Positions 1 through 64,000 of a DNA stretch of 64,000 nt are shown in pieces. Numbering within the stretch: the first letter of the stretch is position 1; each line of letters opens with the position of its first letter. The DNA comes from Arenicola marina. Taxonomy: Eukaryota > Annelida > Polychaeta > Arenicolidae. Location: positions 26,768,352-26,832,351 of the forward strand of contig OZ025257.1 in NCBI GenBank assembly GCA_964019135.1. The letters are read 5' to 3'. The notes under the pieces were generated by a model, which worked only from the letters and a program-made list of their open reading frames with translations, ran no database searches and had not been told where the DNA came from. Both the position numbers and the translations under genes were made by a program.

Positions 1-1956
1 GATGTACGACTCCGGTGGGCGCTTACATGTATCACATCACTGAATCGTGTTATTGTGCGTTGCCATCATCGTAACATATTGAGTCCAAACCATTAACATA
101 TAATGGTAACTTTAAAGCATTGCACACATTGTATATTTATGCACATACGATAACTGACAAGTGATTATTATTTACGACAGGTCATCGCTAGTGCACACAT
201 GAATTAACAATAAATGAACATGATATGAAAGAGACAGTATAGCAAGACAGAGCAATAATATTGAAGCGATTCTTTCAATACACAGGTTGGTCAATCACTT
301 TACTTGGTTCAGTATATATATTTTGTGTAAGCAAGCGCGCATTTGCAAGCAGGGTTTCTTAGAATGAGTACGGGTTGTTAATCATTTGTCGATTCGTATC
401 AGCAAGAGGGTCTCCGCGAAGTAACATACAGCTGTGCAATTATTCTTAGCAACGGCCTGTCACACATATGTCGAGACATTTCAGTCCGAACTGTTGACGG
501 TTACGGTAGAGCCCAACGATAAACGACTATGTTTAAACATGTGCATGACACAGACATAAAATCAACAAGACACAACACATAAACGATAAGACAGGCCTAC
601 ATGCTTGTGTTCCTTCTACACAAAGAGGATACTAGGCATTTACGTAAAACCTTTGACAAACAACACACATTCAAGATAAACAAAGACAAGAAAGATAGTA
701 ATGAGCGTGCGACTGATGACCTGTGTTATTAACAGCACAAACAGAGCGCTGCCGCTGTTTATATGGTGCCTTGTCAGGCGATGGCAGTTACATAAGAGCT
801 GACGTTTTAACAGTGTCAATGAAATTACGTGACAGGGATTAACATGCAAGCTCAACGATTTATAGGGCGATCTGCGACAATTGAAGATTTGTGTTATCTG
901 TGCGACTACCCGCTATGTGTTAATTGTCTGTGTTTTTGTTGGCAAATAAATGCTTATCGAAGGCCCGCTGTTAACCGTAACTCTCTTATCTGTGTACAAT
1001 GCTTGCGTGGTGTGATTGAGATTGTCGAGTGGTGTGAATTGTCTTGGAATAACACCATTGTGCGTAATCCTGACCCCGCGGGATTACAGGCTTGATGCAT
1101 GTCTTTGACTGTGTGGTAAGTTGAGTCGCTGTTGGAAGAACCCTCTACAGCCATGGGTCCGCTGTCATCTCGCAGAAGTGTGAATGGTGATTGGTATGTT
1201 TCTGAGGATACCGATAAATATGATAGCGAACATAAAGAAATTGTCACCCACCTGGTAAAGCGCGTATAAAGTAAGATTTGCTATGAATAAATTTGCCCTG
1301 AGATTGAGCTCCACCCTGAAGCTATTTACCGCGTAATACAGTTCAAAAGTAGGGAAAAAAAGGGTGTTTTCGATGGGGAGACAAACGAGCATTTGAAGTT
1401 TGGTCGAGCGTCGGATTCTTCACCACTTTGTTACACCGGTCTTTCTTGTAATTCTCGTTCTAGTTCGAGCTGGGGAACTCGCTTGCTGTGGCCGGTGAAC
1501 GTGAGGTACTAACGACACGACTTGAGTAGTATATATCTTCAGCTTTATTCTCCACACTCGTTACTTGTCTCCCTGTCCAAAAAGTCTCAAGCTCTAGCCG
1601 TCTCTCGTGTCCCCCAAAGGTTTCCCAGAAAGTCTCGAGTCCAAGGTTGTCAGTTCGTTTTGCTCAGTCATTGTCTTTCCCCATTGGCTGTCAGAGTCCA
1701 GCCAATGGTCAGTCGTGCCAATGAAGCGTGAAGCTGACCGCGACCCAGGTCGGGCGTTACGTGGGTTCTTAGGGCGGCCAGCCTCAGGCTTAGTCAGGTG
1801 GTGAGACAAATAGTACATAAGACACGCCTCTATAATGGGCGGTCGACGGTCGTTATATAAATAGAGCTTAATCTGGGTGTTGGTGTGGGAATTTAGATAA
1901 AGTTTAAATAAGTCCAAAATGACGGATAAGGGATACGAATTAGCCACTATAACACA
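1..1956. other. Unrecognised single-copy sequence
   Basis: I see no homology to the U or V repeat families, no convincing coding frame (the longest frames are under 120 codons, overlap on both strands and carry no motif) and no RNA gene. Composition is AT-moderate. A TATATAAATAG-like string near 1853-1863 is TATA-like but has no supported gene downstream. The first U repeat begins at about 1957. Confidence 0.4.
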
Positions 1957-3682
1957 TTACTAGCGGAATTGGATCAGACGGTCATGATCTTTCGCAGTTT
2001 TGCACATAATTTACCTCGAAAACTGGTCTTGCGGGACAGCACGCTTCACATGAAGTTTTTTGTTTGGATTCGGAAAGTCGTTATTGTTAAGGAGACGAGC
2101 TAATAGATACCACTGGAGTGCCACACACATCAGCAGCTGTGGCTCATTTATATTCAACATGCTACAATATTCCATGTCATGTTATGGTCATGTCAAGTCT
2201 GGTTATGTTCATGCGACATGCCAGCAGCAAGCCATGTAATCATACTCACTCGAGCTAGGCGAGAGCTGATCTAAAGGCCATGACTGCTAATTAAACGGCC
2301 TCCCTCGGAAGGCGTCGGGAGACCAGCGAAAGACGATGTCACGGTGCAAGAGTCCGACTGGAAACAAACGTTCTTTTTCTGGCAGTACGTGAAACCGACT
2401 GGCTCCAAATGGCGTGTGTGCCAGAGTGATTGTTTACCGTTAAGCACCCTTGTAATCAAACTCATGATTACTTTCGCTTTCGTCATATAAATTGTAATGG
2501 CACCCACGGTTATATATATCGAAGTTATGTTAGGTATGTAATTAGATACAGTGCTAGATATTCAATATAAGCTTAATCTGCAGGTTATGGCTGAGTCCCA
2601 GTTGCCCATATCGTAAGCCACTCGGGTGGTTATTGCTCATACAGTTAACACCCCATTAACAGTGGGTCCGCGGATATGTCGGCGCGTTAAAGCCCATCAT
2701 TTTACAACTTCGAAATTCCCGAGTTGATGGTATTGCCCTCCTTCTCATTGCGCTATGTCATCGAGTGAAGGAGGAAGACAATATTCCGAGATGAGTTTTG
2801 CGGTATAAAATGGCGGCCGTGTCTGTAAGGTTAATCGCGATGAACACTTACAGCACATCGTTGTGTGTCAGGGTGGGGGGAGTGGGAGCGTGGTGTCTGA
2901 AGGGGTACGGGGGTGCCACAGCGAGAATGTCACATGGGTCATTTCATGTCAGGTGCTCGAGGGGAAAATCGTCGCTGGGAACGCCAGTAATATCCTAAAC
3001 AAACATGTCTCGGTATTGGTTCGGTACTTGCACCGTGTGTTAACTCGATCACGACCAGATAGGAGTCCACAGCTAACACCCATGGGTGAGAGGTGTTCTA
3101 AAACTGATGACGATGAGGGAGGGGTACTCTAAAATTGACGATGACAGGGCATGTAAAAACGATAAAAAAGCCAGCGTCATTATTCCCGCATTATTACGTG
3201 GCATGTGTTGACACCAATATGTGCGTAATACTCAACGCGTCGCCAACAGTCGATACTTTGTAGTTATGTCAAGGGTGTACCATATATACACGTCTTTCGT
3301 ATATATCCCTCCATGCCATGCCAGGACCACCAAATAACCTACTCCCCAACCCTTTGTCTTGTAGCCCACCCCACCATCAGCCCTATATATATGCCTCGTA
3401 TCTCTCATTTATCACTGTGCACTCGGTCATTCAAACGCGCACCCCATAACACCTTCATTCCCGGTCCAACTCACCCCTGACCTCTGTCCGCCGACTCCTT
3501 CCCGCCCTCTGACAGTCACCCTAAGGCCCACCCACCGACAACCCACCCCCTTCCCCCACCACCTCTAACACCCTCCTCGGTTTGATGGTTCTTGCTCCAT
3601 GCCGTCGGCGGAAGAGCAAATGAGACAAACAACGTCCGCCTCGGGGTCCCGGATCGCGGTGTTTGGCTGCGGTGCAGGGCGT

Positions 3683-3723
3683 CACGTGGTCTATCCCGGC
3701 AGTCACCGCAAGAAGGTCACGTG
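3683..3723. promoter_or_regulatory. Paired CACGTG E-box motifs in U repeat
   Basis: Two palindromic CACGTG hexamers lie at 3683-3688 and 3718-3723, 35 bp start to start. The same pair with the same spacing is kept in both reversed U copies (17994-17999 with 18029-18034; 28826-28831 with 28861-28866). In the + copy at 12678-12683 only the first remains, because the sequence after it is deleted. CACGTG is the canonical bHLH (Myc/USF/CLOCK type) site. Whether it functions here is inference. Confidence 0.35.
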
Positions 3724-4658
3724 TCTGGCCCCCCCCATAATGCGTGGGTCGAGTCGAGTCGGCCGGTCTCCCAAGCATGTCTCCGTCACACCTCATGGTC
3801 GGCCTCGCTTAATCACGCCCTAGCCTAATTGGTCCTTGAAGGGGGCGCCTCCTACTGTTAGATCTTCCCGCAGAGCGACAAGGTTGATTGGTGACCGGAC
3901 GCCGGCCGCCAAATGAAGTGAGGTGACCGAGCTCCGCTGGGCAGCGACTGATGGCCCATCGCTCCTAATGGAGCCAGGCCGGGCGGACTGTCTCAGCTCT
4001 TAGCACACCAACAAATAGCTGACCGGGGCGGGGCGGGGCGGCTGGAAGCCCCAATCCGCTGGAGGCAGAACGTCTTCATCAGTGGCTCTGACCCTCTCAC
4101 ACATGTTTATTGAGTCACATCGCATCCAGATTTTCAATCTGTACACTGTAGACCCGAGACACTTAGGGAGGACCATTCCCCGCTCAATTGCCTTCTCTGG
4201 AATTCAGTTTTCTGCATTCATACAGGTGGACTTTCCTACCCTAAAACCGTGTGCAATGATGTGTGGCGGAACTTCATGGCGTTCACGGAAGGCGTATATC
4301 TTGGATATCTTTGATAAATCTCGCCAGTTATTTTCTTGTCAATAACAGAGATCTATATAGTGTAGACCATTTTTGAAAGAAGATACATCAACTCAGTGAC
4401 CCCTTCACACCTTGGTGTGCTTATAAACGTCGGGCAAGGAAGACACCGACCTCTAAGACGCCATCTGGAAGTTATTTTTGAATAGCTGTACCATGTATCA
4501 CTCTCACGCGTTATCTGTTTGGACGCATTTAAACAGTAACCCCCATGCATGCCACCGCGATGTTGTGGAACTGTACTCGCTCGACAGAGGTCTCAAAGGA
4601 AATTGCAAGTCAGACGCTTTTCCATATCAGAAGAGAATTAATTGTCAGTGGCCAGGGC

Positions 4659-4665
4659 TATATAA
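4659..4665 (+). promoter_or_regulatory. Conserved TATA-box-like element in U repeat
   Basis: TATATAA sits in a 'gggctatataacc' context, followed by GC-rich sequence. It is kept at 13268-13274 (+) and 27915-27921 (- strand), and is degraded in the fragment near 36926. Recurrence in separate copies makes a core promoter plausible. No transcript or coding frame is supported downstream. Confidence 0.3.
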
Positions 4666-7053
4666 CCAACTGTCGCCCTGGGCACCTCTCGCACCCTACG
4701 CGGCCAGTCGACCCTGCCACCCAGTTTAAAACAATTTGTCCCATTAGGGGCGCAGCTTAATTACCCCCTAGGGGGCACCGTGGTCCAGGCAGCTATATCG
4801 ACCTCATGCACGGAATGTCCGTTGGCTGTACTTGAAGGACTGGTGCCCTGGCTCGAGCCGTGAGTCAATCTCCCCCACCAGACTGCATCGTAAAGTGACG
4901 ACACCGGACCCGCTGGGGGAAGCCATATACTAGGGTACTAAATACAGAAACAGTTGTCCAATCTGCCGACCGCAGTAAGGTATGGTCCGAATTATGGGAC
5001 AGTCTGTCCAGACACCCAGAGGCCGACCCATGGGGAAAGACATGAACCGGACCATAAACAGTACAGATAAAATGGAAATATATAAGACATTGAGGATAAA
5101 TAACGGGTGATTTCATAGCGCAGTATGATCAATGCAGAATATTTTGCAGAATATATGATCAATAAGTTTTGTGTGTTTTCCATTACGAATGACTTCCTTC
5201 CGGCCAGTCAAATGGCACATGTATGCCGCTTGCTCTGTCTCTATGGCAACAAGGCTCATCCATAAGGTCATCTGGACTTCAGGGGGCAGAACACTAGGAC
5301 GTTTGATCGCCTATGTCAGCCCCACCCATTGCCAAATGATAGCTAACGTATTACTCATTCATCGTTTTTAGTCACAATGCAAAAATCCACCTTGTGGGCC
5401 ATGATGGACCGCTGCCAACATGTCACACGCTGATTAAAACCTTTAAATTTCTAAATGATATCTGATAAATATTAGTACATGTTGTCACATACTGAGACGT
5501 GTTATATCATTTCATTCAGCACTTTTGACAGGTCAGTGTGATTGGATGACCCTGCCTTACCCATCTCACCTGCATACGCCCGACGCTACAGCAATATAAT
5601 CGCGATTAGACATACAATATAAGGTTTATGTCTTATTACACGTATATATAAGTGGCAGATTGTGGGATTGAATAACGTCTCGTGAGAACGCTGCGAATAG
5701 TGCTCAGTCCAGCTGAGTTCGGCCGTCTGTCACTCCTTCGATTTCTACATGCACGACTCAGCGGTACAGTGCTCTGGCCGCCTACAAAAGCGTACCATTC
5801 CACCTCGATGGTGGCGGGGAAGAGGGGGTTACAGAAGTATGAATGAATGGAGGAGAGTGTAGGGCGGTGATATTTATATTTTGTCTCGAAATCTGTTTGA
5901 TCTTACTTGAAGAAATAAGGAAAGTTTCTTTCGTCACCCACGGGGTGTGGAAACTATTGTTTCGGACAATTGAACAGATTATCGGCGCAGGATCAAAACA
6001 TTAATTCACGTGAAAAACGGAAGGTACCCGTGCCTTTGGGCCATTGCCCTAGCCCCACACCCGCCTCAGCCAGCATATTTCCCTGTGGAATGACCAGTCC
6101 GGTAGCTGCACGACAGACGTGATCAAACGTCTTAAATCCCGGCTTACAATTGTTAATACTGTAATGCGCCAGTCAGCGCTATAAGGCTTTGATCCTGGCA
6201 GACACAAAGCGTGTTCTCGTCTCCCGGGAGACACTGGCGTGGCGAGATGTAGGGAGACATGGGAGTGGCAACTGGCCAGTCGTGTCAACTGTCCCCGAGC
6301 CTTTGTGCGCATGTCTCTCCGTCTGATGATCAACGTGATATGTCGGGAATAGAAAAAAGGGAATGCTAAGGCGATACTTATTTAATTATCATGATTAACC
6401 TTGTCAAGGGCAAGGCAAGTCCATTGCGGCGAGGTGGCGGTGTCGGGTATTCGGGGAGTCTTTAGTCTTGAGAGAATTGAATGGTGTTTAAGAGACGTCC
6501 GGGGTCCAAGCCGCATTGTCCCACCGTGTGCGCCCCACTCCGTGGGCCGACAACGCAGGACAAAGTACTAGGAAACACGGGGTCCGACAGAAAGACAGAC
6601 AGAAAGATGTAAATTCAAACTCCCTCAGATATGTCGCCATCTTTGTCCTCTTTCACACCTATCACTCTTTCTTTGTCACCTTTCTTTCCTCTGTGTCTCT
6701 GACCGAAAGAACAAGATCGTTGTCGAATTAAATCAATATCAATTCCACTCCCTACGCATTGCCCTGTGCGGCACCGGGAAGTGATAGCGTCTACTTTGGT
6801 ACAATAAACAAGACGGATACGAGGTCAATTTTACTCTGAATGCCAATGTACGACCAGAAACAATACCCTGTGCTTCGGTCTGACGGTGGTCGGCACCGAC
6901 GACAAGATGGCCGTCGTTTGTTGTATCCGCGTGGGTTGCCCGTATGTCCACGTGCGTCTATCTCTGACGTCATCAGATCGATTCAGTTAGAGTTGCTGCT
7001 GGTGTAGTGGACGCGAAAAGGGTCTAAACGGCGCCTTAAAGCCCATAAATAGG

Positions 7054-7232
7054 AATGGAATGTTGGTGTTTTAGGCCACTTTTGTGCACATACAGGCTAA
7101 ATTGGGCCAAGGAACCTCCCGAGACGATGAAGGAATAAAACATGCCTCAGATTAGGTGCCCGAGCCCGGATTCGAACCCAGGACCTATTGATCTGCGGTC
7201 TAGTGCGCTAACCACTACACCAGGGAGGCCCC
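7054..7232 (-). mobile_element. tRNA-derived SINE (family 1), inserted in U repeat
   Basis: On the minus strand the element starts with a tRNA-like head (7157-7230). It has RNA polymerase III box A (TGGTGTAGTGG, complement of 7212-7222) and a near-perfect box B (GGTTCGAATCC, complement of 7168-7178), followed by a tRNA-unrelated body and a short tail ending in an ATTCC-type repeat. A perfect 12-bp target-site duplication, CCCATAAATAGG, flanks it (7042-7053 and 7233-7244). The paralogous U copies show the empty site near 10437-10450 and 15759-15772. A second, nearly identical copy is at 23805-23995. The tail is not poly(A), so its mobilising partner was probably a CR1/L2-like LINE rather than the Tx1-like LINE at 30.8-35.3 kb (inference). 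Confidence 0.9.
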
Positions 7233-7326
7233 CCCATAAATAGGTACTCACTAGCTGCTACAACTATCTTTACCATCCATGGGTTAACCCCACTGTTAGA
7301 TATACCGTGTCATAAGAATATATACT

Positions 7327-7455
7327 ATAGAAAGTAATCTAGCATACGCAAAATAGTAGTTATAATTATGTACCATCAACGTGCTATACCACCTGCGTGT
7401 ACCATATTTCTCTTTGTAAATAAACTTTAAAAAAATAAAAAATAAAAAAAATAAA
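7327..7455 (+). mobile_element. Short 5'-truncated retro-insert with A-rich tail
   Basis: This block is absent from the paralogous U site near 15838-15848. It ends with 'tttgtaaataaactttaaaaaaa' followed by A-runs broken by T, like a LINE or other retrotranscript 3' end with an AATAAA signal. A duplicated 'atatatact' flanks it (about 7318-7326 and 7459-7467), consistent with target-primed reverse transcription. It is too short to assign a family, and its 3' end does not match the LINE at 30826-35300. Confidence 0.6.
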
Positions 7456-8136
7456 AATATATATACTGGCGGGTTAAGTACACGGGGCAGTCAATGGGTT
7501 ACACGAGGTCTGCATGGAAGCTAGGACCGCCCAGCTATATATCTAAACGACCCTCTTGCTGGTTTACGGTCCTCGTCATTGCTTCCCTGTCCATTCCCGT
7601 TCGTTCTCTGTTTCTAGCGGTGTTCCTCGTTCTGTCTGCTCGTCAAGGTAATCCTCGCTCTCCTCGCCCACAGCCACATTTATTTTCACCGCCGATTGCA
7701 AGCACCTACGGCCTCCAAGGCAACATGTCAGCATTCCTCGAAATGCATGTTTTGCTTTTGTGATTCCTGTTGTGCATGATTCTTGTCCCGTATTGTGACT
7801 AGATCACGTGACCTAGAGCGGCCAATGTGCGTGTTTCATCCATGGTCTCCTTCATACCTTCGCGCTAAATTAATTTCGATGGCGCAATTCCCCTACTCTT
7901 TGCGATAAAGTTCATTCATACGCTCAGACTGTCTCGCTGTTTTGAACACTACCTATCAAACCAATCTCAGAAAGGAACTCACCGACAGAGGGCGCTGACA
8001 CGGCTATCGCGACAGCACGATTGAGGTGCAGTTTTGCTTTCACATGTTTGGGATGTCATTATTGTTATGGGAACGGACTTATATGGGAAGGAGCTTGTAG
8101 ATACTTTGGGCTTGCCACACAAATCAGTAGCGGAGT

Positions 8137-8450
8137 GGTCAGGGTCGGGATCGGTGGTTGTGGCCTAGATTGGTGTGGGAGGCCGTGGCCCGAGTCGGGG
8201 TCGGTGGGAGTGGTTTTGCTTGGGGTCGGTGGGGGTGACCCGGGTCCAGTTGGGAGGCAGTGGTCCAGGTCGGGAAGCCATGGAGTGGTCTGTGGGTTGG
8301 TGTCGTTGACAGTGTTCCGGGTCGAGGTAGGAGGCAGTGGTCCGATTCGGGGTGGGTCTGAGTGGTACGGGTCGGGGTGGAATGGGGTGCTCTGGAGGTC
8401 GTTGTCAGTGGCAGTGTTTCAGGTCGGGGTGGGAGGGATTGGACCACTCT
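8137..8450. repeat. G-rich degenerate minisatellite (about 30-bp unit)
   Basis: Imperfect repetitions of a 'ggtcggggtgggaggcagtgg'-like unit run through this stretch. The + strand is strongly G-rich with many GGG/GGGG tracts, so quadruplex formation is possible. The open frame across it (glycine/valine-rich, to 8467) is a by-product of composition, not a supported gene. It starts where the U repeat homology stops. Confidence 0.6.
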
Positions 8451-8460
8451 TGGGTATCTT

Positions 8461-8640
8461 GGTCTGAGTGAACGAGCGCCTTGCTGGTGAACGCTAGTGA
8501 ATGGTCAGTGAGACCAAGTATGGCTGGACAAAATTTAAAAAAAAACTGGATGAAAAAAAAATGGCGATAGGTGGGGTTGAACCAGTCCCAGGTTGATCTG
8601 CAGTCGAGCTCTCAACCCCTCGACCAAGGCGGGAAACTAC
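8461..8640 (-). mobile_element. tRNA-derived SINE (family 2), minus-strand copy
   Basis: Read on the minus strand, the head lies at about 8634-8573, with box A (TGGTCGAGGGG, complement of 8616-8626) and box B (GGTTCAACCCC, complement of 8573-8583). An A/T-rich linker follows, then a 3' domain at 8517-8461. The 3' domain matches that of the plus-strand copy at 8951-9007 in inverted orientation, with about 10 differences in 57 bp. It is a different family from the SINEs at 7054 and 23805. Confidence 0.65.
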
Positions 8641-8844
8641 GTTAGTGACGTGAAATTTAGGCACTAGTTGCATATACACGTCTGTTTGCCACAGTATTTC
8701 CTTCCGTACGAGCATCATTGGACACGCATTATATATACGGTTATCCCATGTAGGTTCTCTCGCAATGATTTTTTTCTCTCTACTTTATGTGGCAATTAAC
8801 GGGACTGGGTGAGATGTCCAGATATATTTCACCCACGGCACTCT

Positions 8845-9012
8845 CCACCAGAAGCCGCCGTGGTCGAGAGGTAACGCACTCGACTTTAAACCAATAGGTT
8901 GCGGGTTCAAATCCCACCCCTGTCTAGGGTCATATTTACTCAAATCATCATTGGTCTCATTGACCGTTCACAAGCGTTCACCAGAGAGGTGCCTGTTCAT
9001 TCAGACCAAGCG
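8845..9012 (+). mobile_element. tRNA-derived SINE (family 2), plus-strand copy
   Basis: The tRNA-like head at 8854-8924 has box A TGGTCGAGAGG (8861-8871) and box B GGTTCAAATCC (8904-8914). The 3' domain at 8951-9007 is shared, inverted, with 8461-8517. The two copies are head to head, about 200 bp apart, and a through-transcript could fold into a hairpin. The body runs directly into the 39-bp minisatellite. Confidence 0.65.
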
Positions 9013-9044
9013 AAACACGCCGGAATATGAGTCACCGGGTTCCC

Positions 9045-10105
9045 AGCAGACGGACGACACCAGCCGGAAGAAGACGAGTTCCCGGGAGACGGACGACACC
9101 AGCCGGAAGAAGACGAGTTACCCGGAGACGGACGACACCAGCAGGAAGAAGACGAGTTCTCGGGAAGAGTTCCCGGGAGACGGACGACACCAGCCGGAAG
9201 AAGACGAGTTCCGGGGAGACGAACGACACCAGTCAGAAGAAGACGAGTTCTCGGACGACACCAGCCGGAAGAAGACGAGTTCCAGGGAGACGGACGACAC
9301 CAGCCGGAAGAAGACGAGTTACCGGGAGACGGACGACACCAGCAGGAAGAAGACGAGTTCCCGGGAGACGGACGACACCAGTCAGAAGAAGACGAGTTTC
9401 TGAGAGACGGACGACACCAGCCGGAAGAAAACGAGTTACCGGGAGACGGACGACACCAGTCAGAAGAAGACGAGTTCCTGAGAGACGGACGACACCAGCC
9501 GGAAGAAAACGAGTTCCCGGGAGACGACTGACACCAGCCAGAAGAAGAACAGTTCCCCGGAGACCGAAGACACCAGCCGGAAGGAGGATAGTTTTCGAGG
9601 ACACTAGCCGCCAACCAGAAGAAGAAAACAAGGCACCAGCCGAAAGACGAACAGTTCCCAGGAGACCGACGACACCAACACCAGCAGGAAGAAGAGGAGT
9701 TCAGGAAACAAGATACCGGCCAGAAAAAGAGGATGTCCCAGGAGACAGACGAAACCTGCCGGAAGGAGGAGAGTTACCGAGGCACAAGAAACCAGCCGGG
9801 AGAAAAGGGGGTCTCCGGAAACCGACGATACCTGCGGGAAGGAGGAAAGTTCGCGCAGACACAAGCCGCCAGCCAGAAGAAGAGTTTGCAGGAGACCGAC
9901 GACGCCAGCCAGAATAAAAGGGGGTCCGAGGAGACTGACGACACCAGCCAGAAGAAAAATAGTTCATAGGAGACCGAAGACACCAGCCGCATGAAGAAGA
10001 ATTCTCGCGGACACAACAGACCAGCCGGAAGAAGAAGAGTTCCCAGGAGACCGACGGCACCAACACCAGCCGAAGGCAGAAGACTTCCTGCGGACACAAG
10101 ACACC
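9045..10105. repeat. 39-bp minisatellite, regular then degenerate
   Basis: A 39-bp unit containing 'gacgacaccagccggaagaa' is repeated about a dozen times at 9045-9540 and then decays to about 10105. Because 39 is 13 codons and the unit lacks stops, several frames on both strands stay open. They give 13-residue periodic peptides such as RETDDTSRKKTSS or NSSSSGWCRPSPG. A real low-complexity protein cannot be excluded, since an AATAAA (10205-10210) follows. However, no start context, signal peptide or splice structure is visible, and the frames shift with unit-length changes. Confidence 0.85.
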
Positions 10106-10204
10106 TTCAGAACTGACCTTCTCTCGCAAGACGCTTTTTTCCAGTCTTCCGGACAATAGCTTGTTGACCAGTCTCTTGCGGAAGCAATAATGCTACTGTC
10201 GTCT

Positions 10205-10210
10205 AATAAA
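10205..10210 (+). terminator. Possible polyadenylation signal after the 39-bp minisatellite
   Basis: AATAAA followed by 'cgtgttttatgag' lies about 100 bp downstream of the degenerate minisatellite and just before U homology resumes at about 10218. It could be the 3' end of whatever unit carried the minisatellite. A chance hexamer is equally possible. Confidence 0.2.
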
Positions 10211-10217
10211 CGTGTTT

Positions 10218-13200
10218 TATGAGGGTAACTCTGCATAATAATGTTCGACCAGGAACCCTGTGTTTCGGTTTGACGGCGGGTCTCACCGCAGACAAGCAGC
10301 GTATCGACCGTTGTCCAAGCCTCCGTGTGGGTTGCCCGTATGTCCACGTGCGTCTATCTCGGACGGCATCAGATCGATTCCGTCACAGTGGCCGCTGGTG
10401 TCGTAGAAGCAAAATGTGTTTAAACGGCTCGTTAAAGCCCATAAACAGGTACCCATAAACTAGCTCCTACAACTATCTTTACCATCCATGATGGCATCAC
10501 CCTTGAGTATATTGCGTCTTTACACTATTTACTGGCGGGTTAAGTACACGTCCATTAATGAGTCACACGAGGTCTGCATGGGGGCTAAGGCCGTACAGCT
10601 GGAGACCTAAACTACCCTCTTGCTGCTGTACTTTCCTAGTCATTGCCCCTTCCTGTGTTTTTCAGTGAAGGGCGGTGTCAATCGGTTTGTCAACTTGTCA
10701 CCCTAAGTGTTCCTCTATCCGTCCACCAACACTTTCACTTTCAGCACCAATTGCAAGCACCAGCGGCCTTCAAAGAAATGTTCACGTAGAGATGTCACGT
10801 CGGCCAACCTCGAAATGCATTTTTCGCTTTGTGTGTCCATTGTGAAGGACTCTTATCACGTGATGTGACCCGGTCACGCGATCGACCAAGGACAATACGT
10901 GGCCATCATCCATAGTGTCCTTCATTGCTGTTCGCCAGATAGACTCGATTGCGTAATCTATCGACCCCCACGTCATTACTAGCGGAGTTGGTTCAGACGC
11001 TCATGATCTTTCGCAGTTTTGCGCATAACTTACCCCGAAAACTGGTCTTGCGGGACAGCAAGCTTCACATGAATTTTTTTGTTTGGATTCGGAAAGTTGT
11101 TATTGTTAAGGGGATGAGCTAATAGATACCACTGGGGTGCCACACACATCAGCAGCTGTGGCTCATTTATATTCAACATGCTACAATATTCCATGTCAGA
11201 GTCTGGTTATGTTCATGCGACATGCCAGCAGCAACCATGCAATCATTCTCACTCGAGCTGGGCGAGAGCTGATCTAAAGGCCATGACTGCTAATTAAACG
11301 GCCTCCCTCGGAAGGCTCTCTGCGGTGATAAATGCGTCGGGAGACTAGCGAAAGACGATGTCACGGTACAAGACTCCGACTGGAACCAAATGTTCTTTTT
11401 CTGGCAGTACGTGAAACCGACTGCCTCCAAATGTCGTGTGTGCCAGAGTGATAGTTTACCGTTAAGCACCCTTATAATCGAACTCATGATTACTTTCGCT
11501 TTCGTCATATAAATTATAATGTTATGTTAGGTATGTAATTAGATACAGTGCTAGATATTCAATATAAGCTTAATCTGCAGGTTATGGCTGAGTCCCAGTT
11601 GCCCATATCGTAAGCCTCTCGGGTGGTTATTGCTCATGCAGTTAACACCCCATTAACAGTGGGTCCGCGGATATGTCGGCGCGTTAAACCCCATCATTGT
11701 ACAACTTCGAAATTCCCGAGTTGATGGTATTGCCCTCCTTCTCATTGCGCTATGTCATCGAGGGAAGGACGGAGACAATATTCCGAGATGAGTTTTGCGG
11801 TATAAAATGGCGGCCGTGTCTGTAAGGTTAATCGCGATGAACACTTACAGCACATCGTTGTGTGTCAGGGTGGGGGGAGTGGGGGAGTGGTGTCTAAAGG
11901 GGTACGGGGGTACAACAGCCAGAATATCACATGGGTCATTTCATTTCAGGTGCTCAAGGGGAAAATCGTCGCTGGGAACGCCAGTAATATCCTAAACAAA
12001 CATGTCTCGGTATTGGTTCGCTACTTGCACCGTGTGTGACTCGATCACGACCAGATAAGAGTCCACAGCTAACGCCGATGGGTGAGAGGTGTTCTAAAAC
12101 TGATGACGATGAGGGAGGGGTACTCTAAAATTGACGATGACAGGGTATGTAAAAACGATAAAAAAGCCAGCGTCATTATTCCCGCATTATTACGTGGCAT
12201 GTGTTGACACCAATATGTGCGTAATACTCAACGCGTCGCCAACAGTCGATACTTTGTAGTTATGTTAAGGGTGTACCATATATACACATCTTTCGTATAT
12301 ATCCCTCCATGCCATGCCCGGACCACCAAATAACCTACTCCACAACCCTTTGTCTTGTAGCCCACCCCACCATCAGCCCTATATATATGCCTCGTATCTC
12401 TCATTTATCACTGTGCACTCGGTCATTCAAACGCTCACCCCATAACACCTTCGTTCCCGGTCCAACTCACCCCTGACCTCTGTCCGCCGAATCCTTCCCG
12501 CCCTCTGACAGTCACCCTAAGGCCCACCCACCGACAACCCACCCCTTCCCCCACCACCCCTAACACCCTCCCCGGTTTGATGGTTCTTGCTCCATGCTGT
12601 CGGCGGAAGAGCAAATGAGACAAACAACGTCCGCCTCGGGGTCCCGGATCGCCGTGTTTGGCTGCGGTGCAGGGCGTCACGTGGTCTATCCCGGCAGTCA
12701 CCGCGAGAGGGTCACTGATGGCCCATCGCTCCTAATGGAGCCAGGCCAGGCGGACTGTCTCAGCTCTTAGCACACCAACAAATAGCTGACTGGGGCGGGG
12801 CGGCTGGAAGCCCCATTTCCGCTGGAGGCAGGACGTCTTCATCAGTGGCTCGGACCCTCTCACACATGTTTATTCAGTCACATCTCCTCCAGACTTTCAA
12901 TCTTTACATAATAGACCATTCAATTCCCCGTCCTTTGTCTTCCCTCAAAATCGGTTCTCTGCATTCATACTCAGTTAGACCTGAATGCCTTAAAGCCGTG
13001 CGGAAGTATGTGTGGCTTAACTCCATGGCGTTGATGGAAGACTATTTTGTCCATCTTTGATAAATCTCGCCAGCTATGTTCTTGTCAATAACATGGATCT
13101 GTATAGCACAGTCCATGTTTGAAGGATAACACATCGACTCGGGGACCTATTGACACCTTGGTGTGCTTTCGAACTTCGGGCCAGAGAGACACTGACCTGT

Positions 13201-16200
13201 GAGACGCCATCTGGAAATTATTTGTGAATAAGGTGTATAAGAGAATTACTTGGTCAGTGGCCAGGGCTATATAACCTACTGTCGCCCCGGGCAGCTTTCT
13301 TACCCTACGCGGCCCGTCGGTCCTGCCGTCCAGTTAAAACAATTTGTCCCACTAGGGGGCCCGCTAAATTGACCCCTAGAGGGCGCTGTGGCCCAGGCAG
13401 CTATATCGACCTCATGCTCGGAATGTCCGTTGGCTGTACTTGAAGGGCTGGTGGCCTGGCTCGATCCGTGAGACAATCTCCCCCACCAGATGGAGTCGCA
13501 AAGTGACGCCACCGGGCCTGCTGAGGGCCGCCATATTCTGGTGTACTAAATACAGAGCGTTTGTCCAAGCTGCCGACCGCAGTTCGGTATGGTCCGAGTT
13601 ATGGGACGGTCTGTCCAGACACCCAGAGGTCGACCCATAGGGAAAGACATGAACCGGGCCATAAAAACTACAGATAAAATGGAAATAAATAAGACATTGA
13701 GGATAAATAACGAATGATTTTTAGCGCATTATGATCAATGCAGAATATTTTGCAAAATATATGATCAATAAGTTGCGTTTTGTGTGTTTTCCGTCACGAA
13801 GGACTTCCTTCCGGCCAGTCAAATGACACATGTATGCCGCTTGCTCTGTCTCCATGCTAACAAGGCTCAGGCATAAGGTCATTTGGCGTTCCGGGGCAGA
13901 ACACCAGGACATTTGATCGCCCATGTCACCACCCATTGTCAAATGATAGTTCATGCATTACCCATTCAGCGATTTTAGTCACGATGCGAATATCAACCTT
14001 GTGAGCCATACTGATGCGTGTTTTATCATTTCATTCAACACTTTTGACAGGCCAGTGTGATTGGATGACCCCACCTTACCCACCTCACCTGCATACCTGT
14101 TGATATCGGCCGCCTGTCTCTCCTTCGATTTCTACATGCACCACTCAGCGGTACAGTGCGCTGGCCGCCTAGACAAGCGTACCATTCCACCTAAGCTGTG
14201 AGGGGAATAGGGGGTTAAAGAAGTTTGAATGAATGGAGGAGGGTGGTGATATTTATATTTTGTCCCGAATTTTTTTTGATCTTACTTGAAGAAATAAGGA
14301 AAGTTTCTTTTGTCACCCCCGGGGTGTGGACACGATTGTTTCGGACAATTGAACAGAGCGCAGAATCAAAACATGAATTCACATTAAAAAACGGAAAGCA
14401 TCCTTGCCTTTGGACCATTGCCCCAGCCCCACACCCGCCTTAGCCGCCATCTTTCCCTGTGGAATGGGCCGTCCCGTAGCTGCACGACAGACGTGATCAA
14501 ACGTGCTAAATCCCGGCTTACAATTGTTAATGCTGTAATGCGCCAGCGCTATAAGGCTTTGATCCTGGCAAACACAAAGCGTTTTCTCGTCTCCCGGGAG
14601 GGAGTGGGCGGGAGGGGTGTGTGCAGGGTGTAGCGGAGGACACACACAGGAGGAAGAGACACGAAGCCCTTGTTGTCACGAGACTGGCGTGGCGAGATGT
14701 AGCGAGATATGGGAGTGGCAACTGGCCAGTCGTGAGGCAATGCCAACTGTCCCCGAGCCTTTGTGAGCATGCATCACTGTCTGATGATCAACCTGATATA
14801 TCCGGAATAGAAAAAAGAGAATGCTAAGGCGATACTTAATTAATTATCGTGATTAACCTTGTCAAGGGCAAGGCAGGTCGATCGCCGCGAGGTGGCGGTG
14901 TCGGGTATTCGGAGAGTCTTTAGCCTTGAGAGAATTGAATGGTGTTTAAGAAACGTGCGGGGTCTAAGCCGCATTGTCCCACCGTCTGCGCCCACCTCTG
15001 ATCTGTTAACACATACTGGGTGCCCAGAGGCGTGGGGCGACAACGCCGGACAAAGTACTCGAAAACACTTGGTCCGACTGAAAGACAGACAGAAAGATGT
15101 ATTACTTTGTCTGTAATTTCTAGCTGTTCTTTCAACACTTCCCAAATCTCTCTCCTGTTTTTGCGGACTTTTTCTGAGCCACTCTATTCGTATATGTCCA
15201 TGTTTCCCCACTCCTACCTCATCTCATGCATATAGCTGTCGCACTTGTTTCTCTCTTCCAAAGCTATTTCAACATATATTTGTCAGCCATAATTCAATCC
15301 AAACCCCCTCAGATATGTCGCCACCTTTGGCCTCTTTCACATCTATCACTCTTTCGCTGTTACTTTTCTCTTTCTCTGTCTTGATTTTATATCGGTATAG
15401 TAGTATTTCTAACACTTAAATGCCAACACCTGGTTACAGTACGGTCTTTGGAATAACTAGGCATCAGGCAGAAAACAAGACTCCGAAGGAAGAGCATTAA
15501 AACAAAACCGCTTGCGAAAGAACACAAGATCGTTGTCGAATTAAATTAATATCAATTCTACTCCTTACGCATTGCCCTGTGCGGCACCGGGAAGTGAGAG
15601 CGTCTACTTTGCTACAATAAACAAGGCGGATACGATGTGAGTTTTGCGCTGAATAACAAGGCGCGACCCGAATGAAAGCCCTGTGTTTCGGTCGAACGAT
15701 TCTGTCACAGTGGCCGCTGGTGTCGTGGAAGCAAAATGTGTTTAAACGGCGCGTTAAAGCCCATAAACAGGTACTCACTAGCTGAACTATCTCTCCCACC
15801 CATGGGGCGACCCCACTGTTGGATATACTGCGTCATTAGAATATGTACTGGCGGGTTAAGTACACGGGGCTGGCACTGGGTCATACGAGGTCTGCATGGA
15901 AGCTAGGACCCCCCAGCTATATATCTAAACGACTCTCTTGCTGGTTTACGGTCCTTGTCATTGCTTCCCTGTCCATTCCCGTTCGTTCTCTGTCTCTAGC
16001 GGTGTTCCTCGTTCTGTCTGCTCGTCAAGGTAATCCTCGCTCTCCTCGCCCACAGCCACATTTATCTTCACCGCTTATTGCAAGCACCTTCGGCCTCCAA
16101 GGCAACATGTCAGCATTCTTCGAAATGCATGTATTGCTTTTGTACTTCTTGTTGTGCATGATTCTTATCACGTGTTGTGACTCGATCACGTAACCTAGCG

Positions 16201-16630
16201 CGTCCAATGCGCGTCTATCATCCACGGTTTCCTTAATAGCGTCGCGCCAAATGAATTTCGATTGCGCAATCCCCCTACTCTAGGCGATAAAGTTTATTCA
16301 TACGCTCAGACTGTCTCGCTGTTTTGAACATTATCTATCAAATCAATCTCAGAAATGGACTTACCGGCAGAGGGCGTGTTATCGTTATTGTTACTGGAAC
16401 GGGCGTATATGGGGACGAGCTCATAGATACTTTGGGCAGGCCACACAATTAAATAGCCGCGGCTTATCTATATTCAACATGCTGCAAGATTCCATTTCTG
16501 ACGGAGTCTCGTTATGTTCTTCCGACATGCCAGCAGCAAGCCATGCCACCATGCCCAATCGAGCTCGGTGAGGGACGCTCCAAAGTGGCCAATGAAAGCC
16601 ATTGACGATGTCACAGTAAACCAGGCAGAC
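10218..16630 (+). repeat. U repeat, + strand copy 2
   Basis: It begins inside the unit (matching about 6830 onward), reaches the 'ggcgggttaagtacacgg' block (about 10530) and continues without a break into the start of the next unit at about 10980. It then runs through all landmarks to about 16330 and restarts at about 16380-16630. This shows directly that U units abut head to tail. Compared with copy 1 it lacks the SINE and the retro-insert. It also lacks the second CACGTG and the sequence up to the 'ctgatggcccatcgctcc' block (deletion near 12714), and parts of the 4330-4640 block. The unit length without insertions is about 5.3 kb. Confidence 0.8.
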
Positions 16631-16634
16631 CTCC

Positions 16635-17190
16635 AATCTCAACAGGTTTGGAAGGGAATATTTTGCAGCCCGAATTGATACCAGTGTCAGTGGGCTACTA
16701 AAGATTTTGGGGAAAACAGATTTGGGTGACACTATTTTGCCCTTTCCACACCTCAACTATTGTATTTTTGCATGGGGATATCAATATGAAATTACAAAAT
16801 TACAAAAAAGAGCTACGCGTTTAATAACGAAGAGTAGATACAATGCGCATACAGACCCCTTATTTTAGCAACTTCGGTTCTTGAAACTTCCCGATATTCA
16901 CAGGTTACACATGTTAAAATTCTATCACAAACTTGAAAATGGTGGGCTTCCGTCTTAGTTTTCGAACATGATATTCTATCGTAGTGAAGACGTTCATACA
17001 TACAGTACCAGAAACAAGCCAATGCTACACACCAACATACACTATCACGACTTTGCAACCAAATGTACTAGATATAGCATCACCAAACTACTTAATACTG
17101 AGCCATCAAACATTATTGATAAAATTCACGCACATAGTCTTACTGGTTTTGCTTCTTATGTTAAGATATTTTGTCGAGCTATGGTATATC
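16635..17190 (+). pseudogene. CR1-like non-LTR retrotransposon RT C-terminal relic
   Basis: Plus-strand translation gives a peptide typical of the end of CR1/L2-type ORF2. It has a PHLNYCIFAWG-like stretch, then KLQKRATRLIT, NAHTDPLF, an in-frame stop (about 16867), LRFLKLPDIHRLHMLKFYHKLENG, another stop and a frame change. It finishes with a TRNKPMLHT...ATKCTRYSITKLLN...IDKIHAHSLTGFASYVKIF stretch that ends just before 17190. This order is characteristic of the region after the RT palm/thumb in these elements. The relic is inactivated by stops and a shift and has no 5' part. It sits exactly between the + and - oriented U arrays. Confidence 0.75.
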
Positions 17191-20100
17191 AACTGATATA
17201 TAACGCAGCTTATTGAAAAATATGTTTTTAAGATGGCGTCTTGGAAGACGCGAATAGGTGTCAGTATCATTGGAACCGGATGTTTGAAAGAAGACCGGGG
17301 CGCGAAGTGGTAATTGGGTCTATTTATGCCGCTTCAAGCCTGGCCCATATACATCTTGTCACAAAGACAGTAGCAAGAGATTCATCAACATAATCTTCAT
17401 TAGCATATGTCTCCCATAGACGCCATTGCGGTAGCCGACAACATCCCTCGTCGGGATATGACACCCAGGTCCAGCTGCATATCTCCTGAATGGCAAGCAG
17501 CACATAACAGGAGAAAACAATGAACGGGGAATGGTCCCCCGTGAATGTCTCTGGTCTATTATGTAAAAGTCCAAAGTCAGGAAGTGATGTGACTGAATAA
17601 ACAAGTGTCAGAGTGTCAGAGCCACTGATGAAGACGTCCTGCCTCCAGCGGAATGAGGCCTCCAGCCGCCCACTCCGCCCGGCCCATCCCCAGTCAGCTA
17701 TTTGTTGGTGTGCTAAGAGCTGACACAGTCCGCCCGGCCTGGATCCATTAGGAGCGATGGGCCATCAGTTGCTGCCCAGCGGAGCTCGGCCACCTCACTT
17801 CATTTGGCGGCCGGCGTCCGGTCACCAATCAATGACCTTGTCGCTCTGCGGTAGGATCTAACAGTAGGAGGCGCCCCCTTCAAGGACCAATTAGGCTCGG
17901 CCGTGATGAATCGAGGCCGACCATGAGGTGTGACGGAGACATGCTTGGGGAGCCGGCCGACTCGACTCGTCCCACGCATCACAGGGGCCCAGACACGTGC
18001 CCTTCTCGCGGTGACTGGTGAGATAGACCACGTGACGCCCTGCACCGCAGCCAAACACGGCGACCCGGGCCCCCGAGGCGGAAGCTGTTTGCCTCATTTG
18101 CTCCTCCGCCGACGGTATGGGGCAAGGACCATCATACCGGGGATGTTGGTAGGGATTGTAAGGTTGGGCGGGAAGGAGTCGGCGGTCAGGGATGAGTTGG
18201 CCTAGGGAGGAAGGTGTTATGGGGTGCACGTTTGAATGACCGAGTGCACAGTTATAAATGAAAGATATGAGACATACCAACACGTTGGCATCTGCATTAG
18301 GTGGCCACTAAGTCTTTTCAGACCGAGGCTGACCGGAACCGGAAAGACAAGTTTTTGCCGGTCAGTCCTGTGAGGGTGAACACATAAACGGCTCGGTGGG
18401 AGAGGGGGGGGGGGGGGTGGCTGGACTGATGGTTGGGCGGGGTACGAGACGAGTAGTACGAGTAGTGGGTTATTTGGTGGTCCTGGCATGGCATAGAGGG
18501 ATATATACGAAAGGTGTGTAATGATGGTACACCCTTAACATAGCTACAAAGTACCGATTTCTGACGACACTTGGTCCGAACACATATCACATAAACATAC
18601 GGGAATACTGACACTGGCACTAATATGACCCCCCACCCCCCTCGCCCATTACTGTTCAACAATATTAGGCTATAAAGCCTGGATGTCTCTTACCCTCTCT
18701 CGCCATATCCTTTTTTATCGTTTTTTTTTCACGGCCTGTCATCGTCAGTTTTAGAGTACCCTTCCCAACTCCTCATTCCTATCGTGTCGCGATCCAGTCA
18801 GATACGGGGCACATAGCGAACCAATATCGAGACACTTTTGATTATTATATTACTAGCGTTTCCAGCGACGATTTTCCCTTAAGCACCTATGAAATGACCC
18901 ATGTGACATTCTCGCTGTGGTACCCGGTAGCCCTTCAACCACCTCGCATCCATCCCCCAACCTCACACATACAATTCGATCTGTTGTAAGTATTCATCAC
19001 GATTAACCTTACAGACATGTCGGTCATTTTATACCGCAAAACTCAGGTTTTAGAATAGTCCCTCCCTCTTTTCCTCCGCGACATTGTTCAATGGGAAGAA
19101 AGAAAAATAGAAGCAATGCGGGAATTTCAAAGTATCTATTATGTACTATGCTGGGTTTTAACGTGCAGACCTCTCCACCGACCCACTGTTAATGGGGTGT
19201 TAACTCCATCAGGAATAACCACCAGAGAGGCGGTAGGAGACGGCCAACGGGGACTCAGCAATAACGGAATCGGCCCAATGTAACGGCGTTTGTTACGATG
19301 TACTGTGCTATTTCGTTTATTCCACTTCAAGCCATAGCCTGCAGATTAAGCTTACATTGAATATCTAGCACTGTATATAACCATGGGTATAATAATAATT
19401 TATATGGCGGAAGTGAAAGCAATAACGAGTTCGATTACAAGAGTACTTAACGGTAAACATTCATCCTGGCACACACTCGACATTATAGGCAGTCACCCAC
19501 GGACATTAGTTTAACATATTGCCGACAAAAATACTCGAGATTTGCTTTGACTTCCTGATTGGCGGTCAACTTGGTTTACCGTGACATCGTCAAAGACTTT
19601 CGCTGGTCTCCCATGGCATTTATCACCGCAGAGTGCCCTCCGCGGGAGGTCGTTTAATTAGCAGTCATCGTTTGTAGAGCGACCCACGCCCAGCTCGAAT
19701 GGGAATGATTGCATGGCTTGCTGCTGGCATTTCGCATGAACATAACCAGACTCAGAGATGGAATCTTGTAGCATGCTGCATATAAATAAGCCACGGCTAC
19801 TGATCTGTGTGGCACGCCAGAAGTATCCATAAGCTCGCCTTCTAACAATAACGACTTCCCGAAGTGCATGCGAAACTTTATGTGAAGCGTGCTGTCTCCG
19901 CAAGACCAGTTTCCGAGGTAAATTATGTGCAAAAACCGTGTCAGAGATTCGTCGCTTGTAATGACCTGGGGATCGATGGATTACGCAATCGAAGTTCATC
20001 AGGCGAATGGAAATGCAGAAAACTATCGAAGATAAACAGGGATCGTCCGCGGTCTATTACGTGATCGAGTCTTACATCACGTGATACGAGCCCTTCACAA

Positions 20101-23100
20101 TTGGAAGCACAAAGCGGTGAAAATAAAAATGGTGGTTTACGGATAGAGAGAAAATAACCCTTACAAGTGGACAAAACGAATGAAACCGCCAGTCACTGAG
20201 AACACCATGAAGGGTCAGGGAGGGAGACAATGACAAGGAAAGTAAAGCCGCAAGAGGGTAGTTTAGGTCTCTTGCTTGCGGCATTAGCTCCCATGCAGAC
20301 CTCGTGTGACCCTTTGATTTCCCCGTGAATTTGACGCGCCGGTAAATATTCCACAGACGCAGTATCTTCAAGGGTGGGGTCTTCCCATGGATGGTAAAGT
20401 TGTGGCAGCTATTGGGTAGCTATTCATGGGCCTTAAGGCGCCGTGTAAACGCATTTTGCTTCCACCACGCCAGCGGCCACTGGGACGGGATCGATCTGAT
20501 GACGTCAGAGATAGACGCACGTGGACATCCGGGCAACACGCGCGGACACAACAAACGACCACCGTCAGACCGAAACAAAGGGCTTTGTTTCTGGTCGTAC
20601 ACTGTTACTAAGCGTAAAACTCACGTCGTGTCCGTCGTGTTTATTGTGCGAAGTAGACGTTATTGCTTTTCAAAACCGCAAAGGGCAATGCATAGAATTA
20701 AATAATGTTGATGTATTACGACAACGACTTTGCTTTTTTTTCGGAAGTGGTTTTGTTTTAATCCAGTCTCTTCATATTTTGCTTTCTGGTTAAGGCCTAG
20801 CTGCTCCGAAGACCGTACTGTAATCAGATTTCTGTTACTGGGCCGATATGAAGTCAGAGAGACAGTAGAAGATGAAAAGTAGCAGAGAAAGAACGATAGA
20901 TGTGAAAAACGAGAAAGATGGCGAGATCTGTAGGGGCTGGGACTATAATATGACGGATAAATATATGTGCAAAACCTTAGGAGAGAGAAAAAGATGACAT
21001 ATGGAGTGTGCAGGTATGAGAGATGCAGGAGAGGAGCGCTAGAAGAACAGCTAAAGTAGAGGCAAAACTAACTCTCCTTTCCGTCAGACCCCGTGTAGTC
21101 GTATCCTTTGGTCTGGTTTACAATGCCGTTAATATTCTTCATTTTACATTTTTTCATTTTTTTTCATTTTGCTTGACTTCATTTAAGTCCTTATTACCAG
21201 TAATAGCTCTTTGGAAAACTTAAACCTAGCGCAATGCAGGACTGATATTAACAATTGTAAATTGTGACCATAAAAATAACAGAATGGTAATAAAGTGCAA
21301 TACTGCAAAACCAGGACAGCTTTTATCCAAATTCTAAATCACTACCTTAAACAAATTGGCTGTAATTTCACCCAAAATGAAAATCTTGACGCCAACCGAC
21401 TTTTGAAAACTTCTACAAACATAGTTCTTGTACTAACAAGTTAAAAAAATAATAGGAGCCTCGCAAATATTCCTAGAAACAGTTCCTGAAGCTTGAAAAT
21501 GGTATGTCACAAATATTTCTCGGCACAGCTTATTTCACACCAATTATCAGTAATTTATGCTTCGTATTCACACTATAATAATTCTGGTTATACCCGACAC
21601 CGCCACCTCGCGGCGATCGCCCTACCTTGCCCTTGACAAGGTTAATCATGAGAATTAAATAAGTATCGCCTTTACATTCCCTGTTTCTATTCCGGGCACA
21701 TCAGGTTGATTATCAGGCGAAGACGCATGCGCACAAAGGAGCCTCGGGGACAGTTGGCATTGCCTCACGACTGGCCAGTCGACACTTCCATATCTCGCTA
21801 CATCTCGCCACGTCACATGACAACATGGGCTTCGTGCCTCTCCTCCTGTTTGTGCCCCCGCCACCCCTTGCCCAGCAGCCTCCCGACACCCTCCCCCTGG
21901 AAGACGAGAACTGGCAATATGTCTACTATGGTCAAAGCCTTAAAGCGTTAACTGGCGAATTACTAGCTAAGCATTAACAATTGTAGGCCGTGGTTTAACA
22001 CGTCTGATCACGTCTGTCGTGCAGCTACGGGACGGGCCATTTCACAAGGAAAGATGGCGGCTGAGGCGAGTGTGGGGCTAGCTGGGGCAATGGCGCAAAG
22101 GCAAGGGTGTGTTCTGTTTTGTCTTGTGAATTAATTTTTTGATCCTGCGCCAATGCTCCGTTCAAATATCTGAAAGAATAGCTTCAACTCCGTGGGTGAC
22201 AAAAGAAAGTGTCCTTATTTCTTTAAGTAAGACCAAAGCAAAACATAAATATCACCGCCCTAGACTCTCCTCTATTCATACCCCCTCCGCCAAGCCACCA
22301 CTGAAGTGGAATGGTAGGCTTGTCTAGGCGACAAGCCCACTGTACCGTTGAGTCGTGCTTTCGAGCCAGACTAAGCACTATTCGCAACGTTCTCCAAGAC
22401 GTTATTCGGCCCCGCAACCTGCTAGTTATATATAAGTGTAACACGACATCAACCTTTTATTGTATCTCTAATCACGATTATTGCTGTGGTATTTACCAGG
22501 CGTATGCAAGTGAGGTGACCTGTCAAAGCGCTGAATGAACTGATACAACACGTCTCAGTGTGTGACAACTTGTAGTTGTTACACGTATTTATGTGATATA
22601 ATTTAGGCATTTAATGGTTTTAATCAGCGGGTAAACAGGTAAACAGGATAACGGTTAACAGGGTTCGGTTCATTATGGCCCACAAAATTGATCATCATCT
22701 TGTCAGTACAAATGATGAGTAATACGTGCGCTATGCTTTGCAAATGGGTGGAGACATGGGGGATCAAACGTCTTGGTGTTCTGCCCCCGGACATCTAGGT
22801 GATCGTATGGCAGAGCTCTTGTTACCGAGACAGAGCAAGGTACATACATGCGCCATTCGCTTGGCCGGGAGGAGGTCATTCTTTATGGAAAACACAAAAA
22901 CACAACTTATTAATCATATACAATGCAAAATACTCTGCATCGATCATACGGCGTGGCATAATATATCGTTATGTATCCTCAATTTTGTATTTATTCTCAT
23001 TTTATCTGCACTTTTTATGGCCCGGTTCATGTCTTTCCCCAAGGGTCGACCTCTGGGCGTCTGGACAGACCGTCCCATAACTCGGACCATACCTTACTGC

Positions 23101-23322
23101 GGTCGGTACATTGGACAACTGTTCTGTATTTAGTACACCAGTATATGGCGGCTCTCGGCAGGCCCAGTGGCGTCACTTTACGACGCCGTCTGGTAAGGGA
23201 GATTGTCTCACGGATCGAGCCAGGGCACCAGTCCTTCAAGTACAGCCAACGGACATTCCGAGCGTGAGGTCGACATAGCTGCCTGGGCCACAGCGCCCTC
23301 TAGGGGTCAATTTAATCAAATT
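17187..23322 (-). repeat. U repeat, - strand copies (inner part)
   Basis: Read on the minus strand from 23322 downward, the sequence matches U from the block after the TATA element (copy 1 about 4780) through to about 7900. It then continues directly into a new unit (start block near 19930) and on to about copy-1 position 4490 at 17187. Tandem order is therefore preserved in inverted orientation. Differences include an extra short block near 18290-18410, shared with the outer copy at 29120-29290 but absent from + copies, so the two inverted copies share a subfamily-specific segment. Confidence 0.75.
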
Positions 23323-24835
23323 TATAACACTCCCTCATTCCCCCACTCCCCCACCCCCCCCCCATTCTTATCGATTCGCGATCTAGTCAGATACGGGGGC
23401 AAGTAGCAAACCAATATCGAGACACTTTCATTTAGGATGTTACTAGCGTTTCCAGGGATGACTTCCGCTTGAACGCCTATGAAATGACCCATGTAATATT
23501 CTCGCTGTGGTCCCCTCGTAACCCTTCAACCAGCAAGCCTCCACCCTCCACCCTCGCACACACAATTTGATGTGTTGTAAGTGTTCATCACGATTAAACT
23601 TACAGACACGTCGGTCACTTTATACCGCAAAAGTCATGTCGGAATATCCTTCCCTCCTTTCCTCCGCGACCATTGTTTCATGGGAAGGAAGAAAAATAAC
23701 ATCAATTCTGGGATTTCTACTACGTATCCACTATGATGGATTATAACGGGCCGACCTGTCTACCAACCCACTGTTGATGGGGGGTTAACTCCATCAGGAA
23801 TAAGGGGGCCTCCCTGGTGTAGTGGTTAGCGCACTAGACCGCAGATCAATAGGTCCTGGGTTCGAATCCGGGCTCGGGCACCTAATCTGGGGCATGTTTC
23901 ATTCCTTCATCCTTCATCGTCTCGGGAGGTTCCTTGGCCCAATTTAGCCTGTATGTGCACAAAAGTGGCCTAAAACACCAACATTCCATTCCATTCCATC
24001 AGGAATAAGCACCAGAGAGGCGGTAGGAGACGGCCGTTTGTTACAATTACTATGCTATTTCGTTAATTTCACTTCAGGCAATAGCCTGCAGATTAAGTTT
24101 ATATTGAATGTCTAGCTCTTTATATAATTACATTCCCAACATAATTCTCGCATATATAATCATGGGTACAATAATAATTTATATGGCGGAAGTGAAAAAA
24201 GCAATAATGGGTTCGATTACAAGGGTACTTACGGTAAACATTCACCCCGGCACACACGAGCTTTAGAGGCAGTCACCCACGGATAATAGTTTAACGTACT
24301 GCCGACTAACATACTTGCGATTTGGTTTGACTTCCCGATTGACGGTCAGCCTGGTTTACCGTGACATCATCAATGGCTTTCGCCGATCTCCCATCACATT
24401 TATCACCGCAGAATGCCTAATTTAATGGAGGCAGTTTAATTAGCAGTCATTGCTTGTAGAGCGACACACGCCTGGCTCGAGTGGGAATGATTGCATGGCT
24501 TGCTGCTGGCATGTCGCATGAACATAACCAGACTCAATCAGAGATAGAATCCGGTAGCATGTTGAATATAAATAAGCCACAGCTTCTGATTTGTGTGGCC
24601 CCCCGGAAGTATCTATTAGCTCGTCCCCTTAACAATAACGACTTCCCGAAGTACAAACAAAACTTCATGTGAAGCGTGCTGTCCCGCAAGGCCAGTTTCC
24701 GAGGTAAATTATGTGTAAAACCGCGAGATATTCTGAGCGTCTGAATGTACTTCGTCGCTTGTAATGACCTGGTGGGCGATAGGAATAACGAATCGACATT
24801 CACCGGGCAAATGCAATGTAGGAAATCACTCGCCT
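23323..24835 (-). repeat. U repeat, - strand copy, first third of the unit, with SINE inside
   Basis: It matches copy 1 about 1960 to 3060 on the minus strand. At about 23322 the homology jumps to copy-1 position about 4780, so some 1.7 kb of the unit is missing here. The junction lies beside a C-rich run (23340-23362). A family 1 SINE (23805-23995) interrupts it. Beyond 24835 the homology ends until about 25900. Confidence 0.7.
23805..23995 (+). mobile_element. tRNA-derived SINE (family 1), second copy
   Basis: The tRNA-like head at 23805-23880 has box A TGGTGTAGTGG (23815-23825) and a perfect box B GGTTCGAATCC (23859-23869). The body and an ATTCC-repeat tail follow. A perfect 14-bp duplication CCATCAGGAATAAG flanks it (23791-23804, 23996-24009). 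The paralogous U copy near 19207-19220 has the empty site. Head and body match the copy at 7054-7232 almost base for base, so the family spread fairly recently relative to the U duplications. Confidence 0.92.
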
Positions 24836-25899
24836 TATGCACATGCTGGGAATTCACACACAAACACGAAGCTATCTCTGCGTGTGTGCTGCGTTCGAAC
24901 GGCAAGTGCATATGGTGTGTGGCCCTGGTGTGTGGCACAAGGGCCTTTCTCATCTGCCGTCAATGGTCACTATTAAGTATGTCAGGTCATCATTTTGTAA
25001 CTAGATAACAAACAATAACCTATCGGGATTCCTCCATAGCAAGCCTATGCCTCAGCACGGGTGCCCTCCTGCAGCTAGGGGGATTCTCCGACCAGTAGTG
25101 GGATGCTATCGGTTCAACCGAGCTTATCTGCTTAGTTGGTGATAATTAAGGTTTATATGTTGATTGGTACATTGTAAAGCTAATGACAAATTTATCAAAC
25201 ATTATTGGTACATTTATCACAAATTTTGCAGGGAATGGTTGCTCGACACTGAAGCAGACGCATTGAAACACTAAACAAAATGTTGAAGGCGGCGTAGCTT
25301 AGTCGGTAGAGCGTTCGCGTTTTGGTAGGGTCAGGATTTTGCGTTCAATTCCCGAGGGGTGCAATTAAGTTTTTCGCTCTACTAAGTGCCAGAATCCACA
25401 TTCTTTGATAAAATTGTTCCTTCCTACGGTCATCACTGTTGTGAGATTAGTCTTGTGCATCTAGGCGTGAGCGACCGATTAGTTCATGCTCACAATACTC
25501 AATTGCCATTGCCTAATGGTAAAGAATGTACGGATCATAAGACTCACAATACTAAATAAAAATATAACTAATAAAAATAGCAGTAATAGGTACATAGAGT
25601 GAAGGGGGCTTTCATGTGAATTGACCCTTGTTGCCTGCCGCGGGAAATACCCGCCTTTTTCTAAATATACTCGCTCCAAAAGACCCTCCTTTTTCACATG
25701 TACTTGCACCAGAACACACACATCCTTTTTTATTACTGAGAACCCCCGTGAGCTATTTCGCAGCCAAACCTGCAGCAGTGTCTCTCATAAGATTTCACGC
25801 GTTGAACGAGTCACGCAGTTTGTGCTTGCAGGCCCAGTCTCGTTTTGGCGTCAATATGGCGATTATATAAATAAGGTGTTTGGAAGATACGCACTGACT
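24836..25899. other. Non-U sequence between inverted U segments
   Basis: This 1.06-kb block replaces the expected U sequence. It contains the tRNA-like element at 25289-25361. The 80-96 codon frames in it overlap on both strands and show no motifs. I see nothing else I can name. Confidence 0.4.
25289..25361 (+). tRNA. tRNA-like sequence (tRNA pseudogene or SINE head)
   Basis: It carries a box A, TAGCTTAGTCGG (25295-25306), and a box-B-like CGTTCAATTCC (25342-25352) about 47 bp downstream, as in a tRNA gene. The 5' 'gcggcgtag' does not pair well with the 3' '...ggggtgc', and the anticodon arm is irregular ('gcgttttggtagggtcagg'). A pseudogene or SINE head is therefore more likely than a working tRNA. 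The AT-rich sequence after it lacks a clear tail or duplication. Confidence 0.5.
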
Positions 25900-28800
25900 G
25901 TCCGTGATTGAGTCGCATCACGTAATAGTCCTTCACAACGGGAAGCATGAAGCAAAGAATGCATTCCGAGGTTGGCCGACGTAAAACTTCTACCATTTTT
26001 TTATGGCCGCGTGTGTTCGCAATTGGCAAAGTAAAATAAAAGTGGCGCTTTAAGGATAGAGAGAAAATTAACGTAAAGTGGACAAAACGAATGAAACCGC
26101 CAGACACTAAGAAAACAGCAACGGAACAGGCAGGCAAGGAAAAGGAAAGTAAAGCAGCAAGAGAGGAGTTTAGGTCTCTAGCTGTACGGCCTTAGCTACC
26201 ATGCAGACCTCGTGTGATCCATTGATTTTCCCGTTTACTTAACCCGCCTGTAAATATTCTAAAGACGAAATATGTTCAAGGGTGAGGCCATCCCTTGGAT
26301 GGTAAAGATAGTTGTAGCAGCCAGTGAGTACCTATTTATGAACTTTAACGCGCCGTTTCAACACGTTTTGTTTCCACGACGCTAGCGGCCACTGTGACGG
26401 AATCGATCTGATGACGTCAGAGATACATATATGGGGAACCCACGCGGAGACAACAAAGGAATGCCATCTTGTCGTCGGTGACGACCACCGTCAGACCGAA
26501 ACACAGGGCTTTGTTTCTGATCACGCATTGTTATTCAACGTAAAACTCTGGTCTTCTCCGTCTTGTTTATTGTACCAAAGTAGACGCTATCACTTCCCGG
26601 TGCCGCACAGGACAATGCGTAGGAAGTAGAATTTATATTGATATAATTCGACAAGGATCTTGTGTTTTTGAGTACGTTTTCTGACGTTGTCGCCCAAGCC
26701 TCTGGGCACCCAATGTTTGTTAACAGATCAAAGGGGGAGCAGACGGTGTGACAATGCTGCTTAGACCCCGGACGTCTCTTAAACACCATTCAATTCTCTC
26801 AAGGCCAAAGACTGGCCGAATACCAGACACTGCAACCTCGCCGCGATGGACTTGCCTTGCCCTTGACAAGGTTAATCATGATAATTAAATACGTTATCCG
26901 GGACGTTATTCAGTCCCACAACCTGCCACTTATATATACGTGTAACAAGACATGAACCGAATATTGTATCTCTAATCACTATTATTGCTATGGCATTTAC
27001 CAGGCGTATGCAGGTGAGGTAGGTAAGGTAGGATCATTCAATCACACTGACCTGTCAATGAACTGATATAACGCGTCTCAGTATGTGACAACATGTAGTT
27101 GTTACACATATTTATCTGATATAATTTAGGCATTTAAAGGTTTTAATCAGCGTGTAAAATGTTAACAGGAGTCCATCATGGCCCACAAATTGATCGCTTG
27201 TGAGCAAAACGATGAATGAGTAATAACGACAATGAGTGGTGACATGGGAGATCAAACGTCTTGGTGTTCTGCCCCCTGAATTCTAGGTGATCGTATGGCT
27301 GAGCCATATTACTATGGGGACAAAGCCAGCCGCATACATGTACCATTTGATTGGCCGGAAGGAAGTCATCCGTGATGGAAAACACACATAGCACGCCTTA
27401 TTGATCATATACATTGCAACATATATACATTGCAGACTCCGCATGGATCAGTCCGCGCTGTATAATATCTCGTTATTTATCCTCAATGTTTTATTTATTC
27501 CCATTTTATCTGTGCTTTTTATGGTCCAGTTCATGTCTTTCCCCAAGGGTCGACCTCTGGGTGTCTGGACAGACCGTCCCATAACTCAGACCATACCTTA
27601 CTGCGGTCGGTACATTGGACAACTGTTCTGTATTTAATACATCAGTATATGGCGGAACTTCCCCCAGCGGGTCCGGGTGGCGTCACTTTACAACGCCCTC
27701 TGGTGGGGGAGATTGTCTCACGCATCGAGCCAAGGCACCAGTCCTTCAAGTACAGCCAACGGACATTCCGTGAATGAGGCCGAATAGCTGCCTGGGCCAC
27801 AGCGCCCTCTAGGGGTCAATTTAGCGGCCCCCTTAAAGGGACAAATTGTTTTAAACTGGACGGCAGGGCCAACGGGCCGCGTGGGGTAAGAGAGGTGCCC
27901 GGGGCGGCAGCAGGTTATATAACCCTGGCGACTGGCCAAGCACTTCTCTTCTGATATGGAAACGTGTCTGACTTGCTGAACGCAATTTCCTTCTAGACCT
28001 AAGTCGAGTGAGTACAGTTCCACAACATTGCGGGGCCACTGTCCAACGGCGCCCAAACAGATAACACATTAGACTGATATATCGTACAGCTTATTCAAAA
28101 GTAACTTCCAGATGGCTTCTTAGAGGTCAGTGTTTCGCTAGCCCCACGTTCGAAAGCGCACCGAGGCGTGCAGACGTCTTCGAGTCGATGTATTATCCTT
28201 CAAACATGGATATATCCATGTTATTGAAGAAAATATCACGCGAGATTTATCAAAGCTGTCCAACATATGTGCCTTCAATCAAAGCAACACATCATTCCGC
28301 ACGGCTTTAAGGCATCAAGGTCCACCTGTGGATGAACGCAGAAAACGGATTCCCAGAGAAGGCAATGGACGCGGAATGGTCCCCCTGGAATGTCTCAGGT
28401 CTATTATGTGAAAGTCCAGAATCTGGATGTGATGTGACTGAATAAACATGTGTGAAAGGGTCAGAGCCACTGATGAAGACGTCTTGCCTCCAGCGGAATG
28501 GGGCTTCTAGCCCGCCCTTCTCCAGTCAGCTATTTGTTGGTGTGCTAAGAGCTGAGACAGTCCGCCCGGCCTGGCTCCATTAGGAGCGATGGGCCATCAG
28601 TCGCTGCCCAGCGGAGCTCGGCCACCTCACTTCATTTGGCGGCCGGCGTCCGGTCACCAATCAATGACCTTGTCGCTCTGCGGGAGGATCTAACTGTAGG
28701 AGGCGCCCCCTTCAAGGACCAATTAGGCTGGGCCGTGATGAATCGAGGCCGACCATGAGGTGTGACGGAGACATGCTTGGGGGGCCGGCGGACTCGACTC

Positions 28801-29290
28801 GACCCACGCATTATAGGGGTCCAGACACGTGACCTTCTTGCGGTGACTGCCGGGATAGACCACGTGACGCCCTGCACCGCAGCCAAAAACGGCGACCCGG
28901 GACCCCGAGGCGTAAGGTGTATGTCTCATTTGCTCTTCCGCCGTCGGGTACGGGGCAAGGACCATAATTCCCGGGGAGGGTGGTAGGGGTGGTGTGTGGG
29001 TGGGTGGGCTTCAGGGTGGCTGTCAGAGGGCGGGAAGGAATTGGCGGACAGAGGTCAGGGGTGAGTCCGGCCGGGGAGGTAGGTGTACTGGGGTCCCGCG
29101 TTTGAATGACCGGGTGATAAATGAGAGATACGAGGCATACCAGCACCTTGGCAGCCACCATCTTTCTGTATCAGATGGCCAGGTTCTCTTCGTGTTCCAT
29201 ATAGAGACTGGCTGGACTCGAAATGTTAAGAGTTTATTGGTTAGTCCTAGTGGGATGAACGGACAAAGGAGTCGGTAAGGTGGGTGATGG
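25900..29290 (-). repeat. U repeat, - strand copy (outer part)
   Basis: Read on the minus strand from 29290 downward, it matches U from about copy-1 position 3390 through the paired CACGTG motifs, the GC-rich block and TATATAA (27915-27921). It continues through 'gtcgacccatgggg' (about 27555) and 'aaccttgtcaagggcaagg' (about 26860) to about 7870. The block corresponding to 5690-6320 is deleted (jump near 26890-26920). The minisatellite at 29385 begins just outside. Confidence 0.75.
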
Positions 29291-29384
29291 GAGATGAAGG
29301 GTTGATTAGAGTGCTACACGAAAAGGGATTATTACATATATTATATACAGACGTCGCGCATTAATATGACTCATGACATTAACA

Positions 29385-29860
29385 CTGGTACTGTCACTGA
29401 CGACAATGACACTGTCACTGACGACAATGATACTGTCACTGACGACAATGACACTGTCACTGACGACAATGACACTGTCACTGACGACAATGACACTGTC
29501 ACTGACGACAATCACACTGTCACTGACGACAATGACACCGTCACTGACGACAATGACACCGTCACTGACGACAATGACACCGTCACTGACCACAATCACA
29601 CTGTCACTGACGACAATGACATTGTCACTGACTACAATGACTGTCACTGACGACAGTGACACTGTCACTGACGACAATGACACCGTCAATGACGACAATG
29701 ACACTGTCACTGACGATCCTGACACTGACATTGATGACACTGACACTGACGACAGTGACATTGTCAATGTCGACAATGACACTGTCAATGTCGACAATGA
29801 GAGTGTCATTGACGACACTGACACTGACGACAATGACAATGTCACTGACGACCCCGGCCA
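29385..29860. repeat. 21-bp minisatellite (about 22 copies)
   Basis: A 21-bp unit 'actgtcactgacgacaatg..' repeats regularly at 29385-29640 and more variably to 29860, where some units shift to 'gtcaatgtcgacaatgac'. Since 21 is 7 codons, several frames are open on both strands. One would give an Asp-rich heptad TVTDDND, another SLTTMTL and the reverse VIVVSDS. Nothing shows that any of them is translated. Confidence 0.9.
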
Positions 29861-29865
29861 GTACC

Positions 29866-30810
29866 CAGTAGCCTGCGAGCACGCGGTCCTGCTGTGGATT
29901 CCTTTCTTCCACTGTATTCTTCTTTGGAATACCTTTCCCCCTCACCTCCGCTACCCCCTCCATAGGTCATCATGTCGGGAGTACCATCAGGTTTAAAGCA
30001 TCCCCTGCTTCACAATTCGGAACTTGGCGGCTTTCCACCCCCCGTCCGACCTCTAATACCCGTTAGACTTAGCCAATGATCATGGGGGCCTTGGCTTCAG
30101 TAATAGACCGGGCTGTCTAGATTAAGTTTTCACTACTGTAACAGTTGAACATCATAAGGAAAGTTGAATTTTTAAAGTCCTGTCGCGTTGCGCCCTTCTT
30201 GAACAAAAATAAGTCCTCTTAAACAAGTTTCAAAGATATCTTCGACGCCTGTCGGAGCACGGGTTCCCTCATTCCCACCTACGGTGACAAGTTTTCAGGC
30301 GATGACCTGTTCACCCGTCCATGATTACTGAGGGTATTAATTTTATGAAAAATAAAATGGCGGCAGGAAACGGTCACCCAATGAGCATTGTCACCCAGAT
30401 TACTTTTGTTCCAATGTACTATGGTAAAGAGCACGCCGGGCACATAACCTTGTCAGGAATGAACTGTTGTTACACGGGTGTTCTCGGAAGTAAACTTCGA
30501 TGGGCCTTACCTGTTATCTGTTACCCGTGGCGTGAATGTGAGTATTTTAAGATGGTGTTTGAAGACCATGAATACCACGTTTGGTGCGCTGTTTATGGAT
30601 AGGATACGCTTTGCAAAATGCTTTTTGGGGGGATTCACAAGAAGAAAACGATTTATTGTGTGACTATTGAAGGGTATAAGGAAATGTCGGTATGTATTTT
30701 GCATAATAAATTACAGATGATCTCCATTTCAGATGTAGCACAATACGTGTAATGCCTTCTGGAAAGGAAAATATAAAATGAGCAATTCTGTGAGAGCATG
30801 CCATCGGGCA
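29866..30810. other. Unrecognised sequence upstream of the LINE
   Basis: No U or V homology and no convincing gene. An AAAATGGCGGC string (30354-30364) resembles a YY1 site. The ATG at 30798 opens a frame that runs into the LINE only because the insertion happened to be in frame. Confidence 0.35.
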
Positions 30811-30825
30811 TCAAGCATCCAACGC
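30811..30825. repeat. 5' target-site duplication of the LINE
   Basis: TCAAGCATCCAACGC here is repeated exactly at 35301-35315, directly after the poly(A) tract. It defines the LINE boundaries and a target-primed reverse transcription insertion. Confidence 0.93.
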
Positions 30826-31142
30826 CGACTCCGCGCCATCGGGTGAGAAACCCCCCGACGCCGATGTGGTCGACCCAGAGACCCAAGAGCGTGGCAGAAA
30901 AAAAACATCGAGAGTTCACCGCTGCTCGAAGAGCTAACAACATCAACGTAGAGCGCTCTGCGTCAAAACCAACAATCAGCAATGCTGATAAATCTCAAAC
31001 TGCGATCACCTGCTATCTTCGGCGAGAGCTTAGCCGTCAGAGGTCCGTCTCCAGCAAAAGGAAACTATCTGATAATTCTCCATCCGGAGCAGCCAAGCAA
31101 GGTCGAACAGATGAAGAGCCACAAGAGAAAGACTATGGCTAA
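30826..31142 (+). pseudogene. LINE ORF1, 3' remnant
   Basis: This is the open frame at the start of the element, ending at a stop at 31140-31142. It encodes about 105 residues rich in Arg, Lys, Ser and Gln (for example LRRELSRQRSVSSKRK), consistent with the basic tail of an RNA-binding ORF1 protein. The frame is open into the flanking DNA up to an ATG at 30798, but those first residues are host sequence and target duplication. No RRM or zinc knuckle is visible because the N-terminal part was lost by 5' truncation. Assignment rests on position and composition, not on a recognised domain. Confidence 0.5.
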
Positions 31143-31474
31143 TCCAAATAACAACCTCCGAAGACCTAACGACGACGACCTGGAAGTGTTAATGGACTAC
31201 GATTACATATTCGTATTAACGAGTGACTGTCACCAATGCGTTTAAAGCATTAATATTATGAGTATATTTTCACCTCGTAAAATGAAACGAAAAATGTCGG
31301 AAGCCAATCGTGAGTATGCAAATGTAAAGCTTATACATGTGAAAACTACACGTCAGCATGTGAGAGCTGACAGTTGCAAGCACGGTATCTCAAGACCGCG
31401 TGGCTATAAATATCAACAGCTCCTTGCTACAAAGGGACAATGTATTTAAGACCAAACAGTTGTGCGATAATACA

Positions 31475-34400
31475 ATGAGCAAATCTGATAAATTAACGGT
31501 AGTTTCTTTAAACTGCAGAGGACTTCGAAACCCGATAAAAAGATCTGCAGTACTACAGTTTCTAAAGGACCAAAACGCCCATATCTCTTTCCTTCAGGAA
31601 ACTTTTATTACTGATGACATAACTGAGAAATTTAACGCCGACTGGGACGGAGAAGCTTTTCACTGTGTGAGCGACTCAAGTCATAGTAGAGGTGTGTCCA
31701 TTCTGTTCCATAACAAATATAAGCCAAAAATTAAGTCGTGTCACAGAAGCAATGAAGGGAGAAAGCTCCTGTTAAACATTGAACATGAAAACGATCTATA
31801 TACCTTGGTTGTAGCTTATGCCCCTGATAAAGGTAGAGCGATATTCCTTAAGAAACTATCGATCTGGATTAAGCGCCATGCTTGTAATCTAGATAATCTA
31901 ATCATAGGAGCAGACCTGAACACGGTTGACAACACTATTGATAGGACATCAGGTAATCTCGACCAAAGTTCTTCCCAATTTTCTAAATTTAAATCTGCAT
32001 TAGACTTAAAAGATGTTTGGCGGTGTAAGCATCCCAATGACCAAAAATTCACATATGTACATCCGTCGATAAATGGAACGATGTCACGTATTGACTATGT
32101 ATTAGCTTCCCGCTCAGTAAATGTCAATGTAAGCAAGGCTGAAATCAAGCCGGCACCCGTTCCCGACCACAAAGCCGTTATCTGTACAGCAACCCTAGCT
32201 GAAAACAAGCGAAATCGGGGAAAGGGCTACTGGAAATTGAACAATTCATATCTTGAAAAAAAGGAGTACACCAAAAGCGTTTCCGAAATCATATCGGAAA
32301 CGCTTAATGAATACGAGGATATCGTATCGCATAAGACCCTCTGGGACATCTGCAAAATAAAAATTAAAGAATACTCTATCACGTTTGGAATAAGAGCAAA
32401 AAGACAAGCAACCAACGAGATCCAAAATTTAGAGAACAAAATAACCGAAATTGATAACGCGATAGCGAAACATTTCAATACAGATTTACAAGTTGAACGT
32501 AAACAGCTGAAATCAAACTTAGACAACATAACGATCGCCAAAGCGCAAGGTGCCCAAATTCGCTCTCGAGCTGAATGGGTGGAAAAGGGTGAGCGTAACA
32601 CAGCTTATTTCATGCGCCTAGAAAAACAACGCCAATCGAAAAACAGAATTGACTGTCTTATTTCAGAAAACGGCAAGTGCCTAACATCCGATAATGAAAT
32701 ATTGTCTGAAACGGTAACGTTCTACAAAAAACTGTATCAAAGTCGAAATCCCGAAGAGCAAGAGATAGACAAATATCTAAAGAATATAGATAAGCATGCA
32801 GTCCTTGACGATATATCAAAATCCAAATGTGAAGGTCCCGTCACGGCAAGTGAAATTGACGAGGCAGTCAGTGGGCTTAAGTGCAACAAAAGCCCAGGAA
32901 ATGACGGCCTCGGTTCTGAGTTTTATAAGACGTTTTCAAATCTAATCAAGCCAATCCTTGTTAATGTGTACAATGAATCATATCTACAAGGTGAATTGAA
33001 CTACTCCCAACGAGGCTCTCTACTATCATTAATTCATAAAAAGGGACCAAGAGAAAATATTGCAAACTACCGACCTATCAGCCTAGCGAATACCGACTAC
33101 AAGATATTAGCGTTTATACTTTCAAATCGTTTACAAAAAGTGTTAGATAAAATTATCAGCAAGGACCAAACAGCATATATTAAAAAGCGCTTCATTGGAA
33201 CAAATATCAGACTCATTCAAGATCTGATACAACATGCAGATACAAAAGACAAAAAAGGTCTGCTATTATTTCTCGATTTTGAGAAAGCTTTCGATTCGGT
33301 AGAGTGGCTGTTTATAGAAAAAGTACTCAAAAAGTTCAGGTTTGGAAATGAATTCATTAAATGGGTCCAGACTTTATACAACAATTCTTATCTGTGCGTA
33401 AAAAATAATGGGCATATGTCAGAAAGCTTTCAAGTAAACCGAGGTGTCAAACAAGGATGCCCCCTCTCAGCTCTACTTTTTATCATCGTAGTCGAAATCT
33501 TATCTATTAAAATAAAAAGCAATAAAAAAAATAAAAGGCTACCGCATTAAACAACATGGTAAAGAAAAAACAGTGAAACTGTCTCAATATGCCGACGATG
33601 GCACACTGCTACTGCAAGATGCAAATCAAATAAAATTTGTATTAGAAGAAATTGATGCTTTCTCAAAAAGGGCTGGACCTCTGTTAAACAAAAGCAAAAC
33701 AATTGGAATGTACTTAGGCAAAGGCAAGCACAAAGATATTACTATTAATGATATAAAAGTTGTAAGCACTCCCATAAGATACCTTGGAATATACATTGGA
33801 CAAAATCTAGCCAAATGCAATGAACTAAACTGGGAAAAAAAAATAAAACAAATAGAAGATGAGATTGAAAACTGGCAAACTCGAGAACTTACCATATTTG
33901 GAAAGGTAACCATTATCAAAACACTTCTTGTTCCTAAAGTAACATTCGTAGCGACACATACAGCTATACCAAACGACCAAACGATCTCGCAGATCGACAA
34001 AATCCTATATAATTTCATTTGGGGAAAAAGCGATAGACTGAAACGAAAGCAATTAATACGTAAAATAGAACAAGGCGGCATAGCAATGATTGACATAAGA
34101 TCCCACTTTCAAGCCATAAAAGCATCATGGGTTAAAAGGATCGTCAACGTTGACGAAAATTGGAACTTTCTAGCCCGATCGCACTTAAATAGTCTTGGAG
34201 ACGACTTCCTTTTTCTGAAATTTAAAAATATCAATAAGCAAAACCTACCACAAATTAAACTTCTGCCTAAATTCTACCAAGAAGTATGCGAATCCTATAG
34301 CCAAAGCAAAGAAGAAACGCGACCTATTGTATTTGAAAACCTGCGTGACGAAATACTCTGGGGAAATTGTTATATTTCGTACAAGAAAATATGCGGGAAA

Positions 34401-35228
34401 AACTGTTGCCTGCTTTTCAAGTCCTTCATAGAAGTAGGGATCATACGTATAAGAGATTTGGATTTCTCAATGGGGAAACTATGTGAGCTCTCAATACACG
34501 AAAGAGTGAAAGACAAGAGGAATATTTTTGCTGAGATATCTCTTCTACGGCAGGCTCTTAAACCATATAAAGACGTTATAAACTCGGAGACGTCATACGC
34601 CTCATGTCCATATGCAACTGCCCCTCTAGCCGCCCCGATCGCCGACGTCTCGACTCGCGCATATTATGAAATATTTATTGCGAAGAAAAGTGAAGTACCG
34701 AACACAGAAGTAAAATTATCAAATCTTTTCAACCGCCTCGATATTAATTTTGCTGATGTATATAAGAGGAAAATTAAGGATATTCCAGACAGAAAAATAG
34801 CTGCCTTTAACTTTAAAGTAATTAATCAAATCTTACCCTGCAAAAGAAACCTTGTGAAATGGGGAAAAATTGAATCTGACTTGTGTGACCGATGTGGACT
34901 CCCAGAAAATACTATGCATTTGTTACATGATTGTTATTTCTCGAAAGAAATTTGGAAACTGACATCAGAGCTGCTGAGCGTTAAAATTAGTTTAAAGGAA
35001 ATTATTCTCGGCGTTCAGAATAAATCGATCAACTTTGTAATATCGGTGCTATCATTTCTTTTATACAAAGACTGGCTTCTCCACACTAAAGACGGTGCTA
35101 GCCGAGAGAGTACTAAGTCAAAGGCATTTCTCAAGCGTGAATTAATGACAAAAGCAAATGTGTATATTTTGTTAAATTGGACCGATGTTGGAAGTATTCT
35201 TCGTTTTATAAGCACGATCATGTTTTAA
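31475..35228 (+). pseudogene. LINE ORF2: APE endonuclease and reverse transcriptase, one frameshift
   Basis: ORF2 would nick target DNA and reverse-transcribe the element RNA. I prefer the Met at 31475 (MSKSDKLTVVSLNCRGLRN), as the endonuclease fold starts right after it. An in-frame Met at 31400 is also possible. Endonuclease motifs in order: SLNCRGLRN, FLQET, a YAPD motif, GADLNTVDN, SRIDYVLAS and PDHKAV (the usual SDH has Pro for Ser). RT motifs: YRPISLANTDYKILA, FLDFEKAFDSVEW, GVKQGCPLSALLF, then YADDG (33588-33602). Between the last two the frame changes at a run of eight A's (33524-33531), and the upstream frame stops at 33548-33550, so the copy is dead as it stands. The second frame continues through the L1-type thumb (FGKVTIIKTLLVPKV, FIWGKSDRLKRK) to a CCHC-like LCDRCGLPENTMHLLHDC (about 34880-34935) and a stop at 35226-35228. 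Total length is about 1,250 codons, normal for the family. Confidence 0.93.
33524..33531 (+). other. Frameshift site in LINE ORF2 (A8 run)
   Basis: A run of eight A's marks the point where coding potential passes from one frame to the next. The upstream frame stops 20 bp later, and the downstream frame immediately encodes the rest of the RT catalytic region. One extra A is the simplest explanation. It may be a real polymerase-slippage mutation or an assembly/homopolymer error. Confidence 0.85.
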
Positions 35229-35265
35229 TTCGAACCTCTGTCAACTGATTTTATATGTTTTGGTG

Positions 35266-35271
35266 AATAAA
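35266..35271 (+). terminator. LINE polyadenylation signal
   Basis: AATAAA lies 8 bp before the poly(A) tract (35280-35300) and 37 bp after the ORF2 stop, which gives a very short 3' UTR. Confidence 0.85.
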
Positions 35272-35300
35272 ATCCTTATAAAAAAAAAAAAAAAAAAAAA

Positions 35301-35315
35301 TCAAGCATCCAACGC
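35301..35315. repeat. 3' target-site duplication of the LINE
   Basis: Exact copy of 30811-30825 directly after the poly(A) tail. Confidence 0.93.
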
Positions 35316-35384
35316 ATGAGGAAGCCTTATTTTTACCACATGATTGGATAAAAACAAAAGTGTCGTCAGTGAAGTATTGACAGC

Positions 35385-35960
35385 CTGGATCAGTCTATTA
35401 GCAGTCATGGCCTTTAGATCAGCTCTCGCCCTGCTCGAGTGGGAATGATTGGATGGCTTGTAGAGGGCCCTCGCCCAGCTCCAACAGGTGATTGAATAAC
35501 TAGCTGCTGGCATGTTGCATGAACATAACCAGACTCAGTCAGAGATGGAATCTTGTAGCACGTTGACTATAGATAAGCTACGACTGCTGATTTGTGTGGC
35601 ACCCCAGACGTATTTGTAACGAAAACGAGAAGCCAAAGTTGTGAGAACAAAACTGTATGGCAATACCAGAGCCCTCTGTCGGCTAGTTCCTTTGTGAGAT
35701 TGAAACGATGAATCAGGTGTAAAACTGCGAGATCTCTGGAGCGTATGAACGAACTTTGTCGCTTGTAATGACATGAGGGTAGATGGATAACCCAATCGAA
35801 ATTCATCTGGCGTGACGCAATGAAGGGAATCATGGATGATGGAAACACATTGGCCGAGCTAGGTCACTCACAATGGCAAGCTCGATTATCTAGGAGAATT
35901 TATTGCCTTAAAGACCGTGGTGCTTGCTTCCAAATGGCTACAAAAATAAAGGTGGTGAGC
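35385..35960 (-). repeat. U repeat fragment, - strand
   Basis: On the minus strand it matches the junction between consecutive U units. It starts near copy-1 position 7750, crosses the unit boundary near 35770-35800, then runs through the 'tcatgatctttcgcag' and 'tttatattcaacatgc' blocks to about 2290. A short inner duplication of the 'gcccagctcgag' block occurs at 35430-35490. Confidence 0.7.
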
Positions 35961-36186
35961 GACAAGTGAAGAGGAAGTGCATGATACCCACATGCATCCA
36001 AGAGCATATAATGCATAGGTATATAGAACCAAAGATATATCACGGCCGTACAATGTGCCCTAGCGCGTTAGGAGCCGTGGTAGCTAAACTTATGAGGTTA
36101 AAGACTGTGTTAAAGGCTAGCAGTTAATAACGGTGCCCCGACAAGTCCCAGCCAGCCAAACCGGGTGAAGCTGGGGCAGGTTCATC

Positions 36187-36336
36187 GGCACGTCGCAACT
36201 CGCCTGGTTGCAAGAAAGACGTTTGATTGGCTGGCGGGTGGGACTACGAACCGAGGTTGTGAAGCGGGGATACAGAGATGGGCACGTCGTAACCCGGATT
36301 TCAGTAAAGGAGTCGTGTGATTGGTTGGCGGTGGGT
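36187..36336. repeat. Two-copy tandem duplication with ATTGG boxes (promoter-like)
   Basis: A roughly 96-bp unit occurs twice ('gcacgtcgcaactcg...gattggctggcggg' at 36187-36236 and 'gcacgtcgtaacccg...gattggttggcggt' at 36283-36332). Each contains an inverted CCAAT box. The sequence after it has 'gataaac' and T-rich stretches near 36435-36470. The arrangement resembles the U3/R part of an LTR, but no paired LTR, primer-binding site or gag-pol frame is present, so only a solo LTR would be possible. Confidence 0.35.
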
Positions 36337-36809
36337 ATATGTATGAGAGAAGAGAGAACCGATAAAGGCAGACCCGGTGTAACCAGTCGTGACGTAGTCT
36401 AGATGTACTATATTGATGTATTGACGCTGCACGAGATAAACATTGCACCTTGAGTTTTTATTTTCCCCTAGCGTACCGCGACCGCTATATCCCCGCGGGA
36501 CTGAAGGCGCGATACGTGAAAGATATACGAAAGATGCTATGAAATATCACATGAGTTTCACGGAAATTTCAGGAATCAACCGTTTTAGTAGCATACCATG
36601 TGAATATAAAGCCATAAATAACAGTTGTTCCTCCATGTTTCAGCAAGCCTCGCATATGACTCACGTCTACCGTTACCTATAAACATGCATTTCGCGGCTC
36701 TAACATGGAAGATGGACCGAAATAACACTGAAGACTTTAACAGAAGGCAACCCATGGTGGCCCAGCTTGGCAGGAATCTGTGTGGAAACTAGACGACGCT
36801 ACCGAGATG

Positions 36810-37645
36810 TAGTTCAACTGCTTGCTTGAACTACTTGCCCGACAGAGGTCTCAAATAATATTGCGTTTAGCAATTCAGACACTTGTCCATATCAGAAGAG
36901 AATTGCTTGGTCAGTGGCCAGAACTATGTAACTTACTGTCGCCCCGGGCACCTCTCGCACCCCACGCGGCCCGTCGGCCCTGCCGCCCAGTTTAAAACAA
37001 TTTGTCCCACTTGGGGTGCCGCTAAATTGATCCCTAGAGGGCACCGTGGTCCAGGCAGCTATATCGACCTCATGCTCAGAATGTCCGTTGGCTTTACTTG
37101 AAGGACTGGCGCCCTGACTTGATCCGTGAGACAATCTCCCCCGCCAGACGGCGTCGTAAAGTGACGCCGCCTGGACCCGCTGAATTCCGCCATATACTGG
37201 TGTACTAAATACAGAACAGTTGTCCAATCTGCCGACCCCAGTAGGGCATGGTCCGAGTTATGGGACGCTCTATCCAGACACCCAGAGGTCGACCCATGGG
37301 GAAATAAATGAGCCGGGCCATAAAAACTACAGGTAAAATGGAAATAAATACCACATTGAAGCCAAGTAACGAGTGATTTGATAACGCAGTATGATCGATG
37401 CAGTGTATTTTCCAAAATATATGATCGACAACTTGTTGATGTTTTTCATCTAGACCGGCCCCATGCTGGGCAAGCCCTGTATGTCGCTAGCTCTCTCCAT
37501 GGTAACAAGACTCGGCCATGCGGTCACCGTCCCTGCCGAGGGCGTGACACCAGAACGTTGGCTCGCCCATATGTCCCCGTGAACCAGTGTCACAGCATAG
37601 CTCACGTATTACTCTCGCGCCGTCTTTACAATGACTAGATTAATA
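36810..37645 (+). repeat. U repeat fragment, + strand
   Basis: It matches copy-1 positions about 4570-5380, from 'gacagaggtctcaaa' through the GC-rich block, 'gtcgacccatggggaaa' (about 37288) and 'gatcgacaacttgttg'. The TATA element is degraded here ('actatgtaac' near 36926). It is the last U homology in the window. Confidence 0.75.
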
Positions 37646-39990
37646 GAATAGATTAAATAGATTGAAAACAAAACATGCTGATTTACACAGCATATGGGGA
37701 TTCGGGGTGGAAAAGAGAGCAGCAAACTTAGCTTGGGTTTCTGGGTGAATTGGGAATAAACTTATCGCGCAAATCTTCGTATAATGGATATATTATATGT
37801 GATATTCGTCTTCTATGATGCGCGTCCCTGATAGAATACAATAGTTGCAAAGTCTATCTTCCTTGTCTAACCTACCTCCCCCTTTCTCTATGGCCAAGTT
37901 ATGACTACTACACCGTAATCTAGATAGTGCCACTCAGTGGCGCCTGACTGTCGCCGGATTCAAATAACTTTCCAGCGCTAAAGCTGCCTTAAATTGGCAA
38001 GATGCGTCAAGCTTAGTGTAGCTTAGCTTGCTAAAGCTTAGGGTGATTAGCTGATCATGTGATTAACTGATGCACCGAAGTCATCGTTTTTTTTCTGATA
38101 TTTGCACGTGCGCTTTCTAAAGGAACTCGTTTCTAAGCAGGGATAACACATGTGGCTTGCTAAATGTTAAATACACTCCATTCTTACCCTGAAATGCCGT
38201 GTAGCATAGTGTATATTCTGTCCGGGGGGAGCAGCAGGTGCAGGTAAATTGGAGAGTCTGTGTCTGTTATATGATATTATTCATGTGGACAATTTGATGC
38301 GCAATGTCGCCTTCAGCCACCGGACGCCCCCCCCCCCCTCCCCCCTCCCCCTTTTGCCCATCTTGCCAGTCTCACCCCTCCCCCTCCTCCCCACTATATT
38401 GACGGGGAGTCTACATATCCCATACGTAGCGACAAACGATGAATTTGAAAAAAAGAAAGAATTAAACTCAATTTGGAGACTCAGCTGGGACCGCTGTTCT
38501 CCTGTGTATATCGGAGTCGAATGCCGAAAACATTATCGCGATCACATAGAACAAATAGATAATTATGCATAAAATATTTACTATCGCTCCTAGCCCCTTC
38601 GGGCGGGCCGGGCTGAGCAACTTGCTGCCAGGGTGGGGGGCGGGCAGATTAGGGGTAGGCCCACTGTTGCCGACATTGCCCGTGTTTCTGGCATCTCCCG
38701 AGGGGTGGGGGGCACTACATATAGTTTGCTATTTGCATATGTGCCGCCCAAATGAACCCTTTTTGACGCCTTTTTTTCTCTCAATCCCCGGAGCAGAAAT
38801 GTGCAATTTCTAAAGGTTTTTTTTCTTCTCAAATTGCAGGCCTTGACTTTGTATTCCAGTTAATATCGAAAGTGTTTAAATTAAATTTCAGCTCTTGACT
38901 ATATATTCCAGCGCTGATATAAAAACATGGCGTAACCAGTCTCGGAGGATTCCAAGGGATATGTTCAAGGGATAGAATGGGAGGGTGACTCAATAAGTTA
39001 AGGGCGAAATCGAAAAATGGTGAGATGACTCCTCACCTCGAGCCCCATCTCCCCCCCCCCCCCCGCCAGCCCCTGTCCCAACCCCCAGATACCGGACCAA
39101 CCGAGATCAGGGTGGCGGTTCTCTATCTGCCCAAACTGACCATTAACCTGACCCACTGCTGCGAGAAACACCCGGGTATCATGGCGTTTTTAATTATAAA
39201 CAAGTATCATCTTGGTAGACAGTTGGGGGTCACCGGTTCTTGCTGCTACTTCCTGCAAAGCCAATATAAAAATACCTGAGCGGGGGTCTTGGGGGTCGGA
39301 CCTCCTCCCCCTTGTTGAGGGAGGATGCTCTTGAGATGTGGACGCCACACCCGCATTTTTGTACTGCCGTAGATCCCCATACTATTATGTGGACCGCCTA
39401 TTTTGGTTGAACCCCCCCCCCCCGCCCAGATGGTACCAATTTCAAGCCCAAAGTGCCCACCCCCCCCCCCCCCCTCTCAAATTCTCAACATTCCTGGATC
39501 TACGCCATCATGTGACGCCCACGTGATTGTCTCCGAGATCCGCCCCTGGTACCCCAGATTGTTCCAGTCCAGCCGCCGGAAGCACGGGATTTAAATTAAT
39601 CGTCCATCTTCCCATCGCCCTCTTCGCGTTAAATACCCAGATGTTAATCCCCTTGTGGCCAGCAATCTTCGATCAAGCATCTGGAACTATCATGTCACTC
39701 CACCTGCCACCCTGGCCCCACCCCATCCCCTCCTCCAACACACAACACCCCTTCCTAGCACCCCCCCCCCCATCCCGGCATTGCATCCAACCCCAAATCC
39801 AATACCGACACATTGAGCATAATGGCCACAACCCCCAAGAGAGCCTCAGCCCCCTAACTGTTTATAATTGACTGACATTATTATCGACAACGCCTCCCAA
39901 CGGAGCTGGCTTCGCGATCCTTTGGTCTTCCGCTACATCTCATCAGTTCGGCTATGTGGTCGGGTTGAGGCCTGAAGTTGTTAGTGGACT
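37646..39990. other. Unrecognised sequence with poly-C tracts
   Basis: No U or V homology. C-rich runs occur at about 38327-38400, 39050-39064, 39410-39425 and 39458-39475. Proline-rich frames across them are composition artefacts. No gene is supported. Confidence 0.35.
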
Positions 39991-39994
39991 GCTA

Positions 39995-40262
39995 TCTCCG
40001 CCCGTGGTCTCCGACTGTCTTATGTGGCTACAGTCTCGGCCACTAAGTCTCGGGATGTAGTCTTAACCTGTAGTCCCGGCCTGTTTGGTTTCTCGCTATA
40101 GTCTCGGCTTGTAATCTCGGCTTGAGGTCTCGGCCTGTAATCTCGGCCTGTAGTCTCGGACTGTAATCTCAGGCTGGATTACAGGCCTGTTTGATCTCTC
40201 GCCGTAGTCTCGGCCTGTAGTCCCGGCCTGCTTTGTCTCTCGCTGTAGTCTCGCATTTCCTT
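39995..40262. repeat. 13-bp minisatellite ('tctcggcctgtag')
   Basis: Repeated 13-bp units alternate 'tctcggcctgtag', 'tctcggcttgtaa' and 'tctcggactgtaa', with a few longer variants. There are about 15-18 recognisable units, most regular at 40090-40260. Reverse-strand frames give periodic Arg/Asp/Tyr-rich peptides that are artefacts of the repeat. Confidence 0.75.
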
Positions 40263-42600
40263 CTTGCTCGTCCAGAACCAATGATTAAGTGTCCCTGGCG
40301 ACTTGCGGCACACCCGCCGGAAATCTACAGCACGGTGAGGCATGGCAGTCACTCCTGCGCGACCCTGGAGAATTAAACCGCGAGACGGCGCGGGGCAAGT
40401 GTTTACAAAACCCCTTCTCGGTGACGTCAATGTTTTGTCTACGGCTGTTTTGTTCAGAACGCTGACTGGGACTCGAGAGGTGGATGAGAGATGTCCGTTG
40501 GCGGGATCCAAGCCAAAGGCATTGCAACAAGAGTCAAACCGATAGCTAGCGACAAGACTTCGATCATCCTATTGATTCCTGGTCTTCCCTGTTCTATATG
40601 GTCCACATGTAACCACGAAAACGACTATGAATTGTTTTTTTCACGATGTTAATTTACCACAGTAATTGAAATACGACTCTATGTCAAACCCCGAGCTCCA
40701 TCAATGTTAAACTGCATACAGCTCTTTGCCGGAAATCTCGGACACATCATTTTGCCGACTAATGGGGGGATAAAAATGACTTGCAGTGCGGTGCCAAATA
40801 CCGTGGAAGCCACACGGAACAGTGGTGCCATCTAGTGAATTAATCACCCCTGAGTATCAAGTACAGAACTCCAGGCCCTCTAGGCACGAGTGACTTTAAA
40901 TGGGGCAGACAGAATATAGCGTAAGCGGGACGCCCTCTGCCGGGAGATCGCTCCAATAGATGTGTAGGAAAAGTAACTTTGTCCACCACTTACAAACAAA
41001 ACTGCCCTGTTAATTCTTAACACTATATGTTTATTAATGCAATAAGGATATCTAATTGTGTTCTGTATGCGTTGACACTGATCATTATGACTGTTATCAT
41101 ACACACATCTCGAGCCAGTACGTATAACAAAAAAAAACGCATGCGACGTCAAACGTCAATGCCAATTATGCAAAAAGGTATAGGCATGTCAGCCAGCCTG
41201 TTGGCCTCAAACACCAGGGCAGCAGATCCAGGGGGTCACCGAGGTGTCCTGTGGCCGGTCCGAAGAATCCAGCTCTTTCCGCCAGTGCCCACACTGTCTA
41301 ATTTTAATGAAAACATGTGTATGATAAAAACTATAGCTGTTGGTTGGTTTTAATTGTGAACTGTGTTGACTAGAGTGACATCCAGTGGTGTGTGGGTGGA
41401 TTTAGGGTGCAGACCGGTTTTCAATGCAAAGTGTATGGCATATGACGGTGCCTGTTGGCCGAAGCCCCAGACTCCCCCACCCCCCCCCCCTCCCACCCTA
41501 TTTTAGTCACCCCGTCTTGGAGAAAAACGATACCTTAAAAATGATATCGCGAATATCGAGGAATTCATTGCAATAACGGATCGCGGTAAATACGGAAAGG
41601 ATTTTCGCGTTGAACCAGGAATTCCAAGGATACCAAACCCAAAAAATTGCCCACAGCTAATCGCGAATCTACAAGAATTTCTGGACGCCAATCGCTGAGA
41701 TCGGAAACGGTATCGAAAAAAACCTCTATTGTCACAATCCTGGTTCCAGCGACCCTTGCGCACGAAGTTTTGTCATTTACAGTATAGCGAAGTCTGTCTG
41801 TCGGAGGGTATTGTCTCGCTACCTCTCCGAATGTTTAAGCAGCCTACTTACATGCGCCATCTTAGTTTTATTACATGTTAGAATCAAGACTAAAGTATCT
41901 CAAAATTATGACGAATATGTTTTATATCTCTTTGAGTCTGTTAAACCACAATTTCAACATAAAACTGTGCGGTTTATTTATATCGCGGGCGGACGTCCTA
42001 GCGAGCCGCGGTCGACATGACACAGAATACCGAACAGCGAACAGGCGCGCAGGGATATAAAGCCGGCCACCAACTTCTGCTCCGATGAACAAATTTGTTA
42101 CTCTCCGGATAGCCCACAGGCTTTCAGGATTGAAATTCAAGACAGAATATACTTATTTGACATGGAGAAGAGGTTGGTAATACAAAAAATTACAGAATAT
42201 ATTGCTTTAACTTGAAAAAGGTTATATTACGACAAGATCACGTGACTGCCACGTGACTGTCGTGTCGTGATTCGCAACAGACCACCAATCTCGTCACCCA
42301 CAAATCTGTCTAAATGCAACAGTGGCACGCTATCGTTCCCTGTCGTAAATCTACACGCCATCACTTCCTCACTGTAACCTGTCAGATTTCACCCGTCGAG
42401 TCGCCATGGCGGCCACCAGGGAGGGGGGGAGGGAGGGCCAACCCCGCCCGCCAAGATGCGAGCTATCGTTATGCGTTATGGCTTTATTCTTCCCCTTTAC
42501 GAGCTAACCGCCCCATGAATGCCATGCGGCACGTAGCGCCTTGGAGAGTGATTTAGACGGAGCGCCACCTCCCGAGACGCCCGGTAAACACGGCGACAAT
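40263..42600. other. Unrecognised sequence
   Basis: I see no repeat family, RNA gene or motif-bearing frame. The longest frame (about 41027-41353, 108 codons) has a short hydrophobic stretch near its start but no other support. Confidence 0.35.
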
Positions 42601-42659
42601 CGTGGGCCGAATGCCAAATGCAGCGGGTGTACTTTTTATCACCGGGTTGTATACGTTGT

Positions 42660-43420
42660 TCAAACAGAGCCCCCCCCCCCCCACTCCCCCCTTCGGCCCG
42701 ACCAGGGGCGTGTGGGTTGGGGGGAGGGGGGGGGGAGGGCTGGGGGATGGAGGAGGCCGATGGGGACTGGTGGCTGTCCTCTGAACTACCGTACTTTATT
42801 GGACGACCCGACAATTAACGCTACATCAGCATGGAGGCGGATGTAACGGCTCCCCAGAGGCGTTCTGTAACCCCACCCCGTCCCACCCCCTGCCACGACC
42901 CCATGCTCCCCCGCCTCACCCTCTCCCACCCACTGCCACGATCCCATGCACCCCCGCCTCACCCCGTCCCACCCCCCGCCACGACCCATTGCAACCCCCC
43001 TTCCCCCTTCCCGATACCGCGTTCTGTTCACTCACTCTGCCCTTCGCTCTCCCTCTCTCCTCCACCCCGCCACCCCGCCACCCCGCCCCGAAGCAGAGCA
43101 AACAGCGTCGGTTCCGCTCTACCGTTGCAGGTGAAGTCGAGCGCAAAGCCAGATTGGCACGCATTGGTAGAGGACATCAGAATAAGGATCTTTTCTGTTG
43201 TTGCCCTGGCTAACCCCCCCCCCCACCCCAAGAAAAAGAGAGGAAAAAAAACCCGTCAATGGCTGTCCTGGGAATTGTTATCCCATGCAGCACCCTGGGG
43301 CCTGGCTGCCCCCCCCCCCTTCCGCCCCCCACCCATGCCTTCCACCACCACCACCACCACCCTCACACCACCACAACCACCACCACCACCAAAAGGCCTC
43401 GGGCCGCAGCCAGGTCACAA
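42660..43420. repeat. C/G-rich low-complexity tract with a 43-bp tandem repeat and CCA microsatellite
   Basis: A C-run (about 42671-42682) is followed by a G-run (about 42719-42737). A 43-bp unit ('ctgccacgatcccatgcacc...') occurs about 2.3 times at 42889-42990, and a CCA/CAC microsatellite lies at 43335-43392. Proline/histidine-rich frames of up to 202 codons on the + strand and glycine-rich ones on the - strand result from this composition. Confidence 0.7.
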
Positions 43421-43873
43421 TTACACGGTCTATGAGTGAGTGGCCTCCTCGTCTCCCGACCAGTACCACCGACTGCGATCTGGCAGCAGCCGAGCGGTCA
43501 ACCACACAGACATAACTTCTATTGCCACAGAAGAAACCCTTTTTTAACGGCGCCTTAACGTCTTACCGCCAAATTAAACACCCATAGAAATGGGCGATAT
43601 GAAGTCATAGGCTTCCTTTATTGATTTTGCTTTTTTAGCTTTTTCAGACCTTTTTCAATTGATAATCGGTTGTTTTATAAAAATTACATAATTTAATCCA
43701 CCGTGAGGAGGTATTTATTAATAAAGGTCTGGTATATACTGCAATGATATGCTGCATTAAAATAGTTCGGCACTAAGGTGGAGGTGATCTGTGAAAAATA
43801 TCACACATCCTGATCCACAATATTTGATATCAAATAAAAAAAAAATTATAAAAAAAATCCACAATATCCCAAT

Positions 43874-44080
43874 ATGCGATGGAGAAAGTATTGTAAAGAA
43901 GAGAATACGAAGTATACGTTGTTAGAGAATGAACACGTTAAATTGGTTGAGAGTAATAAGAAGATTTGCAATGCTATTTATGAACTTATTCAGGTTCTCA
44001 AGGCGGAGAAGCAAAAGCGACAAAAATCGAGGGCTGATAAGCTATACATCGATGTTACCTTTGAAATGTATATTGGATGA
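43874..44080 (+). CDS. Small hypothetical ORF with coiled-coil character
   Basis: A 68-residue frame in AT-rich DNA. Residues about 16-52 are rich in Leu, Glu, Lys and Asn with hydrophobic positions in heptad-like spacing (LLENEHVKLVESNKK, then IYELIQVLKAEKQKRQ), which would suit a short coiled coil. About 100 bp downstream another small frame starts at 44180 (ATG, 38 codons, acidic start MSDSSEG), directly after a splice-acceptor-like 'ctttttcag'. These could be exons of an unrecognised gene or relics of a mobile element. No family is recognised and coding status is uncertain. Confidence 0.22.
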   Translation: MRWRKYCKEENTKYTLLENEHVKLVESNKKICNAIYELIQVLKAEKQKRQKSRADKLYIDVTFEMYIG

Positions 44081-44478
44081 AACATTACGCAGCTTTCAAT
44101 TGATATTTTCTGTTTTGATGTCGAACTAATACATTTCCCCATCTGTGCAATTTAGTAAACACCAAGAACTTTTTCAGGAATGTCGGATAGTTCAGAAGGT
44201 ATGGAGGGATCTGTAGACATGGCTGGAGGCGATACAGACCACAGGGAAAGATCTGTATATGGATTGCTTTTAAAATCGGTGATGCTCGGGGGTTGAAGGC
44301 ACCGATGAAAATATTTTTAAATCACGCAGTATATAAGTTTTTAAATCGCACAGTATATATGTTTTTAAAGCATGCAGTATATATATATGGAGGTAAATGG
44401 AAGAATTACGTGGTAACAGCAGTCATATTTCATTATGTTTACCAAGAAATGGAAAAAATGTCTACTGGTGATCGGGAT

Positions 44479-44706
44479 AGAAATGATATAATGTTAGAAA
44501 TGATATAATGTTAGAAATGATATAATGTTAGAAATGATATAATGCTAGAAATGATATAATGCTAGAAATGATATAATGTTAGAAATTATTTAATGTTAGA
44601 AATGATATAATGTGAGAAATGATATAATGTTAGAAATGATATAATGTTAGAACTGACACAATGTCAGAAATGATATAATGTTAGAAATGATATAATGTTA
44701 GAAATA
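44479..44706. repeat. 17-bp minisatellite ('aatgatataatgttaga')
   Basis: About 13 head-to-tail copies of a 17-bp AT-rich unit with few substitutions ('gctagaaatgatataat', 'gtgagaaatgatataat', one 'ctgacacaatgtc' variant). The array is homogeneous, so probably recently expanded. Confidence 0.9.
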
Positions 44707-46455
44707 TATAAAGAGCAAGGTATCTTGTAATTGTAACAAACGTCGCATTTATCGGATAATAATAAAAGTGTGCGACGCTCAATGGGACATTGGTAAAGAG
44801 GACATGAGTATGGGGCCAGGGAGGGGGGCACTGGGAAGAGGGGCGGGGGGGGGCAGGGAGACGCTTCGGAGAGTTAGAGCTGCTTATAATACATCATGCA
44901 ATCTGAGATGTTCCTTATTGCATCGATAGAAACGCGTGGTCTGCAATTTCTAAAACGGCATGTAGTTTAAGACAGAACTGTGCATCTTATGTGGAAAAGT
45001 GTGGCTTTCTGGTGCGATACAATTTAGGTTGTTACTACCGGTGTCGCAGTTTGACAGGTTGCATTCTTACTATACAAACGAGACCAATCGATTGGTGTCG
45101 AAACTATCTCGAAAAATTAAGGTATATATATATATACCTGTGGCTAATTGCTAATTAACCCCTCCCGGTCGTACTTATTTCTCCCCTTTCTATATACATT
45201 AGTGGAGTACGGGTACAAACTTGTAACGTGGCAACGTGGGTTTGTGAAAAGGGCGTAGTCAGCTTGATAATACATGTAGAAGGAGTGGGCACTACACGTG
45301 TTCACGCCTCGTACATTGTGGTCTGAGAGTTGCTTCTCACTCCCAGTGGGCCGTGATCCATTGTAAAATCAGTATCCGGGAGAACACACTCGGACTCGGG
45401 GTTAGAAAACGTGGCATGTATAGTTTCGCTGCCCGGAGCCGAAGGGTTTTTCACGACGCAAATGTCCTATCCTGAGGATATGGGCGACTCCGATAAAACC
45501 ATCTCGTCCTAGAACTAAGACCTATATACATATATATCTTGGACGGCCGTCTGAACATACATTGAGCCTTTGCTCCATCTTTTGCATCTGTTTGACTAAA
45601 AGGCAAAAACAAATTGTTGGCCAACTGGGAAGACACAGGTTTGCCTGCCATTCCAAGAAGCCGGGAGTAAATGGGTCCGAGGCGGAGGAGGTGCGGGGGG
45701 GGGGGGGGGGTACGCGTGTGCTATTGTCTCTTCCCCTGGGTCAGACATTGATGTCGGTTTATAGTGGAGTGGATGCCACAGGTTTTTTTTAACCTCCCTC
45801 CAAAAAGGGGAGGTAGGGACGGTCGCCAAGGAAGGCACAGACATTACGATGCCTTATTCATCTGCCATGTTTCTAGTGAAACCGAAGCCCCTTTTTTCTG
45901 TTTTTAGCACATACACACACAGATACACACACCCGTTCGTGGTTTGCTTGGTTACACCCGTGAGCCACATCCGAGAGGGTACTCTGTTCGAAGTAGGACC
46001 TGGTCGAGGGGATCATTCTACTCGTTGAAAACCTCGCAAGATAAATAATGTTTATGCAACAGAAAGACACTTCATGTTCATCTTGTAAGAACATTTCAGC
46101 ATTTGAGGGCGAACCTCCCGGCACGATGGCTGGTCTGGCATAGCTAACTAGATCCAACCCCTCTCTATCCACCAGGCCATTGGCTCCGCCCCCCCCCCCC
46201 CACCACCCTCTATACATACACACACACACAGTCTTAAGGTTGACTCCTTCATTGCTTCGGATTCCCAAATAAATCTTCCCTCTTTTCACACATGCCGTGT
46301 GGTCCACTTTCCCAGCCGTGGCCATCATATTGCTGGAGATGTAATGAACCCGATGTAAGAATGGATGACGAACGGGATGATGGGAGGCGAGTGGGTGATG
46401 GTCAGGGGCTGGCGGAATTGGGCAGGGGGGACGGGGGGGGGGGGGGCTTAGGATT
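44707..46455. other. Unrecognised sequence with G-run and CA microsatellites
   Basis: It holds short TA (45122-45137) and CA/ACAC (about 45907-45930, 46207-46229) microsatellites, G-runs (about 45696-45710 and 46433-46447) and a C-run (about 46191-46202). A 201-codon minus-strand frame (46478-45873) crosses several of these low-complexity tracts and has no recognisable domain, so it is not called as a gene. Confidence 0.35.
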
Positions 46456-47092
46456 GTGCACACATATAGTGTACACATCTATTCCTGTCAGAGTGTACAC
46501 ATATATTACGGTCAGTGTACACACCCATTACCTTCAGAGTGTACACACCTATCACCTTCAGTGTACACACCTATCACCTTCAGTGTACAAACCTATTACT
46601 GCCAGCATGTACACACGTTAACTTCAGTGTTCACACCGGCTACCTTCAATTTACAAACCTATTACCTTCAGTGTAAAACCTGTTACGTTCCGTGTACACA
46701 CCTATTACCGTCAGTGTACACACCTCTTACCTTCAGTGTACACACCTCTTACCGTCAGTGTACACACCTATTACCGTCAGTGTACACACCTATTACCTTC
46801 AGTGTACACACCTCTTACCGTCAGTGTACACACCTATTACCGTCAGTGTACACACCTATTACCTTCAGTGTACACACCTGTTACCTTCAGTGTGCACACC
46901 TGATACCTTCAGTGTACACACCTGTTACCGTCAGTGTACACACCTGTCACCTTCAGTGTACACACCTGTTACCTTCAGTGTGCACACCTGTTACCTTCAG
47001 TTTACGCACCGGTTACCGTCAGTGTACACACCTGTTACCGTCAGTGTACACACCTGTTACCTTCAGTGTACACACCTATTACCGTCGGAGTG
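46456..47092. repeat. 22-bp minisatellite containing GTGTACAC
   Basis: About 28 copies of a 22-bp unit, 'cagtgtacacacctattacc' plus 2 bp, each with the palindrome GTGTACAC and alternating 'gttaccttcagt' / 'attaccgtcagt' variants. As 22 is not a multiple of three, one long frame (231 codons) runs through all three phases with a 22-residue period. It is a repeat artefact. Confidence 0.93.
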
Positions 47093-47560
47093 TGGACAAG
47101 ATGAGGAACCATAATATAGGTAAACGCTGCGTGTGGTCTCCCGCTATATAGGCCTTCATACACCCTGATATGACAGGCGGTAGCTCGCCCTTTAGCGTCC
47201 TCTCCCCTTACCAGCCCTCCACCAACCTGAAGCAACTTACAATAACAAACCTCCACGCATCATCGTACTGCAAGGGACTCACTGCGAACTGCCAGGTGTC
47301 CCTAAGCTGTTCACGTGCGCTATGCTAACACATAATGTCCGTGACCCCCTCCTCCACCCCTCCCCCGCCATCCTGCGAACACCCCTCTCACTCCCTCACC
47401 CTCCTCGCCCCCCCCCCCACTTCCCCGCGCACTCTGATGTAGTGTTATTAATGTGCTGTGTGGCAGAACTGTGTCATAAGCAAGCATGATGATAAATGGC
47501 ATAGTAAGGCTTTTAATAACTAGGCACTAATCCCCTACTGACTGCCCCCGCTTACCTGCC
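47093..47560. other. Unrecognised spacer before the V array
   Basis: C-rich tracts (about 47339-47420) and nothing else I can identify. Homology to the V unit fades in from about 47485-47570. Confidence 0.35.
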
Positions 47561-50500
47561 ACCCTCTCTGGATCTCAATTAGTCCCCCCAACACCCCTAA
47601 CGCCCCTTCCGCCCAGCCCCACTCCCCCCACCCACATGCACCGTCCATCCATTGGATTTATTTATTATCTGCCAACGCCTTCCCCTCCCCCAAGCCGCTC
47701 CCATCCCTGACCCCTTACCCTACACCGCCACCCGCCCTCATATCCGTACCCCCCTCCCCCCACCTCTCCACCCTGGCCCCCACCAGCGTCGCTACATCAC
47801 TCCCACTCTGACCGCCACCCACCCATTCATTCCCAACCACCCAGCATCTTTGACGAGGCGAAGTAGATGTACCTGTCACTGGGAGCCTTTGTAGCTGATG
47901 AGCCGGGCTCAGGCAGACCGGGGTGGGGTGGGGTGGGCCTGGACAGAGCAGGGCGGGTAGGGCCGTTGCCGGACTCCACTTTCAGGTGGCGCCAGGCTGG
48001 AGGGGCGAGGAGTGTCTGTTGCAAGCATAAGGCAAATATATAGCGAGAGAAGATGGCTGTGGAAGTACATGCTGAGGACTTACATACCATGTCAGGTCAT
48101 GGTTACAGTGCCTGGACATCTAGCCACTAAATAAAATGAAGGTCACCGGCCGCTGACAGTGTGAAGCTAACACACTGCGGGTCGGCAAGGAGGGCCAGTG
48201 AAGGTCACGCGGTAGTCCTCACTCTCCCAGCAGAGGTCGTTGTTCCGCTGGTCCCGACTCACTTAATAATGTACTTTGACATTTCTCCAGGATTCTTTAG
48301 ATTTATGCTTTTATGCACAAATCTTATGGATTTTTTTGCCCAGAATATTTAGACATCTGTTATCGTACTATAAACCAGAGGCGTCGTGCCCTTGATCTCG
48401 TTCGATCGATAAAATGGAGCTAATCAAAAGATTTAATATATCTTTTCTCGGTTAAGATATTACGTGTACAATGTAAAAAACATATTTGATGCATTTGATG
48501 GCAATTTTAGAATAAATATTTGTAGTAACAATTCTTTTAATTTTGCGTAAAAACGACATTCGCAGCGGTTACGTTTTACGTGGGGCAGCGACTGTAAGCG
48601 GTAGAATTATCAGCGATAGCGGAGCGCTCCCCACCCTAGTTCCTTTAGGAGTAAAACATTTAAATGCGTGTGGGTCAGAGAAATATCGTTCGCCGGTCAG
48701 TATTTTTCACACGCGGTTTCTACTCAGGCACAGCGGCACCACGAGGGCGTAAATGGGTCACAGGGCTCTCCTCCACTTCCGCCGGAAACCGGTTGGCCAG
48801 AAGGGGAGCAGCGTCGCTACGGGATCTGAAGCGAGACTCCACGAGACAGCCCCGTGCGACACTTATGTCGATGCCATTTGATATATTGTATCTGCGATGC
48901 ATAGTTTTTCGCTGCCTGTTCGACTTCACTCGCTTCAGATAAAAAAGCTAAATTTATAACTAGATGCCATAGGGGGCCCTGAATCTATTGGGTCTGTCAG
49001 AAAATAACCTAGCAGCAAATGTAAGTCTAATGTATTAAGTGTTAAATCCGATTTAGGATTTTTACTGAGTGACTTTCAGTGTCTGACGAGCTGTCCCCTC
49101 CTCCGACCGGGGCTCCGGGGAAAATGACCAGGCAGAAGGTTACCAAACGTCAGGAAACGGTAGGGAACGTCAATCATTTGAGGACCAGACTGACTCATCA
49201 ATTAACATAACAGCGTAATGTTACCATTTCATTTCCTTGTATTGCTAAACACCGAGATGCATGAAGTAAGGCACTGGATGCCGGCGCAAGCGAATAATGT
49301 TCAATTTTTAAAAAAAACATGTTCTATGGAAAACTTAATAAGTTTAGAATATAAGAATTTAAAAAGTCGCAGATTTAAACTTCAATAAATTGCAGGAGAG
49401 AAAATAAGCAAATGACTTATCTACAAATCTTATCTAATTACAATCTATGATGGCAATCAAAGGGCCAAAGGCGTGGGACATATCCATTGCGATCCATTGC
49501 GCGTTCCGCCCATCATTGACTGGCTCAAAGCATGCCTTTTTTAGGCGCATTTTGCCATTCCGATTTCTTATTATTATGCCTTTGGGGTTTTACCGAGCCT
49601 TCTGAATTTAATTTTTGCAACTTTTATGCCTTAATGTAGAATTATTATGCACAAAGAAAGCGATGTTTTTTTCTCCTATTAACCTTACTTTTTGTAAATG
49701 CGTCGCCAGCAAGTACGTGATTGGTCAAGGAGACGTCACTTCCGCTTTCATCGGCATTCGGCTCACACATTCACAACAAACACAAATCAGAAGACTGGTT
49801 TGATTCGACAAGTCATGCGGCTTGGAATGACCACATCAACAGGTCTTTGGGGAAGCCAAGTCATCCCCCCCCCCCTTCCCGCCTTCCTCCCTCTCCTCCC
49901 ACGGATTTCCTAGTCACTTCCCACTCCACGGGGCCGGGACTGTACATCACAGTGGCACCATGCTGCGGCAGAGGACGATGTATCTTCCTGCAGGTATGCG
50001 GACTTTAGCGAGAGAAGATGGTGGGGATATCCGGCCATAGGTCGACCACCTTGAAGTCCCTCCGCGGGATCGGACGGATGCCTCGCAGTCTCACGGCGAC
50101 ATGGAACCGGAGATGGGGGATGGAGGGCCGGAAAAGGATGTGTATTATTAGATCTAGCATTTCTTAGATGTGATGGCTCTGATTTACGAGAATCTCGGCA
50201 TTGTAAGGCGTTATCCGGTCCCACGGGTGCATAATGTTGTCAATACTACACCATTTTATCAACCTGAGGTGTTGAATTCATATAGCCCATGATAAATAAC
50301 GAGATAGATATGAACCAACTCCCCGCCGCAAGTGGCACATGTAGACCGGCCCCTCCAGCTGACGTGATTTTGGTCGGCAACATACAGCGCCCCCTATAGG
50401 TGTGAGATGCGTAGTGATCCGTTGATCATTAGATGACACCAGCAGGGCACCCCCATCTATATCCCCGGGACTGACGTTTTGAGCAGGGACCCCCTCCGCT

Positions 50501-53500
50501 GTACCGGCCGGGGGACTTAGTAAAGCATCGGGCCCAACTGTCACTGGGCGGGCCCCCTGGCGGGGTGCGGCGCAACGAGAATCGATCTCCTCCCAACCTA
50601 AGTGGCTCAGTAATTGTTAGCTATAGTCTGGTGGGTATAGATAAATATTTTCCCGGTCCCTCCCACTGACAGCGTCTCGTGGTGGATCAAGTTCAATCGC
50701 CGACATCACATTGGTTTCCTCCGCGGACCGTGGGACGTCGTTTTATCTCCCGACGTACGGCGATCGCTCTGGAGACTCGCTGGGATCACACCCAACAAAA
50801 CTACTGACGCCACCGAGCGCCATGTTGTCCAATTATTGGGATTCTTCACTCTGGTTAGCTATGGTTGACTCACCACGCACAAAAAGACGTATCGGATCAC
50901 CAAGCCACATGTTTTTTTATATCATATATGAAGACGGCTTTGAACTCAACATGTCCCATTTAGTTTCTTTATTAAGGTATACAGGTTAACGATGGCTTCA
51001 AAGGATCACAGATTTTCTAGTCTCTTTTCGTTTACGATGATTGCGTTTTCATTGCGTTGCATCATCTCTTCAGTCCGTTTCCCGGCCGCCCCTCACCCCG
51101 CTTGCCTCATCACATACCGCCAGACTCACAGTGCAGAATTTTATTGTCTGTGTTGTTCGTTATGTACCGCTGTATGCCCTCAGCCTCTAGCTGTCTGGCC
51201 AGCATCGTCATCTCTTCGCTGGAATTTTTTAACGACCCATTTCGCTGTCGATACGTACAACTGGGTGCACCGGCAATCAATGCTTCCTTTCCCTGGCATG
51301 CGCCTCACCCTGAATGGCAGGAAAGGAGCTTTCTGTAATCTGCTCGGTACGGTGGAGAGAATGGCCCTGTACCTACCTGCCTGGACCCCCTCCTCGGCCG
51401 AGGCAACGCCGTGGTCCACGCCACCACAGCTGAAACAGGAGGGAAAAACATGGCGCAAAAAGGAGGTGGCTCCAACGACGACCTCTGTGTGTCGCCTTCT
51501 GTCTCTGGCTACCTGTCTGTCGCTACCATTGGGATTTCTCTCCGCGGCACGTTTAGTGGTCGCTTCAAAATTAGACGGCTAATGCGTCACTTCCGCTTAC
51601 GAGACCTACCGTAGTCCATAACACGAAGGATGTGGAAGAATTCCTCAGTAATGGGTTTTTCACCTTCCTGGCGTACCCCATTGTAATTCCCCGTCAGTCA
51701 CCATGGTAATCACACGGTAGTTCGGGTGCCAGTGACCCATAATAGTTACCACCACCCTACACGGTTAGCACCAGCCGCAGGGTGATAGGTCAGCCGCGTC
51801 GTATGAGGGGGTAAGTAGGCGAGGGTGGGGATATGGGGAAGGGGGCAGGGGGGCAGCGAGGCAGGGGACAGGGGGGAAGGGAACGGAGTAAACTACTCTT
51901 TATATGAGGTTTGAGTTATGTAGCGATCACAATGAAATTAAAGGCGTTTACATACCGGAGTTGTTAGAGGTAGCGTTTCCCTTTCCCTTCAGGCGGCATT
52001 GCTCCGTCCACCGTTGGGATGGGCAGCAGTCAGAACGGGTGTCAATGGCCCATAAGAAAGGGGATCGGTGTATAGCGTGCAGATCAATACTGGCACACCC
52101 ACACTGTAGGGTTTTTTCTAAGAAATGATGCCCATTAAACAAGTGGAACAGATAATTCTATGAACATTGAGGTCAAATATAAAACATTTAGGTGTCACAT
52201 TTTTGATCTTGTTGAAATGACTTTTTAGGATGCAAGCGATAGAGGCTTAGCCCGCAAAACGTTATTATCTATGAAGAAAACTATTGCTTTGTCAGTATTA
52301 TATTTGCCAAGTCTGAAGCGTTGGTCAGAGGTAGGCTATGGGGCTATCAGCATAGCTATACGATAGAAGTGGTGCCCAATGACTATCGTTAACAGATACA
52401 TATTACCAGATATCTTCAAATGCATTCCCGAATGTCGCTGCATTCAGTGAGTCTGGCCGATACCTTTACTATGTTAAAACTATAAAATATGCTATGTTAA
52501 ATTGATACAATAATTTGGTTATCATAGAAAGACGCGACCAACTTCAGCTCACAACTCCATATTAACCTTTCTTATATCAAATCACGACTTATTTATGTAA
52601 TATGTTAGCTATTGCCACATAATGGATTCGAAAGTTTTCCCACATGTTTGTGGAGGCGTTCGACTAATGCGCTTCTGGGAGCTCAAAAGAATGAAGGGTT
52701 AAGAATTAATCCGCAAATCAACGTCTCAAGGATTTTTTCTTTTATTTGTAAAGCCTCGTTGCCCCCGACCTAAAATTTTATAACGCCATATAACTGTTTA
52801 CAGATATGGTGCGGAGTTGAACACAATCAAATGTGAATTTATCTCTGACAAGGCGGCAAAATATTTGATAACTAGCGAGAGGACACAATGACAATGTAAC
52901 GAATCAGAACTTTATTGGAAGATTCCATTCGATGGAAGTCACATCCATGACGGGTCTGTTAACAACTCAATACATCGCATTTCGAAAGCACTTATGTTAT
53001 CATGTGTACATATAAAAATATGTTGTCGTTGCACTATGGGCCAAATAGACCAAGATAAAACTAAAATAACATTACGCTTACTATTGAATGCAAATATTCA
53101 TAAAATACCCCACAGATCTGATAGCATGTAAAACAACGCCCCAACGCCGATATAAATTTTGTCAAAGCCTAATTCATACTTAATACTGTCTTTGTAAATG
53201 AAAAAGTACTAGTAGAAAACAATTGAAATTTTTTACACAAAATAACATTGCAAACGCTAAGGCCAAAACCATCGGCATCGGAACAACCTTTCTTAGACTT
53301 TTGACCAGCCACCCTGTAGTTGCCCCGCCAGGGAATGCCGGAGAGTACGTGGGGTTGCCGACACGAGTCGAGACAAGAAATCATCAACTCCATTCCCGTG
53401 TAATTGATGAATTCTGCGACTCAACCAGTTTAATTCCAGACGCCATGAAAATTAGCTTCTGGAGCCAGTTGTCCGCTTTTTCTCACTATTACCTCAAGAC

Positions 53501-54780
53501 CGGCCCATAGCCCCCCCCCCCCACCCGAACCTCCATCTCCCAGTGCTGGATGACCTCTAATAACCGGAAACTAATCCCTCTGTTTTGGTGTCAGGAGCCG
53601 ACGAGCAAGCCGCCGAGATTTGGCCGGAATTTTACAGTTGGACGTTGGGTCAGTGAGAGTTCTTCTGTCGGGCTTGGCCCGAGAAAGCCAAAGTGCGTTA
53701 CACCAGCCACATACATACGCAATTGTCTTTGTGCGAACAAATAAACACAGGTCAGTCAAGGGACAGTCAAACCGTACACCACTTATATGAAATTTGACAC
53801 AGGCGGGTGTTGGACTCTTACTGGAGTTTCGGAGTTCTAACGGTATACAGTAAAAAAATCAAGCCAGTTTTACGTATGTTGGGGCCCAAAACGTCCAACT
53901 GCCCAAAACGTCCTACATAACTACGAACAAACTAACAGTTATATTTGACGTTGCGATCCTACACAATCTGCCGATATGAAGTCGTGATACGCTCGTTTTG
54001 TAGCTCTTAGTTAGCGATATAGGAATAACATTTCCCGAGAAGCTGGGGAGGGGGCGGACGTGTGAGCTTCAGTATGGAAACGGTACGTAAAAAGGCACGG
54101 AAAAAGCGTTAGCAGTACTTTACAGCTTTGGCCTCTTCGCTCGTTATGGGACTTGTCACACACTCCGGACCTAGATCTACCCATTAAAACAATATTTATC
54201 GCGATATTAGGGTACTAAACAAATCTGAGGACATATTTATTCTTTGATGATGGTGTTGTGCTTGTATCCTGCAAGCCTCGGCAAAGCCACACTGACGTTC
54301 TTCCCTGGATAAAGGCGCACTAAGGTCGTTCTAATCAGTTACATATTCGCCATCTACTTAGGTTAAAATTATAATTTGGGGGAATATATAGCTCAGTCGC
54401 ATAACTAATGCGATAAGTAAATTTACCTCCATATCTATAAGGACAACATATCTGTAAGGACAACAGGTGGTACACATATCCACAAAATATGTTACAATAC
54501 ACATCACAGTTTTCTCTTAAACTGAACGATACGTTAGTGTTCTTAAACAGGTACAGTTTTCTCTTTGTCGTTTGATTGTGGCTACTTTAGTTTCTTATTA
54601 GAAAACATGTTTAACTCTTTGCAACATGTGTTAATACTAGTATTTTCGTTGTTACATTTCGGTGAATAAATATATCTTCAACTATGACTTAATTGATTAT
54701 GATTATTGAGTCTGATAAGTATAAATGATATCAATGTGTCCACAAAGGAGCCTTTGGTAATCCCCCTCGCGCAATAGAGA
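47560..54780 (+). repeat. V tandem unit, copy 1 (about 7.2 kb)
   Basis: First of three head-to-tail copies of a second large unit. Blocks in order with their copy 2 partners: C-rich start 47670-47800 (54930-55030), 'gagagaagatgg' block 48040-48130 (55170-55260), 48540-49260 (55430-56110), 49610-50220 (56620-57240), 50275-50720 (57710-58100), 50980-51050 (58215-58290), 51050-51520 (59635-60110), 51525-52130 (60725-61215), 52170-53400 (61230-62510), 53735-54780 (62520-63600). Copy 1 alone has 50700-50930 and about 335 bp at 53400-53735. No recognised protein or RNA is encoded. Confidence 0.85.
48053..48130 (+). CDS. Conserved 25-codon small ORF in V unit
   Basis: An ATG in the context 'gcgagagaagATGG' opens 25 codons, starting MAVEVHAEDLHT and ending SSH then TAA. 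The copy 2 counterpart (55183-55260) has the same start, stop and length with no indels. I count about six substitutions, three silent and three changing an amino acid (Glu to Lys, Met to Leu, Ser to Asn), so selection on protein is not shown. It could be a first exon, an upstream ORF or chance. Confidence 0.2.
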   Translation: MAVEVHAEDLHTMSGHGYSAWTSSH

Positions 54781-55182
54781 ATGACATTTCTTTATACTAT
54801 GTCATCGAATACGTCATTGAGTAATCGTGCTGGTGTCAGAACTATTTTATACGCGAGCATCATGGTCACAAGTCCCCTTCTGCCATTACTTGCAACAATT
54901 TCTCGATCTCAATTAATAACCAGTCTGCCAACGCCTTTCCCTTCCCCAACACGCTCCCATGCCGGATCCCTTACCCTACACCCCCATACTCACCCCCGCA
55001 CCCGTTCTCCCGCCCCCGCGGCGTCTTGGCGCCGTACCCACCCCGTAACTAGAGGATGTGGCAGGGCGGAGCGGGGCGTTTCGGGGCTCGACTCCACTTT
55101 GAAGTGGCGCCATGCCGGGCGCCTTGCTGAGATGCCAAGGAGCGTCCATTACAAGCAGAAGGTAAACATATAGCGAGAGAAG

Positions 55183-55260
55183 ATGGCGGTGAAGGTACAT
55201 GCTGAGGACTTACATACCCTGTCAGGTCATGGATACAATGCCTGGACATCCAGCCACTAA
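55183..55260 (+). CDS. Conserved 25-codon small ORF, copy 2 version
   Basis: Partner of 48053-48130, starting MAVKVHAEDLHT and ending SSH-TAA. It is preceded by the same 'catatagcgagagaag' string. The third V copy should carry it just past the window end. Coding status is unproven. Confidence 0.2.
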   Translation: MAVKVHAEDLHTLSGHGYNAWTSSH

Positions 55261-58200
55261 ATAAGACCTGCACATCGAACGCTGAAAGTGTGAAGCTGAA
55301 ACACTGTGGGTCGGCAAGGAGGGCCAGTAAACGTCAAGGTCGCATCACGCGCTCGTCTTCACTCTCCCAGCAGATATCGGTTGTTCCGCTGGTTCTGACC
55401 CACATAACAATGTACTTTGCTCATGAAGATGACATTCGCAGCGGGTTTTACGTGGGTCAGCGATTTTAAACGGTAGAATTATCTGCGTTAGCGGACAGCT
55501 TCCCGCCCTCTAGTTCCTTCAGAAGTAAAGCATTTAAACGCGTGCAGATCAGAGAAATATCTTTTGTCGGTCAGTCTGTTTTCACACGTGTCTACTCAAG
55601 CACAGCGGCGCCATGAGTGCGTAAATAGGTCGCAGCTCTCTCCTCCACTTCCGCAGGAAACGCAAGTAGCCAGAAGGGCAGCAGCGTCGCTAGGGATCCG
55701 AAGCGAGACTCCACGAGACAGCCCAGTTATGTCGACGCCATTTGATACATTGTATCTGCGATGCGTAGTTTTCGCTGCCTGCACTCGCCTGCACTCGCGT
55801 CACATAAAAAATTTAAATTCCTAGATGCAATACGGAAAACTGAATCTATATTGCGTCTGTCAGAAAACAATCCAGCAGCGAATCTAATGTATTACCTGGT
55901 AAATCCGATTTGGGATTTTTACTGCGTGATTTTCGGTGTTTGACGAGCTGTCCACTTCTCGGACCGGGCTCCGGGAAAAATGACCAGACAGAAGGTTACC
56001 AAACGTCAGGAAACGTTAGGAAACGTCAAGCATTTGAGGACCAGGCCGACTCATCAATTAATATAGCAGCGTAATGCTACCATTTCATTTCCTTGTGTTG
56101 CTAAATACCGAGATGCATGAAGTAAGGCACTGTAAATAATGTTCAGTTAAAAGTATAAAAGTGTTAAATATAAGAATAAATAAATAAAAATTTAAAAACG
56201 TCGCAGATTTAAGTTTAAATAAATAGCAGGAGAGAAATTATAAGCATGTGACCTACCTACAATTCTTACCTACTTACAATTTACAATGGCAGCCAATGGG
56301 ACAGATGCGTGGGGGATAGGTATACTAGTTAAAGCTTAAACTGCCTTCCCCAGCGGCAACATACACACATCGACCTTAGCCTTGGACAACACAAATGAAG
56401 TCTGACGGGATATACCTCAGGCTTAACATGAAGCCAGGCTAATAATTCAGCGAGAGAGAGACCAGTATCGTACGTCAGCCGTGAGAGCGCCAAGCTATCA
56501 GGATGGGTCTGTCGTCTTTTAGTGAAAGCTGACGAGTGGCCCATTTGTTCAGCAGTGTTTTACACTTGTCCATGAGAAACAGCCATTTGGTCGATACCGA
56601 CAAATATGCCGAGCCTTCTGAATTTAATTTTTGTAACTTTGATGCCGTAATTTAGAATCATTATGCACAAAGAAATCGATGTTTTTTTTCTTCTATTAAC
56701 CTTACTTTTTGTAACTGCATCGACAACAAGGACGTGACTGGTCAAGGAAACGTCACTTCCGCCTTAATCGGCATTCGGCTCACACATTCAGAACAAACAA
56801 AAATCAGAAGACTGGTTTGATTCGACAAGTCATGCGGCTTGGAATGGCCACATCCACAGGTCTTTGGGCAAGACAAATTCCACCCCATCCCGCCTCCCTC
56901 CCTGTCCTCTCACGGCTTCCGCAGCCACGTTCCACTCCACCGGGCCGGGACTGTACCTCACAGTGGCACCATGCTGCGGCAGGACGACGCATCTTCCTGC
57001 AGGCATGCGGTCTATAGCCAGAGAAGATGGTGGGGATATCCGGCCATAGGTCGACCACCTTGAAGTCCCTCTGCGGGATCTGACGGATGCCTCGCAGTCT
57101 CACGTCGACATGGAACCGGAGATGGGGGGTGGAGGGCCGGAAAAGGATGCGTATTATTAGATCTAGCATTTCTTAGATGTGATGGCTCTGATTTACAAGA
57201 ATCTCGGCATTGTAAGACGCTATCAGGGCCCACGGGTGCATATCACCGACGTAATATATATGCCATGCCATACAGTTATCTACTTGTAAACACAATGTAA
57301 CCCCCCGTAGCCGAGATTGTAAGCTGGGCAAAATCATAGGCGCAATATTGTTAATACCATAGCTATCCACTTGTTAACAGAACGCAATATTACCCTTCGT
57401 TGAGGGGCTCATCAAGTCTTCATCATATGAGATAATGATAATAGAGATTTAGAGAAATAGAGAAAAATCCAACTGCTATAGCTTAAGGTTTTCACTTAGC
57501 CACTATAATTCGACAGCCACCACTCATATTTCGGCTTCCAGCTCTTACAACACCCCCTACCCGTCCCCACCTCCTTATCCTACCTTGAAGTATGCTCACT
57601 TCAGGATTTGTGTGATCTCTCGGGGCCAGTAGTGCTAGCTGAGGGGCGGGAATAGGTGGGGGGGGGGCTGCCATATGGACGCAAAGGCAACGGGGAGGGG
57701 GCTCAATTCATACAGCCCATTATAAATAACGAGGTAGATATGAACCAACTCCCCGCCGCCAGTGACACATGTAGACCTGCCCCTCCAGCTGACGTGATTT
57801 TGGTCGGCAACATACAGTGCCCCCTATAGGTGTGAGATGCGTAGTGATCCGTTGATCATTAGATGACACCAGCAGGGCACCCCCATCTATATCCCCAGAA
57901 ATGACGTTTTGAGCCGGGACCCCCTCCGCTGTACGATCCGGGGGTACTAAGCACTGCACCGGACCCAACTCTCACCGGGCGGGCCCGCGGGGGGGGGGGG
58001 CGCGGACTCGATCTGCTCCCAGCCTAAGTGGCTCAGTAATTGTTAGCTATTTTCTGGTGGGTATAGATAAATATTCCCGATCCATCCCACTGACAGCTTC
58101 AACTGCTGGTTAACCCTACCACGAACCAAACGACGTATCTGCTAACGACCCCATGCATTCTTCAAATAATATATTCAGACGGCTTTGAACTAATCTATTT

Positions 58201-58290
58201 AGCTTTTTTATACACAGGTATACAGGTTAACGATGGCTTCAGAGGATCACAGATTTTCTAGTCAGTTTTCTTTCACGATGATTGCGTTTT

Positions 58291-59628
58291 ATGTAACTCG
58301 CTACGAATTCGTAATGATAAGCTGGCTCGCCCGCAGCTTGCTTCCTGGCAAGAAATCAGAACACTATGTATGGAATTGGAAAGGGCAAATTTATTTGCCG
58401 AGGGAGAAAGACAATACATGACATGCAATTTGTCAAATTAATTAAATAAAAGTGGCGAAACACTTCGCCACTAACTGGCGGAACACTTCGCCACTAACTG
58501 GCGGAACACTTCGCCAGTAATTGGGCGAACGCATCGCCAATAAACGTGAATAGACCACGTGACCCTATTATTGGTTGGCGTAACCAATTGCCATGTAGTA
58601 CATAGATGAAATACATCACCATGTACATAGGCGGAACATATCGCCCTGTACGAAAGCGGAACACATCGCCATGTACGTAGGCGGCACACATCGGCATGTA
58701 CGTATGCCAAATACATTATCTAAATATATATTGACTGATCACCTTATAATTGATAAAAGTGGATATGCTGACAATACATTTAAGTAAAAGCGAAATTTTA
58801 AAAATGAATTAAGACCACTCATAATTAATATAACTAAAATGGACATATAATTTTCAGTCAGCTTGAGTTACCACGTACTAAAATTTTAATTGAACTGATT
58901 GCTCTTATCGTTTAGCCAGGGAAGGTGAGGGCACATCCGCCATACTCACAAATATATCGAAAACATTCGTGTTTCATATTTAAATATCTTGGTACATATA
59001 TCATTGGGATTTATTCCGAATCGCAATCCATCAGTTGATTAATCAAAAAGAATTGGCGAAAAATATATGAAACTGAACAAATTTCAAGATTTATACTTGG
59101 TCTGGAGATTCAATAATATTCATTAAAAATTCGTATGGTCGCTTTCATGTGAGCCACTGGAACTTTCATTTGCAATGTAGCTTTCTATTTAATTGAAATT
59201 GGGGGTATCGAAAGTATGATAACATTTACAAATGAGGTTCAGAAACGCCGAAACAGTGGTCATTCATTTCTTTAAATATTCAGTTATCTCTTACTCAAAT
59301 AATTCTACGTCATTGTATTACAAAAGTTCATAAATAGAAGAGTTGTATGGTACAAATCATACCATACTTATTATAAAGGAGGCGGTGGGAAGGAGGAGGT
59401 AACCTCGTCAGCCTCTGTTGTCCGAACGACCGACTGGGTAGAACTTCTTGCCGCCAGCCAGCAGCCGGTCTCTCATTGGTTGACTTCAATAAACAGCAGG
59501 TTGCTAAAAGCGTCCACGTGGAAGAGTCCATTCTTGTTTCTTTACTGGGGGGAGGTTTTGTTTCCTTACGGGCTAAATAACACCTCAGAAATACATGAAA
59601 TTAATTCTGAATTTCAGAATTGTCTTTT
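58291..59628. mobile_element. Copy-2-specific 1.34-kb insertion in the V unit
   Basis: Copy 1 reads continuously across this point (51030-51050, 'gattgcgttttcattgcg'). Copy 2 is split between 'gattgcgtttt' (to 58290) and 'cttttcatggcg' (from 59624), leaving a possible 4-5 bp duplication. The insert is AT-rich with no terminal inverted repeats I can see and no RT or transposase frame. Near its left side it carries hairpin-like repeats (58452-58700). A non-autonomous element or a segment lost from copy 1 are both possible. Confidence 0.5.
58452..58700. repeat. Cluster of 23-bp repeats with GGCGAA/TTCGCC hairpins
   Basis: Three 23-bp units ('actaactggcggaacacttc' plus gcc) follow a perfect inverted repeat GGCGAA-acac-TTCGCC (58453-58468). 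Degenerate units (ggcggaacatatcgcc, agcggaacacatcgcc, ggcggcacacatcggc) run to about 58695. Each unit can fold into a small stem with a 4-bp loop. Confidence 0.7.
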
Positions 59629-60289
59629 CATGGCGTTTCATCATTTCTTCAGTCCGTTCCGTGGCCCGTCCCTCACCCCACTTTGCCTTATCAAATACCT
59701 CCAGACTCACAGTGCAGAATTTTCTTCCCTGTGTAGTTCGTTATTTACCGCTGTATGCCCTCAGTCTCTGGCTGTCTGGCCAATATCCTGGACTCGTTGT
59801 TTGAGTTTGATAACGACCCATTTAGCTGTCGATACGTCGAGAGGCAATCTGATCGGTACGCTGGGGCAAAACATCTGGGTGCCCCGGTAAACAATGTTTC
59901 CTTTCCCTGGCATGCGCTTCACCCTGAATGGCAGGAAAGGGGCTTTCTGTAATCTGCTCGGTACGGTGGAGAGAATGGCCCTGTACCTACCTGCCTGGAG
60001 CCCCTCCTCGGCCGAGGCGACGCCGTGGTCCACGCCACCATACCTGAAACAGAAGGAGGGAAAAACAGGGCGCAAAAAGGAAGTGGCACGAGCGGCGACC
60101 ACAACGTGTCGTCACGTGTCTCTGCCTGCATGTCTTTCGCTGCCTGTCTGTAGCTACCCAAGTGTCTATCGTTACCTTGCCTTTTTGTTGGCTGTCTGTG
60201 GCCTTCTGTATCTGCCTGCCTGCATATCCTTGTCTGTCTGTCATGACCTGTCTCTCATTACCTGTCTCTGGCTACCTTCTCTCATTACC

Positions 60290-60715
60290 TCTATCGCCAC
60301 CCACGCATCACCACCAGCGTGTCGCCACCAACGAGGCACCACAAAAGTGTCGCCACCAACGTGTCGCCCCCAACGTGTCGCCACCAGTGTCGCCATCCAC
60401 GTGTCACCACCCATGTGTTGCCACCAAAGTGTCGCCACCCACGTGTCACCACCCACGTGTTGCCACCAAAGTGTCGCCACCCACGTGTCGCCACCATCGT
60501 GTCGCCACCAAAGTGTCGCCACCCCCTTGTAAACACCCACGTGTTGCCACCAAATATCGCAACCGACGTGTCGCCACCAACGTGTCGCCACCAAAGTGTC
60601 GCCACCCCCTTGTCAACACCCACGTGTTGCCACCAAATATCGCTACCGACGTGTCGCCACCATCGTGTCGCCACCATCGTGTCGCCACCATCGTGTCGCC
60701 ACCAGCTCAAGACGT
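60290..60715. repeat. 14-bp minisatellite ('tcgccaccaacgtg')
   Basis: About 29 copies of a 14-bp unit with variants 'tcgccacccacgtg', 'tcgccaccatcgtg' and 'tcgccaccaaagtg', and a few higher-order blocks ending 'cccccttgt.aacacccacgtgttgcc'. Copy 1 of V has only short Ser/Leu-rich 'tgtctctggctacctgtctgtcgctacc' sequence at the same place (51490-51530). Frames with a 14-residue period, up to 241 codons, are artefacts. Confidence 0.92.
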
Positions 60716-63599
60716 TCAAGTGCGGCACATCAGGATTTCTCTCCGCGGCACGTTTAGTGTTCGATTTAAGACTAGACGGCTAATGCGTCACTTCCGCTTA
60801 CGAGTCCCCGCGGAGTCCATAACACGGAGGTTGTGGAAGAATTCCTCAGTAATGGGTTTTTCACCGTCCAGATTGGCCCCATTGTAATGCCGTTAGTCGC
60901 CATGGTAATGGCACGGTAGTTTGGTTCCCAGTGACCCATAATAGTGACCACCCCCCTACACGGTCAGCATCAGCTTGAGTGTGATAGGTCAGCCGCGTCT
61001 TAGGGAGATAGGTGGGGGTGAGCGGTGGGGAAGGGGGGGAGGGGGAGTGGATGTGGCGAGTGCGGCAGGGTTGGAAGGCATGGAGTAAAGTAATGATTTT
61101 ATGAGGTTTGAGTGTTGTAGCGATCACAATGAAAGTGAAGGCGCTTACTTAGCGGAGTGGTTAGAGGTAGCGTTTCCCTTTCTCTTCAGGTGGCATGGCT
61201 CTGTCCACCGTTGGGATAGGCTGGAAATTGAGGTCAATATAAAACACTTAGATGTCACGTTTTCGATCTTGTTGAAATGCCTTTGTTGGATGCATGCGGT
61301 AGAGGCTCAGCTCAAAAAACTTTATTATTTATGAACAAAACTATTGCTTTGTCAGTATTATATTGCCAAGTCTGAAGCGTTGGTCAGAAGTAGGCTATGG
61401 CAGTATGGGCATAGCGATGCGATAGAAGTGGTGCCCAATAACTATTGTTAACAGATACATATTAACAGATATCTCCAAATAAACCCCCAAATGTCGCTGC
61501 ATTCAGTGAGTCTGGCCGATAGCTTAATTATGTTAAAACTATATAATATACTATGTTAAATCGATGCAATAATTTGGTTATCGTAGAAAGACACGACCAA
61601 CTTCAGCTCACAACTCCATATCAACATGTCTTATATTAAATCATGTTCAAGACACTGACTCATTTATGTAACATGTTTGCTATTGCCACATAATGGATTC
61701 GAAAGTTTTCCCACATGTTTGTGGAGGCGTTCGACTAGTGTGGTTCTGAGAGCTCAAAGGAATGAAGGTTTACGAATTAATATGCAATGTAACTTCTCGA
61801 GACATCCTCTTTTGTTTGTGAAGCCTCGTTGCCCCCGTCCTAAAACTTTATAACGCCATATAACTATTTACAGATATGATGCGGGGTTGAACACAATTAA
61901 ATGTGCATTTATCTCTGACATGGCGGTCCATATTTGATAACTAGCGAGAGAACCAAATGACAATGTAATGAATCAGAACTTTATTGGAGGATTCCAGTCG
62001 TTGGAAGTCACAGCCATGACGGGCCTGTTAACAACTCAATACATCGCATCTCGAAAGCACTTATGTTATCATGTGTACATATGAAAATATGTTGTCGTTG
62101 CAATATGGGCCAAATAGACCAAGATAAAAGTAAAATAACATTACGCTTACTATTGAATGCAAATATTCATAAAATACCCCACAGATCTGATAGCATGTAA
62201 AACAACGCCCCATCGCCGATATACATTTCGTCAAAGCCTAATTCATACTTAATACTGTCTTTGTAAATGAAAGAGTACTAGTAAAAAACAATGGGACTTT
62301 GTTTGCGCAAAGTAACATTGCAAACGCTAAGGCCAAAATCATCGGCATCGAAACAACCTTTCATTGACTTTGACCAGCAGCCAAAACTCTTTCTTTTCCC
62401 GGCCTAATTATCTATCTTCAGACGGATTTGTTTCCTGTGGTTGCCCCACCAGGGAATGCCGGAGAGTACGTGAGGCGGCCGACACGAGTCGAGAAAAGAA
62501 ATTAGTAACCTCATTCCCATTCTTCTTTGTGCGAACAAATAAACACAGGTCAGTCAAGGGACAGTCAAACTGTACACCACTTATATGAAATTTGACACAG
62601 GTGGCTGTTGGACTCTTTCTGGAGTTTCGGAGTTCTAACGGTATACAGTTAAAAAATCAAGCTAGTTGTACGTATGTTGGGGCCCAAAACGTCCGACTGC
62701 CCAAAACGTCCTACATAACTAAGACCTAACTAACGTTACGATCCTACACAATCTGCCGAGATGAAGCCGCGATACGCTCGTTTTGTAGCTCTTAGTTAGC
62801 GATATACGAATAACATTGATGTTTCATGAAAAGATGGGGAGGGGGCGGACGTGTGAGCTTCAGTATGGAAACGGTACGTAACAAGGCACGGAAAAAGCGT
62901 TAGCAGTACTTTACAGCCTTGGCCTCTGCGCTCGTTATGGGACTTGTCACACACTCCGGACCTAGATCTACCCATTAAGACAATATTTATTGCGATATTA
63001 GGAGGGTATTAAACAAATCTGAGGATATGTTTATTCTTTGATTATCGTGTTGTGCTTGTATCCTGCACGCCTCGGCAAAGCCACACTGACGTACTTCTTC
63101 GGATATAGACGGTGCACTAAGATCGTTGTAACCAGTTACATATTCGCCATGTACTTAAAATACAGGTTAAAATTATAATTTGGGGGATAATATAGCTCCG
63201 TCGCATCACTAATGTGATAAGTAAATTTACCTCCATATCTCCAAGGACAACAGGTGGTACACATATCCACAAAATATGTTACAATACACAGCACAGTTTT
63301 CTCTTAAACTGAACGATACTTTAGTGTTCTTAAACAGGTCCATTTTTCTCTTTGACATTTGATTGCGGCTACATTAGTTTCTTATTAAAACTTGTTTAAC
63401 TCTTTGCAACATGTTGTTAATACTAATATTTTCGTTGTTGCATTTCGGTGAATAAATATATCTTTAACTATGACTTAATTGATTATGATTATTGAGTTTG
63501 ATAAATATAAATGACATCAATGTGTCCACAAAGCAGCCTTTGGTACTCCACCTTTTAGAAACTCCCATGTGATTTCCGCGCAATAGATAATGTAATTTC

Positions 63600-64000
63600 G
63601 TAATTATGTCATCGCAAACGTCATGGAGGAATCGCGCCAAAGAATGTGCTGGTGTCAGAACTATTTCATACGCAAGCATCATGGGCACAAGTCCCCTTCT
63701 GCCACTTCGTCCGTTGCAACAATTTCTGGATCTCCATTAAAAACCAGTTTGCCAACGCCTTCCCCTTCCCCAACCCGCTTTCATGCCGTATCCCTTACCC
63801 CCCCCCCCCCCCCCACACCCCCGAACCCGTTTTCCCGCCCCCGCGGCGTCTTGGCGCCCCACCCACCACGCAACTAGAGGATGGGGCAGGGCGGGGCGGG
63901 GTGGGGCGGGGCGGTTCGGGGCTCGACTCCACTTTGAAGTGGCGCCATGCCGGGCGCCATGCTGAGATGCAGAGGAGCGTCTATTACAAGCAGAAGGTAA
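63600..64000 (+). repeat. V tandem unit, copy 3, start only
   Basis: It matches 54780-55165 of copy 2 (the 'gtgctggtgtcagaactatt' block, C-rich tract, 'gactccactttgaagtggcgccatgccgg'), then the window ends. The array therefore continues beyond the window. Confidence 0.85.

Follow-up and report, generated by a model that had tools for sequence, protein, structure and literature searches.

The window analysed here is a stretch of 64,000 nucleotides of the Arenicola marina genome (C10:26,768,352-26,832,351; the genome comprises 867 Mb in 762 contigs). It was studied together with 100 kb on each side, a region of 264 kb, and positions are given in window coordinates, with negative numbers lying upstream. 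On the mitochondrial contig, COX1 is a single open frame under the invertebrate code, in the order ND2, COX1, COX2 (ND2 and COX2 named by eye).

The window contains an array of a unit of ~6 kb, here called U. The unit runs head to tail on the + strand from 1955 to 16585 and reversed, on the - strand, from ~17205 to 29139. The array was mapped by self-BLAST of the window and then by an ordered map with copy c1 as the coordinate reference; "unit" positions below are coordinates of copy c1. The copies of U, and the elements found among them, are:

-15404..-14631 and -1730..-1135, + strand: copy c0, broken (ordered map)
1955-7994, + strand: copy c1, complete, the unit-coordinate reference (self-BLAST and ordered map)
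7052-7234, - strand: dispersed 183-bp element in c1, a SINE by eye, found on many contigs and flanked by a 12-bp duplication
8555-10107, + strand: dispersed element X, with a 39-bp minisatellite
10228-10925, + strand: tail fragment c1b (unit 6833-7855; ordered map)
10974-16376, + strand: copy c2, nearly complete, without unit 3731-3947 and smaller pieces
16408-16585, + strand: c2b, the start of a further unit, broken off (unit 2088-2276)
16746-17191, + strand: fragment resembling a LINE 3' end, dispersed in the genome and lying at the orientation switch
17205-19934, - strand: copy m1, partial (unit ~4489 down to 1998), firm over 17511-19934 and weak over 17205-17510
20114-24766, - strand: copy m2, partial (unit 7692 to 1955, with a gap at 3034-4759)
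23804-23992: SINE copy inside m2
26081-29139, - strand: copy m3, partial (unit 7636 to 3390)
35397-35867, - strand: junction fragment f (unit 7808-7997, then 2107-2291)
36832-37614, + strand: fragment c6 (unit 4574-5356), 18-21% from the other copies

In the ordered map the unit end (~7.6-8.0 kb) joins the unit start (~1955-2100) on both strands, so U is a head-to-tail array that changes orientation, and the order within the unit is the same on the + and - sides. An earlier note on this DNA had described tandem units facing tandem units with a mirrored order of landmarks, and both methods agree with it. Self-comparison of the window, which that note had proposed as a check, gave long U matches on both strands. 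Matches of U are far above chance (c2: 2,686 bits, E=0). The centre phases, read earlier as ~2260 and ~4490, were measured as unit 2276 at 16585 and ~4489 at 17205; in the weak tail of m1 (17205-17510) the match scores 34, and the highest score among 30 shuffles was 25. The length of U ranges from 5.4 kb (c2) to 6.04 kb (c1, its 183-bp SINE included), and none of the - strand copies m1, m2 and m3 is complete. Of the array's earlier description the two arms stand, and the outer limits and the spacing do not. Fragments of U span ~-15.4 to 37.6 kb, past the ends given before, and the starts of c1 and c2 lie ~9 kb apart, not 6, because the dispersed element at 8555-10107 and a partial unit intervene. 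Locally duplicated sequence makes up 28-88% of 40-kb slices starting from -20 to 92 kb, which cover U and a second array, V, described below; it makes up 0% of one 40-kb control on the same contig.

Three kinds of dispersed sequence interrupt the array. Copies of the 183-bp element are present on many contigs, mostly at 98-99% identity; the copy in c1 has its 12-bp duplication on either side and an empty site in c2. Its reverse complement, with a likeness to promoter boxes, looks by eye like a tRNA-derived SINE; ARAGORN found no tRNA in the window. Element X has at least 130 matches in the genome (40 of 308 candidates scored) and makes up part of the repeat unit in W, a family that lies on other contigs. 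The fragment at 16746-17191 has 45 matches listed, the window's own included, the best of the others being 85-93% identical. It has five unnamed protein relatives (38-47% identity), and its translation, read by eye, suggests the 3' end of a LINE.

U itself appears confined to this locus. A 6,044-base U query returned at least 79 matches (40 of 1,417 candidates scored, very common words skipped), and among those scored, all outside the SINE lie on C10:26.77-26.81 Mb. An 801-base piece of U outside the SINE gave five matches, all at the U locus (4 of 4 candidates scored). The genome search with U is a lower bound: it missed the upstream fragments of c0, which the ordered map shows. U thus has a unit of more than 1 kb repeated head to tail and, in this lower-bound search, is confined to one or few loci, as a macrosatellite is. 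The high between-unit identity of primate macrosatellite arrays is absent from U, whose copies diverge by 5-23%.

Across 25 pairs of copies with at least 300 shared columns, divergence reaches a maximum of 23.1%. It is lowest in pairs that share a strand: c0-c1b (5.1%), c1-c2 (8.6%) and m1-m3 (10.2%). Divergence of c1 or c2 from m1, m2 or m3 is 13.8-18.0%. A segmental duplication is defined by a length of 1 kb or more and an identity of 90% or above; c1 and c2 are 91.4% identical over 4,926 columns, and every other pair with a comparison longer than 1 kb falls below 90%. A maximum-likelihood tree of eight copies separates c1, c2 and c6 from m1, m2, m3, c0 and c1b with 99% bootstrap, its finer branches being weak (61-67%) except c0-c1b (98%). 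Since c0 and c1b are on the + strand and cluster with the - strand copies, the + side looks like a repeated pair, the tail of one type and the unit of the other: the c0 tail with c1, then the c1b tail with c2. The mirror-image pairing expected of a foldback is absent and the closest pairs are same-strand, which upholds the earlier view that a simple foldback is unlikely. The map and the copy relationships favour what was offered in its place: either an inverted duplication accompanied by a deletion, or a rearrangement that brought two array segments together.

All nine pairs tested show patchy divergence along the unit, the observed variance being reached by 0 to 12 of 500 shuffles. The better kept parts of U are two blocks, of which block 1 (unit 3731-3947) is the best kept. 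In independent pairs the patches are uncorrelated (pooled rho -0.03, 59 bins; single segments -0.72 to 0.37, none significant). This lack of coincidence speaks for exchange specific to each pair, which fits better than constraint shared by all copies. A role for the low-divergence blocks as conserved regulatory elements is unsupported by the independent-pair test, outside which block 1 falls because it is absent from c2.

U is not the only array of its kind in the region. V, at 47.9-127.6 kb, has units of ~6.9 kb in five opposed runs:

to 69.3 kb, + strand: run 1
69.8-85.2 kb, - strand: run 2
85.9-105.6 kb, + strand: run 3
106.1-122.8 kb, - strand: run 4
123.2-127.6 kb, + strand: run 5

Like U, V is made of a locus-specific unit in opposed runs: a 3,028-base piece has 47 matches, all on C10:26.818-26.895 Mb (20 of 20 candidates scored). 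It differs in sequence, which is unrelated, and in having a higher-order copy, a repeat of ~36.5 kb with 95-98% identity over its long matches. Near 57.0 kb V may contain an exon. A third array, A, lies upstream, and is direct among the matches listed. U, V and A are unrelated apart from the SINE, which U and A share, and one 58-bp match between V and A.

Family W forms tandem arrays on C17, C1 and C2 with units of 5.7-6.7 kb (34 of 4,389 candidates scored). Among the candidates scored, four - blocks are followed by five + blocks on C1; on C17 all seven full copies are +, although the left edge has fragments on the - strand; and on C2 the copies are -. W resembles U in its tandem units of ~6 kb, mirrored on C1, and differs in having no match to U, in being partly dispersed, with solitary pieces of up to ~4 kb on several contigs, and in being much younger (99.7% identity between adjacent units on C17, 93% between C17 and C1). 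No Pfam domain was found in the 5 kb of W scanned. This set of arrays, met in passing and non-random, divides into mirrored ones (U, V and the C1 array of W) and essentially direct ones (the W arrays of C17 and C2, and A).

We favour, at a probability of roughly 0.74, the reading that U is an old array at a single locus, apparently non-coding, which arose by tandem duplication, had one segment inverted, underwent further exchange and is now in neutral decay. The tandem copies would have come from unequal exchange or replication slippage. One segment would then have been inverted by a rearrangement, through a template switch at the replication fork or through exchange among inverted copies, and the sequence at 16.6-17.2 kb, with its LINE-like fragment, may be the scar. 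Both sides could afterwards have duplicated and exchanged sequence further. With no function that requires it, U would now be in decay, much as a degenerate macrosatellite is. That V and W on C1 have this layout too shows that such rearrangement recurs.

The best placed of the competing explanations, which we still regard as improbable, is that U is a functional macrosatellite. Each unit would carry a regulatory block, rich in G+C and with a CTCF-like site, and the opposed runs of sites would serve to organise chromatin, a role proposed for mouse Dxz4. We scanned with a CTCF-like core motif. In block 2 this core, with at most one mismatch, is present in four of five copies and in one orientation relative to the unit. 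Genome-wide, occurrences of the exact core exceed those of its reversed control ~20-fold (5,048 against 254), which suggests that this genome probably uses a vertebrate-like CTCF motif. The better preservation of blocks 1 and 2 also agrees with a function. Sites with at most one mismatch number 28 across the 264 kb; 300 permuted motifs averaged 3.1 (two of them reached 28), and 10 simulated sequences gave 0-6. However, genome density (44,284 sites in 867 Mb) predicts 13.5, exact sites number 2 against 1.5 expected, and many of the 28 are copies of repeats. Against the genome-wide density the enrichment shrinks to ~2-fold, and part of that is repeat copies; the CTCF reading is for this reason given little weight. 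Independent copy pairs, moreover, share no constraint. In an annelid, the CTCF motif is the most frequent motif of open chromatin, and its sites are chiefly in promoters and do not act architecturally for the most part (PMC7854359).

Next in order, and likewise improbable, is a cluster of genes that has decayed or evolves very fast, or else a long non-coding RNA gene family. Six-frame Pfam scans of 1957-5858 and 5801-10797 found no domain, and the conserved open frames or known domains of a tandem protein-coding gene cluster were not found in U. In block 2, pN/pS is 0.74-1.03 and every frame of every copy contains stops. Rfam gave no family at its gathering score, and nine of its ten weak matches lie on a minisatellite at 29.4-29.8 kb. 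These scans agree with the earlier statement that U belongs to no known protein or RNA family. The best fold z-score was -3.64 among 40 windows of block 2 and -2.60 among 54 of block 1. A structured RNA was considered as a candidate, for which consensus folding and a column-shuffle test were unconvincing.

An assembly error at the orientation switch is very unlikely. The switch is read from the assembly, and the dispersed fragment that lies there could be where two pieces were wrongly joined. The two sides, however, differ by 13.8-18.0%, far beyond what allelic copies or a foldback read would give, and the orientation switch of V is present in two copies that are 95% alike.

Less probable still is a maintained large palindrome, of a sex chromosome, an amplicon or an eliminated region, with gene conversion keeping its arms alike. 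In its favour are the mirrored runs of 12-15 kb, and patchy divergence suggests that some exchange does occur. The earlier note had likened the array to such structures. Sex-chromosome and amplicon palindromes have nearly identical arms; they share with U the large opposed arms, but not the near-identity, as the larger opposite-strand copies of U are 13.8-18.0% apart and the closest pairs are on the same strand. Finally, it is barely tenable that U is itself a dispersed transposable element with several insertions at this one place: the SINE, the LINE-like fragment and X do all lie in the array, yet U was not found elsewhere in the lower-bound search and its copies stand head to tail at a fixed junction.

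U, probably neutral and like a decayed macrosatellite, has some wider consequences. First, a tandem array can be mirrored without being young or homogenised. Second, U and V are unrelated and yet both lie in opposed runs within one 264-kb region, with W likewise on another contig. Because U, V and W on C1 are mirrored at differing levels of identity, a process that flips array segments could be compared at several ages within one genome, from 95-99.7% identity (W and the higher-order copies of V) to ~77-95% (U). It is tempting to speculate further, at long odds, that a recurrent process of this genome makes mirrored super-arrays from unrelated non-coding segments of ~6-7 kb, and that a structural role, played by oriented insulator-like sites in opposed runs, preserves these arrays. 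If so, the mirrored macrosatellite would be a general chromosome-organising design beyond mammals. Among the open-licence paper titles listed, none concerned mirrored large-unit arrays in an invertebrate, which is a weak sign of novelty.

There are described systems that resemble parts of this picture. In yeast, the ODIRA model has template switching yield inverted interstitial copies (PMC10766183), a way to place copies of opposite orientation side by side, as in U. The junctions described there have short inverted repeats and come from fresh events, whereas the scar in U is old and no such repeat was recognised in it. By size and divergence, the nearest described array that we found is mouse Dxz4. 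As set out in the part of its description available, Dxz4 occupies one locus with ~7 units of 3.8-5.7 kb, ~36 kb in total, has more than 5% divergence between units and an internal minisatellite, and is transcribed and bound by Ctcf (PMC3491370). Like U, it is a single locus of few, diverged, kb-scale units with an internal minisatellite, and that part reports no coding role (PMC3491370); the resemblance in size and divergence is also what lends the functional reading some of its appeal. Unlike U, Dxz4 is drawn there as a tandem array without an orientation switch, while U is mirrored and more diverged (5-23%).

The repeats surrounding the mirrored array of the ~6-kb unit U, together with arrays of a further family, W, on two other contigs, are as follows (window positions unless a contig is named; negative values lie upstream).

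-100 to -43 kb (approximate limits): array A, with local duplications, direct among the matches listed
-1084..-553 and 1427-1958: 532-bp direct duplication, at the left edge of c1, the complete + strand copy of U
29390-29826: minisatellite, period 21 bp
31364-35228: LINE in two overlapping frames, with endonuclease, reverse transcriptase and zf-RVT
44478-44711: minisatellite, period 17 bp
46468-47083: minisatellite, period 22 bp
47948-64000, extending beyond the window to about 127.6 kb: array V, runs + - + - +
60294-60704: minisatellite, period 14/42 bp
C1:73310300-73318800: W array, 4 - blocks, then 5 + blocks
C17:7062500-7069500: W array, tandem units

The 532-bp duplication, whose copies are 98.9% identical, is far younger than the copies of U. 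Array A includes a 13.5-kb copy at 98.7% identity. The unit of V (~6.9 kb) is confined to the locus, where it forms a higher-order repeat with a period of ~36.5 kb; the array also contains 14-bp minisatellites, and a possible coding window was seen near 57.0 kb. The LINE, which we take to be L1/Tx1-like, is 55% identical to its closest protein relative.

Tandem units of W measure 5.7-6.7 kb, and neighbouring units on C17 share 99.7% identity. The family is also partly dispersed as solitary pieces, and had no match to Pfam or Rfam within the scanned sequence.

Block 2, one of the better-kept parts of U, may contain one further feature.

About 5040-5115 (unit coordinates on c1): candidate hairpin, retained in 5 copies

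The alignment window containing it gave the best of 40 z scores (-3.64). A conserved hairpin is possible, but this alone is not convincing.

CCASYAGRKGGCRS, the CTCF core of vertebrate type, occurs 5,048 times as an exact match in the whole genome, against 254 for the reversed control. Because the core is ~20 times commoner than its control, these counts are a strong sign that Arenicola marina, an invertebrate, uses CTCF. At C1:2204346-2205609, at least 15 exact cores are spaced at multiples of 50 bp, a pattern that identifies the region, as judged from sequence, as a 50-bp satellite with the CTCF core inside.
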